Shown here: in pieces, positions 1-64,000 of the stretch | Position numbering within the stretch: the stretch's first letter is position 1 | Layout of the letters: every line of letters begins with the position of its first letter | Source of the DNA: Sphingomonas sp. 28-66-16 | GTDB taxonomy: Bacteria > Pseudomonadota > Alphaproteobacteria > Sphingomonadales > Sphingomonadaceae | Reading direction: 5' to 3' | Assembly (NCBI GenBank): GCA_002281485.1 | Contig: NCGF01000015.1 | Coordinates: forward strand, 18,446 to 82,445 | DNA: 64,000 bases | Notes under the pieces: model-generated | What the model saw: the letters and a program-made list of their open reading frames with translations, nothing else | Database searches by the model: none | Told to the model about the DNA's origin: nothing | Made by a program: the position numbers and the translations under genes

Positions 1-1
1 G

Positions 2-295
2 GGTCCGATGGGCGAGGAGGTCGCGGTGCGCCCGTCGGGGCCGTTCCGGTCGAACAGCGGCGATGCGATGCTGCCGGCGCTGCGCGCGGGGCTTGGCATC
101 GCCACCCTGCCCGATTTTTTCGTCGGGGCCGATCTCGCAAGCGGTGCGCTCGAGGCGATCCTGACCGAGTGGCACGGCCCGCCGGTGGCGCTGCATCTGA
201 TGACCCCGCCGAGCCCCTTGCGCCCGCGACGCGTGGAAATGCTCGTCAATCACCTCAGCGTTTCGTTGTCGGCGCCGCGCCACGCGCCGAATTGA
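2..295 (+). CDS. LysR-type transcriptional regulator, C-terminal fragment
   Basis: This is the last 97 or so codons of a gene that begins before the window. The visible part reads like the second half of a LysR substrate-binding domain: a stretch ending in ALRAGLGIATLPDFFVG, then LMTPPSPLRPRRVEMLVNHL near the end. The 'G-x-GI-LP' strand followed by a hydrophobic run and a late 'P.R...V..ML.' helix is the usual layout of the effector-binding domain in this family. The helix-turn-helix lies outside the window, so the target genes cannot be deduced. It ends 171 bases before ctrA on the same strand, but the ctrA control region lies between them, so they are probably separate units. Confidence 0.75.
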   Translation, partial: GPMGEEVAVRPSGPFRSNSGDAMLPALRAGLGIATLPDFFVGADLASGALEAILTEWHGPPVALHLMTPPSPLRPRRVEMLVNHLSVSLSAPRHAPN

Positions 296-324
296 TCGCC
301 GCGCCGCCGCGCAATTGCCTCAGG

Positions 325-339
325 GATTCTACGCGACTC
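325..339. promoter_or_regulatory. Two GANTC (CcrM methylation) sites upstream of ctrA
   Basis: GATTC at 325-329 and GACTC at 335-339 both fit GANTC, the target of the cell-cycle methyltransferase CcrM. They lie 15-30 bases upstream of the CtrA box. In Caulobacter a GANTC site in the ctrA P1 promoter makes transcription sensitive to hemimethylation after replication. The sites are read directly; their use here is inferred. Confidence 0.55.
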
Positions 340-354
340 GTGGATTGAGGCCGA

Positions 355-369
355 TTAATCTCAAATTAA
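355..369 (+). promoter_or_regulatory. CtrA box TTAA-N7-TTAA in front of ctrA
   Basis: The sequence TTAATCTCAAATTAA is an exact TTAA-N7-TTAA, the consensus for CtrA binding. A third TTAA half-site is at 395-398. The box lies about 100 bases before the ctrA start codon, which suggests autoregulation as known for CtrA in Caulobacter and relatives. Confidence 0.75.
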
Positions 370-466
370 CCTTTTACCTTCATCACTGATGAGGTTAATG
401 GATTGTGCGTGAGAGCGCCGGGCAATTGGGGATGTTCGGGGCTGAGAGCAACAGGGGAACTGCCAG

Positions 467-1168
467 ATGCGCGTGCTGCTGATCGAAGACGAGCCGACGA
501 CGGCCAAGGCAATCGAACTGATGCTCTCGGCGGAGGGCTTCAACGTCTATACGACCGATCTGGGCGAGGAAGGCCTCGATCTGGGCAAGCTCTATGATTA
601 CGACATCATCCTGCTCGATTTGAACCTCCCCGACATGCACGGTTATGACGTGCTCAAGAAATTGCGCGTCGCCCGGGTGCAGACGCCGGTGCTGATCCTT
701 TCGGGCATCAGCGAGATGGACTCGAAGGTCCGCTCGTTCGGATTCGGTGCCGATGATTACGTGACCAAGCCCTTCCACCGCGACGAACTCACCGCGCGCA
801 TCCATGCCGTCGTGCGCCGCTCGAAGGGACATTCGCAGTCGGTGATCCGCACCGGCAAGCTCGCCGTCAATCTCGATGCCAAGACCGTCGAAGTCGATGG
901 CGCCCGCGTCCATCTGACCGGCAAGGAATATGCGATGCTCGAGCTGCTGAGCTTGCGCAAGGGCACCACGCTGACCAAGGAAATGTTCCTCAACCATCTC
1001 TACGGCGGGATGGACGAGCCCGAACTCAAGATCATCGACGTCTTCATCTGCAAGCTGCGCAAGAAGCTCAGCATGGCGTGCGAAGGCGACAATTATATCG
1101 AGACGGTGTGGGGCCGCGGCTATGTGCTGCGCGAGCCCGACGAGGTGACCGAAGCCGCCGTCGCCTGA
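467..1168 (+). CDS. ctrA: Cell-cycle response regulator CtrA
   Basis: This is an OmpR/PhoB-class response regulator of 233 residues, the usual CtrA length. The receiver domain spans about residues 1-120, with acidic pocket E7/D8, phospho-acceptor D51 in LLDLNLPD and the lysine of TKPFH. The winged-helix output domain is nearly identical to Caulobacter CtrA over [16 protein letters not shown] and [15 protein letters not shown], so the assignment is secure. CtrA is the essential master regulator of the alphaproteobacterial cell cycle and in sphingomonads also controls motility and related genes. It is monocistronic here: its own control region with a CtrA box and GANTC sites lies upstream, and a strong intrinsic terminator follows. 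The start at ATG 467 gives the conserved [10 protein letters not shown]-terminus. Confidence 0.97.
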
Positions 1169-1188
1169 GCATCATCATCGAGCGGGGG

Positions 1189-1228
1189 AAAGCCCGCGGT
1201 CCCTTCGCCGGGGCCGCGGGCTTTTTTT
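1189..1228 (+). terminator. Rho-independent terminator of ctrA
   Basis: A GC-rich stem (AAGCCCGCGG pairing with CCGCGGGCTT) is followed directly by seven T residues, 20 bases after the ctrA stop. This is a textbook intrinsic terminator on the plus strand. Confidence 0.93.
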
Positions 1229-1329
1229 GTCCGGCCGGCACGCCGGATGGGCGATTCTGCTTGCGGGTGGCGCTGGCGCAAGCAGCGCCATAAGAGGCGT
1301 TGAGCGATCCCCCGTGATGAAAGACCGTC

Positions 1330-2436
1330 ATGACCGAAGCGTCCGCACCCGGCGCCCCTGCCCACGCAACCCCTGCCCCCGCAACCCCTGACCGCCTTGT
1401 CCTTCGCGAACCCGACGACTGGCACGTCCATCTGCGCGACGGCGCGATGCTCGCCGCCGTCGCCGATTACACCGCGCGCCAGTTCGCTCGGGCGATCGTG
1501 ATGCCCAATCTCGCCCCGCCGGTCACCACCACCGCGCTCGCCCGGTCCTATCGCGACCGCATCGTCGCCGCGACCGATCCGGCGCTGGGCTTCACCCCGC
1601 TGATGACCGCCTATCTCACTGACGCCAGCGACCCCGGCGACCTCGCCCGGGGCTTTGCCGACGGCGTGCTCACCGCGTGCAAACTCTATCCCGCGCATGC
1701 CACCACCAATTCGAGCCACGGCGTCACCGACGTCGCGCTGATCGATCCGGTGCTGGCGGCGATGGAACGGATCGGCATGCCGCTGCTCGTCCACGGCGAG
1801 GTCACCGACGCGCATGTCGACATCTTCGATCGCGAGGCGGTGTTCATCGATCGGGTCCTGCGCGGGATCGTCGCGCGTTTTCCCGGGCTCAGGATCGTCT
1901 TCGAACATATCACCACCGCCGACGCGGTCGATTTCGTCGCAGCCGAAGGGCCGCAGATCGCCGCGACGATCACGCCGCACCATCTCGCGATCAACCGCAA
2001 CGCGATGTTCGCCGGCGGGATCAGGCCGCATCTCTATTGCCTGCCGGTCGCCAAGCGCGAGACCCACCGGCTGGCGCTACGTCGGGCCGCAACCTCGGGA
2101 TCGCCCAAATTCTTCCTCGGCACCGACTCGGCGCCGCATGCGATCGAGACCAAGGAAGCGGCGTGCGGCTGCGCCGGAATCTTCAACGCGCCCTATGCGA
2201 TCGAAAGCTATGCGCTGACCTTCGAGGAGGAAGGCGCGCTCGACCGGCTCGAAGGCTTCGCCTCGGTGTTCGGCCCGACTTTTTACGGCCTGCCGCTCAA
2301 TCCGGGGCGGATCGTGCTCGAGCGCGCGGCGGCGACCGTTCCCGATCGAATCCCCGGCCCCGGCACGACGATCATCCCCTTCCATGCCGGCGAGACGCTG
2401 CCCTGGCGCTTCTCGGGCAAGATCGCCCAGGGTTGA
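1330..2436 (+). CDS. pyrC: Dihydroorotase (homodimeric, PyrC type)
   Basis: Dihydroorotase interconverts N-carbamoyl-L-aspartate and dihydroorotate in de novo pyrimidine synthesis. The metal-binding HxH is in DDWHVHLRDG near residues 32-42, the carbamylated lysine is in CKLYPA, further metal histidines are in LLVHGE and FEHITT, and the conserved LGTDSAPH is near the C-terminal third. At 368 residues it is about 20 longer than typical PyrC. The excess is an Ala/Pro/Thr-rich N-terminus encoded partly by a 15-bp imperfect tandem repeat at 1355-1384, so translation might begin further in, although no better ATG is evident. It is followed by ligA on the same strand after about 75 bases. Confidence 0.95.
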   Translation: MTEASAPGAPAHATPAPATPDRLVLREPDDWHVHLRDGAMLAAVADYTARQFARAIVMPNLAPPVTTTALARSYRDRIVAATDPALGFTPLMTAYLTDASDPGDLARGFADGVLTACKLYPAHATTNSSHGVTDVALIDPVLAAMERIGMPLLVHGEVTDAHVDIFDREAVFIDRVLRGIVARFPGLRIVFEHITTADAVDFVAAEGPQIAATITPHHLAINRNAMFAGGIRPHLYCLPVAKRETHRLALRRAATSGSPKFFLGTDSAPHAIETKEAACGCAGIFNAPYAIESYALTFEEEGALDRLEGFASVFGPTFYGLPLNPGRIVLERAAATVPDRIPGPGTTIIPFHAGETLPWRFSGKIAQG

Positions 2437-2506
2437 CGCCTGGCGGGGCGCCCCTGGCGGGCCCGCCGCCGTCACATCGCTTGATCCGCCCGCGTGCGCT
2501 CGGTAG

Positions 2507-4588
<2,082 letters not shown>

Positions 4589-4738
4589 TGCCTTTTTGCA
4601 ACGCAACATGAACCGATTGTGTCCGACGCTGGCGCAGCCTCGCTCTGTCATCGAAGAGAAATAATTCCGCTGCATGGGGCTCGGGACGGTGCATTTCACC
4701 GCGCTTTTTTAGCGACTCTTCGTCTCAAGGGGAAAACA

Positions 4739-7700
4739 ATGCGTAATCAGCTTTTTATGGGCGTGGCGATGGCTGCGCTGATGGTTCCTGCCGCGGCCAG
4801 CGCGCAGGAAACGACATCGATCATTCGCGGTCAGGTCACTTCGAATGGCGCGCCCGTCGGCGGCGCGACCCTGACGATCACGCACGTTCCCTCGGGCACC
4901 GTTTCGCGGACCACCACCGACTCGTCGGGCGGTTTCAGCGCCTCGGGCCTGCGCACGGGCGGCCCTTACACGGTCGACGTCGCCAGCAGCCAGGGCGACA
5001 CCCAGATCACCGGCATCTACGCCGTCGTCGGCCAGCCCTATGATCTGCCGATCGACGTCTCCGCCGCGACCGGCGCCGACATCGTCGTCACCGCCTCGTC
5101 GATCAAGGGCGCCGGTGCCGCGTCGGACGGCCCTCAGACCGTTCTCGACGCGACCGACATCGCCAAGGTCGCCTCGGTCAACCGCGACATTCGCGACATC
5201 GAGCGCCGCAGCCCCTTCGCCAGCATCGATCTCACCAACAGCCGCGCGGTGTCGTTCGCCGGCACCAACCCGCGCTTCAACCGCTTCACGATCAACGGCG
5301 CGCAGGTCGGCGATACCTTCGGTCTCAACCCCGATGCCAGCCCGACCCGCCGCGGCCCCGTCCCCTTCGACGCGATCGCGCAGGTCTCCGTCTCGATCGC
5401 ACCGTATGACATCCGCCAGACCAATTTCCAGGGCGGCGTCATCGACACCACGCTGTTGTCGGGTACCAACGAATATCACGTCAACGGCTTCTATTCGCAG
5501 AGCACCGATGGTCTTCAGGGCGACAACATCCAGGGCCTGAAGATCAACCTGCCCAAGTACAAGAGCGAAACCTATGGCGCGACCGTTTCGGGTCCGATCA
5601 TCAAGGACAAGCTGTTCATCGCCGGCTCGTACGAGCGCAACACCGATCCCCGGCCGCTGACGCCCGGTGCCGTCAACCAGGTCTTCAACCTGACCGACGC
5701 GCAGGTCGCCCAGATTCAGAACATCGCCAAGACCGTCTACAATTACGACACCGGCGGCATCCTTCCGGTCACCAACAATCTCGACGAGAAATTCTTGGTC
5801 AAGGTCGACTGGAACATCACCGAGGGCCAGCGCTTCTCGCTGTCGTACATCAATTCCTATGATGCGCAGGACAATCCGCAGAATTCGAGCACCTCGACCA
5901 CCTCGCCCTCGATCGGCCTCGCGTCGAACGCCTACAAGCTCACCGAATTGCTGCGCACCGGCATCGTCCAGTTGAACTCGGATTGGTCGGATCGCTTCTC
6001 GACCGAAGCGCGCTTCAGCTACAAGGCCTATACGCGCGGCCAGGACCCCGAGCTCGGCCGCGGTTTCGCCCAGTTCATCGTCTGCACCGCGCCGACCAGC
6101 GTCAACAGCGGAAGCGATCGCACCACCTCGTGCGGTACCGGCAATCCGACGGTGGCGTTCGGCCCCGATATCAGCCGCCAGACCAACGCGCTGTTCACCG
6201 ACACCTATGACGGCTCGTTCCTCGCGCGCTTCAAGGCCGGCCAGCACGACTTCAAGGCGCTGTTCCAATATGTCGAGAACCGCACGACCAACGCGTTCCT
6301 GCAGCGCAGCGCCGGCGCCTATTATTTCGACTCGATCGCCGATCTGCAGAACCGCACGGCGAGCCAGTTCGATTATGCCAACGCCCTGACGCTCAACCCC
6401 GACGATACGACCGCGAGCTTCAAATACGGCACCTGGTCGATCGGTCTGCAAGACGATTGGCAGATCATGCCCAACCTGCGCCTCACCTATGGCGCCCGCT
6501 ATGATCTTTATGCCTCGTCGAGCGCGGTCGGCCTCAACACCGATTTCGTCAATCGCTATGGCTTTGCGAACACCAACACGTTCAACGGCCTCGATGCGTT
6601 CCAGCCGCGCCTCAGCTTCGACTACAAGCCGTTTTCGCGGCTCACGCTGCGCGGTGGTGTCGGCGTCTTCTCGGGCGGCACGCCGGACATCTACTTCTCG
6701 AATTCCTACTCGAACACCGGCGCCAACCAGAACCGCATCCAGACGGTGACCCGGGCGACCCCGGTCGGCGGCAATGTCGCCACCTGCACCGCGCCCTACA
6801 CCGGCGCGAACGCCGCCGTCTGCACGGCCGCGCTCAACAACGTTCAGGGTACGGTTGGCTCCATCTCGCCGATCGTGAACAATTATCTGACAGCCAACAT
6901 CGGCTCGCTGGCAACCGCCGGCACTGCCTCGGTAGCGCCCGATTTCCGCCTGCCGTCGCAGACCCGCGCCACGCTGTCGGCCGATTACAACATCTGGGGC
7001 ATCAACTTCGGCGCCGATTATGTGTTCTCGAAGGTCAACAACGGCGTCACGTTCACCGATCTGCGCTCGCGCATCATCGGCACGCTGCCCGATGGCCGCC
7101 CGCGCTACAATTTCGTGCCGACCCCGGGCGTCGTCGGTCAGACCGTCGATACCAACACCGACATCCAGATCGGCAACACCGGTCAGGGCCGCAGCCACAT
7201 CTTCGTCGTCCGCTTCGACAAGGAATTCAAGAAGCTCGGCGTCTCGCTCGGCGGCAGCTACACCTGGCAGAGCGTTAAGGACGTTTCCAACGCGACCTCG
7301 TCGGTGGCCTCCTCGCTCTACAACGCCCAGGCGGTGATCGATCCGAACAACGCCGCTTACGGGATCAGCAGCGACGAGATCAAATGGCAGTTCAAGTACA
7401 GCCTCGGCTATGATCATGCCTGGTTCGGCGATTATCGCACGATCATCCAGCTGTTCGGCGAAACCCGTGCAGGGCGCCATTACAGCTTCACCGCGCAGGA
7501 TACGACCTCGGGCCGCTCGGCAGTGTTCGGCACCACCGGGAACAACAACCGTTACCTGCTCTATGTCCCGACCGGCACCACCGATCCGATCGTCAGCTAT
7601 GACTCGCCCGCAACCCAGACCGCGCTCGAAACGCTGATCAACAACACCGCGCTGAAGAACTATCGCGGCGCGATCGCCGCGAAGAACATCGCTCGCTCGC

Positions 7701-8047
7701 GGGCCAACACCCGGATCGATCTCCACCTCGAGCAGGAAATCCCCACCTTCATCGGCAAGTCGCGCATCAGCGTCTACGCCGATATCGAAAACCTGCCCAA
7801 CCTGCTCAACAAGAACTGGGGCGGCGTGAGCCAGTTCGGCTTCCCGGGCACTGCCGACGTCGTTCGCGTCCAGTGCCTGAGCACGCCGGTCGCCACCGGC
7901 ACCGCGCCGGCGGCGGCGGTGATCAACACCAGCCCGACCCAGCCCTGCGCGCAGTATCGCTACTCGGCTTACGTTGCCCCCGCCGAGCGTCTGACGACCG
8001 ATATCTCGCTCTATCTGATCCGGCTGGGCGTGCGCGTGAAGTTCTGA
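4739..8047 (+). CDS. TonB-dependent receptor, Oar-like, with N-terminal carboxypeptidase-regulatory domain
   Basis: This is a large outer-membrane receptor of 1102 residues. The ATG at 4739 is preceded by AAGGGGAAAA and gives a clean Sec signal peptide (MRNQLFMGVAMAALMVPAAASAQ); in-frame codons upstream are ignored for that reason. Residues about 25-110 form a CarboxypepD_reg-like beta-sandwich (IIRGQVTSNGAPVGGATLTI). A plug domain follows (DIVVTASSIKG...), then a long beta-barrel ending in a typical terminal strand (LYLIRLGVRVKF). This architecture matches the Oar group of TonB-dependent transporters. The substrate is unknown; members are often linked to peptide or protein uptake, which cannot be shown here. 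It is monocistronic with its own terminator. Confidence 0.9.
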   Translation: MRNQLFMGVAMAALMVPAAASAQETTSIIRGQVTSNGAPVGGATLTITHVPSGTVSRTTTDSSGGFSASGLRTGGPYTVDVASSQGDTQITGIYAVVGQPYDLPIDVSAATGADIVVTASSIKGAGAASDGPQTVLDATDIAKVASVNRDIRDIERRSPFASIDLTNSRAVSFAGTNPRFNRFTINGAQVGDTFGLNPDASPTRRGPVPFDAIAQVSVSIAPYDIRQTNFQGGVIDTTLLSGTNEYHVNGFYSQSTDGLQGDNIQGLKINLPKYKSETYGATVSGPIIKDKLFIAGSYERNTDPRPLTPGAVNQVFNLTDAQVAQIQNIAKTVYNYDTGGILPVTNNLDEKFLVKVDWNITEGQRFSLSYINSYDAQDNPQNSSTSTTSPSIGLASNAYKLTELLRTGIVQLNSDWSDRFSTEARFSYKAYTRGQDPELGRGFAQFIVCTAPTSVNSGSDRTTSCGTGNPTVAFGPDISRQTNALFTDTYDGSFLARFKAGQHDFKALFQYVENRTTNAFLQRSAGAYYFDSIADLQNRTASQFDYANALTLNPDDTTASFKYGTWSIGLQDDWQIMPNLRLTYGARYDLYASSSAVGLNTDFVNRYGFANTNTFNGLDAFQPRLSFDYKPFSRLTLRGGVGVFSGGTPDIYFSNSYSNTGANQNRIQTVTRATPVGGNVATCTAPYTGANAAVCTAALNNVQGTVGSISPIVNNYLTANIGSLATAGTASVAPDFRLPSQTRATLSADYNIWGINFGADYVFSKVNNGVTFTDLRSRIIGTLPDGRPRYNFVPTPGVVGQTVDTNTDIQIGNTGQGRSHIFVVRFDKEFKKLGVSLGGSYTWQSVKDVSNATSSVASSLYNAQAVIDPNNAAYGISSDEIKWQFKYSLGYDHAWFGDYRTIIQLFGETRAGRHYSFTAQDTTSGRSAVFGTTGNNNRYLLYVPTGTTDPIVSYDSPATQTALETLINNTALKNYRGAIAAKNIARSRANTRIDLHLEQEIPTFIGKSRISVYADIENLPNLLNKNWGGVSQFGFPGTADVVRVQCLSTPVATGTAPAAAVINTSPTQPCAQYRYSAYVAPAERLTTDISLYLIRLGVRVKF

Positions 8048-8072
8048 CCGCTCGACCACCGTTGACGAACGA

Positions 8073-8107
8073 GCCGCCGTCCCCGCAAGGGGGCGGCGGT
8101 TTGCTTT
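8073..8107 (+). terminator. Intrinsic terminator after the Oar-like receptor
   Basis: GCCGCCGTCCCC pairs with GGGGGCGGCGG around a GCAA loop, followed by TTTGCTTTT. It lies 25 bases after the receptor stop codon. Confidence 0.85.
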
Positions 8108-8125
8108 TGGCGCGGCGGCGACGCC

Positions 8126-8163
8126 AAAAAATGGGGCCTCGCCAATCGAACCGGCGGGGCCCC
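8126..8163 (-). terminator. Intrinsic terminator for the minus-strand HD-domain gene
   Basis: Read on the minus strand, GGGGCCCCGCC pairs with GGCGAGGCCCC (one mismatch) and is followed by a T run (the A run at 8126-8131 on the plus strand). It lies about 40 bases beyond the stop of the HD-domain gene, back to back with the plus-strand terminator. Confidence 0.8.
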
Positions 8164-8204
8164 TTGTCGTCGCGGCATTTTGTCTTCGGGCGATCGGCGG
8201 CCGA

Positions 8205-8807
8205 TCAGGCCGGCTCGGCGACCTTTGCGTAGAGGCTGTTGATCGGCCGCGCCATCACCCGCGCGACCATCGGCTCGAAGAAGCTCAGCGGCGCGCTTTC
8301 ATAGCTCGGGTCGAATGCTGCCTGATCATATTTCTCGCAGAATTCGGCGCAGGCCTCGAAATGCGGGTGGCCGCGGTAATTTTCGCGCAGGTCGCGGTCC
8401 ATGCCGAGATAGTGGAAATAATAATAGCCCTGGAACACGCCGTGATTGTTGGCGATCCAGTGGAGTTCCTCGCTCACGAACGGGCGCAGCATCGCTGCCG
8501 CGATCTCGGGATGGTTGAAGCTGCCGAGCGTGTCGCCGATGTCGTGGAGCAGGGCGGTGACGACATAGGCCTCGTCGCGCCCGTCGCGGTGGGCGCGGGT
8601 CGCGGTCTGCAGCGAATGTTCGAGCCGATCGACCGGAAAGCCGCCATAATCGCCGTCGAGCAGCTTCAAATGGGTCAGCACGCGCGCGGGCAGGTCCTTC
8701 GCGAAGGCGCGGAAATGGGTGCTGATCGTCATCCAGTCCTCGCGCGTGCCCTCGGTCATCGCGGTGAAGCTGGCGCGGTCGTGCGTCAGGTCGATTGCGT
8801 CGGTCAT
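8205..8807 (-). CDS. HD-domain protein, possible mixed-valent diiron oxygenase (PhnZ/TmpB-like)
   Basis: This is a 200-residue HD-superfamily protein. ATG at 8807 is preferred because AAGGAGAG lies just upstream; an ATG 27 bases earlier lacks this. The likely metal ligands are H64 (DRLEHSLQTA), H88-D89 (LLHDIGD), H99 (NHPEIAA), H122 (ANNHGVF) and D161 (CEKYDQ). Six ligands in this order, with the phrase 'YGG..V..LEH.LQ.A' at the first helix, resemble the PhnZ/TmpB/inositol-oxygenase type of HD enzyme that uses a diiron centre, more than a phosphodiesterase. The true substrate is unknown and no phosphonate genes are adjacent. Plain HD phosphohydrolase activity remains possible. Confidence 0.7.
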   Translation of the reverse strand: MTDAIDLTHDRASFTAMTEGTREDWMTISTHFRAFAKDLPARVLTHLKLLDGDYGGFPVDRLEHSLQTATRAHRDGRDEAYVVTALLHDIGDTLGSFNHPEIAAAMLRPFVSEELHWIANNHGVFQGYYYFHYLGMDRDLRENYRGHPHFEACAEFCEKYDQAAFDPSYESAPLSFFEPMVARVMARPINSLYAKVAEPA

Positions 8808-8904
8808 GGCCTCTCTCCTTGTCGGCGACAGCATACGCCCCTTCCGGCGCGCTTGTCAGCCGGTATAAGGGGGCGATGCCCGCCGCGCGCCTGCCCCGTC
8901 CGCA

Positions 8905-10011
8905 ATGACCGATCCGGCCAAGCCCGGCGTCTTCGTGCGCCCGTTCTTCGAACAGAAGAACCGCGCCTTCTGGCTGCTCCAGGCAGCGGGGTGGAGCGGC
9001 TATCTGGTGCTGCGCTCGGTGTCGAGCATCTCGAACGGGCTGTCGCTCGCGGTGATCATCGCGGTCGTGATCGAATCGATCATCGGCTATTGCATCACGC
9101 TGCTGCTTTCGACGCTCTACGGCTATTATCGCAGCCTGCCGCGCGTCAGCCTGGTGCTGCTCACCGTCTTCACGCTGGCGATCGCGACCGCGCTCTATGC
9201 GGTGCTCGACGCCTTTTCCTTCTCGTTCATCAAGCTCGAAAGCCCGGGGATCAACATCAAGCTCGTGCTCGGCACGATCTTCCTCAATTTCACCGTGCTC
9301 GCAGGCTGGACCGCGCTCTATTTCGGGATCAACTTCTATCTGATCGTCGAGGAGCAGATCGATCAGCTCGAACGGCTCGGCAGCCAGGCTTCGTCGGCGC
9401 AGCTGGCGATGCTGCGCTATCAGCTCAACCCGCATTTCCTGTTCAACACGCTCAATTCGATCTCGACGCTCGTCCTGCTCAAGCAGACCGAGCGCGCCAA
9501 CGCGATGCTCAGCCGGCTGTCGTCGTTCCTGCGCTACACGCTCGCCAACGAGCCGACCGCGCACGTCACGATCGCGCAGGAGGTAGAGACGCTCAAACTC
9601 TATCTCGAGATCGAGAAGATGCGCTTCGAGGACCGGCTGCGGCCGAGCTTCTCGATCGATCCGCGCGCCGCCAAGGCGCGGCTGCCCTCGCTGCTGCTCC
9701 AGCCCCTGGTCGAGAATGCGATCAAATATGCGGTCACCCCGCGCGAGGACGGCGCCGAGATCAACGTGCTCGCACGGCTGAACGGCGATCGGGTGCAGAT
9801 CAGCGTATCCGATACCGGGCCGGGGTTGAACGAAATGAAATCGCGGCCAAGCCTTTCAACCGGGGTCGGGCTTGCCAATATCAGGGACAGGCTGGTGCAG
9901 GCATATGGGCCAGACCATAAATTCGAGACGCGATCGAATCCCGGGGGCGGATTCAGGGTGGAGATCGACATTCCGTTCCAGCTCGAGGAACCGACGAAAG
10001 AGGCCGCATGA
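8905..10011 (+). CDS. Sensor histidine kinase, LytS/YehU type
   Basis: The protein has 368 residues. Four hydrophobic segments (about 25-150) form the membrane domain, then a short coiled linker leads to a His_kinase domain of the LytS class, with phospho-acceptor H177 in YQLNPHFLFNTLNSI. A HATPase domain follows, with N-box VENAIKYAV and G-boxes DTGPGLN and GVGLANI. It lacks a periplasmic sensor loop of any size, so it probably senses within the membrane. The stop overlaps the start of the response regulator gene (ATGA at 10008-10011), so the two are translationally coupled and surely partners. The signal and regulon are unknown. Confidence 0.92.
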   Translation: MTDPAKPGVFVRPFFEQKNRAFWLLQAAGWSGYLVLRSVSSISNGLSLAVIIAVVIESIIGYCITLLLSTLYGYYRSLPRVSLVLLTVFTLAIATALYAVLDAFSFSFIKLESPGINIKLVLGTIFLNFTVLAGWTALYFGINFYLIVEEQIDQLERLGSQASSAQLAMLRYQLNPHFLFNTLNSISTLVLLKQTERANAMLSRLSSFLRYTLANEPTAHVTIAQEVETLKLYLEIEKMRFEDRLRPSFSIDPRAAKARLPSLLLQPLVENAIKYAVTPREDGAEINVLARLNGDRVQISVSDTGPGLNEMKSRPSLSTGVGLANIRDRLVQAYGPDHKFETRSNPGGGFRVEIDIPFQLEEPTKEAA

Positions 10012-10808
10012 CGATCCGCACGATATTGGTCGATGACGAACCGCTCGCGATCCAGGGCTTGCAGCTCCGGCTCGCGCCTTATGACGATGTCGAAATCGTC
10101 GATACCTGCATCAATGGCCGCGAGGCGATCCGCAGCATCAAGACCCACAAGCCCGATCTGGTCTTCCTCGACATCCAGATGCCCGGGTTCGACGGGTTCT
10201 CGGTCGTGCAGGGGCTGATGGAGGTCGAACCGCCGCTGTTCGTCTTCGTCACCGCCTATTCGGATCACGCGATCCGCGCGTTCGAGGCGCAGGCGATGGA
10301 TTATCTGATGAAGCCCGTCGAGGAAGGCCGGCTCGCCGACACGCTCGATCGCGTCCGCCAGCGCCTCACCGAAAAGCGCGGCGCCGAGGAGGTCGACCGG
10401 CTCAAGGAAGTGCTCGCCGAGGTCGCGCCCGATTCGGTGGAGAATCTCGCCGAGAGCAATGACGCGCCCTCGTCGAACCGCTTCGAAAAGCTGATCAACA
10501 TCAAGGATCGCGGCCAGATCTTCCGCGTCGACGTCGACACGATCGAGCGCATCGACGCCGCCGGCGACTATATGTGCATCTATACCGGCGACAACACGCT
10601 GATCCTGCGCGAGACGATGAAGGACCTCGAAAAGCGCCTCGATCCGCGCCGTTTCCAGCGCGTCCACCGCTCGACGATCGTCAACCTCGATCTCGTCAAG
10701 GAAGTGAAGCCGCACACCAACGGCGAATGCTTCCTGGTGCTGCAATCGAACGCGCAGGTGAAGGTCAGTCGCAGTTACCGCGACGTGGTGGCGCGCTTCG
10801 TGCACTGA
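10008..10808 (+). CDS. LytTR-family response regulator
   Basis: The protein has 266 residues. An N-terminal receiver domain has the acidic pair D9/D10, phospho-acceptor D55 in LVFLDIQMPG and the lysine of LMKPV. A charged linker (about 125-165) and a C-terminal LytTR DNA-binding domain (FRVDVDTIERIDAAGDYMCIY ... RRFQRVHRSTIVNLDLV) follow. It is the cognate regulator of the LytS-like kinase just upstream, with a four-base overlap. LytTR proteins bind direct repeats about one helical turn apart; I did not find a convincing pair in the adjacent promoter regions. Confidence 0.93.
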   Translation: MTIRTILVDDEPLAIQGLQLRLAPYDDVEIVDTCINGREAIRSIKTHKPDLVFLDIQMPGFDGFSVVQGLMEVEPPLFVFVTAYSDHAIRAFEAQAMDYLMKPVEEGRLADTLDRVRQRLTEKRGAEEVDRLKEVLAEVAPDSVENLAESNDAPSSNRFEKLINIKDRGQIFRVDVDTIERIDAAGDYMCIYTGDNTLILRETMKDLEKRLDPRRFQRVHRSTIVNLDLVKEVKPHTNGECFLVLQSNAQVKVSRSYRDVVARFVH

Positions 10809-11324
10809 GGGGGGACGGTTTTCGCTCGTGAGGTGCGGACATTTCGCCCGCATCGCCACGCCGGACCTGGTCCGGAGGACGCCGGGCAACGACGGACGAC
10901 AAGGCTCGTCGAGAAGTGGCCCCGGAACAAGATTGTGACGGTGGGGCGCATGGCGGCGGCCAGCGCCCGTGTCCGAGCCGACCGACTCCTCATCTCAAGC
11001 CGCTCCCCTTCAGGGGAGGGGTTCGGGGTGGGGGCGCGCCTCCGGCCCAGCGTCGGATTCGCGGAGAGCCCCCGCCCCACCCCCTCCCCCGAAGGGGAGC
11101 GGCTATAGGCTCGTCTCGGCGAGTCGTTGGATCAGACCATTCGGTTTCGAAGGCCAGCCGTTTGTCGGGTAGTGGTTTTCGACGGGAGATGGGCCGGGAG
11201 GGGACTGACCGCCCTTATGCAGGAATGCCGGGAGCGCACGTTCGATCCGCTACGATGCCAGTCTCCTATTTGCCACTCGTCAGCACATGATTAATGTTCA
11301 CTTTGTCGCACCACCGAGGCCAAG
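10809..11324. other. 516-bp intergenic region between the LytTR gene and the AlbA_2 gene
   Basis: No open frame here has convincing coding character. The main content is the large inverted repeat at 11000-11102, annotated separately. The flanking sequence is GC-rich up to about 11260 and turns more AT-rich just before the next gene, which supports an insertion boundary near here. No tRNA or IS end was recognised. Confidence 0.6.
11000..11102. repeat. Large palindromic intergenic repeat (REP-like)
   Basis: CCGCTCCCCTTCAGGGGAGG, followed by a G-rich run to about 11036, is mirrored by the C-rich run from about 11068 and the terminal GAAGGGGAGCGG. The arms of about 35 bases flank a loop of roughly 30 bases, and the left arm contains its own small hairpin (CTCCCCTTCAGGGGAG). 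A shorter relative of the hairpin core is found at 18076-18099. Such elements are common dispersed intergenic palindromes in sphingomonad genomes. Confidence 0.8.
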
Positions 11325-12719
11325 ATGAGCGAACAGAAGCGTCTAAAATTGCTGAGCGATACGACTCGCGCTCATTTGGCGGCCGGCGAAGGACAACTCG
11401 TGGATTTCAAGCGCGCCCCCGACGGCGTAAGCGCTGACGATCTCGTCGCTTTTGCTAATGCAGCGAATGGCGGTACGATCTTGGCAGGAGTTGGCGAGCA
11501 GAGCGTGGATGGTGCGCAAGTAGGCGTGGTGCTCGGTTGCGACGTCAGCGACAACACGATCCTTCAACTTCTTAACAAAGCGATCAGCTGCATCCCACCC
11601 GTATCGATCGACGTCGTCATTGAAAATTTGAACGACAGACCCATCCTGCGAATAGGGGTTCAATCAAGCCCGACTAAGCCACATTGCACGCCGAAAGGTT
11701 TATATTGCCGGCGAGACGGTGCCAGGAACCGCGCTCTCCATCCCAGCGAGCTTCTCAAAATTTTCTTGGACACCGAAGCGCAAGTCTTTGCTGAACGCTT
11801 CGAATCGGCTGCCGCGCATATATCGGAGGAAATCGGCAACCTTGAAGGATCGCTCGCAAACACCATTAAGAACATGAGTGATCAGCTCGGTTGGGCGGAC
11901 TCTAATCTCGACGACACTTCACACACGATCAATACCGTGCTCGCCTATGCCAAGCTGATCAAGGACGAGACCGACGATACGGCCACCAGGCTTCGCACGA
12001 TTTTCCGGCAGGATACGCGCGACGATCCCATTCGCGCTCGCGAAAAGAAGAAGCTGGTCGATTTGCTTGTCGAGCAGATATCCGAAGACAAGGGCCTCAC
12101 CAAAGCGGTGCTGGAGGGGCACCCGCTGAACTACACGATGACGGGCAAACCAGCCCTAGAACTCACCGAACAGGATGGTCAGGAGGCTTTGGCCGAAGCG
12201 TACAAAGCTATTCGAGACCGAGAGGATAAAAAACAATACAAAGCGAAATGCGTGGCGCCGGGCGAATGCGATGAGGTTTCATTAACCGCGATCTCAGCGT
12301 TCATAGCCCGTGACGGGGATCAGGCTGAGATTGCGGCCGGGCTCGGTAAGGCCTTTCGCCTCGGATTCACGTCTTACAAGGGACAGATCGTCGCCTCTGC
12401 TGTCCTTAAGAAGCCGAACGCCACCTCCCGATCTAAACTGTTCGAAAGAACCGATGCAGATGCCGACCCAAAGCACTTCAAGATACAATTGGACTGTATC
12501 TACCTCCACCCTGACCATCACGGCAAGGGTGCGTTGTCCAAGCTCATTACGAAACTGCTCTCAGCGGTAAAGGGAGAGCCAGTGTTTTCAGTGGTCATGC
12601 TTGGTGACACCTTGCAGAGGCAAGTTCTCGAACACATGAAATTCAAGGCGGCGATATTGAAGCCGCACAGCCACCGTCAGACTAAGCGCAGCGATGATTT
12701 GTTTCTGCTAGCTAAATAG
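11325..12719 (+). CDS. AlbA_2 (Schlafen-like) domain protein fused to a GNAT-like domain
   Basis: The protein has 464 residues. About residues 15-150 form an AlbA_2 domain: VDFKRAPDG, AFANAANGGTILAGVGE, and a basic CRRDGARNRALHPSEL end, the usual DNA/RNA-binding fold of Schlafen-related bacterial proteins. Residues about 155-240 are strongly helical and probably coiled coil. About residues 300-464 look like a GNAT acetyltransferase: the segment LDCIYLHPDHHGKGALSKLI matches motif A with its acetyl-CoA pyrophosphate loop. The gene is noticeably less GC-rich than its neighbours and stands alone behind a palindromic repeat, suggesting horizontal acquisition. The role is unknown; a defence or regulatory function is only a guess. 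Confidence 0.75.
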   Translation: MSEQKRLKLLSDTTRAHLAAGEGQLVDFKRAPDGVSADDLVAFANAANGGTILAGVGEQSVDGAQVGVVLGCDVSDNTILQLLNKAISCIPPVSIDVVIENLNDRPILRIGVQSSPTKPHCTPKGLYCRRDGARNRALHPSELLKIFLDTEAQVFAERFESAAAHISEEIGNLEGSLANTIKNMSDQLGWADSNLDDTSHTINTVLAYAKLIKDETDDTATRLRTIFRQDTRDDPIRAREKKKLVDLLVEQISEDKGLTKAVLEGHPLNYTMTGKPALELTEQDGQEALAEAYKAIRDREDKKQYKAKCVAPGECDEVSLTAISAFIARDGDQAEIAAGLGKAFRLGFTSYKGQIVASAVLKKPNATSRSKLFERTDADADPKHFKIQLDCIYLHPDHHGKGALSKLITKLLSAVKGEPVFSVVMLGDTLQRQVLEHMKFKAAILKPHSHRQTKRSDDLFLLAK

Positions 12720-13008
12720 CATTCTGCAACGCCGCTCCGTTGACCAAAGCGCAGATCCACCTTTGCTGGTGTCGACTGAGGCTCCCCTAACGGAAAGCCG
12801 CTTTTAGGATTACCAGCTGGGTGGGCGAACGTCTGATATTAGGGCGCAAAGCCGCCAGGACGTCCCGGCTCGACCAGCCGCCGACATCCTCGTGTCGGCG
12901 CTCCGAATGCCGACCGACGCCAATCCGGTGGTCAACGGCCTCCCCGCCAACATCCTCCCTCTATCCTCGCCGCCCCGCGCCCGGCATAATCCGCTCGGGA
13001 GGTCGGTC
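12720..13008. other. Intergenic region after the AlbA_2-GNAT gene
   Basis: This is 289 bases without a supported gene. An in-frame extension upstream of 13009 exists (from 12892) but has no ribosome binding site and a low-complexity composition, so I treat it as untranslated. No terminator with a T run was seen after 12719. Confidence 0.5.
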
Positions 13009-13764
13009 ATGTCGGATAAATTCACCACTTTCACCAAGCTCCATGTCCCCGGTGATCCGCTGATCCTGTTCAACGTCTGGGATGCCGGCTCAGCCGCCGC
13101 GGTCGAGCGTGCGGGCGCCAAGGCCGTCGCGACGGGGAGCTGGTCGGTCGCCGCCGCGCACGGGTTCGCCGACGCCGAAAGCCTGCCGCTCGATCTCGCG
13201 CTCGCCAATGCCGCGCGCGTCGTCGCAGCGATCACGCTGCCCGTGAGCATCGATTTCGAAGGCGGCTATGCAACCGATCCGGTGCGCACCGCCGCCCATG
13301 TGGCCGCGCTCGCCGCGACCGGGGCGATCGGGTGCAATCTGGAGGATCAGGTGATCGGCGCGCGCCCGCGCGCGCTCCATCCGCGCGCCGATCAGGCCGC
13401 GCGGATCAGGGCGATCCGCCAGGCGGTGGGGCCGAAATTCTTCCTCAACGCGCGCACCGACATTTTTCTGGCGGCGCCCGCCGACGTGCACGACGCGGCG
13501 ATGCTCGATGCGGCCATCGAACGCGCGTACGCCTATGCCGATGCGGGGGCCAATGGCTTCTTCGTGCCGGGGCTGATCGATCTCAGCCTGCTCGAAAAGA
13601 TCTGCAAGCGATCGCCGCTGCCGGTCAATTTCATGGCCTTTGCCGGCGCGCCTTCCGCCGCCCAGGTCGCGCAGACCGGCATCGCCCGCATCAGCCACGG
13701 CCCGGGCCCGTACCGGCTGGCGATGAACGCGTTCGAGGACGCCGCACGGGCGGCGTTGGCTTAG
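13009..13764 (+). CDS. Isocitrate lyase/PEP mutase family protein
   Basis: This is a 251-residue TIM-barrel protein of the PEP-mutase/isocitrate-lyase superfamily. GGGAGG seven bases before ATG 13009 fixes the start. Mg-binding and phosphoenolpyruvate-type residues are visible in NVWDAGSA, SIDFEGGYA (the DxE pair), NLEDQ and NARTDIF. The KKCGH signature of true isocitrate lyase is absent, so this belongs to the short, poorly characterised subfamily of C-C or P-C bond lyases. The substrate cannot be read from the sequence. Its stop overlaps the stop of the convergent DUF3297 gene by three bases. Confidence 0.85.
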   Translation: MSDKFTTFTKLHVPGDPLILFNVWDAGSAAAVERAGAKAVATGSWSVAAAHGFADAESLPLDLALANAARVVAAITLPVSIDFEGGYATDPVRTAAHVAALAATGAIGCNLEDQVIGARPRALHPRADQAARIRAIRQAVGPKFFLNARTDIFLAAPADVHDAAMLDAAIERAYAYADAGANGFFVPGLIDLSLLEKICKRSPLPVNFMAFAGAPSAAQVAQTGIARISHGPGPYRLAMNAFEDAARAALA

Positions 13765-14036
13765 GCCTCGGGGGCTTCCTCGATCGCCGCATCGGCGCCG
13801 GGCCGCTCGAACCAGGCCTCGACCTCGCCCGAGAGCTTGAGCGTCAGCGGCTGGCCGTGGCGATCGACCTTCTTGCCGAGCGCGACGCGGATCCAGCCCT
13901 CGGACAGGCAATATTCCTCGACGTCGTGGCGCTGCTGGCCCTTGAAACGGATGCCGATGCCGCGCTCGAGCAGCGACTGGTCGAAATAGGGGCTGCGCGG
14001 GTTGCTCGACAGCCGGTCGGGGGGTGTATCGCTCAT
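13761..14036 (-). CDS. DUF3297 family protein
   Basis: This is a 91-residue cytoplasmic protein matching the DUF3297 pattern seen in alpha- and gammaproteobacteria: DTPPDRLSSNPRSPYFD, then LLERGIGIRFKG, VEEYCLSEGWIRV and a Pro-Leu-Thr-containing strand before a final VEAWFE. The start at 14036 gives the conserved MSDTPPDRLS; ten upstream codons are probably not translated. Function unknown. It is tail-to-tail with the PEP-mutase-family gene, the two stop codons overlapping (tta/tag at 13761-13764). Confidence 0.88.
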   Translation of the reverse strand: MSDTPPDRLSSNPRSPYFDQSLLERGIGIRFKGQQRHDVEEYCLSEGWIRVALGKKVDRHGQPLTLKLSGEVEAWFERPGADAAIEEAPEA

Positions 14037-14158
14037 GGCCCGCGCTTCTGCGTCAAGCCGCGCCAAAAGGCCAGCCCGGCGACGACAAAAGCGCGCACGA
14101 CCGGGTCGCGCGCGCTCCTGACGAAAGGTCTTGCGAAAGCCGGGCCGATATGAACCGG

Positions 14159-14560
14159 TCAGCGGCAGACGCGCACCAGCACCGGCTGGCGATAATAGCG
14201 ATCCCAGCGGCGCTCGGTGTAGCAGCGCGGATAGCGATCGCGATAGCGATAGGCGTAATAGCCGTTCTGCGGATAATAGCCGTGATCGTTGTAGTAGCGA
14301 TAATCATAATCGATCGGATAGCCGCGATCGATATAGTAACGGTCGCGATAACGGTCGTTGGCGTTCGACGCGATCGCCGCGCCGATCGCCAGTCCGGCGA
14401 TCCCGGCGACGATCGCGGGGCCGGCATTGCCGCCGCCGCGATAGCCATGGCCGCCATAGCCGCGTCCGCCATAACGCTGCGCCTCGGCCGGCGCGGCGGC
14501 GGTCAGGGCGGTCGCGGCGAGAGCGATACCGAGCCCTGCCTTCTTCATCATCGAATGCAT
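14159..14560 (-). CDS. Small secreted Gly/Tyr/Arg-rich glycine-zipper protein
   Basis: The protein has 133 residues from ATG 14560, which is preceded by GGGAG; this choice gives MHSMMKKAGLGIALAATALTAAAPAEA, a good Sec signal. After it come a Gly/Tyr-rich stretch (RYGGRGYGGHGYRGG), a hydrophobic glycine-zipper segment (AIVAGIAGLAIGAAIAS) and a C-terminal half dominated by Tyr, Arg and Asp, with two cysteines (CYTERRW and the penultimate residue). Similar envelope proteins are frequent in sphingomonads, but no function is established. An outer-membrane or periplasmic location is inferred. Confidence 0.75.
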   Translation of the reverse strand: MHSMMKKAGLGIALAATALTAAAPAEAQRYGGRGYGGHGYRGGGNAGPAIVAGIAGLAIGAAIASNANDRYRDRYYIDRGYPIDYDYRYYNDHGYYPQNGYYAYRYRDRYPRCYTERRWDRYYRQPVLVRVCR

Positions 14561-14715
14561 GTCACGTCTCCCAATTTGCTGCCCAAGCCCCAACTTGCAT
14601 CAACGCTGACGGCGGTGAGCATGCGCCATGTTATTGGTGATTCGCAATGAACCTGCGCAGAATGGCTCGTTCATGGCGGGTTTAGGACGATCGACGCGGT
14701 GTCGGGAGGGCATGA

Positions 14716-15117
14716 ATGGCATATTGGCTGATGAAATCGGAGCCAGAAAGCTATGGCTGGAGCGAGCTGATCGCCGACGGCAGGACCGAATGGGACGGGG
14801 TGCGCAATGCGACCGCCGCGATCAACCTGCGCGCGATGGCGGTCGGCGACGAGGCCTTTCTCTATCACAGCGTCAGCGACAAGGCGGTGGTCGGCATCAT
14901 GCGGATCATCCGCGCCTTCCGCCCCGATGGCGAGGGCGGCAAATGGGCCTCGGTCGAGGTCGCGCCGGTGCGCGCGCTCGCCCGCCCCGTGACGCTCGCG
15001 GCGATCAAGGCCGAGCCGGCGCTCGCGGCGATGGAGCTACTCCGCCAGTCGCGGCTGTCAGTGGCGCCGGTGCGCCCCGCCGAATGGGCGCAGATCCTCG
15101 CCATGGGAGCGGGCTGA
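14716..15117 (+). CDS. EVE domain-containing protein
   Basis: This 133-residue protein consists of a single EVE domain, related to PUA/YTH folds that bind modified bases. The signature start AYWLMKSEPESYGWSEL and EWDGVRNATAAINLRAM, followed by GDEAFLYHS and VGIMRI, matches the family over its full length. The likely role is recognition of a modified nucleobase in RNA or DNA. In this setting no restriction genes are near, so a housekeeping EVE protein is more likely than a defence component. Confidence 0.93.
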   Translation: MAYWLMKSEPESYGWSELIADGRTEWDGVRNATAAINLRAMAVGDEAFLYHSVSDKAVVGIMRIIRAFRPDGEGGKWASVEVAPVRALARPVTLAAIKAEPALAAMELLRQSRLSVAPVRPAEWAQILAMGAG

Positions 15118-15199
15118 GGCGGGCGCGCCGCGACGATCGCGGGCGCCCGGCGCACGCGCGGCGGCTGGCAAAGCCCGGGGGGCGACCTATGCTGGCGCG

Positions 15200-15592
15200 A
15201 TGGCCGACTCCGCCGCGGCGCAACCGCGCGACACGCTGATCCTGGTGTACAACGCCGATGGCGGCGCGCTCGCGGCGCTGCGCGATGCGGTTCACAAGCT
15301 CGTCTCGCCGGCCAGCTATCCCTGCTCGCTCTGCGCGGTCAGCTATGGGGCGGTCGGCATGAAGGCCGACTGGCGCCGGTTTCTCGACAGTCTGCCGGTC
15401 GCCACCCGGTTTCATCACCGCGACGATTTTCAGGCTGCCTGGCCGGGGCTCGCCATCGCCCTGCCCGCGATCCTGCTCCAGCGCGGCGGAGCGGCCCCGG
15501 CCGTGCTGATCGATGCCGCCACGCTCGACGCGCAGCGCGATGTCGGCGCGCTGATCGAAACGCTGCGCACGGCGCTGGCGGCGGCGCGATGA
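15200..15592 (+). CDS. Conserved hypothetical protein with CxxC motif
   Basis: This is a 130-residue cytoplasmic protein that I do not recognise. It opens with DTLILVYNADGGALAALRDAVHKL, then SYPCSLCAVSYG, DWRRFLDSL and FHHRDDF. The CSLC motif and the alternating strand/helix pattern suggest a small alpha/beta, perhaps thioredoxin-like, fold. It has neither a signal peptide nor membrane segments. It sits 82 bases after the EVE gene and 118 bases before katG. Confidence 0.65.
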   Translation: MADSAAAQPRDTLILVYNADGGALAALRDAVHKLVSPASYPCSLCAVSYGAVGMKADWRRFLDSLPVATRFHHRDDFQAAWPGLAIALPAILLQRGGAAPAVLIDAATLDAQRDVGALIETLRTALAAAR

Positions 15593-15668
15593 GGAAAATC
15601 GATCACACAGATCAGAAGCGCTCGTTTAGCGCCGCCGCGATGGCGGGCTAGGCTCGGATCGGGTATAA

Positions 15669-17906
<2,238 letters not shown>

Positions 17907-17910
17907 TCGA

Positions 17911-17952
17911 CGCTGGTCGGTCGTGGGCGGGGACGCCGGCGACCGACCAGCG
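17911..17952 (+). terminator. Stem-loop just after katG
   Basis: CGCTGGTCGGTCG and CGACCGACCAGCG form a perfect 13-bp stem around a 16-base loop, beginning 5 bases after the katG stop. There is no T run, so it may act as a weak or Rho-assisted terminator or protect the 3' end. Confidence 0.6.
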
Positions 17953-18075
17953 CGATCGGTATCGCCGCTCAGCGGGTCAGGCCGCGCTTAGCTGCTCGAT
18001 CCGGATCGATCATGCTGCGGGTTGCTCTGCGGGGCCCCGCTTATCCCAAGTCTTGATGACCGCGACCCATCGTAA

Positions 18076-18099
18076 GCCCCTCCCTATCAGGGGAGGGGC
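18076..18099. repeat. Short intergenic palindrome related to the repeat near 11 kb
   Basis: GCCCCTCCCT-ATC-AGGGGAGGGGC forms a hairpin between katG and typA. It shares the AGGGGAGGGG core with the large palindrome at 11000-11102 and lacks a T run on either strand. Confidence 0.6.
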
Positions 18100-18127
18100 C
18101 ATAAGTTGCGCTCAGTGAGACCTGGAC

Positions 18128-19963
18128 TTACGCCGCTTTCGCCCGGCTCGCGCGCTTGCGCTCGTTCGGGTCGAGATAGCGCTTGCGCAGCCGGATCGAC
18201 TTTGGCGTCACTTCGACCAGTTCGTCGTCGTCGATATAGGCGATCGCCTGTTCGAGCGTCAGCCGCCACGGCGGGGTCAGGCGGATCGCGTCGTCCTTGC
18301 CGCCGCTCGCGCGGAAGTTGGTCAGCGCCTTGGCCTTCATCGGGTTGACTTCGAGGTCGTCGGTCTTGGCATTCTCGCCGATGATCATGCCTTCGTAGAG
18401 CGCCTCGCCGGGGGCGACCATCATGATGCCGCGCTCTTCGAGCGGCCCGAGCGCATAGGCATTGGCCTCGCCCGAGCCGTTCGAGATCAGCACGCCGTTC
18501 TTGCGGCCCTCGATCTTGCCCTTGTGGGGCCCATATTTTTCGAACAGCCGGTTCATGATGCCGGTCCCGCGCGTGTCCGACAGGAATTCGCCGTGATAGC
18601 CGATCATCCCGCGGCTGGGCGCGGAGAAGGTGATCCGCGTCTTGCCACCGCCCGAGGGGCGCATGTCGGTTAGCTCGGCTTTCCGAATGTTCATCTTCTC
18701 GACGACGGTGCCCGAATATTCCTCGTCCACGTCGATGATGACGGTTTCATAGGGTTCGGTCTTGTTGCCGTGCTCGTCTTCCTTGAACAGCACGCGCGGG
18801 CGGCTGATGCCGAGTTCGAAGCCTTCGCGGCGCATCGTCTCGATCAGCACGCCGAGCTGCAATTCGCCGCGGCCTGCGACTTCGTAGGAATCGCGGTCGT
18901 CGCTCTCGGTGACCTTGATCGCGACGTTCGATTCGGCTTCGCGGAACAGGCGGTCACGGATCATGCGGCTGGTGACCTTGCTGCCCTCACGCCCCGCCAT
19001 CGGCGAATCGTTGACGGCAAAGCGCATCGACAGCGTCGGCGGATCGATCGCCTGCGCGTGGAGCGGCTCGGTCACGCTGGGGTCGCAGATAGTGTTGGCA
19101 ACGGTCGCGATCGTCAGGCCGGCGAGGCTGATGATATCGCCGGCGTTGGCCTCGTCGACCGGCAGCCGCTCGAGCCCGCGAAACGCCATGATCTTCGAGG
19201 CGCGGCCGGTCTCGACGATCTTGCCCTCGGGGTCGAGCGCGTGGATCGGCATGTTGGTCCTGACGCTGCCCGAAAAAACCAGGCCGGTCAGGATGCGGCC
19301 GAGGAAATTGTCGCGGTCGAGCAACGTGACGAGGAACTTGAACGGACCATCCGGGTCGGCCGAGGGGGCGGGGACGTGCTCGACGATCTTGTTGAACAGC
19401 GGGTCGAGCGTGCCTTCGCGGACATCGGGATTGTCGCCGGCATAGCCGTTGCGACCGCTCGCGAAGAGCACGGGGAAATCGAGCTGGTCGTCGTTGGCTT
19501 CGAGGCTGACGAACAGATCGAAGACCTCGTCGAGCACTTCCTGCGCGCGCGCATCGCTGCGGTCGATCTTGTTGACGACGACGATCGGGCGCAGGCCGAG
19601 CGCCAGCGCCTTGCCGGTCACGAACTTGGTCTGCGGCATCGCGCCTTCGGCGGCGTCGACCAGCAGGATCACGCCGTCAACCATCGACAGGATGCGCTCG
19701 ACCTCGCCGCCGAAATCGGCGTGGCCGGGAGTGTCGACGATGTTGATCCGCGTCTTGTGCCCGTGATGGTCATCCCACTCGATCGAGGTGCACTTGGCGA
19801 GAATCGTGATCCCGCGCTCCTTTTCGAGGTCGTTCGAATCCATCGCGCGCTCTTCGACGCGCTGATTGTCACGGAAGGTGCCCGATTGGCGGAAAAGTTG
19901 ATCGACCAGCGTTGTCTTGCCGTGATCGACGTGAGCGATGATCGCCACGTTGCGGAGGCTCAT
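18128..19963 (-). CDS. typA: Ribosome-associated translational GTPase TypA/BipA
   Basis: The protein has 611 residues from ATG 19963, giving the family-typical [19 protein letters not shown]1 is AHVDHGKT, G3 is DTPGHADF, and G4 is NKID. Elongation factor-like domains II, III and V and the TypA-specific C-terminal domain follow ([34 protein letters not shown]). TypA binds the ribosome and supports assembly and stress responses. The 22 in-frame codons upstream lack a ribosome binding site and are left out. It appears monocistronic. Confidence 0.97.
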
Positions 19964-20051
19964 AAAGTGTCCTGATGCTAAAGCGGAGGTGTTGGGGGCG
20001 CGCATAGCGCAAAATGTTGCGCTGCGCAAAGGTGACGCGCGCCCGGGGCGA

Positions 20052-20462
20052 TCAGGCGGTCCAATCCTCGACGCGCAGACCCTCGACCCGGCCGAACTCG
20101 CTGGTATTGGCGGTGACGAGGGTCAGCCCACGTGCCAGCGCCTGCCCGGCGATCATCACGTCATAGGGCATCACGTCATAGGGACCGATCGGCGTACCGC
20201 GCCTGCGCAGGGTGGCGCGGATTTCGCCAGCGGCGCGGGCGTCGTTGTGGTCGAAGGGGAGGATGGGGATGCCGAAGCCTTCGATCTCGCGCAGGTTGCG
20301 GTCGACCCGCTGGCTGTTGAACGCGCCGAAGTAGAGCTCGTGAAGGACGATCGACGACAGGGCGATGTCAGGGCGGTGGCGGGCGATCAGCTCGGTCACG
20401 ACGGGATTGCCCCGAGCCACCCAGGAGATCATCATGTTGGTATCGGGCAGAAAGCGCATCAA
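20052..20462 (-). CDS. vapC: VapC-type PIN-domain toxin with duplicated active-site segment
   Basis: This PIN-domain ribonuclease of the VapC class has 136 residues. The acidic residues expected are D7 (LPDTNM), E42 (HELYFG) and the aspartate of PYDVMIAG. The sequence reads GPYDVMPYDVMIAG: five residues (PYDVM) are duplicated exactly, so D96 and D101 both occupy the motif. The cause is a perfect 15-bp tandem duplication in the DNA. This could disturb the catalytic centre, so the toxin may be weakened or dead. It overlaps vapB by four bases (ATGA), the usual antitoxin-first order. Confidence 0.88.
   Translation of the reverse strand: MMRFLPDTNMMISWVARGNPVVTELIARHRPDIALSSIVLHELYFGAFNSQRVDRNLREIEGFGIPILPFDHNDARAAGEIRATLRRRGTPIGPYDVMPYDVMIAGQALARGLTLVTANTSEFGRVEGLRVEDWTA
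20154..20183 (-). repeat. Perfect 15-bp tandem duplication inside vapC
   Basis: The unit CATCACGTCATAGGG (plus strand) occurs twice without a break. It keeps the reading frame and duplicates codons for PYDVM at the third acidic motif of the PIN domain. Replication slippage is the simple origin. Confidence 0.95.
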
Positions 20463-20710
20463 TCGAAAGACGGCCCGCCGGGCATCTCCTCAGGACCGGG
20501 GCGATCGTCCAGCACCGCGCGGACGAAGTCTTCGTCCAGACTGCCCGACAAGCGCCGGGCCCAATCTTCATCGCTCTCTGTGTTCGGCTCCAGGATAACC
20601 TTGTCCCCCTCCCGCCGGATCGTCACCTCCTTGCCTTCGAAGCGATATTCCTTGGGCAGGCGGACGGCCTGGCTGCGGCCGGTCCAGAAGATCTTGGCCA
20701 CGTCGCTCAT
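20459..20710 (-). CDS. vapB: VapB-type antitoxin (AbrB/SpoVT fold)
   Basis: The protein has 83 residues from ATG 20710, which gives MSDVAKIFWTGRSQAVRLP and has AGAGG upstream; a GTG three codons earlier is possible. The N-terminal 45 residues are a swapped-hairpin AbrB DNA-binding domain (AKIFWTGRSQAVRLPKEYRF, EVTIRREGDKVILEP). The C-terminal part is the flexible acidic toxin-binding region. It overlaps vapC by four bases, and the complex likely represses its own promoter at the palindrome just upstream. Confidence 0.92.
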   Translation of the reverse strand: MSDVAKIFWTGRSQAVRLPKEYRFEGKEVTIRREGDKVILEPNTESDEDWARRLSGSLDEDFVRAVLDDRPGPEEMPGGPSFD

Positions 20711-20722
20711 GCGATTCACCTC

Positions 20723-20734
20723 TGATAGCTATCA
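20723..20734. promoter_or_regulatory. Palindrome upstream of vapB, probable autoregulatory operator
   Basis: TGATAGCTATCA is a perfect 12-bp palindrome, 13 bases before the vapB start codon. An AT-rich stretch (TATATATCAATG on the minus strand) abuts it and could be the -10 region. VapBC complexes typically bind such inverted repeats. Confidence 0.6.
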
Positions 20735-20786
20735 TTGATATATACCGGCATCCGCATAGCGGCAACGCTTTACCTGTGGGGAGCCG

Positions 20787-21767
20787 GTGCCTAGGCGCGC
20801 AGGCATGTCGCTCGTCCGCCGCCTGATGCCCGATCGCTTCATCCTGATCCTGGTCGCGACGCTGGTCGTGGCGACGCTGCTGCCGGCGACGGGCGGCGCG
20901 CTGGTCGCGATCGGCTGGCTGTCCAATGCCGCGATCTTCTTGCTGTTCTTCCTCCACGGCGCGCGGCTCAGCCGGCAGGCGGTGGTCGATGGTGCAAAGC
21001 GCTGGCGATTACAGGTGGCGATCCTGGCATTCGGGTATGTCGCCTTTCCTGCGGTCACGCTGGCGCTGACGCAGCTGCTCGGGCGCTGGTTCGCGCCTGA
21101 ACTGCTGATGGGGCTGCTGTTCCTGGGCGTGTTGCCGACGACGGTGCAGTCGTCGATCGCTTATGCCTCGATCGCGCGCGGCAACGTCGCGGCGTCGGTG
21201 ATCGCGGCGGCAAGCTCGAATCTGCTCGGGGTCGTCCTGACGCCCATCCTGTTCGCGCTGCTGGCGAGTACCGCGTTCGGCGCGCTGTCGCTGGGCGGCG
21301 TTGGCAAGGTTGCGTTGCTGTTGCTGCTCCCCTTCGCGCTCGGGCAGCTGCTTCGTTCCGTGGTGCTGCCGACCATCGAGCGCCATGCGAAGGTTGCGGG
21401 GATGATGGACAAATTGACGATCATCCTGGCGGTTTATGTCGCCTTTTCCGAAGCCGCCACGCAGGGCTTGTGGCGCCGCGTCAGCACGATCGAACTGGCC
21501 GGATTGGGCGGGATCGCCCTGCTGCTGCTGCTCGCCGCGTTCGCGGGTGCCTGGGCGCTGGGAGGGGCGATGAAACTCGCCCCCGCCGATCGCGCGACGA
21601 TGTTGTTTTCGGGCGCGCACAAAAGTCTCGCCACCGGCGCCCCGATGGCGCGAATTCTTTTCCCGCCAGCGCTGGCGGGGGCAGTCATCCTGCCCTTGAT
21701 GCTCTATCATCAGCTGCAGTTGATGTTGAGCGCGGTGATTGCCGCTCGACTTGCACGGGACGATTAG
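20787..21767 (+). CDS. Bile acid:sodium symporter (BASS) family transporter
   Basis: This is a polytopic membrane protein of 326 residues with about ten hydrophobic segments. The sequence near FLLFFLHGARLSRQ, then LPTTVQSSIAYASIARGNVAASVIAAASSNLLGV with its helix-breaking Asn/Gly stretch, and FSGAHKSLATGAPMA match the SBF-like branch of the BASS superfamily. Related proteins move organic anions with sodium; the substrate here is unknown. GTG 20787 has GGGGAG at good spacing; ATG 20805 is the alternative. It diverges from vapBC. Confidence 0.85.
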   Translation: MPRRAGMSLVRRLMPDRFILILVATLVVATLLPATGGALVAIGWLSNAAIFLLFFLHGARLSRQAVVDGAKRWRLQVAILAFGYVAFPAVTLALTQLLGRWFAPELLMGLLFLGVLPTTVQSSIAYASIARGNVAASVIAAASSNLLGVVLTPILFALLASTAFGALSLGGVGKVALLLLLPFALGQLLRSVVLPTIERHAKVAGMMDKLTIILAVYVAFSEAATQGLWRRVSTIELAGLGGIALLLLLAAFAGAWALGGAMKLAPADRATMLFSGAHKSLATGAPMARILFPPALAGAVILPLMLYHQLQLMLSAVIAARLARDD

Positions 21768-21848
21768 CGTATTACATGAACGATACACTTGAACGCACGG
21801 GCGATCGGCGGCAATGAGGCCGAGGACACGCGTTGCTGGAGGAACTTG

Positions 21849-23054
21849 ATGGCGACCCAGACCGACACTGCGACCAACGATCTCGTGCTGACCCCGCCCG
21901 ATCCCGTCCCCGTCGTCGCACCCGAACGCGCGGTCGGGCTGGTGCCGGTCGACGACGAGAAACGTACTCAGTTGCAGGCCAAGGTCGATAGCTTCGTCAG
22001 CGATCTGGTCGCGCAGGACGTCAACTCACCCGAATTCGGCAAGCGTGTCGATGCGATCAGCGCGATGGGCCAGAAGGAAATCCGCGACGCCGCCGGGCAA
22101 TCGAACCGCTTCCTCGATCGACCCGTCAAGGCGATGGACCAGGAATCGGGGGTCGGGGCCGATCTCGCCGCGCTCAGGCGGACGATCGAGGACCTCGATC
22201 CCGGCAAGAAGGGCAGCCTGATGGCGCCGAAGAAGATATTCGGGATCATCCCGTTCGGCAGCAGGATGCGCGATTACTTCGACGGCTATAAATCGTCGCA
22301 GGGGCACATCTCGTCGATCCTGAAATCGCTCGGCTCGGGCAAGGACGAGCTGCTGATGGACAATGCCGCGATCGACGTCGAGCGCGCCAATCTGTGGACC
22401 GCAATGGGGCGGCTCGAACAGATGATCGTGCTCGCCAAGACGATGGACGCGAAGCTCGAGGATACCGCCAACGAGCTCGACCACACCGATCCGGCCAAGG
22501 CCAAGGCGATCCGCGAAACCGCACTTTTCTATGTCCGCCAGCGCACCCAGGACCTGCTGACGCAGATGGCGGTGACGGTGCAGGGCTATCTCGCGCTCGA
22601 TCTGGTCAAGAAGAACAATGTCGAGCTGGTGAAGGGCGTCGATCGCGCGAGCACCACCACCGTCGCGGCGTTGCGCACGGCCGTCACCGTCGCGCAGGCG
22701 CTGACCAACCAGAAGCTGGTGCTCGAACAGATCACCGCGCTCAACACGACAACCGCCAACATCATCGATTCGACCGGCAAGCTGCTCAAGAGCCAGACGG
22801 CGACGATCCATGAACAGGCCGCCGCCTCGACGATCCCGCTCGAAACGCTCCAGCGCGCCTTCCAGAATATTTATGACACGATGGATGCGATCGACAGCTT
22901 CAAGCTGAAGGCGCTCGACAGCATGAAGACGACCGTCAATTCGCTCTCGGGCGAGGTCGAGAAGTCGAAGGGATATATCGCCCGTGCCGAGGGCCAGGCC
23001 CAGGCGGCGCTGAGCGGCCCGTCGGCCGACACCTTCAAGCTCGAGGCGGTCTGA
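21849..23054 (+). CDS. TelA-family (toxic anion resistance) protein
   Basis: The protein has 401 residues from ATG 21849, preceded by GGAGGAAC. It is predicted cytoplasmic, nearly all helical, and matches the TelA/KlaA family: a Pro-rich N-terminus, KVDSFVSDLVAQDVNSPEFGKRVDAISAMG, then the long central helices (LIMDNAAIDVERANLW; VTVQGYLALDLVKKNNVELVKGVDRA). The family was named for tellurite resistance, but its true role is unclear and probably concerns envelope stress. It is followed after one base by a membrane protein gene, a pairing like TelA with XpaC-type partners. Confidence 0.88.
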   Translation: MATQTDTATNDLVLTPPDPVPVVAPERAVGLVPVDDEKRTQLQAKVDSFVSDLVAQDVNSPEFGKRVDAISAMGQKEIRDAAGQSNRFLDRPVKAMDQESGVGADLAALRRTIEDLDPGKKGSLMAPKKIFGIIPFGSRMRDYFDGYKSSQGHISSILKSLGSGKDELLMDNAAIDVERANLWTAMGRLEQMIVLAKTMDAKLEDTANELDHTDPAKAKAIRETALFYVRQRTQDLLTQMAVTVQGYLALDLVKKNNVELVKGVDRASTTTVAALRTAVTVAQALTNQKLVLEQITALNTTTANIIDSTGKLLKSQTATIHEQAAASTIPLETLQRAFQNIYDTMDAIDSFKLKALDSMKTTVNSLSGEVEKSKGYIARAEGQAQAALSGPSADTFKLEAV

Positions 23055-23055
23055 C

Positions 23056-23766
23056 ATGACCGATATCGACCGGCAGATCGCGCGCTCGGCCGAGCTGATC
23101 AACCGGGTGGATTCGCGCTCGCGGGCCAGCGAGCGGCGCCAGCGACGGGTCAACGAGGTCGGCACGCGGTTGACGCGGATCGCGCTGGCCGATTCGGCGA
23201 TCCTGATCCTCGCGGTGGTAGCGGGGCTGTTCGTCCCGCTCGGGATGTTCGGCGCGCTCGCCGTGATGCTGCTGCTGGTGGCGACGACGCTGACCTTGGC
23301 GATCTTCCCGACGGCGGCTGCGCCGACCGCCGAGAAGCTGCGCCAGGTCGAGCTCAAGGCGCTGCCCGCGCAGACCGACCGCTGGTTGCAATCGCAGCGC
23401 CCCGCGCTCCCTGCCCCCGCCGTCAGCCTGATCGACCAGATCGGGATGCGGCTCGACACGCTCGGCCCGCAGCTCGCCACGCTCGGCGAGAACGAGCCCG
23501 CCGCCGCCGAGGTCCGCAAGCTGGTCGGCGAGCAGCTGCCCGAATTCGTCAAGGGCTATACGCGGGTGCCGCCCGAACTGCGCCGCGTCGAGCGCAATGG
23601 CAAGACCCCCGATGCGCAGCTGATCGAAGGTCTCAAACTGATCGAGGGAGAGATCGGCGAGATGAGCGCGCAGCTCGCCGCGGGTGATCTCGACTCACTG
23701 GCGACCCGCGGACGGTTTCTCGAGATCAAATATCGCGGCGATGCCGAAGGCGGCACATTAAGCTGA
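23056..23766 (+). CDS. Membrane partner of TelA (XpaC-like), function unknown
   Basis: The protein has 236 residues. A basic, helical N-terminus (SRASERRQRRVNEVGTRLTR) precedes two adjacent transmembrane segments at about 43-85 (LADSAILILAVVAGLFVPLG and LAVMLLLVATTLTLAIF). A soluble helical C-terminal domain follows (PAVSLIDQIGMRLDTLG ... LIEGLKLIEGEIGEM). The start is one base after the telA stop, so the two are co-translated. Size, layout and position resemble the XpaC-type proteins that accompany TelA, but sequence similarity could not be tested here. Confidence 0.65.
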   Translation: MTDIDRQIARSAELINRVDSRSRASERRQRRVNEVGTRLTRIALADSAILILAVVAGLFVPLGMFGALAVMLLLVATTLTLAIFPTAAAPTAEKLRQVELKALPAQTDRWLQSQRPALPAPAVSLIDQIGMRLDTLGPQLATLGENEPAAAEVRKLVGEQLPEFVKGYTRVPPELRRVERNGKTPDAQLIEGLKLIEGEIGEMSAQLAAGDLDSLATRGRFLEIKYRGDAEGGTLS

Positions 23767-23853
23767 CGTCGCAACCCGCGTGTCAGGTCAGTTTCACCAA
23801 AGCTTCATCTTGCCGACTGGCGAATTGGCATTTTAATGACGTTAGAGACCAGC

Positions 23854-23878
23854 CCCAAAGAGTTTGATCGTCTTTGGG
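23854..23878. other. Short inverted repeat upstream of the sulfatase gene
   Basis: CCCAAAGA and TCTTTGGG form an 8-bp inverted repeat around 9 bases in an AT-richer 187-bp gap. It could be an operator for the sulfatase gene or a weak terminator of the telA unit; neither is shown. Confidence 0.35.
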
Positions 23879-23953
23879 TGTATCACGACTAATCGATTGA
23901 TCGGCGTCGAATGACTGTGAGACTGTTCCATCGTCTTGAGATGGAGACTCATC

Positions 23954-26011
23954 ATGGCAACCACCCCCGATCAGCCGACGCAGCGCCCCAACATCCTCGT
24001 GATTACCTGCGATCAATATCGCTTCCCGCGGTTTTCCTATGGCGCCGATGGCGGGTTTGACGAGCCGCTGAAGGAAATTCTCGGCTTTCAGGGGACGATC
24101 AAGGCCGACAATCCTTACGCCAAATTCTTTCCCGGTCTGCTGCGGCTGCGCGAGAATGCGGTCGTCCTGCGCAATCACACGATCGCCGCGAGCGCGTGCA
24201 CGCCGAGTCGCACGGTGATCTATACCGGCCAATATGGCACGCGCACCGGGGTGACGCAGACCGACGGTCTGTTCAAGAATGGTGATTCGTCGAACTTCCC
24301 CTGGCTCGCGGCGGACGGCATCCCGACGCTCGGGACGTGGATGCGCCAAGCCGGCTATTCGACGCATTATTTCGGCAAATGGCATGTCTCCAACCCGCCC
24401 GAGCATTCGCTCAAGCGCTACGGGTTCGACAATTGGGAGGAATCCTATCCCGAGCCGCACGGTGCCCAGCCGAACAATCTCGGCGTCTATCGCGACGCGG
24501 GCTTCACCGACAGTGCCTGCAGCTTCATCCGCCGGCAGGGGCTCGCGCTCAACTACAACCGTGCCTTCGCGCAGATGGCGGTCGAGGACCCCGCGACGAC
24601 CGGGCCCGACACCGCCGCGATCCCGCCGTGGTTCGCGGTCGCCTCGTTCACCAACCCGCACGACATCGCCACCTATCCCGGCGTGATCGCCCAGGCGCTG
24701 CCCGATCCGCAGACGAGAACGGGCACCCAATCGATCTTCGGCCCGCTGGCCGTGCCCGATCAGGGCGACGCGACGCCGCCACCCGTCCCGGGCACGATCC
24801 GGATCCCGCTCAATCCTGACGGCTTTCCGCAGGATTGTGCGCGGCCCTCGCCTACCCAGGACGAATCGCTCGCCGAAAAGCCCAGCTGCCAGCATGAAGC
24901 AGCCTACAAGGTCGGGCTCGCGCTCGCCGCGAAAGGCGGCTTCAACATCGTCAACGGCCTCGTCGGCGCCGCCACCGCCGCCGGGATGCCGCCGCCCACC
25001 GGGATCGACCGGGCGGCGGCGATCGCGGACGCCGTCGCGCTGTCGCTCAAGAGCTGCATCCCGTTCCAGCTCACCGACGACCCCGATCAGAACTGCCTCG
25101 TCTTCCTGCAATTATACGCGTGGCTCCACGCCGTGGTCGATCGGCACATCGACGCCGTGCTCACCGCGCTCGAGGAATCGGGCCAGGCCGACAATACGAT
25201 CGTGATCTTCCTGTCGGATCACGGCGAATATGGCGCGGCGCACGGCATGATGATCGAGAAATGGTACGCCGCCTATCAGGAGGCGCTGCATGTGCCGGTC
25301 GTGGTGCGCTTCCCGGGCGCCGCGACGACGACGCGCAGCACCGACATCGGCGTGATCGCGCCCGAGCCGGCGCAGATCGATGCGCTGACCAGCCATATCG
25401 ACATTCTGCCAACGGTGCTCGGCCTTGCCGGTATCGATGTGGCCGCGCGACGGGCGCTGAGCGCGGAACTCGCGCTCAGCCGCACGGTGCCACCGCTGCC
25501 GGGGGTCGATCTTGCACCGATCATCAGCGGCGTGCTGGCCGGTGCGCCCACTGGCCCGATCGTCGAGCCCGATGGCAGCGACCGCGAGGGCGTGCTGTTC
25601 ATCACCGATGACGAGATCACCGCGCCGCTGCCCCCGTCGCGGACCGCGCAGGAGAAGCACTCCTATGAAGAATTCGCGGTCTATGACGCGGTCGTGCAGG
25701 CGGTGATCGACGGCGCCAACGGCAAGCCGGGGGTCGATCTCGAGCGCGGCGCGGTCAAGCAGCCCAATCATGTCCGCTGCGTGCGCACGCTCGACTACAA
25801 GCTCGCGCGCTATTTCGATCCCTCGGGCAAGGCCCCGCAGGAGTGGGAAATGTATGATCTCAGGAACGACCCCAACGAGGCGCTGAACCTCGTCATGGTC
25901 ACCACGTCGCCGCCCACCGCCCGTGCCGATCTTCCCGACGCGACGACGATCCAGGCCGCCGCCGACCAGCTCGCCGCGCTGCTCGAAAGGCTCGAACGGC
26001 GCGACCTATAG
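23954..26011 (+). CDS. Type I sulfatase (arylsulfatase superfamily) without signal peptide
   Basis: The protein has 685 residues from ATG 23954 (GGAG upstream). Alkaline phosphatase-superfamily features: a metal site in ILVITCDQYRF, the formylglycine precursor Cys82 in SACTPSRTVIYTGQYGTRTG (the CxPSR signature), HYFGKWHVS, and metal ligands in FLSDHGEYGAAHG. About 150 residues (roughly 250-400) between the two halves are longer than in standard sulfatases and contain several cysteines and a Gly/Ala-rich helical stretch. The absence of a signal peptide suggests a cytoplasmic enzyme. The substrate is unknown and no sulfate transport genes are adjacent. Phosphonate monoester hydrolase activity is an alternative within the superfamily. 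Confidence 0.85.
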   Translation: MATTPDQPTQRPNILVITCDQYRFPRFSYGADGGFDEPLKEILGFQGTIKADNPYAKFFPGLLRLRENAVVLRNHTIAASACTPSRTVIYTGQYGTRTGVTQTDGLFKNGDSSNFPWLAADGIPTLGTWMRQAGYSTHYFGKWHVSNPPEHSLKRYGFDNWEESYPEPHGAQPNNLGVYRDAGFTDSACSFIRRQGLALNYNRAFAQMAVEDPATTGPDTAAIPPWFAVASFTNPHDIATYPGVIAQALPDPQTRTGTQSIFGPLAVPDQGDATPPPVPGTIRIPLNPDGFPQDCARPSPTQDESLAEKPSCQHEAAYKVGLALAAKGGFNIVNGLVGAATAAGMPPPTGIDRAAAIADAVALSLKSCIPFQLTDDPDQNCLVFLQLYAWLHAVVDRHIDAVLTALEESGQADNTIVIFLSDHGEYGAAHGMMIEKWYAAYQEALHVPVVVRFPGAATTTRSTDIGVIAPEPAQIDALTSHIDILPTVLGLAGIDVAARRALSAELALSRTVPPLPGVDLAPIISGVLAGAPTGPIVEPDGSDREGVLFITDDEITAPLPPSRTAQEKHSYEEFAVYDAVVQAVIDGANGKPGVDLERGAVKQPNHVRCVRTLDYKLARYFDPSGKAPQEWEMYDLRNDPNEALNLVMVTTSPPTARADLPDATTIQAAADQLAALLERLERRDL

Positions 26012-26112
26012 CCGGCCGCTCACCTCCCCGCCGGCGGCGATTGACCAGGCGCCAATAAATCGGCATGTCGACTGCCAATAGGGCGCGAACTGCCCGCCGC
26101 AGGAGCACGCCG

Positions 26113-26526
26113 ATGCACGTCGCCAATGCCGTCATGCCGACCCCCGACCAGATCGCCGCCTTTTTCAGCGCGGTCGAGGACGGTCCGTTCACGATGGTCA
26201 ATCTGCTCAAGTTCAAGGCGAAGGCCGACTATCCCGACGGTCGCGACGCACAGCTGACGGGGTTCGAGGCCTATATGCGCTATGGCATGGCGGTCGGCGC
26301 GCATATCGAGGCGGTCGGCGGGAGGCCGGGCTATGCCGGGCGCGTCACCGGCCTGATGCTCGGCGAGGTCGAGGAATTGTGGGACATGGTCGCGCTGGCC
26401 GAATATCCCTCGCTCGCGGCATTTCAGGCGATGGTCGCCAACCCCGGCTATCAGGCGATTTCGGTGCACCGCGAAGCAGGGCTTGCCGGCCAGCTCAATA
26501 TCAAGACACAAGGGCCCCGCGCCTGA
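26113..26526 (+). CDS. DUF1330 family protein
   Basis: The protein has 137 residues from ATG 26113 with AGGAG upstream. It is a ferredoxin-like (dimeric alpha-beta barrel) small protein; the conserved core is PFTMVNLLKFK, FEAYMRYG and the late VALAEYPSLAAFQAMVANPGYQ segment, typical of DUF1330. Such proteins lack an assigned reaction. It lies 32 bases before the FrnE-like gene and may be co-transcribed. Confidence 0.85.
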   Translation: MHVANAVMPTPDQIAAFFSAVEDGPFTMVNLLKFKAKADYPDGRDAQLTGFEAYMRYGMAVGAHIEAVGGRPGYAGRVTGLMLGEVEELWDMVALAEYPSLAAFQAMVANPGYQAISVHREAGLAGQLNIKTQGPRA

Positions 26527-26557
26527 CGGTGGCGCGCTCGCACCCGGGAGGCGTGTC

Positions 26558-27205
26558 ATGGCCAGGACGCTTAAGATCGATTTCGTCTCGGATGTCGTCT
26601 GCCCGTGGTGCGTGATCGGGCTGCGCGCGCTCGAACAGGCGCTCGCCAGCGCGCATGACGAGGTCGACGCGGCGATTCACTTCCAGCCGTTCGAACTCAA
26701 CCCGGCGATGCCGCCCGAAGGCCAGAACATCGTCGAGCATGTCGCCGAGAAATATGGCGCGACGCCGGAGCAATCGGCGGCGAACCGCGCGGGGATTCGG
26801 GCGCGCGCCGCCGAGCTTGGTTTTACGATGACCGGCACCGAGACCAGCCGGATCTACAACACCTTCGACGCGCACCGCCTGCTGCATTGGGCCGAGGGCG
26901 AAGGCAAACAGGCCGCGCTCAAGAACCGGCTGTTCGCGATCTATTTCAGCGAGGGCGGCGATCCGTCCGATCGCGCGACGCTGGTTGCCGCTGCGGGTGC
27001 CGTCGGGCTCGATCCCGAGACGGCGCACGCGATCCTCGCATCGGACCGATTTGCCGCCGACGTGCGCGCCGCCGAGCGCCATTGGCAGGCGCAGGGGATC
27101 AGCGGCGTCCCGGCGATCATCGTCGACGACAAATATGTGATCATGGGCGGCCAGCCGCCCGAAGTTTTCGAACGCGCGCTGCGGCGCATCGCCGCCGAGG
27201 GCTGA
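26558..27205 (+). CDS. DsbA-family oxidoreductase, FrnE-like
   Basis: The protein has 215 residues from ATG 26558 (GGGAGG upstream). It has a thioredoxin fold with the redox motif CPWC at residues 15-18, a long helical insertion (residues about 60-150, with IYNTFDAHRLLHWA) and the cis-proline strand SGVPAIIVDD followed by MGGQPPEVF. It matches the cytoplasmic FrnE/polyketide-oxidoreductase group of the DsbA family. The role is probably thiol-disulfide chemistry in oxidative stress. It has no signal peptide. It abuts the convergent hypothetical gene with no spacer. Confidence 0.93.
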   Translation: MARTLKIDFVSDVVCPWCVIGLRALEQALASAHDEVDAAIHFQPFELNPAMPPEGQNIVEHVAEKYGATPEQSAANRAGIRARAAELGFTMTGTETSRIYNTFDAHRLLHWAEGEGKQAALKNRLFAIYFSEGGDPSDRATLVAAAGAVGLDPETAHAILASDRFAADVRAAERHWQAQGISGVPAIIVDDKYVIMGGQPPEVFERALRRIAAEG

Positions 27206-27577
27206 TCAGCGCTTGGTCAGCCGCGCGGCGAGCCGGGCGAAAAATGGCTGGGGCAGCGCCAGCGGGAGCCGCGACACGCTGTCGCCATCGTGCCGATCGA
27301 CATAGACGATCTCGCCATCCTCGATCGCCTGCAGGCGCGCATAGGGCAACTTGGCCGATAGTTCCTGGCGCGTCAGCGAGGCCGGATCGATCACGCACAG
27401 GATGAAGCCGCCGGGCACGAAGGTCGAGGCATAGACCTTGCCCTCGTGGATCAGCGCGGGCGGCAAATAGCGATAGGCGCCCTTGGGCTGTTTGCCGTCG
27501 ATATAGAGCTGGCCGCAGCCCGGCCCGCCGAGACCCACTTCGAGAATGTCTTTCCAGTCGATCGTCGGTTCGGTCAT
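27206..27577 (-). CDS. Conserved hypothetical protein
   Basis: This is a 123-residue cytoplasmic protein of unknown family. Visible features are a WKDILEVGLGGPGCGQLYIDG opening, a predicted beta-rich middle (KVYASTFVPGGFILCVID) and a basic C-terminal helix (FFARLAARLTKR). It is the last gene of the minus-strand run ubiA-pmbA-IMPase and starts 61 bases after the IMPase stop, with GAGG upstream. I cannot assign a function. Confidence 0.65.
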   Translation of the reverse strand: MTEPTIDWKDILEVGLGGPGCGQLYIDGKQPKGAYRYLPPALIHEGKVYASTFVPGGFILCVIDPASLTRQELSAKLPYARLQAIEDGEIVYVDRHDGDSVSRLPLALPQPFFARLAARLTKR

Positions 27578-27638
27578 CGGGTCCGCCTCTGCCCGTCAAA
27601 GATAGAGTGGCGGCTGGGCAGCGGCAAGCAGCCCACGC

Positions 27639-28427
27639 TCATCCCACGATCGCCCGGGCACGATCGGCGAGCCGCGCGACGGCAGCGGCATGGATTCCCG
27701 GTGTCGTCGCCAGCACGCCAAACGCCTGCGCGCTCGGCGTATTGAACGCGAGGTTCCCGCCAAAAGCGTCGCTGACCGTCGCCCCCGCCTCGGTCGCGAT
27801 CAGCGCGGCGGCGGCGATGTCCCACTCAGACCCCCAGCGCAGCGTTGCCACCAGATCGGCCTCGTCGGCCGCGACCATGCCGATCCGCAGCGCGATCGAA
27901 TTGGGCTTTGGCACCATCACCAGATCGGCATCGTTTTTCGGCAGTTGATCGGTCGGCACGCGCGCGCCAGCGAAGCTCGTCCGGTTTCCCGCACTCAGCA
28001 CGATGCCGTTGCGCGTCGCGCCGCCACCCGCGATCGCACGCCAGCGCTCGCCGCGCGCGGGCGCGTCGAGCACACCGACGATCGGGACGCCATGATCGAC
28101 CAGTGCCACCGAAACGGCCCACCCCGGCAGGCCGCGCAGATAATCGCGCGTGCCGTCGATCGGATCGACCACCCAGAGCCGAGCGCAGCCGAGCCGATCG
28201 GCATTGTCGGCGGTTTCTTCGGAGAGCCAGCCGGCAGCCGGATCGAGCGCGTACAGCCGCTCCTTGAGCAGCGCATTGACCTCGAGATCGATATCGCTGA
28301 CCGGATTGCCCGGCGATTTCTCCCACCGCCCGAAATCGTCCGGCCAGCGGGCCAGCGCCAGTGCGCCCGCCTCCGCCGCGATCGCCGCGATATCGTCGAC
28401 CAGCCGGTCGGACGATCGGTCAGCCAC
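27639..28427 (-). CDS. Inositol monophosphatase family protein
   Basis: The protein has 262 residues. Lithium-sensitive Mg-dependent phosphatase motifs are complete: the glutamate of WLSEETAD, the WVVDPIDGTRDY signature (metal aspartates plus the catalytic threonine) and the distal WDIAAAALIATEAGA. Substrates in this family include inositol phosphate, 3'-phosphoadenosine 5'-phosphate (CysQ) and histidinol phosphate; the sequence alone does not decide. The gene overlaps the end of pmbA by eight bases, so it is translated from the same mRNA. Confidence 0.93.
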   Translation of the reverse strand: MADRSSDRLVDDIAAIAAEAGALALARWPDDFGRWEKSPGNPVSDIDLEVNALLKERLYALDPAAGWLSEETADNADRLGCARLWVVDPIDGTRDYLRGLPGWAVSVALVDHGVPIVGVLDAPARGERWRAIAGGGATRNGIVLSAGNRTSFAGARVPTDQLPKNDADLVMVPKPNSIALRIGMVAADEADLVATLRWGSEWDIAAAALIATEAGATVSDAFGGNLAFNTPSAQAFGVLATTPGIHAAAVARLADRARAIVG

Positions 28428-29766
28428 TCGCCACCGTCATGCCCTCGATCGCGATCGTCGGCACGTTGACTGCATAGCGGAATTCGAGATCGTTGGCGGG
28501 GGTGAGATTGAGGAACATGTCCTTCAGATTGCCGGCAATCGTGATCTCGGCAACCGGGCTCGTCAACGCGCCATTCTCGATCAGGAAACCGGCTGCGCCC
28601 CGGCTATAATCGCCGGTCACGCCATTCACGCCCATCCCGATCAGCTCGGTGACATAGACGCCGTGGGTGACACCACCGATCAGCGTTTCGGGGGGCACGT
28701 GCCCGGCTTCCATGAACAGATTGCTCGACGAGACGCCGGGCGCGCCGCTGGAGCCGCGCACGGCATGGCCGGTGGGCTCGAGCCCCAATTGGCGCGCCGA
28801 GGCGCTGTCGAGCAGCCACGCCTCGAGCATCCCATGCTCGACGATCGCCATCGGGGAGACGGGCAGCCCTTCGCCATCGAAGGGACGCGAGCGCAACCCC
28901 TGCGGGCGATGCGGATCGTCGCGGATCGTCACCCCCTCGCCGAAGATGCGCGTACCGAGCGCATCGAGCAGGAAGCTGGTCTTGCGGGTGATCGACTGGC
29001 CGGCGATCGCGCCGATCAGATGCCCGATCAGGCTGTTGCCGACGCGCGGATCGAACACCACGGGCATGCTGCCGCTTGGCACCCGCACGGGGTTGAGCCG
29101 CTTGATGACGCGCTCGCCAGCCCGCCGCCCGACGATTGCCGCATCCTCGAGCCGATCGAGGTGCCGGGCGCTGTGATAGGCATAGTCGCGTTGCATGTCG
29201 CTGCCCGTCCCGGCCAGCACGCTCGCCGAGACGACATGGCTCGACACCGAATAAGCGGCGGCAAAACCATGGCTGGTGGCGAGCGCCCGCACCGATCGAC
29301 CGGCGCTCGCGCCGCCGCCCTCGCTGTTGGTGACACCCGGGACGGCGCGGGCGGCGTCCTCGGCCGCCAGCGCGCGCTCGCGGAGCGCTTCGGGGGCAAT
29401 GTCCCGCCCGTCGTCGAGATCGAGATGCGGCGGGCTGCCGTGCATCAGCCGGTCCTCGGGGGCCAAACCCGCCCATCTATCCTCGGGCGCTTCGCGCGCC
29501 ATCGCGATCGCCCGCTCGACCAGCGCGTCGAGCATATCGGGCAGCAAATCGGAGGTCGACACGCTGGCATTGCGCCGCCCGACGAACACGCGCAGCCCCA
29601 GTTCCTCGTTTTCGGAGCGCCCGACATCCTCGAGCGCGCCGAGCCGAATCGAGACATCGATCGAGGCATCGGCGGCGAAAACCGCATCGGCGGCGTCGGC
29701 CCCGGCGGCAATGGCGCGGGCGACGATATCCTGTGCCCGCTCGCGGGCCTGTTCTGGCGTTTGCAT
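28420..29766 (-). CDS. pmbA: TldE/PmbA metalloprotease subunit
   Basis: PmbA (TldE) forms with TldD a protease that matures modified peptides and degrades antitoxins. This protein has 448 residues, the standard length. Typical stretches are ELGLRVFVGRRNASVSTSDL near the N-terminus, the GLAPEDRLMHG region, and the C-terminal SGAPGVSSSNLFMEAG, GVYVTELIGMGVNGVTGDYSRGAAGF segment. As usual for TldE it lacks the HExxxH zinc motif of TldD. It sits 51 bases after ubiA on the same strand; no tldD is seen in the window. Confidence 0.95.
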   Translation of the reverse strand: MQTPEQARERAQDIVARAIAAGADAADAVFAADASIDVSIRLGALEDVGRSENEELGLRVFVGRRNASVSTSDLLPDMLDALVERAIAMAREAPEDRWAGLAPEDRLMHGSPPHLDLDDGRDIAPEALRERALAAEDAARAVPGVTNSEGGGASAGRSVRALATSHGFAAAYSVSSHVVSASVLAGTGSDMQRDYAYHSARHLDRLEDAAIVGRRAGERVIKRLNPVRVPSGSMPVVFDPRVGNSLIGHLIGAIAGQSITRKTSFLLDALGTRIFGEGVTIRDDPHRPQGLRSRPFDGEGLPVSPMAIVEHGMLEAWLLDSASARQLGLEPTGHAVRGSSGAPGVSSSNLFMEAGHVPPETLIGGVTHGVYVTELIGMGVNGVTGDYSRGAAGFLIENGALTSPVAEITIAGNLKDMFLNLTPANDLEFRYAVNVPTIAIEGMTVASG

Positions 29767-29817
29767 CGACGCGACTTAGGCCGCCTGACGCCGGATTTGA
29801 ACCAGTATCGGCAATGA

Positions 29818-30735
29818 TTATTGTGCCGTCGTGCCGACGACCACACAGGCGGCCGCCATCAGCAGCCCGGCAAAGCGGTTCGACCGGAAGCGGGCGAGCG
29901 CGTTGGCGCCGTCATCGGGGATAAGGGTGGCCACCTGCCAGCCGAGATGCAGCGCAACCGGCAGCAGCGCGACCAGCGCGAGCGGATCGGCCCGAATTTG
30001 CCAGAAACTTACGCCCCAGCAACCAAGCGCGATGGCATAAAATGCGGCGACGCCGGGCTTCACCTGGCGCCCCATCGCTCTGGCCGACGATCGGATACCG
30101 ACCAGCGCGTCGTCCTCGCGGTCCTGGAGCGAATAGATCGTGTCGTAGCCGACGACCCAGGCGATCGAGCCCAGATAGAGCAGCAGACCGGGCAGCGAGA
30201 GCGCGCCTGCAACCTCGCCCCAGCCGACCAAGGCTGCCCAGGAAAACACCAGCCCCAGCCATGCCTGCGGCCACCAGGTGATCCGCTTCATGAACGGATA
30301 GGCCGCGACCGGCGCAAGGCTGAGCAGCGCGACGATCGCCGCATAAAGGTGGAGCTGGACCAGCACGACGAGGCCGATCAGGCAGAGGGTGACGAGCCAG
30401 ATCCACGCGGCTTGGAGCGAGATCGCGCCGCTCGCCAGCGGCCGATCGCGCGTGCGCGCGACACGGGCGTCGAGATCGCGATCGATGATGTCGTTGTAGA
30501 CGCAGCCGGCGCCGCGCATCGCGATCGCGCCGATCAGCAACCAGACGACCAGATCCCAGCGGGCAATCGCCCCGCCGGCCAGCGCCACCCCCCATGCGCC
30601 CGGCCAGAACAGCAACCACCACCCGATCGGCCGGTCGAAGCGCGCGAGCATCGCAAAACCGCGCAGACCGGCCGGAAGCCGCCCGATCAGCCCGCGATAT
30701 TCGCTGTCGGGGACGATTCCGGTTCGATCAGTCAT
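29818..30735 (-). CDS. ubiA: 4-hydroxybenzoate polyprenyltransferase
   Basis: UbiA attaches the polyprenyl tail to 4-hydroxybenzoate in ubiquinone synthesis. The protein has 305 residues from ATG 30735 and about eight to nine membrane helices. The two aspartate-rich motifs that hold Mg-pyrophosphate are YNDIIDRDLDA (about residue 80) and YSLQDREDD (about residue 205). A much longer in-frame reading that extends over the serS promoter is rejected. The gene diverges from the serS-like gene and is followed by pmbA. Confidence 0.95.
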   Translation of the reverse strand: MTDRTGIVPDSEYRGLIGRLPAGLRGFAMLARFDRPIGWWLLFWPGAWGVALAGGAIARWDLVVWLLIGAIAMRGAGCVYNDIIDRDLDARVARTRDRPLASGAISLQAAWIWLVTLCLIGLVVLVQLHLYAAIVALLSLAPVAAYPFMKRITWWPQAWLGLVFSWAALVGWGEVAGALSLPGLLLYLGSIAWVVGYDTIYSLQDREDDALVGIRSSARAMGRQVKPGVAAFYAIALGCWGVSFWQIRADPLALVALLPVALHLGWQVATLIPDDGANALARFRSNRFAGLLMAAACVVVGTTAQ

Positions 30736-30891
30736 CTGGCCCTGCCCTTTTCGCGCATCACCGCGCCTGTGCCACCGAGCGCGTGCGCTGTCATCTGTCG
30801 TTCGGCCCACCGCCGGATTGTCGTATGCGCCGATCGTCGCTAGGACCGCTCGCGCCGGGCCGGCATTTGCGCCCCCAATTCGAAGGTCCCC

Positions 30892-32136
30892 ATGCTCGAT
30901 ATCAAGTTCATCGTGAACAACGCCGACGATGTAGCCCGCAACGCCAAGGCGCGCGGTTACGACGTCGATGTCGATGCGATCATCGCGCTCGATCAGGATC
31001 GCCGCACGCTGATCGTCGAGATCGAGGAACGGCGCAAGGAAAGCAAGGCGCTGGCGGCGAAGAGCGGCGCCGGCGCGGTCGATCCCGATTCCATCCGCGC
31101 CCGCGCCCGCGCGATCAAGGAGGCAATCTCGCAGGGCGAGGCACGTCTGCGCGAGATCGAAGACGATCTCAACGATCGGCTCGCCCGCGTACCGAACATG
31201 CTCGATCCGCGCGTGCCGATGGGCAGTGAGGATGATTTCACCCTGTTCCGCGAATGGGGCACCCCGCGCCGGTTCGATTTCACGCCGCGCTCGCACGAGG
31301 ATGTCGCCGAAGGGCTCGACATGCTCGACATCGCCCGCGGCGTTTCGGTCGCCGGCAGCCGATTCTACGTGCTGAAGAACGATGCGGTGCGGTTGCGCTA
31401 TGCGATGATCGGGCTGTGGCAGGCGATGGTCGCCGATGCGCCGTGGCAACTCGTCAGCCCGCCGCTGCTGGCGCGCCCCGAAACGCTTTTCACCGCCGGC
31501 TACACGCCGTTCGCGTCAAAGGAAAACTACAAGATCGAGGACAGCAACCTGTCGCTGATCGGCACTAGCGAACAGGCGATCCTGGGCTTTCACATCGACG
31601 AGATTCTCGAATCGCTGCCGCTGCTCTACATGGGCGACAGCATGTGCTTCCGCACGGAGGCGGGCGCCGCCGGCCGCGATACGCGCGGGATCATCCGCGT
31701 CCATCAGTTCTTCAAGCTCGAGCAGGTGGTTTTCTGCCGGCCCGAGGAATCGGAGCATTGGCATCTGCAATGCCTCGCCAACGAGGAGCGCTTCCTCCAG
31801 CTGCTCGACATCCCCTATCGCGTGATCGTCTGCTCGTCGGGCGACATCGCCGCACCCGGGCATTTCAAATACGACATCGAAGCCTGGATGCCCGGCCAGG
31901 ATCGTTATCGCGAGGTGACCTCGAACACCAATCTCACCGATTTCCAGACGCGGCGCGGCAATATCCGCTGGCGCGACGAGGACGGCAAGCGAGTCTATCC
32001 GCACACGATCTCGGCGACCGGCTTTTGCGATCGCCACCTGCTCGCATTGCTCGAAACGCACCAGAATGAAGACGGCTCGCTGACGATTCCGCCGGCTTTG
32101 GTGCCCTATATGGGTGGGGTCGAGCGGATCGGCTGA
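30892..32136 (+). CDS. serS: Seryl-tRNA synthetase-like protein with unusual catalytic motifs
   Basis: The protein has 414 residues with the SerRS layout: an N-terminal coiled-coil arm for tRNA-Ser (residues 1-100) and a class II catalytic core. Motif 2 is intact (MCFRTEAGAAGRDTRGIIR, 251-269, then HQFFKLE). Other positions deviate from bacterial SerRS. The serine-site TAEV is GTSEQ (224-228), the stretch before it is EDSNLSLIG instead of the usual LIPT, and motif 3 reads HTISATGFCDRHLLALLETHQ where [22 protein letters not shown]-like sequence is expected; the motif 3 arginine (R381) is kept. It could be the cell's only SerRS of a divergent type or a second, specialised or inhibitor-resistant copy. 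Confidence 0.85.
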   Translation: MLDIKFIVNNADDVARNAKARGYDVDVDAIIALDQDRRTLIVEIEERRKESKALAAKSGAGAVDPDSIRARARAIKEAISQGEARLREIEDDLNDRLARVPNMLDPRVPMGSEDDFTLFREWGTPRRFDFTPRSHEDVAEGLDMLDIARGVSVAGSRFYVLKNDAVRLRYAMIGLWQAMVADAPWQLVSPPLLARPETLFTAGYTPFASKENYKIEDSNLSLIGTSEQAILGFHIDEILESLPLLYMGDSMCFRTEAGAAGRDTRGIIRVHQFFKLEQVVFCRPEESEHWHLQCLANEERFLQLLDIPYRVIVCSSGDIAAPGHFKYDIEAWMPGQDRYREVTSNTNLTDFQTRRGNIRWRDEDGKRVYPHTISATGFCDRHLLALLETHQNEDGSLTIPPALVPYMGGVERIG

Positions 32137-32202
32137 CCGCGGGGTTGACGAGGGGGAGGATCGGGATGCGTGGGCCCACCAGCACGACCTCGGATCAGCA
32201 CC

Positions 32203-32745
32203 TTAGAACGGATTGATCGAATATCCCTGCTGCTGCAGCAACGCGAGCGCGGTCATTGCCGAAAGCGCCATCTTCACCCCCGGCAAGACATCCGCCTTGG
32301 CGATCGACGCGGCGGCGGCGCTTTGCCCGCACAGCCAGATGTCGACGCCATGGGCGGTCAATGCGGCAATCGCCGCCGCGCTGCCATTGGCGGCGCCGTT
32401 GTTGCGCTGGGCATAGGGGCCTGCCTTCAGAAGATCCGTCGAGGCCGGCCCATGAACAACGATGGCGACATGGATATTGGCGAGCGGCACGCCGGCTTCG
32501 ACATGCATGTTGATGAATCGCGCGGCCGACTCGATCGCTCGGCTGAGCTCGCCGGGCTTGGCCTTTTCCGAGACGTTGAAGGCGACATGGAACACCGTCG
32601 TCGGCGGGAGCGGCATATCGCTGTCCACCGAGGCGACATCGCCAAATTCGGCAAACACGGGTCCGGGGTGAAATCCGGTGCGCGGCGCCGCGCTCGCTTC
32701 GATCGGCAGCAGTAGCAGGGCAAGCAGAATCGGCAGTTTCGTCAT
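32203..32745 (-). CDS. Exported DsrE-family protein
   Basis: The protein has 180 residues from ATG 32745 with AGGAG upstream, giving a Sec signal MTKLPILLALLLLPIEASA. The mature part has the DsrE/DsrF-like fold: a strand TVFHVAFNVS, a helix ending in INMHVEAGV, IHVAIVVHGPAS, and IWLCGQSAA with the conserved cysteine, then an amphipathic C-terminal helix. Periplasmic DsrE-like proteins are widespread and uncharacterised; a sulfur-relay role is not demonstrated. It is convergent with the serS-like gene. Confidence 0.82.
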   Translation of the reverse strand: MTKLPILLALLLLPIEASAAPRTGFHPGPVFAEFGDVASVDSDMPLPPTTVFHVAFNVSEKAKPGELSRAIESAARFINMHVEAGVPLANIHVAIVVHGPASTDLLKAGPYAQRNNGAANGSAAAIAALTAHGVDIWLCGQSAAAASIAKADVLPGVKMALSAMTALALLQQQGYSINPF

Positions 32746-32880
32746 GGCAGCCAGTGCTCCTGATGAATCGCTATCCGCTGCCTCTATACACGCGTGCCGG
32801 GCCAGCGCGAGAGCATCACGATTGCCGATCAACGCACGGCGATGCCACCTGGCCCATGAGCTGGGCCCGATGAGCCGGCC

Positions 32881-33372
32881 CTATGAAGGGCAGCGCGGAT
32901 CACCCGGACAATCAGGCAGGCGCGCCAGCGTGGCGGCATCGGGCTCGAGCGGCCCCGAGCCCCGCTGCCCGCCGTTCAAGCCCGTGCCCGAGATCACAAG
33001 CGACCCGTCGTTGGCGATGCGGAGCGTGGTCGAGCAGGCCAGGGACATCGGCTTGATCTCGCTGCAGGCGATCCAGATCTGCGGCCGGCCGGCCGCGCTC
33101 ACCCGGACCTTCTTGCGCACCAGATCCCAGGCGAAGACGCGCCCCGCAGGATTGCCGAGCTTGCTCGTCCCGCCGAACAAAAAGGCGCGATCGGCGCGGA
33201 ACAGCGGCGTATCACCATCGTCATAAGCGACGACCTTGGAATCGGTGAAGGTGATCAGCTGATCGGGCCCGCCGGCGAACTGGACGACGCTCAGCGAAAA
33301 GGCCTGGGCGATCGCCGCCGCCGGCAGCGCGCAAACCCCGACCGCGATCCCGAAACGCATCAGCCATGCCAT
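32881..33372 (-). CDS. Secreted hypothetical protein
   Basis: The protein has 163 residues from ATG 33372, where GAGGGG is well placed and a Sec signal follows (MAWLMRFGIAVGVCALPAAAIAQ). The mature domain appears beta-rich (LSVVQFAGGPDQLITFTDSK, RADRAFLFGGTSKLG, RVFAWDLVRKKVRV) with two or more cysteines (WIACSEI, SLACSTT, CPGDPRCPS) suited to disulfides. I do not recognise the family. It diverges from the membrane protein gene at 33463. Confidence 0.65.
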   Translation of the reverse strand: MAWLMRFGIAVGVCALPAAAIAQAFSLSVVQFAGGPDQLITFTDSKVVAYDDGDTPLFRADRAFLFGGTSKLGNPAGRVFAWDLVRKKVRVSAAGRPQIWIACSEIKPMSLACSTTLRIANDGSLVISGTGLNGGQRGSGPLEPDAATLARLPDCPGDPRCPS

Positions 33373-33462
33373 GATTGATCCCCTCTCGACGCCAAGCAGC
33401 AATTTCCTTACGCGTGATGGCCAGGCGCAACAAGCAAACGGGATAAGGGAAATTGTCGGGCG

Positions 33463-34218
33463 ATGCTTGATGACGTGGCCGAGCTTCTCGGCGCCGCCGA
33501 CGAGGATGGGCCCGACACGCCGGAGGAGCGCGAGCGCAAGGCGTGGCATCGACGGATCACGATCGGCGCCGCCGGCTTCTTCCTCGCGGTGATGCTGGCC
33601 GCGATCAACGCCATCTCGGCCATACGTGGTTCGGTGATCGTCGTGCAGCCGCCAGAGCAGGTGATCCTCTATCGCGATGGCGACGACGACAAGGCCGTGC
33701 TGACGATGGCGATGCGACTCGCGATGATCAACGCCGCCGGCGCCGAGCATGGCGATGTGCTGATGGAGGCAACGATCACGCCGATGAAGGGCGGCCCCGC
33801 GTTCAAATTCGCCGGCTCGGTCAAGCCCGTCTTCACCAATGATCCCGATGCCGCCAGCAAGTGCGAGATCGGCGCGCGCTGCGTCACGCTACCCGGCCTG
33901 CTCGCGATCGAGCAGGGCGACGACATCATCGACATTCCCGGCGGTTCGGTGCGCTCGCCCTATCTCGCTTATCCGGTGACCGATTGGAATTGCGAGGGCG
34001 ATGCCAAGCAATGCGGGCGCTTCACCAATTTCGACCACGCCATCGCGGCGATCGCGCGGGGGGAGGGCGAATTCACCGTCAACGTCAATTTTTACAGCGA
34101 CGGCAAGCGCCGCATCATCTGCCAGGGGCGCGCGATCGACCTCGCCTATCTTCGCAAGACCGGCTGGATGACGATCGGCTGCAAACAGACGAAGATCACC
34201 GGCGCGCCCGTTTTCTGA
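33463..34218 (+). CDS. Single-pass membrane protein with cysteine-rich exterior, unknown function
   Basis: The protein has 251 residues. It has an acidic cytoplasmic N-terminus (1-30), one transmembrane helix (about 33-55, GAAGFFLAVMLAAINAIS) and a large exported domain. That domain contains cysteine pairs (KCEIGARC, NCEGDAKQC) and two later cysteines (IICQG, IGCKQ), which suggests disulfides. No family is recognised. It converges on the tpsB gene (18 bases between the stops) and diverges from the secreted hypothetical gene at 32881. Confidence 0.6.
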   Translation: MLDDVAELLGAADEDGPDTPEERERKAWHRRITIGAAGFFLAVMLAAINAISAIRGSVIVVQPPEQVILYRDGDDDKAVLTMAMRLAMINAAGAEHGDVLMEATITPMKGGPAFKFAGSVKPVFTNDPDAASKCEIGARCVTLPGLLAIEQGDDIIDIPGGSVRSPYLAYPVTDWNCEGDAKQCGRFTNFDHAIAAIARGEGEFTVNVNFYSDGKRRIICQGRAIDLAYLRKTGWMTIGCKQTKITGAPVF

Positions 34219-34235
34219 GGGCGGCGGCGCCGCGC

Positions 34236-36128
34236 CTATCGCCGGCGCAGGAGCGCGAGCGGATGAAGGGTGACGCGGAATTGAAACCCCCGATCCTGCA
34301 GGTCGCGGCTGCCGACCTGGGGCGCGTCGATCAGCGCATAGGCATAACTGACCCGAGCCGTGATCGCGTCAGCGGGCACCCAGGCAAGGCCGGCACCGAC
34401 GCTGGCGAGCCGATCGGGCCGTGGCTGGGGATCGCGGGCATTGCCCAGCACCGCGCCGTCGACGAATGCCGACACCCCGAAAGCTGCGAGATTGACGCCA
34501 TGGGCGTCGGCTCCGCGGCCCGAGAGCGACACCGGCTGATAGAGTTCGACCGAACCGATCAGCCCGCGGTCGACCAGCGCCAGCGTCTCGCGATAGCCCC
34601 GCACCGTCGCGTCGCCGCCTGCCGCCAGTCGCTCCCCCGAATAAAGCAGCCCTTCAGCCCATTGTCCGGTCAGTCGCAACCGCACTTCGAGCCCGTCGCT
34701 GGTCAGCCGGCGGGCATGGCTCGCCTGCACCAGCAGCGCGCGAAAATCGGTGGTCGGCACGCGATCGAGCAGCGCGGCAGCATCGACGGGGTTGGTGGGG
34801 ATGACGCGCGATCCGGCCAGCCCCTGCGTGAATGTCACCGACAGCGCGGTCACCTGGGATATCCCGCGCTCGACCCAGTCGCCGACCAGCCGCAGCGCGG
34901 TATAGTCTGACCGGCCGTCGACCGCACCGGGCGAGAAGGAAAAGGGCTGGCCGAGCAGGAACGTCGCGGTCTCGCGGTGGGCCAGGCGCACGCCCACCGA
35001 GATGCTCCGCGCCGCCCGCCAGCCGCCCGCCGGGCGCGGGGTCAACGGGCGGAGGACCAGCGTCTGGTCGAGCCCAGCCTCGACGTTCCAGTCGCGCGCG
35101 CTGATATCGAGCGGCACCAACGGGCGATCGACCACCGACGCCAGATTATAGCCGCCGCGCATCAGGAAATTGGTCCGCGTGCCGAAGATCGGCGTCTGAT
35201 AGCTCGCCGAGGCATCGGGCTGGCCGGCGGTGATCCCTGCCTCGGCGCTGGCCAGATCGCCGGCGGTGATCAGGTTGCGGATCGATCCGCCGATCGCACC
35301 GCGCTGGGCGCCGACGGCGGGGGAGCGACTGTTGGCGACGCTCGCGTAGAGATCGATCCGGGGTGCCGGATCGACCGTCAGCGCCAGTGTCGCCTCGCCC
35401 GGGCGGGCGCCGGGCCGCAGATCGGCGCGCACGGTGGCAATCGCCGGATTCTCGGACAGCAAGCGAAAGGCACGCTCGATCGAGAGCGCGTTGAGCGGCA
35501 CCTCGCGGGCTGCCTGCATGCGATCGGTGACAAAGCCCGAGGTCAGCCCGCGCGCGCCGCCCGCCCCCCAGCGCACGATCACCGGCGAAGCGTCGCCATC
35601 GGCGGTCAGCCGACCGAACACCAGCACGAGGTGGAGCACCCCGCCATCAACCAGCGCGCCGCCGGTGATCCGCACGCCCGAATTGATATAGCCGTTGCGA
35701 ACGAAGGCGAGGTTGATGAGCTGGATCAGCGCCGTCGTCCGATCGAGCGGCATTCGCGCGCCGATCAGGCCGTTGAGGGCGAACTGGTGCTTGACCCACG
35801 CCGCGTCGAAGCCGCGGCTTGGCGGTTGTTCGAGCGTGAGCCCGGTCACCGGATCAGGCGTCGGCGCCCAATCGGCAGCCGCGGGCGCGCTGCCCGGCCC
35901 GCCCGCAACATCGACATCGGCGATCACGATTCCGGCATCGTCGACGGCCGGCACGGTGGCTGCAGGCGCATCGATCGGCGGCACCAAGGCTGGCGCCGGC
36001 CTGGAAAAGGCCGGCAGCGTCGGCGCCGTCGCGCCCGGCCCGGTTCGGTCGCCGGGCGCCTCGGGCCGTTGCTGCGCCTGGGCCTCGGTCGCGCAAAGCG
36101 CGGCCGATACGACGATGGTCCTGAGCAT
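34236..36128 (-). CDS. Two-partner secretion transporter (TpsB, ShlB/FhaC family)
   Basis: This is the outer-membrane pore that secretes the TpsA exoprotein encoded just upstream. It has 630 residues from ATG 36128, with a signal sequence (MLRTIVVSAALCATEAQA) and a Pro/Ala-rich linker. POTRA domains follow (one includes FVRNGYINSGVRI and the next NALSIERAFRLLSENPAI), and a C-terminal 16-strand-type barrel contains the conserved VRGYRE of loop L6 (about residue 510). A GTG at 36143 would overlap the exoprotein stop (GTGA) and is an alternative start five codons upstream. It is the last gene of the CHAT-TpsA-TpsB operon. Confidence 0.9.
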   Translation of the reverse strand: MLRTIVVSAALCATEAQAQQRPEAPGDRTGPGATAPTLPAFSRPAPALVPPIDAPAATVPAVDDAGIVIADVDVAGGPGSAPAAADWAPTPDPVTGLTLEQPPSRGFDAAWVKHQFALNGLIGARMPLDRTTALIQLINLAFVRNGYINSGVRITGGALVDGGVLHLVLVFGRLTADGDASPVIVRWGAGGARGLTSGFVTDRMQAAREVPLNALSIERAFRLLSENPAIATVRADLRPGARPGEATLALTVDPAPRIDLYASVANSRSPAVGAQRGAIGGSIRNLITAGDLASAEAGITAGQPDASASYQTPIFGTRTNFLMRGGYNLASVVDRPLVPLDISARDWNVEAGLDQTLVLRPLTPRPAGGWRAARSISVGVRLAHRETATFLLGQPFSFSPGAVDGRSDYTALRLVGDWVERGISQVTALSVTFTQGLAGSRVIPTNPVDAAALLDRVPTTDFRALLVQASHARRLTSDGLEVRLRLTGQWAEGLLYSGERLAAGGDATVRGYRETLALVDRGLIGSVELYQPVSLSGRGADAHGVNLAAFGVSAFVDGAVLGNARDPQPRPDRLASVGAGLAWVPADAITARVSYAYALIDAPQVGSRDLQDRGFQFRVTLHPLALLRRR

Positions 36129-36139
36129 TGTCGCGGTGG

Positions 36140-38980
36140 TCACTGTTTGCAAACCGTCCAGCTGGTCAGCGCGCCGGCGACGGTCGACGCGGCGGCGCCG
36201 TCGGGGGCGGCGATGCCGGCATAGGGCCCGGTCGGACGCAGATTGAGCTGGTTGGTGCCGCCGCGCCGCGTTGCCGCGCACTGGCCGCGCAGCACCGACG
36301 ACGCATCGAGGAACGACAGATCGACTGGCGCGGCGCCGGTCGAAAGATCGCCGACCTGGCTGTCGACGAGCAGCAGCCCGTCCACCGACAACAGGTTGAG
36401 CCGATCCGACGAGCGGATGTAGAAATCGGACTGGATCAGCACATCGGCGCCGAATGCCTCGCCCAGCGCCAGAATCTGGCCGCCATCAGAGAGGATCAGA
36501 TAGGGGCTGGCGATCGTGATGATGCCACCGGTGCCCGGCCCCGACGACGTCGTGATGACCCCCGATTGCGCCGCGCCGCGCAGCAACAGCGTCCCCGTGC
36601 GTGGCATCAGCAGCGTGATGTCGCCCGCCGGGCCAGCGATCGAATTGGTCGAGATCGCGGCGCCATCGCGCAGCTCGACGCGGCCGGCGTCGATCAGGAT
36701 GCCCCCCGCAAGCCCGCCCCGATCGGATAGATTCTCGCTGGTGATTTCCGATCCCGCGCCGCGCGCGATCAGCGTGCCCACCGTCAGCAGGATCGCGCCG
36801 GCCGGATCCGGATTGAACGACGTGCTTTCGATCCGACCACCGTTGACGATCTCGATCGTGTCGGCGGTGATGTCGATCCCACCCGCCGTCCCCGCCACCG
36901 CGCCGGTCGCTGCCGAGGCGATTTCGGCGCCGTCGAGCACCAGTGATTTGGCCTTGATCGCGATCTCGCCGGCAAATCCCGTATTGGCCACGCTGGTGCT
37001 GATCGAAGGTGCGTCCGCGGGGCCGAGATACAACCGGTTCGCCTCGATCGACACGCTGCCGGCATCGCCCGTCGCCGCTGCGCCGGTCTGCGCGGACGTG
37101 ATCCGCGCGCCGCCGGTGATCGCGATGTCGAGCGGCCCGTCGCCCGAAGGTTCGATGAGGATGTCCCCCGCCCGCCCGGTCGAAAAGGTCTCCGAACTGA
37201 TCCGGCTGCCGCTCGAAAGATCGATCGAATGCGCGCTGATCTGGATCAGACCCGCGATTCCCGAACCCCGCGTCGAGGTGGCGATCTCGCCGGTATTGCG
37301 CAGGGTGAGGTCCCCGGCCTGTACGACGATGATGCCCGCCGCCCCGGTGCCGCCGAGCGCGGCGCTGTTGAGCGCGCCATCGTCGATGAGCAGGTGATCG
37401 GCATTCACGACCAGCGTCCCGCCCTGCCCCGATCCCTCGGTCACCGACGAGATCTCGCTGCCCGACAGGATCCGCAAGGTCTTCGCGTAGATCCCGACCT
37501 CGCCCGCGCCGCTACTCTGGCCGCCGATCGAATCGGCGGCGATGCTCGATCCGTTGCGCAGCTCGATCGTGTCCGCAGCGACACCCACATAGCCGCCATA
37601 TCCCGCGCCCAGATTGGACGAGGTGATGCGGGCGCCGTGATCGAGCGCGACGGTCTTGGCGAGAATCGAGACGGTCCCCGCGTCGCCCGTCGCGCTCGAT
37701 TCGGCTTCGGACGCGATCAGCCCGCCGTTCATCGTCAGCGAGCCGGTGTCGATCAGCAGATCGCCGCCGTTCCCCGCGCCGAAGGTGGTCGAATCGATCA
37801 TCCCGCCAGAGGTGATCGCGATGCTGTCGGCAGCGATGTCGATACTGCCCGATCGCGAATTGCCATAGGCAGACGAGACGATCGACGCGTCGGTTGCGAT
37901 CAGCAGTGAGCCGGTGCGGATGCGGATGTCGCCGGCATTGCCCATCGCCCCGGGCAGCGCCTGCGAGCTGATCTGGCTGGTGTCGGACATCATGATCCGC
38001 AGCGCGTCGATATCGACGACGGCGGCGTTACCGATCCCGGGCGCAAAGCTGCCGAGATAGGTCTGGTTGGCGCCGCCGGCGCTGCCGCGCAGGATCAGAT
38101 CGCCGACCAGCAGGTGGAGGCCAGCGGCACTCCGGTCGTTGGAATCCGAGGCGAAGATCGAACTGGTCAGCGTCATCCGCGCGGCAGCGGCACGGACCCG
38201 GCCGGACTGGCTCGCGCTGGGCTGGACGCTGACGAAGCTGTCAGTGAACGACAGGTTCCCGCTCGTGAACCGCGCCGCGAGTGGCTGATCGAGCGCCACT
38301 TCGGCGCTGGCGGTGCCGAGCGCGACAAGATCGAGCGCGCCGGGGACGAAGGTCGATCGGTCGATGCTGATATTGGCCGCGCTGAGCGACAGGCCGGTAT
38401 CGGCGCCGACGAAGCCGTCGCCGGCGCCGACGATGCTGATATCCCCCTGGGCGCCGAGAAAGCCGAACGCGGCAGGCGCGGCCATCGAAAAGCTCGAGCC
38501 GCCGGGGGTCGTCACCCCGAACACGCCGCCATCGGCAAAGCGCAGGCTGCTCGCGGTCGAGAAATAGGCCGCATTGGGCACCGCGACCGACGCATTGGCG
38601 CCGAAGATGATTCCGGCCGGATTGATGAAGAAGAAATTGGCGCGATCAAGGCCTTGGGTGGCGATCGTACCGTCGATCGTCGAGATGCTGCCACCGGTGA
38701 TGCGATTGATGACGTTGGCGATGCTGCCGCCGTCACCGCCCGATCGCACCCATAAGGCGGTGTCGCCCGTCCCGAGCGAAAAACGCGCAAAACTGTGAAA
38801 CAGATTGTCGCCGACGCGGCGACCGCCGTCGATCACCGTGGTGGTGCCCGTGGTCGTCGCGGTGGTGCCGGTGGTGAGCGCAGGCGGCGCATCGGGCGTG
38901 ATCGCGGTCTGGGCGCCCGCAGGGATCGCCGACAGCAACACGAGCGCGCCCGCGCCCATCCCGATCGCGGCGTGCCTCAT
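36140..38980 (-). CDS. Filamentous haemagglutinin-type TpsA exoprotein
   Basis: The protein has 946 residues from ATG 38980 (MRHAAIGMGAGALVLLSAIPAGAQ, Sec signal). The TPS/haemagglutination activity domain follows at about 35-160: VIDGGRRVGDNLFHSFARFSL, IANVINRITGG, FFINPAGIIFGANA. The rest is a repetitive beta-helix rich in short units of the type 'GNAGDIxIxxxxLxxxxGAxIxSxxxG', ending in a CAATRRGG-containing tail like that of cyanobacterial FHA-like proteins. The likely role is a secreted or surface adhesin. The start overlaps the CHAT gene's stop (ATGA). An in-frame upstream extension overlapping the CHAT gene is rejected for lack of a signal peptide in that form. Confidence 0.9.
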   Translation of the reverse strand: MRHAAIGMGAGALVLLSAIPAGAQTAITPDAPPALTTGTTATTTGTTTVIDGGRRVGDNLFHSFARFSLGTGDTALWVRSGGDGGSIANVINRITGGSISTIDGTIATQGLDRANFFFINPAGIIFGANASVAVPNAAYFSTASSLRFADGGVFGVTTPGGSSFSMAAPAAFGFLGAQGDISIVGAGDGFVGADTGLSLSAANISIDRSTFVPGALDLVALGTASAEVALDQPLAARFTSGNLSFTDSFVSVQPSASQSGRVRAAAARMTLTSSIFASDSNDRSAAGLHLLVGDLILRGSAGGANQTYLGSFAPGIGNAAVVDIDALRIMMSDTSQISSQALPGAMGNAGDIRIRTGSLLIATDASIVSSAYGNSRSGSIDIAADSIAITSGGMIDSTTFGAGNGGDLLIDTGSLTMNGGLIASEAESSATGDAGTVSILAKTVALDHGARITSSNLGAGYGGYVGVAADTIELRNGSSIAADSIGGQSSGAGEVGIYAKTLRILSGSEISSVTEGSGQGGTLVVNADHLLIDDGALNSAALGGTGAAGIIVVQAGDLTLRNTGEIATSTRGSGIAGLIQISAHSIDLSSGSRISSETFSTGRAGDILIEPSGDGPLDIAITGGARITSAQTGAAATGDAGSVSIEANRLYLGPADAPSISTSVANTGFAGEIAIKAKSLVLDGAEIASAATGAVAGTAGGIDITADTIEIVNGGRIESTSFNPDPAGAILLTVGTLIARGAGSEITSENLSDRGGLAGGILIDAGRVELRDGAAISTNSIAGPAGDITLLMPRTGTLLLRGAAQSGVITTSSGPGTGGIITIASPYLILSDGGQILALGEAFGADVLIQSDFYIRSSDRLNLLSVDGLLLVDSQVGDLSTGAAPVDLSFLDASSVLRGQCAATRRGGTNQLNLRPTGPYAGIAAPDGAAASTVAGALTSWTVCKQ

Positions 38981-41448
38981 CTCCAGCCCCCCAACAGCGT
39001 GAATGCCGCCCAGATCGACGGATGCGCGAGATCGCCGCCCTGCTTGATCAGCGCCAGTTGGGCGGTGCGCAGGGCCGCCGCCTTGCCGTCGCCGGCGCGG
39101 TAGCGATCGTAAAATGCCTTCATCAGCGCGACGGTGCCGGTGTCGTTGACCGACCAGAGCGACGCAATCGCGCTGTCCGCGCCCGACTGGACGGCGGCCC
39201 CGGCAAGGCCCATGCTCGCGAGATCGTCGCCGACGGCAGTTTCGCACGCGCTGAGCACCAGCAGGTCCAGATCATCGCCGCGCGCGCGGCCCGATCCGAT
39301 CAGGCCACGAAGGTCGGCGAGCGGGATCGCTTCGCCATTGGCGACGATGAAGCTTCGGTCGGATCGCCCGTTGAACGCGGCATGCGTCGCCAGGTGCAGC
39401 ACGTCGACATGGCCGCCCGCGAGCGCCTGCCGCAGATCGGCCTCGCGGAAATCGTCGATCACGGTGCCGCCGGGGCCCGCCGCCGCGATCGCCTCGTCGC
39501 GGGTGCCCTCGAGCTTGGCGAAGCGCCCGGCGGGGAGCACGACGTCGCGCTGGAGCGCCACCGCGACGACCTTGAGCGGCCGCCCGCTGCGATCGCGACC
39601 GGGTTGCGAATAAGCGAGCGCGGGCGCCAGCGCGAGTGGCGTCCGCTCGATCAGATAGCTGCCCTCGCCATCGATCAGCGCGGCAAAGGGCAGCGCGCGC
39701 AACGGCCCGTCAGGCACGATCACGAGGGTGCCACCGGGCGCCAGCTTGCCTTCGATCGGCTTGATCAGCAGGGCATAGAGCGCGTGCGCGGCCACCTTCC
39801 AGCCATCGTCGCCCCCGCCCACCAGCGAGCCGACCATCTCGTCGACCAGTTGGGCGACCGCCGCCCGCGTCGTCGGTTCGCCGGCCGGCAACCGGCTGAA
39901 TCGCGCCGTGCCGTCGCGGCTGCCCGCGACGAACAGGAGCTCCACCCGATCGTCGAGCAGGATGGGATAGAGCAGCACCTCGCCCGCGCGCAGCGATGCC
40001 GGGTCGACGGGATCACGCGCCGGCACGCAATTGGCGCCGAACGCCGATTGCAATTCGGCCTCGCGATAAGCCTCGACGATCCGTTGTGCACCAGCAATGC
40101 GCGCCGGATCATTGCCCCGTTCGGCAAGCTGCGTCGCCACCGCCGCTTCGAACACCGGCCGCATCTGCACCGCGAAGGTCGATTCCTCGGTCAGTGGATC
40201 GTTGAGCGGCAGGATCGGGCGGATTGCCTCGAGCGCGCGATAAGCCTGCAGCACCAGCGCCGCGCGCCGGCCGGGCTCGGCCTCGGCGAGCAACAACAGC
40301 CAGCTCGGCATCCGCAATGGCTGCGCGCGTTGCCCTTCGAGAAACACCGCGTTTTGCAGCGCGCGCGCCGCTGCCGGTCGGTCGCCGGCGGCGAGAAGCA
40401 TCCGGCCTTCGATCGCCGCTGCAAAGGCCAGCGCGGCAGGATCCGCCGATCCGCCCGCGCGCATCGTCGCGACCGCCGGCATCAGCGCCGGATCGCCCGG
40501 ATCGACCGCGACGAGGACCTCGGCGAGCCGCCCCGTGAGCAAGGCCCGGCGCGGTTGACTCGTGATCGCCCGAGCATGGTGCAACCCCGCCCGAGCGGCG
40601 GTTGCGGCTTCGGCGCGCAGCGCGCTCGCCCGGAACGGCGCCGCGGCAGTTTCGGCAATCACCAGCCGCGCGAGGCGCAACTGGGCAAGCGCGGCCCGGT
40701 CCGCATCGCCTGCCGCCAGCGCGCGGGCCGATGCGCAACGCAACGCCGACCGCGCGAGAAAGCGACCGACCCCGCGCACGACCGGCACTTCGATCGCCAG
40801 GCACGGGTCGTCGGTCGCTGGCTCGGTGCTGTCGGTCACGACAGGGGCCAGCGGCGGAACCGGCGCCGCCGCGCCGCGCGTGTTCGCCCCCGAAGCGCCC
40901 TCGCCGCCGAGCAGGATCAAGCCCAGATAATAAGCGGCGCGGGCCTCGATCGCCGACTCGCCGGCCTGGTGCGCCAGGTTGACCGCCGCCACCAGAAACT
41001 GCCGTGCCTCGAGTTGATTGCCCGCGGGATCGACCCGCATGAGTTCGCCCGCCGCGGCGCAATAGCGCGCGCGGACCGCCGCCGGCGCGATCTCGCCCCT
41101 GCCGTCCGCGATGGTCAGAAGGTCGAGGTCGCTGTTGCCGGCGCTCGCCAGGCGATGGCGCTCGATCGCGGCTTCGGCGAGCACGCTGGCGCGCTCGATT
41201 GCCCGCGCGTCACCCACCGGCGCCGGGGACGAATCGCTTAGGCAGATCGAGGCTGGCCCGGCCGCTGCGGCGCCCGCCGGCGCGCCAAAGAGGGCGACGA
41301 CGATCACCCCGCCGGCGATGCGCGAGTGCCGCGCGAATTGTTTCCAGGCATCCCCCACCGACGCGACGTAACAGGTTGCCAAAACGCCGTAAAGCAACCG
41401 GCCGAAGGCACGCCGCCATTTGTCCGACGTGCCGTCCCGACGGTGCAT
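38977..41448 (-). CDS. CHAT-domain (caspase-like) protein linked to two-partner secretion
   Basis: The protein has up to 823 residues. The C-terminal 250 or so form a CHAT peptidase domain: catalytic His689 in LHLATHAAFNG and Cys735 in LVLSACETAVGDD, followed by ADSAIASLWSVND and a final FTLLGGWR. The middle is an Ala/Arg-rich all-helical array, TPR-like in character. A hydrophobic segment (IAGGVIVVALFGAPAGAAAA) near residue 45 looks like a signal peptide, and the GTG at 41358 would place it at the N-terminus, so the protein is probably periplasmic. It overlaps the TpsA gene by four bases. CHAT proteins are caspase relatives; the target, perhaps the exoprotein, is inferred only. Confidence 0.88.
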   Translation of the reverse strand: MHRRDGTSDKWRRAFGRLLYGVLATCYVASVGDAWKQFARHSRIAGGVIVVALFGAPAGAAAAGPASICLSDSSPAPVGDARAIERASVLAEAAIERHRLASAGNSDLDLLTIADGRGEIAPAAVRARYCAAAGELMRVDPAGNQLEARQFLVAAVNLAHQAGESAIEARAAYYLGLILLGGEGASGANTRGAAAPVPPLAPVVTDSTEPATDDPCLAIEVPVVRGVGRFLARSALRCASARALAAGDADRAALAQLRLARLVIAETAAAPFRASALRAEAATAARAGLHHARAITSQPRRALLTGRLAEVLVAVDPGDPALMPAVATMRAGGSADPAALAFAAAIEGRMLLAAGDRPAAARALQNAVFLEGQRAQPLRMPSWLLLLAEAEPGRRAALVLQAYRALEAIRPILPLNDPLTEESTFAVQMRPVFEAAVATQLAERGNDPARIAGAQRIVEAYREAELQSAFGANCVPARDPVDPASLRAGEVLLYPILLDDRVELLFVAGSRDGTARFSRLPAGEPTTRAAVAQLVDEMVGSLVGGGDDGWKVAAHALYALLIKPIEGKLAPGGTLVIVPDGPLRALPFAALIDGEGSYLIERTPLALAPALAYSQPGRDRSGRPLKVVAVALQRDVVLPAGRFAKLEGTRDEAIAAAGPGGTVIDDFREADLRQALAGGHVDVLHLATHAAFNGRSDRSFIVANGEAIPLADLRGLIGSGRARGDDLDLLVLSACETAVGDDLASMGLAGAAVQSGADSAIASLWSVNDTGTVALMKAFYDRYRAGDGKAAALRTAQLALIKQGGDLAHPSIWAAFTLLGGWR

Positions 41449-41534
41449 TTGCGTCGCGGGCCAAAAGAGCTAGACGCTCTCTTCGTGTCCGCCACACCCG
41501 CCCCCCGCACCGGTCGCTCGCCAAGGAACTCGCC

Positions 41535-43013
41535 GTGAAATCAGGCCATCCCCGCACGGCCCGCGCGGACAAGGCAAGCGTGATCATCGACGCCGATGAG
41601 TATTTTCGCGTCGCGCGCGCGGCGATGCTCAAGGCCCGAAAAAGGATCATGCTGATCGGATGGGATTTCGACGCCCGCATCGAGCTGATCCGGGGGGAAG
41701 ATGCCCGCGATGCCGGCGAAGCGCCGGTCACCATTGGCGACCTGATCTATTGGCTGGTCGAGCGCACGCCGGCGCTGGAAGTCTATCTGCTGCGCTGGGA
41801 TCTCGGCGCGCTCCATTCGCTGTTCCGTGGGAAAACCATCTTCACCGTCGCCAAATGGGCGATGCATCCGCGCATTCACGTCAAGCTGGATCATCATCAC
41901 CCGCCGGCGGCGTCGCATCATCAAAAGATCGTCGTGATCGACGACACCTTTGCCTTTTGTGGCGGGATCGACATGACGGCCGACCGCTGGGATACCCGTG
42001 CGCACGCCGACGACGATCCCGATCGCAAGGCACCCGGCGGCGCGGCATCCGATCCCTGGCACGATGCCAGCAGCGCGCTGCAGGGGCCGGCCGCCGCCGC
42101 CCTCGGCAAGCACGCGCGTGACCGCTGGAAGCGCGCCAGCGGCGAGACCCTGACCGGGATCCGCGCCAAGCATGATTGCTGGCCCGACGATCTGCCGGTG
42201 CAGTTTTCCGACGTCGCGGTTACCATCGCCCGCACCGCGCCGGAGATGGACGATCAGCGACCGGTGCACGAGATCGAGCAGCTCTATCTCGCGCAAATCT
42301 CCCGGGCGCAGCGCTGGATTTATGCCGAGAGCCAGTATTTCGCGTCGCGGCGCGTCGCCGAGGCGCTTGCCCGCCGGCTCGACGAAACCGACGGCCCCGA
42401 AGTCGTCATCATCAACCCGCTGACCGCCGAAGGCTGGCTCGAACCGATCGCGATGGATTCGGCGCGCGCCCGGCTTGTCGAGGCGCTGCGCCGCCGCGAT
42501 AAATATGGGCGGCTGCGCCTCTATCATCCCCATACGCGCGACCGCCAACCGATCTACGTCCACGCCAAGATCATGATCATCGACGATGCGATCATCAGGG
42601 TCGGCTCGTCCAACCTCAACAATCGATCAATGCGGCTCGACACCGAGTGCGACATCGCCATCGACTGCGCGGACAATGCCGACCGGCACGGCGATTGTGC
42701 CGAGGCGATCGCCGCGATCCGCAACGGCCTGATCGCCGAGCATCTCGCCGTCGACGTCGAAAGCGTGGCGGCGATGATCGCCGATACCGGATCAATTGTG
42801 CAGACGATCGAAAGCCTGCGCTTCGACGGGCGCAAGAATGCCAGGGATCGTCGGGCCACGCTGATCCCCTATGAGGTGCCCGATCTGTCGTCGGTCGAAG
42901 CGTGGCTGGCCGACAACGAGGTGCTCGATCCCGAAGGCCCGGGGGAAATGTTCGAGGCGTTCGACGAACGCGGCCTCTTCCGCCAATTGTCGCTGTGGCG
43001 CAAATCGCTGTAA
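41535..43013 (+). CDS. Phospholipase D-family protein
   Basis: The protein has 492 residues from GTG 41535, chosen because AAGGA lies seven bases upstream; in-frame codons further upstream overlap the CHAT gene. Two HKD-type catalytic motifs are present: HHQKIVVIDDTFAFCGGID (about 135-153) and VHAKIMIIDDAIIRVGSSNLNNRS (about 340-363). No signal peptide or membrane helix is obvious, unlike cardiolipin synthases with N-terminal helices, so a cytoplasmic or peripheral PLD hydrolase or transferase is likely. It diverges from the CHAT gene with an 86-bp gap. Confidence 0.9.
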   Translation: MKSGHPRTARADKASVIIDADEYFRVARAAMLKARKRIMLIGWDFDARIELIRGEDARDAGEAPVTIGDLIYWLVERTPALEVYLLRWDLGALHSLFRGKTIFTVAKWAMHPRIHVKLDHHHPPAASHHQKIVVIDDTFAFCGGIDMTADRWDTRAHADDDPDRKAPGGAASDPWHDASSALQGPAAAALGKHARDRWKRASGETLTGIRAKHDCWPDDLPVQFSDVAVTIARTAPEMDDQRPVHEIEQLYLAQISRAQRWIYAESQYFASRRVAEALARRLDETDGPEVVIINPLTAEGWLEPIAMDSARARLVEALRRRDKYGRLRLYHPHTRDRQPIYVHAKIMIIDDAIIRVGSSNLNNRSMRLDTECDIAIDCADNADRHGDCAEAIAAIRNGLIAEHLAVDVESVAAMIADTGSIVQTIESLRFDGRKNARDRRATLIPYEVPDLSSVEAWLADNEVLDPEGPGEMFEAFDERGLFRQLSLWRKSL

Positions 43014-43104
43014 TTCAGCGGATCGACAGTGCCCGAGCAGGGGACGCATCGCGCGCACCTAAAGCGGCCAAAAGCTTTGCAATGCCCGACGATCCGGCTA
43101 GGTT

Positions 43105-43116
43105 GCAATCGATTGC
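43105..43116. promoter_or_regulatory. LacI-type operator upstream of the type B carboxylesterase
   Basis: GCAATCGATTGC is a perfect 12-bp palindrome with a central CG, the LacI-family hallmark, 54 bases before the esterase start. It is one of eight matching sites in the 43-59 kb cluster. Confidence 0.8.
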
Positions 43117-43170
43117 TCGAAGCGCCGCCTCAGATTGCCGTCCGAAACGCGGGATACAAGGAAGAGGGAA

Positions 43171-44871
43171 ATGGCTGGAACATCCTTGGCTGCGACTCGT
43201 CGGGCAATGCTCAAAGGCGCAACTTTCGCCGTCAACGGGCTGGCCTGTTCCATGTTCGCCGGAACCGGAACGGCAATCGCCGCTGGGGGCGCGCACGCGA
43301 GCAGAGACCGGGAGTCCCTGGTCGCCGGCACCGGCATCGCCGCAGTCCAGACCCAGTACGGCAAGATCGCCGGCTATCGTGCCCATGACATCTTCGCGTT
43401 CAAGGGAGTGCCTTATGGTGACACTACCGGGGGTGCCAATCGCTTCCTGCCGCCGCGCCCGCCAAAGCCATGGACCGGGGTGCGCAGCGCCCGAAGCTAC
43501 GGACTGGTCGCGCCACAGGACAAGGGCACCGGGCGCCTTCACGACGACGAAGCCTTTCTGTTCCAGTGGAACGACAGCGTCGAGGGCGAGGATTGTCTGC
43601 GCGTCAATATCTGGACCCCCGGCATTGCCGACAATGCCAGGCGTCCCGTCATGGTGTGGCTCCACGGCGGCGGTTTCGCTGCGGGCTCGGGAAATGATTT
43701 GCCGGCCTTTGACGGCCATAATCTGGCCCGGCGCGGTGACGTGGTGGTGGTCACGCTCAACCATCGACTCAATCTGCTCGGCTTTCTGGACTTGGCCGCC
43801 CATGGGTCGGCCTATGCACGATCGGGCAATGTCGGGATGCTCGACATCGTCGCTGCGCTGGCATGGGTGCGCGACAACATCGCCAATTTCGGCGGCGACC
43901 CTGATCGTGTGACGATTTTCGGTCAATCGGGCGGCGGGGCCAAGGTCAGCACGTTGATGGGCATGCCGGCTGCCAAGGGCCTTTTCCACCGCGCGATCGT
44001 GCAAAGCGGGTCGGTAGTGCTTCGTAACACGCCGGAAAGATCGCGCCGTCTCACCGAGCTCACGCTGCGCGAACTGGGGATCGGCGGCAATCCGATCGAG
44101 CGGCTCCAGGCGATGCCCTATGCCGACCTCGTCCGCGCCAGCGACGCAGTGATGCAGCGCGAAAACAAGCCGATGGGCCCCGTCTTCGACATGCGCCGGA
44201 TGGTCGGCAATCTCGGCTTCGGGCCGGTGCTCGATGGCGACGTCCTGCCGACCGCGCCGTTCGGACCGGACGCGCCGGAAATGACGGCGGACGTACCGAT
44301 GATCATCGGCACGACGCTCAACGAATTCGCGACGGCGATAAACCATCCCGAATATGAAGCGATGACGATGGATGACCTGCGCGGGCGCTTGGCCGCGATG
44401 TTCCCGGATCGCGCCGACGCCGTGCTCGCCGCATTTCGCCAGCGCACGCCGCAGGCCAGCCCGTTCGACCTGTGGTCGCGCATCGCAAGCGCACCGATGC
44501 GTCGCGGTGCAATCGATCAGGCCGCGTCCAAGGCTGTGCAGCGTCGCGCACCGGCTTATCTTTACTGGTTCCAATGGCAGACCAACGTGCTCGACGGTCG
44601 CCCCCGCGCTTTCCACTGTGCAGAGATTCCATTCGTCTTCGCCAATGCCGAACGATGCGACCACATGACCGGCGGCGGCCCGCGCGCAGCGGCGTTGGAA
44701 GCGAGCATCGCCGACGCCTGGATCGCGTTCGCCCGAACCGGCAATCCGAATCATGCCGGCCTGCCCGTCTGGCGCCCCTATGAGGCGACGACGCAGGCGA
44801 CGATGCTGTTCGACGACCGCTGTCGGCTCGTCCTGGGCATTGATCGCGAGGAACAGGCGAGCGTCACCTGA
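43171..44871 (+). CDS. Type B carboxylesterase, Tat-exported
   Basis: The protein has 566 residues from ATG 43171 (AAGGAAGAGGGAA upstream). The N-terminus carries a twin-arginine signal (TRRAMLKGATF, then a hydrophobic run to about residue 38), so folded export to the periplasm is likely. It is an alpha/beta hydrolase of the type B carboxylesterase family: FKGVPYGD, EDCLRVNIWTP, WLHGGGFAAGSG (oxyanion hole), nucleophile S253 in FGQSGGGAKVS, and late histidine region FHCAEIPFVF. It hydrolyses carboxylic esters; the exact substrate is unknown. A LacI-type operator lies upstream, and an SGNH esterase gene follows after 53 bases. Confidence 0.93.
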   Translation: MAGTSLAATRRAMLKGATFAVNGLACSMFAGTGTAIAAGGAHASRDRESLVAGTGIAAVQTQYGKIAGYRAHDIFAFKGVPYGDTTGGANRFLPPRPPKPWTGVRSARSYGLVAPQDKGTGRLHDDEAFLFQWNDSVEGEDCLRVNIWTPGIADNARRPVMVWLHGGGFAAGSGNDLPAFDGHNLARRGDVVVVTLNHRLNLLGFLDLAAHGSAYARSGNVGMLDIVAALAWVRDNIANFGGDPDRVTIFGQSGGGAKVSTLMGMPAAKGLFHRAIVQSGSVVLRNTPERSRRLTELTLRELGIGGNPIERLQAMPYADLVRASDAVMQRENKPMGPVFDMRRMVGNLGFGPVLDGDVLPTAPFGPDAPEMTADVPMIIGTTLNEFATAINHPEYEAMTMDDLRGRLAAMFPDRADAVLAAFRQRTPQASPFDLWSRIASAPMRRGAIDQAASKAVQRRAPAYLYWFQWQTNVLDGRPRAFHCAEIPFVFANAERCDHMTGGGPRAAALEASIADAWIAFARTGNPNHAGLPVWRPYEATTQATMLFDDRCRLVLGIDREEQASVT

Positions 44872-44924
44872 CGCGGATCGTGATGCGGCATTTCGGCAAC
44901 AGCTTGTGATCGGTGGGTGAGACG

Positions 44925-46226
44925 ATGAACGGATATGCGATGAGCACCAAGGGCCCCGCGCTGCTTCTGGCGATCGCGACATTGTGCGCCGCGACGGTGG
45001 GCGAAGCGAAAGACCGCTGGGTCGGCACATGGGGCACCGCGCAGCAGCTCGCCCCAATGCCGACACCCCGGATGCCGCCCCGCCCGACCGGCGCTCCGGC
45101 GCCGTCACCGCCACCGCAAGCGCCGTCGCCAATTGCGCCGACCCCGCCCGAGTTGGCCGACCAGACCGTGCGGATGGTCGTCCGCCCCACGCTCGGGGGC
45201 AAATTGCTACGCGTGCAATTCTCCAACGCATCAGGTGGCGCGCCCGTGACGATCGGGCGGGCGCAGCTGGCGAAGAGCGCCGGTGCGGGGCGTATCGCAC
45301 CGGAGAGCGACCGCCCGATCCGCTTCGGCGGGCAAACCGCCGTCACCATCCAGCCTGGCCAGCTGGCGATCAGCGATCCGGTGGCGCTCGATGTCGCCGC
45401 ACTCGAACCGCTGGCGGTCTCGATCTATCTGCCCGGGAAAACGGCAGTAAACACACTGCATCCGCTGGGTTTGAACACCACCTATGTCGCCAAGGGCGAC
45501 CGCACGATCGCCGCAAGCCTGCCCGGTACGGAGACTAACCGTTCCTATTTCTGGCTGACCGGGATCGCCGTGGAAGCGCCCGAAAGCGCCGGCGCGATCG
45601 TCGCGTTCGGGGATTCGATTACCGACGGCTATGGCACCACGCCCGATACCGCGCGCGCCTGGCCCGATTTGCTGGCTGAGCGGCTGCAAAGCGCCGCAGC
45701 GACCCGCGAGGTCGCGGTGCTCAACATGGGGGTCTCGGGCAATCGCGTCCGCCGCGACGGGGCTGGTCTGTCGGCGCTTGCGCGGTTCGATCGCGACGTG
45801 CTGGCGCGTCCCGGGGTGCGCTGGGCAATACTGCTCGAGGGCATCAACGACATCAACATCGCCGCGATTCCGGGCATGCCGGCAACCGAAGCGGTCAACG
45901 CCGAGCAATTGATTACGGCCTATCGGCAATTCATCGAGCGTGCGCATCTGCACGGCATCAAGGTCGCGGGTGGGACGATCACCCCGGACGCGGGGCTATG
46001 GCTCTACAGCGCCGAGACCGAGGCTTTGCGACAGACGCTCAACGACTGGATCCGCCAGAGCGGCGCGTTCGACGCCGTGATCGACTTTGACGCTGCGGTG
46101 CGCGACCCGGCACAGCCGAGCCGGCTAAAGCCCGCATTTGACGATGGCGACCACATCCATCCCAACGACGCCGGCAATGCTGCCATGGCGGCGGCGATCG
46201 ATATCGGCATCTTCACCGCACCCTAG
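44925..46226 (+). CDS. Secreted SGNH/GDSL hydrolase
   Basis: The protein has 433 residues from ATG 44925; ATG 44940 is an alternative. A Sec signal (ALLLAIATLCAATVGEA) is followed by a Pro-rich linker (about 45-75), a beta-sandwich-like N-terminal domain and a C-terminal SGNH domain. Block I is AFGDSITDGYG with the catalytic serine, block II has the Gly of MGVSGNRV, block III has the Asn of LEGINDI, and block V is DGDHIHPND. Members with this layout are often carbohydrate acetylesterases or lipases. It probably acts with the type B esterase in the periplasm or outside, within the same operator-controlled unit. Confidence 0.9.
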   Translation: MNGYAMSTKGPALLLAIATLCAATVGEAKDRWVGTWGTAQQLAPMPTPRMPPRPTGAPAPSPPPQAPSPIAPTPPELADQTVRMVVRPTLGGKLLRVQFSNASGGAPVTIGRAQLAKSAGAGRIAPESDRPIRFGGQTAVTIQPGQLAISDPVALDVAALEPLAVSIYLPGKTAVNTLHPLGLNTTYVAKGDRTIAASLPGTETNRSYFWLTGIAVEAPESAGAIVAFGDSITDGYGTTPDTARAWPDLLAERLQSAAATREVAVLNMGVSGNRVRRDGAGLSALARFDRDVLARPGVRWAILLEGINDINIAAIPGMPATEAVNAEQLITAYRQFIERAHLHGIKVAGGTITPDAGLWLYSAETEALRQTLNDWIRQSGAFDAVIDFDAAVRDPAQPSRLKPAFDDGDHIHPNDAGNAAMAAAIDIGIFTAP

Positions 46227-46246
46227 CGCCACCCTCGCGCCGAGCC

Positions 46247-46279
46247 AGTTGCAAAGAAGTTGCAAGGAAGTTGCAGGCG
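46247..46279. repeat. Three 11-bp direct repeats upstream of the lacI-type gene
   Basis: AGTTGCAAAGA, AGTTGCAAGGA and AGTTGCAGGCG follow each other without gaps, an 11-bp period close to one helical turn. The core TTGCA resembles half of the GCAATCGATTGC operator extended by one base. They end 33 bases before the regulator's start and may be part of its own control. Confidence 0.6.
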
Positions 46280-46312
46280 ACTTATTGCCGGGCAGTCCAA
46301 GGGAGACGGGCT

Positions 46313-47317
46313 GTGGCCGGCAAAATCCGTACTATCTATGACCTTGCCGAGCTGGCCGGCGTATCGGCAGCGACGGTGTCGCGCGCGCTAGCCGGCAAAA
46401 GCGTCGTCAGTTCCAAGACGTCGGAGCGCATCCGCAAGCTCGCCGAGAAGCATGATTTCAAACCCAGTGCGCTGGCGCGCAATCTGCGCACCAAGCAACG
46501 CGGGGCGATTGGCGTGGTCGTGCCGCTGGGCCATGATCGCGGCCAGCATCTGTCCGACCCGTTCTTCATGACGCTGATCGGCAATCTGGCCGACGAACTC
46601 ACCGAACGCGGCTTCGATCTGATGCTGTCGCGCGTCATCCCGAGCCAGGACAATTGGCTGTCCAAGCTGATCGATGCCGATCGGGTCGATGGCTTCATTG
46701 TCATCGGTCAGTCCGATCAATCGGAGGTGCTCGACCGGATCGCGGGGGAATATCTGCCGCTGGTGGCCTGGGGTGGGTTCGTTCAGGGACAAATCCATTG
46801 TTCGGTTGGGACCGACAATTTCCTTGGCGGACGGCTGGCCACGCAGCATTTGATCGAGCGCGGGTGCCGCCGGATCGTTTTTCTCGGGAACACACAGGCG
46901 ATCGAACCGTCGCTGCGACTGGAAGGCGCCAAGGCCGCGATCCGCAGCCGCGACGATATCGTGCTGGTGGATACGCCGACACATTTCGACGCCCATGTCA
47001 GCGGGTCCGACATCGACGCCTTCCTCAGCCGGACCGATGTCCAGCCCGACGGGATCTTCGCGGCCTCCGACCTGATCGCCCTGACCGCGATTCAGGTGCT
47101 GGCGAACCGCGGCGTGTCGGTACCGGGCGACGTGAAAGTGGTTGGCTATGACGACCTCTACCTTGCCCGCACCAGTGCGCCGCCCCTGTCGACGGTGCGC
47201 CAGAACATTGCCGTGGGTGCCACCCATCTCGTCGACAGCCTGCTGAAGCGGATCGCGGGCGAAATGACCGGATCGGTGATCCTCAACCCCGAACTGATCA
47301 TCCGCAGCAGCACCTGA
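46313..47317 (+). CDS. LacI-family transcriptional regulator
   Basis: The protein has 334 residues from GTG 46313 (GGGAG upstream), giving an N-terminal helix-turn-helix typical of LacI: IRTIYDLAELAGVSAATVSRAL, then hinge helix KPSALARNLRTKQ. The periplasmic-binding-like core follows (GAIGVVVPL, then DNFLGGRLATQHLIERGCRRIVFLG, and PDGIFAASDLIALTAIQVL, VVGYDDLYLARTSAPPLSTV). It sits centrally in the catabolic cluster, where eight copies of a LacI-type palindrome occur, and is the obvious regulator. The inducer is probably a sugar released from the substrate; this is inferred. Confidence 0.94.
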   Translation: MAGKIRTIYDLAELAGVSAATVSRALAGKSVVSSKTSERIRKLAEKHDFKPSALARNLRTKQRGAIGVVVPLGHDRGQHLSDPFFMTLIGNLADELTERGFDLMLSRVIPSQDNWLSKLIDADRVDGFIVIGQSDQSEVLDRIAGEYLPLVAWGGFVQGQIHCSVGTDNFLGGRLATQHLIERGCRRIVFLGNTQAIEPSLRLEGAKAAIRSRDDIVLVDTPTHFDAHVSGSDIDAFLSRTDVQPDGIFAASDLIALTAIQVLANRGVSVPGDVKVVGYDDLYLARTSAPPLSTVRQNIAVGATHLVDSLLKRIAGEMTGSVILNPELIIRSST

Positions 47318-47348
47318 TATGGTCGCGCGGTCGCTGAAGGATTGACTT

Positions 47349-47360
47349 GCAATCGATTGC
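47349..47360. promoter_or_regulatory. LacI-type operator upstream of the DUF485-actP unit
   Basis: A perfect GCAATCGATTGC, preceded by TTGACT and followed by TAATAC, so it probably overlaps the promoter. It lies 32 bases after the regulator's stop and 60 bases before the DUF485 gene. Confidence 0.8.
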
Positions 47361-47419
47361 TAATACGGTGGCCCCTTGATCGCGGGATGACTATCGCGGC
47401 ACGATTCTGGGGAGGCAGC

Positions 47420-47743
47420 ATGAACGAGCACGACGCCGGCGACGCGCAGCTCCATCGGATCGCTGCGGACCCGCGGTACCGCGCGCTGGTGCGGTCGCGC
47501 GGTAGATTGGCGTGGGGCCTCAGCCTCGTCATGGTGGCGATCTTCTTTGGCTATATGCTGCTGGTTGCGTTCGCCGGTCCGCTGCTGGCCACGCCGATCG
47601 GGCGGATGACGACCACGATCGGTATCCCGATCGGCCTGTTCGTCATAGTGTCCGCGATCGGCTTGACCGCTGGCTATGTCATCGTCGCCAATCGGCGGTT
47701 CGATGTCCAAATCGCTGCCTTGCTGCGCGATCACGGCGCGTGA
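47420..47743 (+). CDS. DUF485 membrane protein (YjcH-like)
   Basis: The protein has 107 residues from ATG 47420 with GGGGAGG upstream. A hydrophilic N-terminus with [20 protein letters not shown], the DUF485 signature, precedes two transmembrane helices ([20 protein letters not shown] and [20 protein letters not shown]). In E. coli the homologous yjcH precedes actP; here too the stop overlaps the symporter start (GTGA). It is presumably a small partner of the symporter. Confidence 0.9.
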
Positions 47744-49440
47744 CGCGCGCCATCGCTCGCTTGATCGCCCTTCTGGCGCTCGGCGTTACGCCGGCCGCCG
47801 CCCTGGCAGCGGGCGGCGACGAGGCGGGCGCGAACCTGCCGGCTATCATCACCTTCGGCATTTTCATCGCGATAACGCTCGGTGTGACGTGGTGGGCCGC
47901 GCGCAGAACGCACACCACAGCGGATTTCTACGCGGCAGGCGGGGGCATCACCGGGCGCCAGAACGGCCTGGCGATTGCCGGAGACTACATGTCGGCGGCC
48001 TCGTTTCTCGGCATCTCCGCCTTGATCTTCGCCGACGGTTATGACGGCTTGATCTATTCAACCGGCTTCCTGGTCGGCTGGCCGATCATCCTGTTCCTGC
48101 TCGCCGAACGGCTGCGCAACCTCGGGCGCTACACCTTCGCCGATGCAGCCGCGTTCCGCTTTGGCCAGGCCCCGGTGCGGCTGTCCTCGACCTTTAGCTC
48201 GCTGACCGTCATCCTGTTTTACCTGATCGCGCAAATGGTGGGTGCAGGGCAGTTGATCCACCTGCTGTTCGGAATCCCTTATGCTTATGCCGTCGGCTCG
48301 GTCGGGTTGGCGATGACGATCTATGTGCTGTTCGGCGGGATGATCGCGACCACCTGGGTGCAGATCATCAAGGCCGTGCTTCTGCTCGGCTGCGCGACGT
48401 TTATGAGCAGCGCCGTCCTCTATCATGTCGGCTTTTCGTTCGATGCCTTGTTCCGCCAGGCCGTCTCCGCAAAAGGCGCCATCGCCCGGGCAGGGGGTGC
48501 GAGCGATACCGCGGCCGCGCGGTCCGCGCTGGCGATCCTGGCCCCGGGTGGCTTCATCAAGGGCCCGGCATCGGCGATTTCGCTTGGCATGGCGCTGATG
48601 TTCGGCACCGCCGGGCTGCCCCATGTGCTGATGCGCTTCTTCACCGTGCCGGACGCCAGGACCGCGCGCACGTCGGTGCTGTGGGCGACGGGGTGGATCG
48701 GCTATTTTTATCTGCTGACCTTCGTGATCGGTTTTGGCGCGATCATTCTGGTCGGCGAAAACCCGACCTTCTTCGATCCCGCCACGGGCGCGATGCGCGG
48801 CGGCACCAACATGGTGGCGATCCATCTGGCCGAGGCGGTGGGCGGCGACGTGTTCATGGGGTTCGTATCAGCCGTGGCCTTCGCGACGATCCTCGCCGTG
48901 GTGTCGGGGCTGACCCTGTCCGGAGCGTCGACGATCAGTCACGATCTTTACGCCTCGGTGCTGTGCAAGGGGAAGCCCGACCCCGCCGCCGAACTGAGGC
49001 TGTCGCGCCTCACCGTCCTCGTTCTGGCCGTGTTGGGGGTGGCGCTCGGCATCGCGTTCGAAAAGCAGAACGTGGCGTTCATGGTCAGCCTCGCTTTCGC
49101 GGTCGCGGCATCGAGCAATTTCCCGGCGTTGCTGCTGTCGATGCTGTGGCAGGACTGCACCACGCGCGGCGTCGCCTGGGGAAGCGCGATCGGCGCGCTG
49201 GCAGCGGTGGTGCTGACGGTCCTGTCACCGGCGATCTGGGTGGCGCAACTCGGTGCAGCGACCGCGATCTTCCCCCTCGCATCGCCCACACTAATCTCGA
49301 TGCCGCTCGGCTTTCTGGCGATCTGGCTGATCTCCCGCGCCGACCGCAGCGCCCGCGCCGCGCTCGATCGGGCCGGTTATCTGGCGCAGCGGGTCAGGTC
49401 CGAAACCGGGGTCGGCGCAGCCACTGCCCGCCATCATTGA
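47740..49440 (+). CDS. Sodium:solute symporter, ActP-like (acetate/short-chain carboxylate)
   Basis: The protein has 566 residues from GTG 47740, coupled to the DUF485 gene by a four-base overlap. An N-terminal signal-like segment ([19 protein letters not shown]), as in ActP, is followed by about 13 membrane helices with SSS-family landmarks: [33 protein letters not shown], the [18 protein letters not shown] block and [14 protein letters not shown]. These match ActP-type monocarboxylate permeases rather than sugar symporters. In this regulon it could collect acetate or other short acids set free by the esterases. Confidence 0.9.
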
Positions 49441-49462
49441 ACAACCAAAGCAGGAGAGCGCA

Positions 49463-50590
49463 ATGATACGCAAGCATGGGGTAAAAAAGATCGCGACGGG
49501 CGGCGCAACGCTGCTCGCGCTTCTGTTGATGACCGGCGGTGCCTTGGCGCAGGGCCAACCCAAGCCGGAGCCGCAACCCCGGGCATGGGCCCCGCCGACG
49601 GGGCCGCTTACGCCCGAAGAGCAAGCCAAGTTGCGCCCGGTCGCCCCCGAATTGCAATCGGCTGCACGCATGGCGCTGGGCTTTTCGAAGATGATGGGCA
49701 CGATCAACGAAGCGATGGTGCTCGCCTCGCGCAAGCGCGGCGGTGGCCCGCCGCCGGCCCCGCGTCTCCCCGACGTCCTGGTGACCGAGCAGATGATCCC
49801 GGGACCCAAGGGTGCGCCCGACGTCAAGCTGTTCGTCATCAACGCGAAGCCCGGCACCAGCCGCCCCGGCATCCTCCATACCCATGGCGGGGGCTTCATC
49901 CTTGGCAACGCCGAAACCGATATCCGCCGGCTGCAAGGGCTCGCCCGAGAGCTCGACTGCGTCATCGTCACGGTCGAATATCGACTAGCTCCCGAAACCG
50001 ACTATACCGGGTCGATCGAGGACAATTATGCCGGACTGCGCTGGATGTACGACAAGGCCGCGGACCTGGGCCTCGATCGCGGCCGGATCGCGTTGACCGG
50101 CGAAAGCGCCGGCGGGGGCCATGCCGCCTTGCTGGCGATCACCGCGCGCGACCGGGGCGAGATCCCGATTCTGTTCCAGGCCCTGGTCTATCCGATGCTC
50201 GACGACCGCACCGGCGGCGTCGTGAAACTGCCGGCCCATATCGCCACGGTCGGCTGGAGCGCACCCGAGAACCAATATGGCTGGCGCGCCTTCCTCCGGC
50301 AGCAGCCCGGCACCGCCCAGGTCCCCGTACGCGCTGTGCCAGCGCGCACCAAGAGTCTCGCTGGCCTACCCCCTGCTTTCATCGAAGTCGGCGGGCTCGA
50401 CTTGTTCGTGAATGAGGACATCGACTACGCACGCCGGCTTAATGCGGCGGGCGTGCCGACCGAGCTGCTCGTCATCCCCGGCGCATTTCATGGCTTCGAC
50501 GGCCTCGCGCCCGACAGCCCGCAGGCGCAGCAGTTCACCCGCGCCAAAGTGGAGGCGCTGCGCCGCGCCTTTGCCCGCGGCCGCAACTGA
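49463..50590 (+). CDS. Exported alpha/beta hydrolase, hormone-sensitive-lipase (family IV) type
   Basis: The protein has 375 residues with AGGAGAG before the ATG. A Sec signal (KKIATGGATLLALLLMTGGALAQ) leads to a Pro-rich stretch and a helical cap (about 50-95), then the catalytic domain: oxyanion motif HTHGGGFILGN (about 139-149), VTVEYRLAPE, nucleophile serine in GESAGGGHAAL, the aspartate of GGLDLFVNED and the histidine of PGAFHGFDG. Family IV esterases prefer short to medium acyl esters. It is the third gene of the DUF485-actP unit, 22 bases downstream of actP. Confidence 0.92.
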   Translation: MIRKHGVKKIATGGATLLALLLMTGGALAQGQPKPEPQPRAWAPPTGPLTPEEQAKLRPVAPELQSAARMALGFSKMMGTINEAMVLASRKRGGGPPPAPRLPDVLVTEQMIPGPKGAPDVKLFVINAKPGTSRPGILHTHGGGFILGNAETDIRRLQGLARELDCVIVTVEYRLAPETDYTGSIEDNYAGLRWMYDKAADLGLDRGRIALTGESAGGGHAALLAITARDRGEIPILFQALVYPMLDDRTGGVVKLPAHIATVGWSAPENQYGWRAFLRQQPGTAQVPVRAVPARTKSLAGLPPAFIEVGGLDLFVNEDIDYARRLNAAGVPTELLVIPGAFHGFDGLAPDSPQAQQFTRAKVEALRRAFARGRN

Positions 50591-50596
50591 TCGACG

Positions 50597-50629
50597 CAGC
50601 GGCGGAACGCGATGGGCGTTCCGCCGCTG
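50597..50629 (+). terminator. Strong stem-loop after the family IV esterase
   Basis: CAGCGGCGGAACGC and GCGTTCCGCCGCTG form a perfect 14-bp stem with a five-base loop, 7 bases after the stop codon. There is no T run, but position and strength point to a terminator or mRNA 3' end. Confidence 0.65.
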
Positions 50630-50681
50630 GCGCTGGAACCGGCATTCGATCAGGCAACGAGATGAGGCATTACCTGATTCC

Positions 50682-50693
50682 GCAACCGATTGT
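50682..50693. promoter_or_regulatory. LacI-type operator, distal, upstream of the first cluster TonB receptor
   Basis: GCAACCGATTGT matches the cluster palindrome except for two positions and keeps the central CG. It lies 90 bases upstream of a second, better copy, so looping or cooperative binding is possible. Confidence 0.55.
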
Positions 50694-50771
50694 GACAAAG
50701 CTCCGCAGACAGATAGGGTAATCCGACAAACCATAAAGCAGACGCTCGACAAAACTTCTCAAATCCGTTAT

Positions 50772-50783
50772 GCAATCGATTGA
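50772..50783. promoter_or_regulatory. LacI-type operator, proximal, upstream of the first cluster TonB receptor
   Basis: GCAATCGATTGA, one mismatch from a perfect palindrome, 24 bases before the receptor start codon and directly upstream of its ribosome binding site region. Confidence 0.75.
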
Positions 50784-50807
50784 AAATATAAAGAGGGGGA
50801 GAGGAAA

Positions 50808-52943
50808 ATGAGGACATTTTACGGCACCGCCGCGACCTTGGCGATCGCGAGCAATTGGTTGGCACCGCCAGCGATCGCCCAGGACAACACTGTACCAACA
50901 TCACAGACGCCACCCCGGGACGAGAAGGCCGCCGCGCCGACCGACGATCCGCACGACATCATCGTCACGGCGTCTAAGACCGGCGGTCAGTCGCTGCAAA
51001 AAGTTCCCTTGGCGATCCAGGCTTTCACCGGCGAGGAATTGAAGCAGCGCAACATCACTTCGGTCGGCGATCTGGTATCGAGCGTACCAGGGGCATTCGA
51101 GGGCTTTCGCCAGTCGAATGGTTCGCGCTTCTACAATCTTCGCGGCAACGTCACCCAGAACGGCGATTCGCCGATCGGCTATTATCTCGATGATGCGCCC
51201 TTCATCGTCCCCAATTTCGGCATCGCCCCGCCGGTACGGTTCCTCGACATCGATAGGGTGGAAGTGCTGCGCGGCCCGCAGGGCACGCTATACGGCCAGG
51301 GATCGTCCGGCGGCGTCTTCATCTTCCGCACGCGCGATCCGAACCTCAAACACATCCAATATGCCGGCGAGGCCGAGGGATCGCAGACGGTCGGTGGTCA
51401 GGGCCTGAACTACGGGTTCGCCGGGGCAGTTTCAGTGCCGATCATCAAGGACATGCTGGCCGTGCGGGTCAGCGGCGGTTTTTCTCGCGATGCCGGCTGG
51501 GCCGATGCCTATTTCGGGCCGTTCGATGGCACGCCCGATCAGAAGGGCGTCAACACCGCCAAGAATGACGACATCCGCGTCGTCGCGCTGTTCAAGCCCG
51601 CCGACAATGTCAGCATCCGCGCGCAATATTGGCATTTCCGACCGCGCCAGAACTTCACAGGCTTCACCGCCTCGGTCGAACCGCCCTATTTCCAGAACAC
51701 CGCCGGCCAGCAGGGTTTCTCAAACGGCGACTTCAAGCTCTACAGCCTGACCGCGACGGTCGATTTCAACGCCTTCAGTATCACCAGTGCGACGAGCCAG
51801 TTGGACGGCGTGTTCGGGATCAACATCCCGCTGTCGCCCGCCGGCTCCTTCTCGAGCCAGTTTCTCCCATCGATGTTCGCGCAGGAGTTGCGCATCAATT
51901 CCACCGGCAAAGGGCCGCTGCACTGGGTTGTCGGCGGATCGTATCAGGATGGGCAAGGCCCACAAGTCAACGCGCTGACCCTGCCGGGCGTGAACATTAA
52001 CGCCGATAACAACACGATCACCAAGAATTACGCGTTCTTCGGTGAGATCAGCTACGATCTGTTCGACGGCAAGCTCGTTCCCCTCGTCGGCCTGCGTACC
52101 TATCACGACGACCGCTCGTTCGCCGATAGCGGCGGCTCGGTGCCGACCAAGGTCGACGTGCGGACATGGCGCGCGAACCTGTCCTATCTACCGACCGACA
52201 ATTTGACGATGTTCATCTCGGCGGCAACGGGATTCCGCCCCGGCATTGTGCAGTCACGCGTGCAGGTCCAGTCGCTCCAGCTCGTCGGCGTGCCGGCCCA
52301 AGTCGCGCTCAGCCCCGAATCCTCTCGGAACTACGAATTCGGCCTCAAATGGCGCAGCCCCAGCCGCGCGCTCACGGTCGGGCTCAACCTCTACCAGCTC
52401 AAATACACCAATTTGCAGACATCGGTCACCGGCGGCATCAACGGCGTCAACGGGTTCGCGAATTTCGGCGATGCCACGACCCGGGGGATCGATCTCGAAC
52501 TGCACTGGCGCACCCCGGTAAAGGGTCTCGACCTCGGCATCGTCGGCAACCTCAACGACAGCAAATACGACACGATCAACCCGGTCATCGCAGCGGCGCA
52601 GCCGTTGCTCCGGCCCGGCTCTCGCCTGACCAATACGCTGAGCGACAATTCGCGCTTCGACGTCAGTTACAATCGCGATTTCGGGAAGGGCTTCAATTTC
52701 TTCGGAAACCTGGCGCTCAGCCACAGCGGTGATCGCCTGCAGGCCAATGGCATCCGGGCGCGTCCCTATGACGTGGTGAGCCTCACGCTCGGTATCCGCC
52801 ATGGCGATGCCGAACTCGCGCTGATCGGCAACAACATGACCGATGAACGCGGTCCGACCTTCGTCGGCACCAACGGACCGCTGTCGGGGCAAGGGCCGAC
52901 GCCGCGCACGATTGGTCTGCGGCTCCGGATCAACCACCAATAG
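50808..52943 (+). CDS. TonB-dependent receptor, LacI-regulon member 1
   Basis: The protein has 711 residues with GGGGGAGAGGAAA before the ATG. A signal peptide (about 1-24) is followed by a TonB box-like DIIVTASKT, a plug domain (VPLAIQAFTGEELKQRNI ... FLDIDRVEVLRGPQGTLYGQGS) and a 22-strand-type barrel ending in RTIGLRLRINHQ. The plug hallmark 'RVEVLRGPQGTLYG' is exact. It is clearly paralogous to the receptor at 59412. Its placement with a sugar-type regulator and sucrose-cleaving enzyme suggests a carbohydrate or glycoconjugate substrate, inferred from context only. Confidence 0.93.
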   Translation: MRTFYGTAATLAIASNWLAPPAIAQDNTVPTSQTPPRDEKAAAPTDDPHDIIVTASKTGGQSLQKVPLAIQAFTGEELKQRNITSVGDLVSSVPGAFEGFRQSNGSRFYNLRGNVTQNGDSPIGYYLDDAPFIVPNFGIAPPVRFLDIDRVEVLRGPQGTLYGQGSSGGVFIFRTRDPNLKHIQYAGEAEGSQTVGGQGLNYGFAGAVSVPIIKDMLAVRVSGGFSRDAGWADAYFGPFDGTPDQKGVNTAKNDDIRVVALFKPADNVSIRAQYWHFRPRQNFTGFTASVEPPYFQNTAGQQGFSNGDFKLYSLTATVDFNAFSITSATSQLDGVFGINIPLSPAGSFSSQFLPSMFAQELRINSTGKGPLHWVVGGSYQDGQGPQVNALTLPGVNINADNNTITKNYAFFGEISYDLFDGKLVPLVGLRTYHDDRSFADSGGSVPTKVDVRTWRANLSYLPTDNLTMFISAATGFRPGIVQSRVQVQSLQLVGVPAQVALSPESSRNYEFGLKWRSPSRALTVGLNLYQLKYTNLQTSVTGGINGVNGFANFGDATTRGIDLELHWRTPVKGLDLGIVGNLNDSKYDTINPVIAAAQPLLRPGSRLTNTLSDNSRFDVSYNRDFGKGFNFFGNLALSHSGDRLQANGIRARPYDVVSLTLGIRHGDAELALIGNNMTDERGPTFVGTNGPLSGQGPTPRTIGLRLRINHQ

Positions 52944-52955
52944 GCCTGTCCGATC

Positions 52956-52993
52956 GAGCGGGAGCGGGAGTGCGAAGGCAAACGCTCCCGCTC
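52956..52993 (+). terminator. Stem-loop after the first cluster TonB receptor
   Basis: GAGCGGGAGCG and CGCTCCCGCTC make an 11-bp stem with a 16-base loop, 13 bases after the stop codon; no T run follows. The next operator starts 17 bases further on. Confidence 0.6.
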
Positions 52994-53009
52994 TCGTCGG
53001 GCCCACATC

Positions 53010-53021
53010 GCAATCGATTGT
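53010..53021. promoter_or_regulatory. LacI-type operator upstream of the MFS transporter
   Basis: GCAATCGATTGT, 63 bases before the MFS start codon, one mismatch from a perfect palindrome. Confidence 0.78.
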
Positions 53022-53083
53022 TTTTCAGGCGCCGAGCGCCTAAGCATCGCCTGCCACAAGCCAATGAGATAGCGGGGAGCGTC

Positions 53084-54343
53084 ATGGAAAGCCAAGCCGG
53101 CGTAGGGAGTGGCTCGACGCTGCTGAAGGCGATCGTCTTCGCGATGTTCGCGATGTTCGCGATGACGACCGACTCGGTCGGCACCGTGATCCCGCAAGTC
53201 ATTCGCGAATTTCGGCTCGGGCTCACCGCCGGCGGATCGTTCCAATACGCCACGATGTCGGGCATCGGCATCTCGGCGATCGCACTCGGCTTTCTCGCCG
53301 ATCGGATCGGCCGCAAGGCGACGATCCTGATCGGCTTGCTGATGTTCGGCGGCAGCTCCGCGCTGTTCGCGGCGGGACATTCGTTTCCGCTGTTCGTGAC
53401 GCTGTTGTTCGTCGCCGGGCTCGGGATCGGCGTCTTCAAGGCCGGCGCGCTGGCGCTGATCGGCGACCTGTCGCGTTCGACCGACGAACATGCCCGCACA
53501 ATGAATTTGATCGAGGGCTTTTTCGGGATCGGCGCGATCATCGGCCCGGCGATCGTCGCGTACATGCTCAACACCGGGGCGAGTTGGAAATGGGTCTATC
53601 TGATCGCGGCGATGCTGTGCGCATCGCTCGTGCTAGGCGCGGCGCTGGCGCGCTTCCCGCAGCCGATCGTCACTCGGGCCGAGCCGGCCCGCGCCAGCGA
53701 AGCAATTCGGATGGCCGGCGATCCCGCTGCGCGTTTTTTCGGCACGGCGCTGATGCTCTATGTCGGCGCCGAAGCCGCGATCTATGTCTGGGCGCCAACC
53801 TATCTCGCCGGTTATAAGGGCGCGTGGACAGGGCTGGCGGCCTATGTCGTCTCGATCTTCTTCGTCCTTCGCGCGCTTGGCCGCTTCCTCGGCGTGTGGC
53901 TGTTGTCGCGGTTCGAATGGCCAACGGTACTGCTTTCCTGCAGCGCCGGGATGACATTGCTGCTTTGGATCGCGGTGCTGGGCGGACGGGAGGTCGCGAT
54001 CTTCGCGCTGCCGGCGACGGGGCTGTTCATGTCGGTACTCTACCCCACGATCAATTCGACCGGGATCAGCTGTTACGACAAGGGACGCCACGGCGCGATC
54101 GCAGGGTTGCTGCTGTTCTTCACCTGCGTCAGCGCGGTATTCGCGCCGATGGCGATGGGCGCTCTGGGGGACTCTCTAGGGGACAGCGCGTACAGCCTCG
54201 TGCTCGGTGCGATCTTCGCCACGCTGCTGGTCGGGCAATGCGCGTGGAACGTCTCGCGCAGGCCCTTCAAGGCGATGCTAGCGCAGCGCAACATGGCCGA
54301 TTATGGCGAGACGGGCGGCCTGGGCGGAGCGCCTGCAGCCTGA
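53084..54343 (+). CDS. MFS transporter
   Basis: The protein has 419 residues from ATG 53084 (GGGGAG upstream) and twelve predicted membrane helices. The family motif between helices 2 and 3 is GFLADRIGRKATIL; helix 4-5 features GIGVFKAGALALIGDLSR. A cytoplasmic loop near the middle (AEPARASEAIRMAGDPAARF) separates the halves. The substrate is not evident from sequence. Position in the LacI regulon suggests import of the sugar core (for example sucrose) across the inner membrane. It converges on the alpha/beta hydrolase gene, stops 10 bases apart. Confidence 0.88.
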   Translation: MESQAGVGSGSTLLKAIVFAMFAMFAMTTDSVGTVIPQVIREFRLGLTAGGSFQYATMSGIGISAIALGFLADRIGRKATILIGLLMFGGSSALFAAGHSFPLFVTLLFVAGLGIGVFKAGALALIGDLSRSTDEHARTMNLIEGFFGIGAIIGPAIVAYMLNTGASWKWVYLIAAMLCASLVLGAALARFPQPIVTRAEPARASEAIRMAGDPAARFFGTALMLYVGAEAAIYVWAPTYLAGYKGAWTGLAAYVVSIFFVLRALGRFLGVWLLSRFEWPTVLLSCSAGMTLLLWIAVLGGREVAIFALPATGLFMSVLYPTINSTGISCYDKGRHGAIAGLLLFFTCVSAVFAPMAMGALGDSLGDSAYSLVLGAIFATLLVGQCAWNVSRRPFKAMLAQRNMADYGETGGLGGAPAA

Positions 54344-54353
54344 CCCTCGCGGC

Positions 54354-55355
54354 TTATGGCGTTGCGGCGAGATGCCGGTCGAGCCACGCCGCGAACAGCG
54401 CCGACCATGCACCGCAAGGCTTGTCTTTAGGGCCCAAGCCGAAGCCATGCCCACCTTCTTCGAACAGATGCACCTCGACCGGTCGCGCGGCGGCTTGCAG
54501 CGCGCGGAGCATCATCATGCTGTTCTCGGGCGGCACCGCCTTGTCGTCGAGCGCATGGACGAGGAAGGTCGGCGGCGTCTGCCCCGTCACGTGCATGGCA
54601 GGCGATCGCCGCGCGATCAGGGCGGTCGAGGGGCTGGGGCCGAGCAGCCGCAGTGCCGATTCGGCATGGGTCACCGGCGCGGTCGCGCTGATCACAGGAT
54701 AGATCAGCCCCACTGCCGCGGGCCGCGCATCGAGCGCATCGGCCGCGTCGCGGGGGCGGTAGACCGGCTCGGCAAAGCCCGTCGCGAGCGTCGCGCCGAG
54801 ATGGCCGCCCGCCGAAAAGCCCACCGCTGCGACGGTTGCCGGATCATAGCCATAATGCTTGGCCCGCGCACGGATCAGTCGCATCGCCCGTTGCGCATCC
54901 TGCAACGGCACATCGGCACGATCGGCCCAGCCTTCGTCGGGCAGCCGATAGGTTAACACGAAGACGGTATAGCCAAGCGCCGTCATCGCCCGCGCGATGT
55001 CAACGCCTTCGTTGAGGATCGACACGAAGGTATACGCCCCACCCGGGAGCGACAGCAGGGCGCGGCCATTCGAGGTGGCGGGTCGAAACACCCGCAAAAC
55101 CGGCTCGGCGACATTGCGAACCAGAATGTCAGGCCAGCCGGGCGGCAGCGGTTTGGCGACAAAGCCCGTGGTCGGCGTGCCGTCGGGCCACAAGGCGATT
55201 TGTTCGGCATCGATCCATGCTTGGGGCATTGGCGGCAGCTTGGGAAATTGCTGTGCCCGGGCGGCAGCGCCAATGCCGGCCAGCCCGATCGCCCCGAGCA
55301 GGAAGGACCTGCGGCGGAGCCAAGCTCCAGCGTCTTCGCAATCCCGCTTCGTCAT
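54354..55355 (-). CDS. Tat-exported alpha/beta hydrolase, acetyl-xylan-esterase-like
   Basis: The protein has 333 residues from ATG 55355 (AGGAAACGGGA upstream). A twin-arginine signal (LRRRSFLLGAIGLAGIGAAARA) directs export. The catalytic domain resembles BD-FAE/acetyl-xylan esterases: LSLPGGAYTFVS (oxyanion region), VLTYRLPDEG, nucleophile in VGFSAGGHLGATLA, aspartate in VHALDDKAVPPENS and histidine in EEGGHGFGLG. It removes ester-linked acyl groups, likely from carbohydrate. It diverges from the GH68 gene across the shared operator at 55451. Confidence 0.9.
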   Translation of the reverse strand: MTKRDCEDAGAWLRRRSFLLGAIGLAGIGAAARAQQFPKLPPMPQAWIDAEQIALWPDGTPTTGFVAKPLPPGWPDILVRNVAEPVLRVFRPATSNGRALLSLPGGAYTFVSILNEGVDIARAMTALGYTVFVLTYRLPDEGWADRADVPLQDAQRAMRLIRARAKHYGYDPATVAAVGFSAGGHLGATLATGFAEPVYRPRDAADALDARPAAVGLIYPVISATAPVTHAESALRLLGPSPSTALIARRSPAMHVTGQTPPTFLVHALDDKAVPPENSMMMLRALQAAARPVEVHLFEEGGHGFGLGPKDKPCGAWSALFAAWLDRHLAATP

Positions 55356-55450
55356 TCCCGTTTCCTGCTCCTGATCGTTGCCGCTCGTCTGTTCCTCCGA
55401 ACGGGTCGCTAAATGTCGCACTTATTCGGGCGACCCCGAAACTATTCGCT

Positions 55451-55462
55451 GCAATCGATTGT
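55451..55462. promoter_or_regulatory. LacI-type operator between the Tat esterase and GH68 genes
   Basis: GCAATCGATTGT in the divergent control region. On the plus strand a possible promoter overlaps it: TTGTGA at 55459 and TATAAG at 55480, spacing 15. One operator may control both directions. Confidence 0.78.
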
Positions 55463-55510
55463 GAATATCGTTTCGACACTATAAGGATGGGCCCGCGAAA
55501 TCAACGGAGG

Positions 55511-55609
55511 ATGGCCTTGATCCGACAAGCCCGCGCGGGCGCCGCTTTGATGCTGGAGGCGCTGAACGCGATCACCCCCGCCGCGCCTCTTGGAGGCGCA
55601 GCGCGTTGA
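55511..55609 (+). CDS. Possible 32-codon leader peptide before the GH68 gene
   Basis: ATG 55511 opens a frame of 32 codons (MALIRQARAGAALMLEALNA...) whose TGA stop overlaps the TTG start of the GH68 gene (TTGA). GGAGG lies directly before the ATG, which is too close for an ideal ribosome binding site. It could couple translation to the GH68 gene or be chance; the peptide resembles nothing I know. Confidence 0.3.
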   Translation: MALIRQARAGAALMLEALNAITPAAPLGGAAR

Positions 55610-56775
55610 GCCCGTCACCTGCGTCGACCGCCCTTCTCACGACCGATGCCCCGAACCCCGCCATGTGGACCGAGGCGCAACTTCGCTTGCTCGACGGCGT
55701 CCGCCACGATGTCGCGCCGCTCATTTGCAGCGAACATGTCGTGCGCGTGAGCCCCGATCTCGACATTTGGGATGCCTGGCCAATCCAGGATGCCGACGGA
55801 ACGCCGGCAATGCTCGAGGGCGGCACCGTATTGTGGATGGCGCTCGGCGCGCCGCAATTTCTCGATCCGGACGAGCGCCACGGCCATGCGCGGATTCACT
55901 TGCTCGCTCGCTCGGCGGCGGGGTGGACTCATCTCGGTCCGGCGCTTGCCGACGGTTTTTCGCCAGGGAGCCGCGAATGGTCCGGGTCCGCGCTGCTCGC
56001 GCGCGATCGCTCCACGCTGGTGCTGTTCTTCACTGCCACCGGCCGCCGCGGCGAAACCACGCCGAGCTTCGAGCAACGCTTGTTCCGCGCCGAGGCGACG
56101 TTGGAGCGCGACGATACGGCTTACCGGCTGATCGACTGGCGGGGGCTGCGCGAGATCATCGTGCGCGAACCCGCTTTTTATATGGCGAGCGACGCCGGGT
56201 CAGGGGCGGTCGGCACGATCAAGGCCTATCGCGATCCGGCCTATTTTCGCGACCCCGTTCACGGCACGCACCACATTTTTTTCGCCGCATCGCTCGCTGG
56301 ATCGAGCTCGGCCTTCAATGGCGCGGTGGGGTCGGCCGTCGCCCTCGACGATAGCCTCGAACATTGGGCGATCCAGCCGCCCGTGATCGCGGCCGATACA
56401 CTCAACAACGAATTGGAGCGGCCGCACGCGATCTTCCATCAGGGCCATTATTATCTGTTCTGGTCGACGCAGCGCCACGTGTTCAACCCCCATGGCATGA
56501 TCGGCCCGACCGGTTTGTATGGCATGGTATCCGAGCGGCTGGGCGGCGGCTGGCGACCGCTGAACGGCACGGGACTCGTCTTTGCCAATCCGGCCGAAGC
56601 GCCCAAACAGGCCTATAGCTGGCTCGTCATGCCCGATCTCCAAGTCGCCAGTTTCGTCGATGCCTGGGGCAGCGATGGCGCCGATGCGAACGTCCGCCGC
56701 TTCGGCGCGACCTTCGCCCCGATGTTGCGGCTTCGCCTCGACGGCGACACGGCGGGCCTCGCCGAGCAACCATGA
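55606..56775 (+). CDS. GH68 family sucrose-cleaving enzyme (levansucrase/sucrase type)
   Basis: The protein has 389 residues, without signal peptide. GH68 landmarks in order: IWDAWP with nucleophile D56, EWSGSALL, the transition-state stabiliser D210 in YRDPAYF, acid/base E271 in ELERPHAIF, then YYLFWSTQ and YSWLVMPDL. The N-terminal PAMWTEAQ corresponds to the PSLWTRAD start of Zymomonas enzymes, which argues for the TTG at 55606 (GGAGG ten bases upstream) over the in-frame ATG at 55663. GH68 enzymes split sucrose into glucose and fructose or build fructans. The fructokinase gene follows with a four-base overlap, favouring intracellular hydrolysis. Confidence 0.9.
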   Translation: MSPSPASTALLTTDAPNPAMWTEAQLRLLDGVRHDVAPLICSEHVVRVSPDLDIWDAWPIQDADGTPAMLEGGTVLWMALGAPQFLDPDERHGHARIHLLARSAAGWTHLGPALADGFSPGSREWSGSALLARDRSTLVLFFTATGRRGETTPSFEQRLFRAEATLERDDTAYRLIDWRGLREIIVREPAFYMASDAGSGAVGTIKAYRDPAYFRDPVHGTHHIFFAASLAGSSSAFNGAVGSAVALDDSLEHWAIQPPVIAADTLNNELERPHAIFHQGHYYLFWSTQRHVFNPHGMIGPTGLYGMVSERLGGGWRPLNGTGLVFANPAEAPKQAYSWLVMPDLQVASFVDAWGSDGADANVRRFGATFAPMLRLRLDGDTAGLAEQP

Positions 56776-57677
56776 CCGCGACAGCGCGCTTCGCCGGGAT
56801 CGAGCTCGGCGGGACCAAGGCGATCGCGATCCTCGCCGACGGACACCGGATCGTCGATCGCCACATGGTCCCCACCACAACCCCCGATCCGACATTGGCG
56901 GCGCTGCGCGCCCGGCTCGCCGACTGGAACTCAACCATGCTATTGACCGGTCTCGGGATCGCCTCGTTCGGCCCGATCCAGCTTGACCCCGCGCATGCCG
57001 ACTTCGGCCAAATTCTCGCCACACCCAAATCCGGCTGGACCGGCGCGAGGGTGGCGGCGACGCTGGCCGACGGGTTGGACTGCCCATGGGCGATCGACAC
57101 CGATGTCAACGGCGCGGCACTGGCGGAACATCGCTGGGGTGCAGGGGTCGGCTGTGACAGCTTGTGCTACGTCACGATCGGCACCGGGCTCGGCGGCGGG
57201 ATATTGATTGGGGGACGCCCCGTTCACGGCGCGCTGCATCCCGAAATCGGCCACCTTCGGCTGCGCCGCGTCGCTGGTGACGCGTTTGATGGCACCTGTC
57301 CGTTTCACCGCGACTGCATCGAAGGGCTGGTAGCGGGCCCCGCGCTCCGCGCCCGTTTCGGCAGGGACCCGGCGTCTGTCGCCGATTCTCATCCGGCCTG
57401 GCAACATGTCGCCGCCGATATCGCCGAATTGTGCGCCGCGATCCTGCTGACGACATCGGCGCAGCGCCTTCTGTTCGGTGGCAGCGTCGCCTTGTCGCGT
57501 CCCTTCCTGCTCCCCTTGATCCGGGCGCGCGTGATCGACCGGATCGGCGGCTATCTGGACTTCGTCGATCGCGGCCGAATGGACGACCTCGTTCGGTTCG
57601 CCGGACTCGGCGATCAAGCCGGGCCACTCGGTGCGATCGCGCTGGCACAATCGGCGTCAGGCCAGGGTCTGTCCTGA
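56772..57677 (+). CDS. ROK-family fructokinase
   Basis: The protein has 301 residues and overlaps the GH68 gene by four bases (ATGA). Phosphate-binding motif FAGIELGGTKAIAI at the N-terminus, catalytic region IDTDVNGAALAEHRWGAG, and ROK segment YVTIGTGLGGGILIGG. The zinc-binding set is HPEIGHLRLRR...GTCPFHRDCIEG, typical of bacterial ROK fructokinases such as Zymomonas Frk. It phosphorylates the fructose released from sucrose, giving fructose 6-phosphate. The next gene converges with an 18-bp gap. Confidence 0.92.
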   Translation: MTATARFAGIELGGTKAIAILADGHRIVDRHMVPTTTPDPTLAALRARLADWNSTMLLTGLGIASFGPIQLDPAHADFGQILATPKSGWTGARVAATLADGLDCPWAIDTDVNGAALAEHRWGAGVGCDSLCYVTIGTGLGGGILIGGRPVHGALHPEIGHLRLRRVAGDAFDGTCPFHRDCIEGLVAGPALRARFGRDPASVADSHPAWQHVAADIAELCAAILLTTSAQRLLFGGSVALSRPFLLPLIRARVIDRIGGYLDFVDRGRMDDLVRFAGLGDQAGPLGAIALAQSASGQGLS

Positions 57678-57695
57678 CGCCGCCTTCAGCCTGGC

Positions 57696-59039
57696 CTATT
57701 TCGCGTCGACCTTGTCGATCAGATCGAGCAGCCCCTCGACGATCGCGGTTTCGGCACAGCCCGGCTTGAGCCGCGACGATACGACCTCGAAGGTGTTGAA
57801 CCCGAAAGCGGCGTCGTTGGGGATATAGCCCGACGGCGCCATCCCGTTGGTGAGCGTCGTCATCATCGTGTGCTTGAACGGCGATTCGCGTTTGAAGCGC
57901 TGCGCGATCATCGTGAACACTTCCCCATCGACCCCGCCGATCACGGTATCGCCAATCTTGAGCAAGCTCAGGCGCAGCGGGACTGGATCGGCATCTTCAT
58001 AGGTGCCGGCGTAACCGGCCCGGCCCTGATCGAGCCGCTTGCGCCCGGGACAGCTTACCGTCTCCTGCGCCCCGGCAATCCGTGCCACCGTCACCGGCCG
58101 CTCGAGGTTGGCGCGGGCAACGTGCAGCACCTCCTCGCCCAGCATCTGCCCCATCGACAGGATCATCTGCTTTTGCTGGTTCATCAGCTTCACGACCTGC
58201 GGGTTCTTGCGGTCCATGCCCGTCCCGCCGGGCGGCATCGCGTTGCTGATATCCTCGCCGCGCTTGGCATAATCGGCGATGCGGATCGCGCGCAAATCAT
58301 AGGTCTGCTGGAAGAAGATCGGGTTCTGGTCGCCGGCCGCACCGTTCGAATAGACCGCGACCGCATCATTGCCGAGCGAATCCTCGATATAGTTGGAGGT
58401 CGCGCCGGGCAGATCGGCGCTGACCAGGTCGAGGTTGCCGGTCAGAACGGCATGGACGCCGTAATTATAATAGACCGCGATCGGAGCGCCGGCGAGCGTA
58501 TCGAAGCGCACCACCGCGACCGTCTTGTCGGACGGCCCGTCATAATTGGGGCCCTCCCACCAGCGATGCGTCTGCGGATCGATGATGTTGCGATTGACGT
58601 TGATGTACGAGACGCCGGTACCATAAGCCATCCTTGCGGGCTGCAGCGCCGATGCGGCCTTGCGCACCGCGTCGAAGATCTGCCGTTCGTACGCCTCGCC
58701 GCGCAGCCAGGGCGCGCTATGCGTATGCGTCGCGGTCAGCAGGAACTGCTTCACCGGGATATGCAGCTCGCGTTCGGCTTGCGCGCTGACATGCTCCCAG
58801 GTTTCGGTCATGATCGCGCCGGCATCGACCGTGACCATCGCCGCCCGCGTGGCGCCGTCTTCGATTACGATAGCGCGCACGTTGAGCGGGTCGAGCACGC
58901 CCAGCATCGACTTCGGCAAATCCTTGACGGCGGGCGTGATATCGACCTTCGCCGCCCCGACCTTCAGCGATTGCGCCGCAGCCGGTGCGGCGGCGCATGC
59001 CAGGCTGATGCCCATAATGATATGAAGCTGAATTTTCAT
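57696..59039 (-). CDS. Secreted neutral-ceramidase-family hydrolase
   Basis: The protein has 447 residues with a Sec signal (about 1-22, ending AAPAAAQ). It matches the N-terminal domain of neutral/alkaline ceramidases: GAAKVDITPAV, NVRAIVIEDGATRAAMVTVDAG, the zinc-site region LLTATHTHSAPW, NYGVHAVLTGNLDLVSADLPG, and SNGAAGDQNP. The C-terminal immunoglobulin-like domain of true ceramidases is missing. The family cleaves amide or similar acyl bonds using zinc. In this regulon it may act on an acyl group of the substrate. Its promoter region shares the operators at 59174 and 59367 with the divergent TonB receptor gene. Confidence 0.85.
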   Translation of the reverse strand: MKIQLHIIMGISLACAAAPAAAQSLKVGAAKVDITPAVKDLPKSMLGVLDPLNVRAIVIEDGATRAAMVTVDAGAIMTETWEHVSAQAERELHIPVKQFLLTATHTHSAPWLRGEAYERQIFDAVRKAASALQPARMAYGTGVSYINVNRNIIDPQTHRWWEGPNYDGPSDKTVAVVRFDTLAGAPIAVYYNYGVHAVLTGNLDLVSADLPGATSNYIEDSLGNDAVAVYSNGAAGDQNPIFFQQTYDLRAIRIADYAKRGEDISNAMPPGGTGMDRKNPQVVKLMNQQKQMILSMGQMLGEEVLHVARANLERPVTVARIAGAQETVSCPGRKRLDQGRAGYAGTYEDADPVPLRLSLLKIGDTVIGGVDGEVFTMIAQRFKRESPFKHTMMTTLTNGMAPSGYIPNDAAFGFNTFEVVSSRLKPGCAETAIVEGLLDLIDKVDAK

Positions 59040-59173
59040 CGCCTTCTCCTAGCTGGTCGGGGCTCTCACGGTTCGAAAGAAGGCACCCACGGGTTCGCCC
59101 CTGGATCCGGCACGATCATTCGTCCTGAAACACCTCTAGTCTCTCTCGCGCCACCTGAAGCAGCGTCATTCTT

Positions 59174-59185
59174 GCAATCGATTGT
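59174..59185. promoter_or_regulatory. LacI-type operator upstream of the ceramidase-family gene
   Basis: GCAATCGATTGT, 134 bases before the start of the minus-strand ceramidase-family gene. Confidence 0.75.
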
Positions 59186-59366
59186 TAGTCGATGACCCGG
59201 GAAGTTGGCAAGCGTAATTGCAGGGCATCGCCAATCGCCGCGCCCGGCGTTGGCGATTCAAGGTTTATTTCGATTCCGCCCGAACGCGCGATCAAATTTC
59301 TCCGGCTTTCGAGGCCTGTTCCCGTGATCGACATCTTGTCGAGCGGATTACGCCATGATAGTCGGT

Positions 59367-59378
59367 GCAACCGATTGC
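59367..59378. promoter_or_regulatory. LacI-type operator upstream of the second TonB receptor
   Basis: GCAACCGATTGC, a palindrome with one changed pair, 33 bases before the receptor start. Confidence 0.65.
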
Positions 59379-59411
59379 AAAGAACAGTCGCTTTCAAGGA
59401 GGGGAAAAGCC

Positions 59412-61649
59412 ATGATCGAGCATCTTCATCCCGCGCGCCGCAGCATCGCCGGCGCCAGCCCAGCGCAGGGCGGGCACCGCACCGTGACGCGGCCGCTCAT
59501 TCGCTGCGGCGTCTCGCTCGGCGCCTGCGTCGCGGCCATGGCCGCCCCGCCGGCCTTGGCGCAAGTGGCGACACAGGCCAATGCCGATGCAGCGCAAGCA
59601 GCTAGCGAAGCGCCCGCATCGGGCGTCGAGGACATCGTCGTCACCGCCAGCAAGACCGGCGCCGAACGGCTCAATCGTGTCCCGCAGGCGATCCAGGCGT
59701 TTACCGGCGCGACCCTCAAGGAGCGCAACATCCGCGATGGCGCCGATCTGATACAGCTCATCCCGGGGGCGGCGCAGACGCAAGAGATCGGTGCCGGGTA
59801 TCGGATTTATTCGTTCCGCGGCTCGGGCGCCGGCGGGCCGATCGGCGACGGTCTGGTCGGTTATTATCTCGACGACACCCCCTTTGGCGTGCCCAACAAC
59901 CAAAGCGCCCCGCCGATCAACTATTTCGACCTCGACCGTGTCGAAGTGCTGCGCGGCCCTCAGGGAACGCTCTATGGCCAGGGATCGGCGGCCGGCACGA
60001 TCATCTACCACACCAAGAACCCCGATCTGGAAAAGGTCACCGAAGCGGGCGACGTGGAAATCTCGACCACGCGCGATGCCGGCAAGATCAATTACCGCGC
60101 GGCTGCGGCGCTCTCGATTCCGCTGGCGACCGACACGCTCGCGCTGCGCATCAGCGGCGGCTATGATTACCGGGCGGGCACCGCCGACATCTATGCCGGC
60201 GCACCCACCGGCACGCCGCGCGAGCGCAATGCCAACGACGTGGTGTCGAAGGACATTCAGGCCGTGCTGCTGTGGAAGCCCGACGCGCTCACCACGGTGC
60301 GGCTGCGCGCCTGGTATTTCAGCACCGACCAGAATTACCTGAACGTCATCAATTCGCTCAACCCGCCCTATGCGTCGTTCCAGGGCAACGTCGTTGGCTA
60401 TGATCGCCGCCGCGCCGAATATTTCTCGGGTACGATCACCCGCGAAATCGGGAAGTTCACGCTGACCAATGCCACGTCCTATCAGAAATCGCTCCCCGGC
60501 GGCTTTCAGGTCGGCCTGAACCTCGGCGCGCCGCTCGGGATCGGCATCCTCAACAATGGCGGCAATGCCCAGAATTTCGTCAACGAGCTTCGGCTCGCGA
60601 CCTCGGGGATCGGGCCGTTCCACGGCGTCGCCGGCGTGTTCTATCAAAACGCGAGGGGACTCTACACCTTCGACATCAACTTCCCCACGCTCGCGATCAG
60701 CGGCAATACGGTCACCAAGACCGAGAACGTCGCGCTCTTTGCGGAGGCGAGCTATGCGCTGTTCGGCGGCAAGCTCGTTCCGCTGGTCGGCCTGCGCTAT
60801 TTCAACGACACGCGGAAATCGGATTCGCTGTCGAACGGCACGCGGGTGCAGAGCAACGCCAATCCCGACGCGCTGACCTGGCGTGCCAATCTGGCTTACT
60901 ATCCGAGCAAGGACTGGCTGATCTTCTTCAACGCCGGCACCGGCTTCCGCAGCGGCATCCTCCAGTCCAAGGCGCAAGCCGATGCCGTGATTGCCGACGG
61001 TGTTCCCAGCGCCCTTTCGCTCACGCCCGACAAGCTGCGCAATCTCGAGCTCGGTGCGAAGGGAACGCTTTTCGATGGTGCGATCCGGCTCGCCGTCAGC
61101 GTTTATGACATCCAATACTCGAATATTCAGAGCGCCTTCAACACGTCGATCGGTCTTGCGGCGTTCGCCAATCTTGGCGATGGCCGGTCGCGCGGCGTCG
61201 ATATCGAGGCGACCTGGCGGACACCGGCCAAGGGCCTCGTGCTGTCGGTGGTCGGCAACGTGAACGATTCGAAGTTCACGCGTGTCCTGCCCGCCTTCGG
61301 CACCGCCAATCCACGCATCGGCAATGGTCAGCGCCTGCTCAACACGCCGCCCTTCAATTGGCGTGGCGATGCAAGCTACGATCATGATTTCGGCGGCATC
61401 GATGTGTTCGCTACCGGCTCGGTCACCGCGATCGGTCGCGCGCGCAACGGCGATGCCACGGTCGACACGCTCAACCCCTACCAGCTCTATAACATGAGCG
61501 CCGGAGTACGATTCGATCGGTACGAGGTCCGGCTGTTCGCCGACAATCTGTCCGACTATCGCGGCCCGACCTCGGCCAACGGCCCGACATTGCTCGCTGG
61601 TCCGCGCCCGCGCACGATCGGCATCACCTTCCGCCTCAACGCCAAGTAA
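59412..61649 (+). CDS. TonB-dependent receptor, LacI-regulon member 2
   Basis: The protein has 745 residues from ATG 59412 (AGGAGGGGAAAAGCC upstream). An extended N-region precedes the signal core (LIRCGVSLGACVAAMAAPPALAQ). TonB box-like DIVVTASKT, plug (VPQAIQAFTGATLKERNI ... FDLDRVEVLRGPQGTLYGQGS) and barrel ending RTIGITFRLNAK follow. It is paralogous to the receptor at 50808 over its whole length. Two receptors in one regulon suggest related but different ligands, for example differently acylated sugars. Confidence 0.93.
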   Translation: MIEHLHPARRSIAGASPAQGGHRTVTRPLIRCGVSLGACVAAMAAPPALAQVATQANADAAQAASEAPASGVEDIVVTASKTGAERLNRVPQAIQAFTGATLKERNIRDGADLIQLIPGAAQTQEIGAGYRIYSFRGSGAGGPIGDGLVGYYLDDTPFGVPNNQSAPPINYFDLDRVEVLRGPQGTLYGQGSAAGTIIYHTKNPDLEKVTEAGDVEISTTRDAGKINYRAAAALSIPLATDTLALRISGGYDYRAGTADIYAGAPTGTPRERNANDVVSKDIQAVLLWKPDALTTVRLRAWYFSTDQNYLNVINSLNPPYASFQGNVVGYDRRRAEYFSGTITREIGKFTLTNATSYQKSLPGGFQVGLNLGAPLGIGILNNGGNAQNFVNELRLATSGIGPFHGVAGVFYQNARGLYTFDINFPTLAISGNTVTKTENVALFAEASYALFGGKLVPLVGLRYFNDTRKSDSLSNGTRVQSNANPDALTWRANLAYYPSKDWLIFFNAGTGFRSGILQSKAQADAVIADGVPSALSLTPDKLRNLELGAKGTLFDGAIRLAVSVYDIQYSNIQSAFNTSIGLAAFANLGDGRSRGVDIEATWRTPAKGLVLSVVGNVNDSKFTRVLPAFGTANPRIGNGQRLLNTPPFNWRGDASYDHDFGGIDVFATGSVTAIGRARNGDATVDTLNPYQLYNMSAGVRFDRYEVRLFADNLSDYRGPTSANGPTLLAGPRPRTIGITFRLNAK

Positions 61650-61655
61650 CCCAGC

Positions 61656-61693
61656 GATGACGGTGCGCCCAAGCGCATGGGTACACCGTCATC
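61656..61693 (+). terminator. Stem-loop after the second TonB receptor
   Basis: GATGACGGTG and CACCGTCATC form a perfect 10-bp stem, with an inner GCCCA/TGGG pairing, 7 bases after the stop codon. No T run, so a Rho-independent mechanism is uncertain. Confidence 0.55.
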
Positions 61694-61811
61694 CGAAGTC
61701 GTCCCGGAGGGCCGCATCCCGGGCAGCCCGCTGTTCGCAGCCACCACGAAAAACCCGCTCTGCCGCCGGTCATTCGATGTCGGAACCTCTACGGGGCTCG
61801 ATTTGACGAGT

Positions 61812-61870
61812 GTGGTGCCCCATAGGGAACAAAACTGGGCACTCACATTATTGGGTAATTTCCGTCAGTC
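61812..61870. repeat. Conserved noncoding tail of toxin-immunity cassette, copy 1
   Basis: This segment (GTGGTGCCCCATAGGGAAC...) closely resembles 63485-63543. It lies 73 bases beyond the stop of the first immunity gene; the other copy has the same position relative to the second. It is part of the duplicated unit. Confidence 0.8.
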
Positions 61871-61942
61871 GCGGCTGACGTGAAGGTATCGGCCATTGGT
61901 TTGCGACTCCCTCAAACCGCGCCCCGCTGGCATTGCCGGTCT

Positions 61943-62254
61943 TCAGTCCCGCGAGTCGCGCAAGGCCTCCAACTCGGCTAGCCTGACAGGATCATCTGCT
62001 GCCAACGCCTCTTCAAGGTAGAAGCTATGGGCAATGTTTCGCACCACCTCTTTCGCATCGCCGCTATACTCTTCGGCGATCACCGCAAAGGCGTCGACTA
62101 ATTCTCGAAGAAATCCTTTGTCCATTTCCTCAAGCTGGCCGGCCAAGGCCTCCATCATCGTCACTGCCGTATCGAGGTTCAGCTCATCCTCATCCGTCAG
62201 TTCAAGAAAGACAACATAATCTGCAATGATGTGCGCAACTTGCTTCGCGATCAT
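61943..62254 (-). CDS. Probable immunity protein, cassette 1
   Basis: This is a 103-residue, strongly acidic, predicted all-helical protein. It is paralogous to the protein at 63613: both share LTDED, DKGFLREL.DAFAVIA.EYSG, FYLEEALA.DDPVRLAELEA. Its start overlaps the stop of the toxin-like gene (ATGA at 62251-62254), the order toxin then immunity that is usual in polymorphic toxin systems. Small acidic helical proteins often neutralise nuclease toxins by binding the basic active face. The immunity role is inferred from gene order and duplication, not from a recognised family. Confidence 0.7.
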   Translation of the reverse strand: MIAKQVAHIIADYVVFLELTDEDELNLDTAVTMMEALAGQLEEMDKGFLRELVDAFAVIAEEYSGDAKEVVRNIAHSFYLEEALAADDPVRLAELEALRDSRD

Positions 62255-63348
62255 GGTTTTACCACCCTCACTCTTATGTTCTTGACTTTCATTTTCCTGA
62301 GTAGCTTGAGAGCCTTGATCTTCTGCGCCCCATTAGGAACTTCCCAAATGCCTATTAGGTGATTTTGTGCCAACGCCTCACCTTGCCGCAAGACCTGAGC
62401 CCGTGCATTTGGCGCATCCACCACTTTCCATTTTCGGTCGATGGGGTATCTGCCTTTGTGTCCGTCGAATTTCACGGATCTCTTAGATCCGTCTGGCGAC
62501 GCTCGCATTAACGTAGGCGCTTGGCCAGCTCGCGCACCGGGCGCTGTGTCATTGTAGATCTTCCATGGCTTGTTGGACACCAGAGTCTCTCTCACCCAGC
62601 CGATATCCGGCGGAGGAGACGGAACTGGAGCAGGCGTTGCGAACCGAGGGCGGCGCAATTTGGAAAACTTTGCGAGCGCTGACCCCGGCGCGGCCGCCAG
62701 CATCAAATTGCCAGCAACAGTTCCGGTCGCACGACCGATATCGCGCGGGGAAGCATCGGCAATCGCATCTGCCGCACGTGAGACTTGAATTTTGGCTGGT
62801 ATATCCTCGGCAGCTATCGCTGTATCGATCATGCTGGCGATGCTGCGACCGGCATTGCCAAGGGTAGTGAACGGGCTCGTCGTCAAGGCGTCATATGCGC
62901 CCGCAACCGTTGCTTTCATCACCTCATATCCCCCTTCACCGGCACCTGCGATGAACTCGGCAACTGGATTTGGGAAATCGTCACGTCGCGCGACGGCGGG
63001 CATCGACTGCGGCTGGACCGTCGCGGGAGAAGGCGGGTTCCTATTGAGCTGCCCCGCTTGCCCGGCGGGCGGCGCTGCTGCGCTCGGGCGCACAGTGATG
63101 CGAGGCTGGCGTGGCTTCTGGCGATTGATAACCCCCAGGTTACGTCCGGTGGCCCTACCGCTCGGCCCGGCCCCACCTGTGCCATAATGACGCCCTGAGC
63201 CGGCAAAGGTAAAGCGGCCATCCAACGGGTCGTGCCAAGGGTTGAATTTGCGTTCGATACCGTTGGTAGTTGAAATCTGGGGCAACCTGCCTGTGCGCAG
63301 CCAAATAGTAAAGGCGCGCCGCCGCTCGCTATCGGAGATCTGAATCAT
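62251..63348 (-). CDS. Putative polymorphic toxin with REase-like C-terminus
   Basis: The protein has 365 residues with GAGGGG before ATG 63348. N-terminal part (1-60): SERRRAFTIWLRTGRLP and KFNPWHDPLDGRFTFAGSGR, a module like those on phage-associated or secreted toxins. The middle (about 60-245) is Pro/Ala-rich with a helical segment (ATVAGAYDALTTSPF). The basic C-terminal domain (250-365) carries SVKFDGHKGRYPIDRKWKV; D295 and D304-x-K306 fit a PD-(D/E)xK nuclease motif. It has no signal peptide, so the export route is unknown. Composition is less GC-rich than the genome. It is coupled to the immunity-like gene and lies in a tandem array. Confidence 0.65.
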   Translation of the reverse strand: MIQISDSERRRAFTIWLRTGRLPQISTTNGIERKFNPWHDPLDGRFTFAGSGRHYGTGGAGPSGRATGRNLGVINRQKPRQPRITVRPSAAAPPAGQAGQLNRNPPSPATVQPQSMPAVARRDDFPNPVAEFIAGAGEGGYEVMKATVAGAYDALTTSPFTTLGNAGRSIASMIDTAIAAEDIPAKIQVSRAADAIADASPRDIGRATGTVAGNLMLAAAPGSALAKFSKLRRPRFATPAPVPSPPPDIGWVRETLVSNKPWKIYNDTAPGARAGQAPTLMRASPDGSKRSVKFDGHKGRYPIDRKWKVVDAPNARAQVLRQGEALAQNHLIGIWEVPNGAQKIKALKLLRKMKVKNIRVRVVKP

Positions 63349-63484
63349 GCCGCCCCTCGCTGCTCAATGCGGCGAGAACATATCAGCAACATTCTCCAAC
63401 AAGTCAAGCGAAGAATGCCCGACCCCTTCGCCTAGCACGGCCCCAGTCCCCGGCTTTGTCCTCTAAGGGTCTGATTTCAGGAAT

Positions 63485-63543
63485 ATGGTGCCCTATAGGG
63501 GACAAAGATGGGCACTCAGATCACTGGAGAATTTCTGCAGGTC
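63485..63543. repeat. Conserved noncoding tail of toxin-immunity cassette, copy 2
   Basis: ATGGTGCCCTATAGGGGAC and the following 40 bases match 61812-61870 with substitutions and no evident gaps. It lies 70 bases beyond the stop of the second immunity gene, at an offset of 1673 bases from copy 1. Confidence 0.8.
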
Positions 63544-63612
63544 GCCCATAATGTCGAAAAATTGCACGTCGGCGTGCATTGCACTGCAGCGCAAGACATC
63601 GAACCGCAGCGC

Positions 63613-63927
63613 TCAATCTTCGCGCGCCTCGCGTATCGCCTCCAACTCGGCCAACCTGACCGGGTCGTCGACCGCCAACGCCTCCTCAAGATAGAAGTGA
63701 TAGGCCATGTTGTGCACTAATCGTTGTGCTTCGCCGCTATATTCCGGAGCAATAACGGCGAAGGCATCGATGAGCTCACGAAGAAAACCCTTGTCCAGCG
63801 CCTGCAGGTCTGTGCCCAACAGCTCCATCATTTCCACAGCTTCGTCGGGATCAATTAAATCTTCATCAGTCAGGTCTAAAAACAGCGAAAAGTTGGCGAT
63901 AATGCGTGCAATTTGCAGGGAAATCAT
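63613..63927 (-). CDS. Probable immunity protein, cassette 2
   Basis: This 104-residue acidic helical protein is a paralogue of the one at 61943. The C-terminal half is most alike (DKGFLREL, DAFAVIA.EYSG, HFYLEEALA.DDPVRLAELEA), while the N-terminal half differs more, as expected if that part decides toxin specificity. The start overlaps the stop of the next toxin fragment (ATGA), repeating the arrangement of cassette 1. Confidence 0.7.
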   Translation of the reverse strand: MISLQIARIIANFSLFLDLTDEDLIDPDEAVEMMELLGTDLQALDKGFLRELIDAFAVIAPEYSGEAQRLVHNMAYHFYLEEALAVDDPVRLAELEAIREARED

Positions 63928-64000
63928 GGCTTGACGATCCTGACTTTTATGTTTCTTACGTTCAATTTTCGAAATAACCCCAATGCCTTGTCCTTTTGGA
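63924..64000 (-). CDS. C-terminal end of a second toxin-like protein (partial)
   Basis: Only the last 24 codons lie inside the window: QKDKALGLFRKLNVRNIKVR then IVKP. They align with the C-terminus of the first toxin (AQKIKALKLLRKMKVKNIRV then RVVKP), so this is a homologous toxin domain. The rest, including any N-terminal delivery region, is outside the window. Confidence 0.7.
   Translation of the reverse strand, partial: QKDKALGLFRKLNVRNIKVRIVKP

Follow-up and report, generated by a model that had tools for sequence, protein, structure and literature searches.

We analyzed a 64 kb window of DNA (the whole stretch, to which all positions refer), and family scans recovered every gene that the original prediction had named in it. 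The cluster begins with genes for a type B carboxylesterase (COest, 43171–44871, + strand; COesterase PF00135, E 4.2e-96), an SGNH/GDSL acyl hydrolase (44925–46226, +; PF13472, E 1.2e-29; solved relatives 9kr0 and 7tog) and a LacI-family repressor that is likely the cluster regulator (46271–47317, +; PF00356 and PF13377). A DUF485 membrane protein (47420–47743, +; PF04341, E 1.7e-25) and an ActP-type short-chain carboxylate symporter (47740–49440, +) follow. The symporter reached the subfamily model NF006903 (826.6 bits, cut-off 750) and missed the equivalog cut-offs of TIGR02711 (722.6 of 1099.25) and NF009135 (744 of 850). Downstream lie a family IV esterase (Est4, Abhydrolase_3; 49463–50590, +; PF07859, E 2.2e-51), TonB-dependent receptor 1 (50808–52943, +; PF00593 and PF07715) and an MFS permease (53084–54343, +; PF07690).

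The gene for a BD-FAE/PaeX-like esterase (PaeX, 54354–55421, − strand; PF20434, E 2e-18; solved relative 6a6o), whose true start is probably inside the annotated ORF, is divergent from that of a GH68 sucrose-cleaving enzyme (55606–56775, +; PF02435, E 4.7e-60; solved relative 7bj4, E 3.1e-54). PaeX scored below the NCBIfam equivalog cut-offs for both pectin acetylesterase PaeX (NF041902, 255 of 550 bits) and acetylxylan esterase AxeA1 (135 of 700 bits). Next to the GH68 gene is a fructokinase-like ROK-family kinase (56772–57677, +; PF00480, E 8.2e-47), for which the best NCBIfam model was NF045550 ScrK (167 of 400 bits). The cluster ends with an exported hydrolase with a neutral-ceramidase fold (Cer, Ceramidase_alk; 57696–59039, −; PF04734, E 7e-14) and TonB-dependent receptor 2 (59355–61649, +; PF00593 and PF07715), which is ~40% identical to receptor 1 and probably starts downstream of the ORF start.

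Catalytic motifs were present in COest (GQSGG), Est4 (HGGG and GESAG), PaeX (GFSAGG) and the SGNH hydrolase (GDS, GIND and DHIH). The GH68 protein scored as a member of its family and has WDAW, RDP and ELERP, in which we take the D, RDP and E to be the catalytic residues. Export was called by eye and with a hydropathy and RR-motif script. The twin-arginine N-termini of COest and PaeX and the hydrophobic, Sec-like N-termini of the SGNH hydrolase, Est4 and Cer fit the Tat and Sec routes originally predicted for them, and no obvious signal sequence was seen at the N-terminus of GH68. Family scans found no polysaccharide-cleaving glycosidase or lyase among the 13 window genes, and we therefore rejected a xylan or pectin polysaccharide utilization locus.

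The ceramidase-fold hydrolase

The Cer model (pLDDT 84.4) has the same fold as the neutral ceramidases of human (4wgk) and Pseudomonas aeruginosa (2zws and 2zxc), with Foldseek E values of 9.7e-24 to 8.4e-23 and TM-scores by query of 0.67–0.69. A profile search of the PDB recovered the ceramidases, although a search with the single Cer sequence gave one chance match only, and the profile alignment revealed a THTHS zinc motif in common. However, Cer is shorter (447 aa versus 630–688), and it has an asparagine (GDQNP) in place of the serine that neutral ceramidases carry in GDVSP or GNLSP. The GDxSP serine is the ceramidase nucleophile. GDQNP is invariant in all 25 aligned sequences, including that of the window. 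The original assignment to the neutral-ceramidase family agrees with the fold and zinc motif, but we rejected Cer as a true ceramidase because the expected serine is replaced.

At E 1e-30, Cer was detected in 12 of 397 family genomes, 10 of which were also MFS-positive. Relatives at 41–42% occur in other gene surroundings in two genomes (G171 and G287), and satellite loci combine Cer and receptor 1 under the operator motif of the cluster.

LacI-type operators

The operator scan located TGCAATCGATTGCT upstream of the carboxylesterase gene (43104–43117), with a second copy upstream of the DUF485-actP pair (47348–47361), TGCAATCGATTGAA upstream of receptor 1 (50771–50784), TGCAATCGATTGTG between the divergent PaeX and GH68 genes (55450–55463) and TGCAATCGATTGTT between Cer and receptor 2 (59173–59186). 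Operator-like sequences are found at the 5' end of the receptor 2 ORF (TGCAACCGATTGCA, 59366–59379) and, with three mismatches, upstream of the MFS permease (CGCAATCGATTGTT, 53009–53022). Both esterase and sugar genes of the cluster are preceded by operators. Allowing up to two mismatches to TGCAATCGATTGCA, the window contains seven sites versus 0.35 expected, six in cluster promoter positions and one inside Est4. Three further sites have exactly three mismatches (3.5 expected at up to three), one preceding the MFS gene and two outside the cluster. The exact 12-mer TGCAATCGATTG has five copies in the draft genome (86% complete), all in the cluster, and its reversed-pattern control had no match in the same genome. 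This distribution of predicted LacI-type operators supports a single regulon for the cluster.

LacI relatives occur both in esterase loci and in GH68 loci with another TonB receptor or permease, which we call plain-sucrose loci by resemblance. The same operator is shared: we counted 150 sites in 69 plain-sucrose loci and 45 sites in 14 esterase loci, versus 10 and 2, respectively, in one Markov shuffle. Among the esterase loci chosen by hand (below), the operator lies upstream of Est4 in only 6 of 23, of tannase in 4 of 18 and of Abh22 in 2 of 12, perhaps because these genes sit inside operons.

Esterase loci and plain-sucrose loci

The window contains the parts of a suc/sux-type uptake locus, namely a TonB receptor, an inner-membrane permease, a sucrose-cleaving enzyme and a LacI-type regulator. 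In Xanthomonas campestris, the sux locus (suxA, suxB, suxC and suxR) comprises a TonB receptor, an amylosucrase, an inner-membrane sugar transporter and a regulator, with no acyl hydrolase among the four genes (PMC1790865). The suc locus of Caulobacter crescentus is described as having the LacI-type repressor SucR and a four-gene sucrose operon (sucABCD) with a TonB receptor (PMC11897816). Compared with these descriptions, the window is set apart by GH68, other receptors, the added exported hydrolases and ActP. In a Caulobacter locus (L110), a permease that shares 51% identity with the window MFS accompanies LacI, a receptor, GH13 and ROK, and we infer that this locus corresponds to suc.

The permease family is tied to sucrose enzymes, as it adjoins GH68, sucrose phosphorylase or amylosucrase in 66 of 72 MFS loci. 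The latter two labels were transferred from seven query proteins; three of these (L138, L108 and L096) were checked against solved structures, and L147 was checked separately. Esterase loci in which GH68 is replaced include two with sucrose phosphorylase (L138 and L108) and two with amylosucrase relatives (L096 and L147). At E 1e-80, we detected the MFS permease in 14 of the 397 family genomes, and GH68 was nearby in every case. The distribution of the gene set is patchy: among the 11 sampled genomes of the window's own genus, the permease was found in only two and Cer in the window's genome only. Several genera keep its genes together, with their order reshuffled. Relatives of receptor 1 (65–79%) are in L053, L057, L058, L061, L154 and L155, and the related loci have several types of receptor between them. 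Versions of the set also occur in cultured bacteria, among them Sphingomonas hylomeconis, S. soli and Sphingobium sp. SYK-6.

We hand-chose 30 of the 72 loci as likely esterase loci. Several are from the same genomes as G-labelled loci (e.g., L137 and L063), so counts among the 30 describe a set and not rates. Relatives of tannase/feruloyl esterase were found in 18 of them, and most had no unassigned ORF of at least 100 aa between core genes. ActP was found in one and type B carboxylesterase in two (a 74% relative of COest is in the S. soli locus L075). These two are outside the common core, and we dropped them as the general parts of the system that the original prediction had made them. PaeX and Est4 were rejected as marker genes, as their relatives are too widespread: at a threshold of E 1e-60 they were found in 113 and 67 of 397 genomes, respectively, most of which lack this locus.

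The family sample provided 91 GH68 loci as stretches of ~20 kb (seven below 18 kb). At least three acyl-hydrolase genes were found in 15 of the 91, scored by likeness to eight query proteins only, so that members of further esterase families would go undetected in esterase and plain-sucrose loci alike. The window's own row has three esterases, since its stretch began 9.4 kb before GH68 and excluded COest and SGNH. Each of the 15 esterase-rich loci carries receptor 1/2 or this MFS, and a plain-sucrose receptor or permease is absent from all of them. The latter occur in 70 of the 91 loci, 69 of which lack acyl hydrolases of these kinds. Plain-sucrose loci share GH68, the operator and mostly the ROK kinase and LacI with the window, but differ from it in TonB receptor and permease. 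The Fisher value for the separation was 8.9e-16 (15/1 versus 0/69, ignoring kinship and before G387 was completed); G387 (7,439 bases) is a plain-sucrose locus that raises their count from 69 to 70. In two genomes, G336 and G380, both kinds are represented, each by one locus. In the GH68 tree, with named loci labelled by hand and L087 (one esterase hit) counted as an esterase locus, the esterase label appears at three places, which forces at least three changes. The transporter split is not absolute, because two loci mix features: in L059, which belongs to the same genus as the window, this MFS and a close GH68 are accompanied by a plain-sucrose receptor and esterases are absent, and L147 (the locus of G134) has esterases and receptor 2 yet a plain-sucrose permease.

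Acylated sucrose as the candidate substrate

Sucrose esters are plant defence and specialized compounds. We consider it likely, from the comparative sequence data, that the cluster is a sucrose-utilization regulon extended to such acylated sucrose. From the gene families and their motifs, the distribution of the operator, and the conservation and co-occurrence of the genes, we infer the following substrate, step order, inducer and enzyme activities. One or both TonB receptors, with receptor 1 as the proposed outer-membrane gate, would import the ester or a partly deacylated form. In the periplasm, the exported SGNH hydrolase, family IV esterase, PaeX-like esterase and ceramidase-fold zinc hydrolase, here with the type B carboxylesterase, would remove different acyl groups. 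The freed sucrose would enter through the MFS permease and be split by GH68, the fructose would be phosphorylated by the ROK kinase, and in this organism ActP may recover short acids. The LacI repressor, acting at its sucrose-type operator, would turn the set on, with sucrose or a product as the presumed inducer.

Membership in a broad esterase family does not identify the substrate. Acetyl plus hydroxycinnamoyl groups, as in phenylpropanoid sucrose esters, and the aliphatic groups of trichome acylsugars both fit. Because of the tannase/feruloyl-esterase relatives, the aromatic esters are at least as likely, and plant trichome acylsugars in particular, which the original prediction gave as an example, were not supported. 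The core idea of an acylated-sucrose system gained comparative support from the conserved set, its split from plain-sucrose loci, the shared operator and the swapping of GH68 while the esterases stay; trichome acylsugars specifically, ActP and COest as general parts, and a true ceramidase were not supported as originally put.

Sucrose could instead be a mere plant signal in an exudate regulon whose co-induced esterases would be directed at cutin, free phenolic esters, acetylated xylan or pectin, or similar plant esters. This would agree with an operator identical to that of plain-sucrose loci, through which sucrose could induce the genes irrespective of the esterase substrates, and with esterase families that also include cell-wall and phenolic ester hydrolases. 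We regard it as unlikely, as none of the 13 window genes encodes a polysaccharide-cleaving enzyme, the cores of most related loci leave no unassigned ORF of at least 100 aa, the esterase loci mostly have their own receptors and are separate from plain-sucrose loci, and a sucrose enzyme remains the partner when its family changes. A decidedly less probable substrate, in place of sucrose itself, is an acylated glycoside or oligosaccharide that ends in a sucrose or fructofuranosyl unit (e.g., plant oligosaccharide multi-esters). GH68 enzymes can act on other beta-fructofuranosides, and several receptor types are represented among the loci. However, sucrose phosphorylase and amylosucrase, which act on sucrose, replace GH68 in other esterase loci, and the window genes include no second glycosidase.

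Esterases are common in these genomes, and unrelated esterase genes could adjoin a sucrose operon by chance. We rejected this explanation as very improbable: the set is kept in shuffled order across genera, operators are shared, the same motif accompanies Cer and receptor 1 in satellite loci, and esterase-rich loci contrast with plain-sucrose loci, none of which is esterase-rich.

Acylated sucrose, our preferred reading, has a chemical counterpart in plants, in which acylsugar acylhydrolases and acylsucrose fructofuranosidases perform acyl removal and sucrose cleavage. The likeness is one of proposed chemistry; these are plant enzymes and not a bacterial uptake regulon. Searches of the open-access literature retrieved no description of a bacterial pathway that uses sucrose esters. 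A broader proposal, which we advance tentatively and with somewhat more doubt than confidence, is that the window represents an undescribed system by which widely scattered bacteria catabolize plant sucrose esters. In Sphingomonadales, Caulobacteraceae, Gammaproteobacteria and Acidobacteria, a modular deacylase set under a sucrose repressor would have been combined with three ways of cleaving sucrose that draw on two unrelated folds (GH68, and the GH13 sucrose phosphorylase and amylosucrase). The system would include a new class of ceramidase-fold hydrolases that lack the expected serine and act on sugar esters. If true, this would provide a marker gene set for bacteria consuming sucrose esters, a set of deacylases that are possibly acid- or position-specific, and a role for a ceramidase-like family.

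Esterases and transporters at GH68 loci

Family scans confirmed every gene family that the original prediction placed in the cluster at 43171-61649, and motifs and N-termini agree. The window (G000:C5:18446-82445) stops at the contig end, and its source genome is a 3.14-Mb draft that is 86% complete. Elsewhere in the window, a two-partner secretion pair (a ShlB-type transporter and a TPS-domain exoprotein) adjoins a CHAT-domain protein on the minus strand (34236-41448). Also on this strand, at 61943-63927, two small proteins (61943-62254 and 63613-63927; 64% mutual identity) flank a 365-aa protein (62251-63348) that had no Pfam match; our guess is a toxin-immunity type arrangement.

GH68 relatives (E 1e-30) were present in 89 of 397 sampled Sphingomonadaceae genomes, at 91 places including the window. 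We examined the stretches around all 91, scoring acyl hydrolases and transporters by tblastn. At least three acyl-hydrolase genes occurred in 15 loci, all of which carry the window-type MFS permease or a relative of TonB-dependent receptor 1 or 2; the receptor and permease of plain-sucrose loci were found by tblastn in none of these 15. A plain-sucrose receptor or permease was detected in 70 of the 91 loci (G387 included), and tblastn found none of the scored acyl hydrolases in 69 of them, the remaining one (L176) having a weak 30% match to Cer, the exported hydrolase with a neutral-ceramidase fold. Counted within the 70 is a hybrid from the window's own genus (L059, genome G311), with window-type MFS, a close GH68 and a plain-sucrose receptor, without esterase. 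Five loci had neither transporter kind, and one (L065) paired a receptor 2 relative at 46% with an esterase match at 32%. Genomes G336 and G380 each hold two loci, plain (L035, L038) and esterase (L145, L146). In a GH68 tree of 110 rows, made by a quick method with SH-aLRT support only and labels partly assigned by hand, the esterase label fell in three places and needed six changes, at least three of them forced by well-supported branches.

MFS (E 1e-80) occurred in 14 of the 397 genomes, always with GH68 nearby. Cer (E 1e-30) occurred in 12, of which ten also have MFS; the remaining two encode 41-42% relatives in different surroundings. Among the 11 sampled genomes of the window's genus, two have MFS and the window's genome alone has Cer. 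The 72 MFS loci in named genomes contained GH68 (31), sucrose phosphorylase relatives (23), amylosucrase relatives (12) or none of these (6). The likeliest role of this MFS protein is that of a sucrose permease.

Core genes and other sucrose enzymes

From the 72, we chose 30 likely esterase loci, whose counts describe the set rather than rates: MFS 30, LacI 28, GH68 27, ROK 26, Est4 23, Cer 19, tannase 18, PaeX 17, receptor 1 17, SGNH 14, Abh22 12, SGNH28 10, COest 2 and ActP 1. An almost complete window set, including COest and DUF485-ActP, was found in a different gene order in S. soli (L075). Three Sphingobium loci (L100, L103, L104) carry GH68, ROK, tannase, SGNH, receptor, DUF3237 and MFS genes in this order, all co-directional.

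Esterases also accompany other sucrose enzymes. The gammaproteobacterium Peristeroidobacter soli (L138) encodes a sucrose phosphorylase (matching 7znp, E 2.4e-156), a PfkB kinase and relatives of Cer, PaeX, Abh22, SGNH28 and receptor 1. In an Acidobacteria MAG (L108), Abh22 and tannase relatives accompany a sucrose phosphorylase. Amylosucrase/sucrose-hydrolase relatives lie beside several esterases in a Caulobacteraceae MAG (L096) and in genome G134 (L147), the latter with a plain-sucrose permease. Across these loci, then, the esterases track sucrose enzymes rather than GH68 as such. DUF3237 proteins recur within or adjoining esterase loci (L056, L060, L094, L096, L100, L103, L104), and a DUF885 protein adjoins others (L063/L137, L066, L073).

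A shared operator motif

In the window, copies of a LacI-type palindrome resembling TGCAATCGATTGCA precede COest, DUF485-actP, receptor 1 and, with three mismatches, MFS; a further site separates the divergent PaeX and GH68 genes, and two more sit between Cer and receptor 2. The exact 12-mer TGCAATCGATTG has five copies in the draft genome, all inside the cluster, and its reversed-pattern control has none there. We infer that the LacI protein encoded in the cluster recognises these predicted sites. At up to two mismatches, sites in the 30 chosen loci precede Cer (15/19), PaeX (12/17), SGNH28 (7/10), SGNH (7/14), receptor 1 (14/17) and GH68 (21/27), and less often Est4 (6/23), tannase (4/18) and Abh22 (2/12). 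In genome G069 (L155), Cer and receptor 1 lie about 40 kb from GH68, and in G193 (L154) on a different contig, both with the same motif, indicating split regulons.

Plain-sucrose loci use this motif too: 69 of them contain 150 sites in total, where one Markov shuffle gave 10, and 54 of the 69 have at least two; esterase loci had 45 sites in 14 loci, against 2 in one shuffle. The Caulobacter suc locus is reported to be induced by sucrose and repressed by SucR (PMC11897816).

Cer and the acyl groups

The AlphaFold model of Cer (pLDDT 84.4, pTM 0.87) had four strong structure matches, all neutral ceramidases, the next ones having TM-scores of at most 0.2. Its THTHS motif aligns with theirs. All 25 aligned sequences have Asn at the serine position of GDVSP/GNLSP, a serine that we take to be the nucleophile of neutral ceramidases. 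Cer may represent a different kind of zinc hydrolase.

ActP suggests short acids as acyl groups in the window organism. Aromatic acids may also be used, as its genome has a LigA homologue. The tannases of the chosen loci are PF07519 tannase/feruloyl-esterase relatives, and a version of the gene set lacking Cer occurs in SYK-6, which degrades lignin aromatics. Phenylpropanoid sucrose esters often carry acetyl and hydroxycinnamoyl groups together. In our judgement, they are at least as likely a substrate as the trichome acylsugars of the original prediction. The core of that prediction, a predicted sucrose regulon that would also deacylate sucrose esters, is well supported by the genomic comparison.
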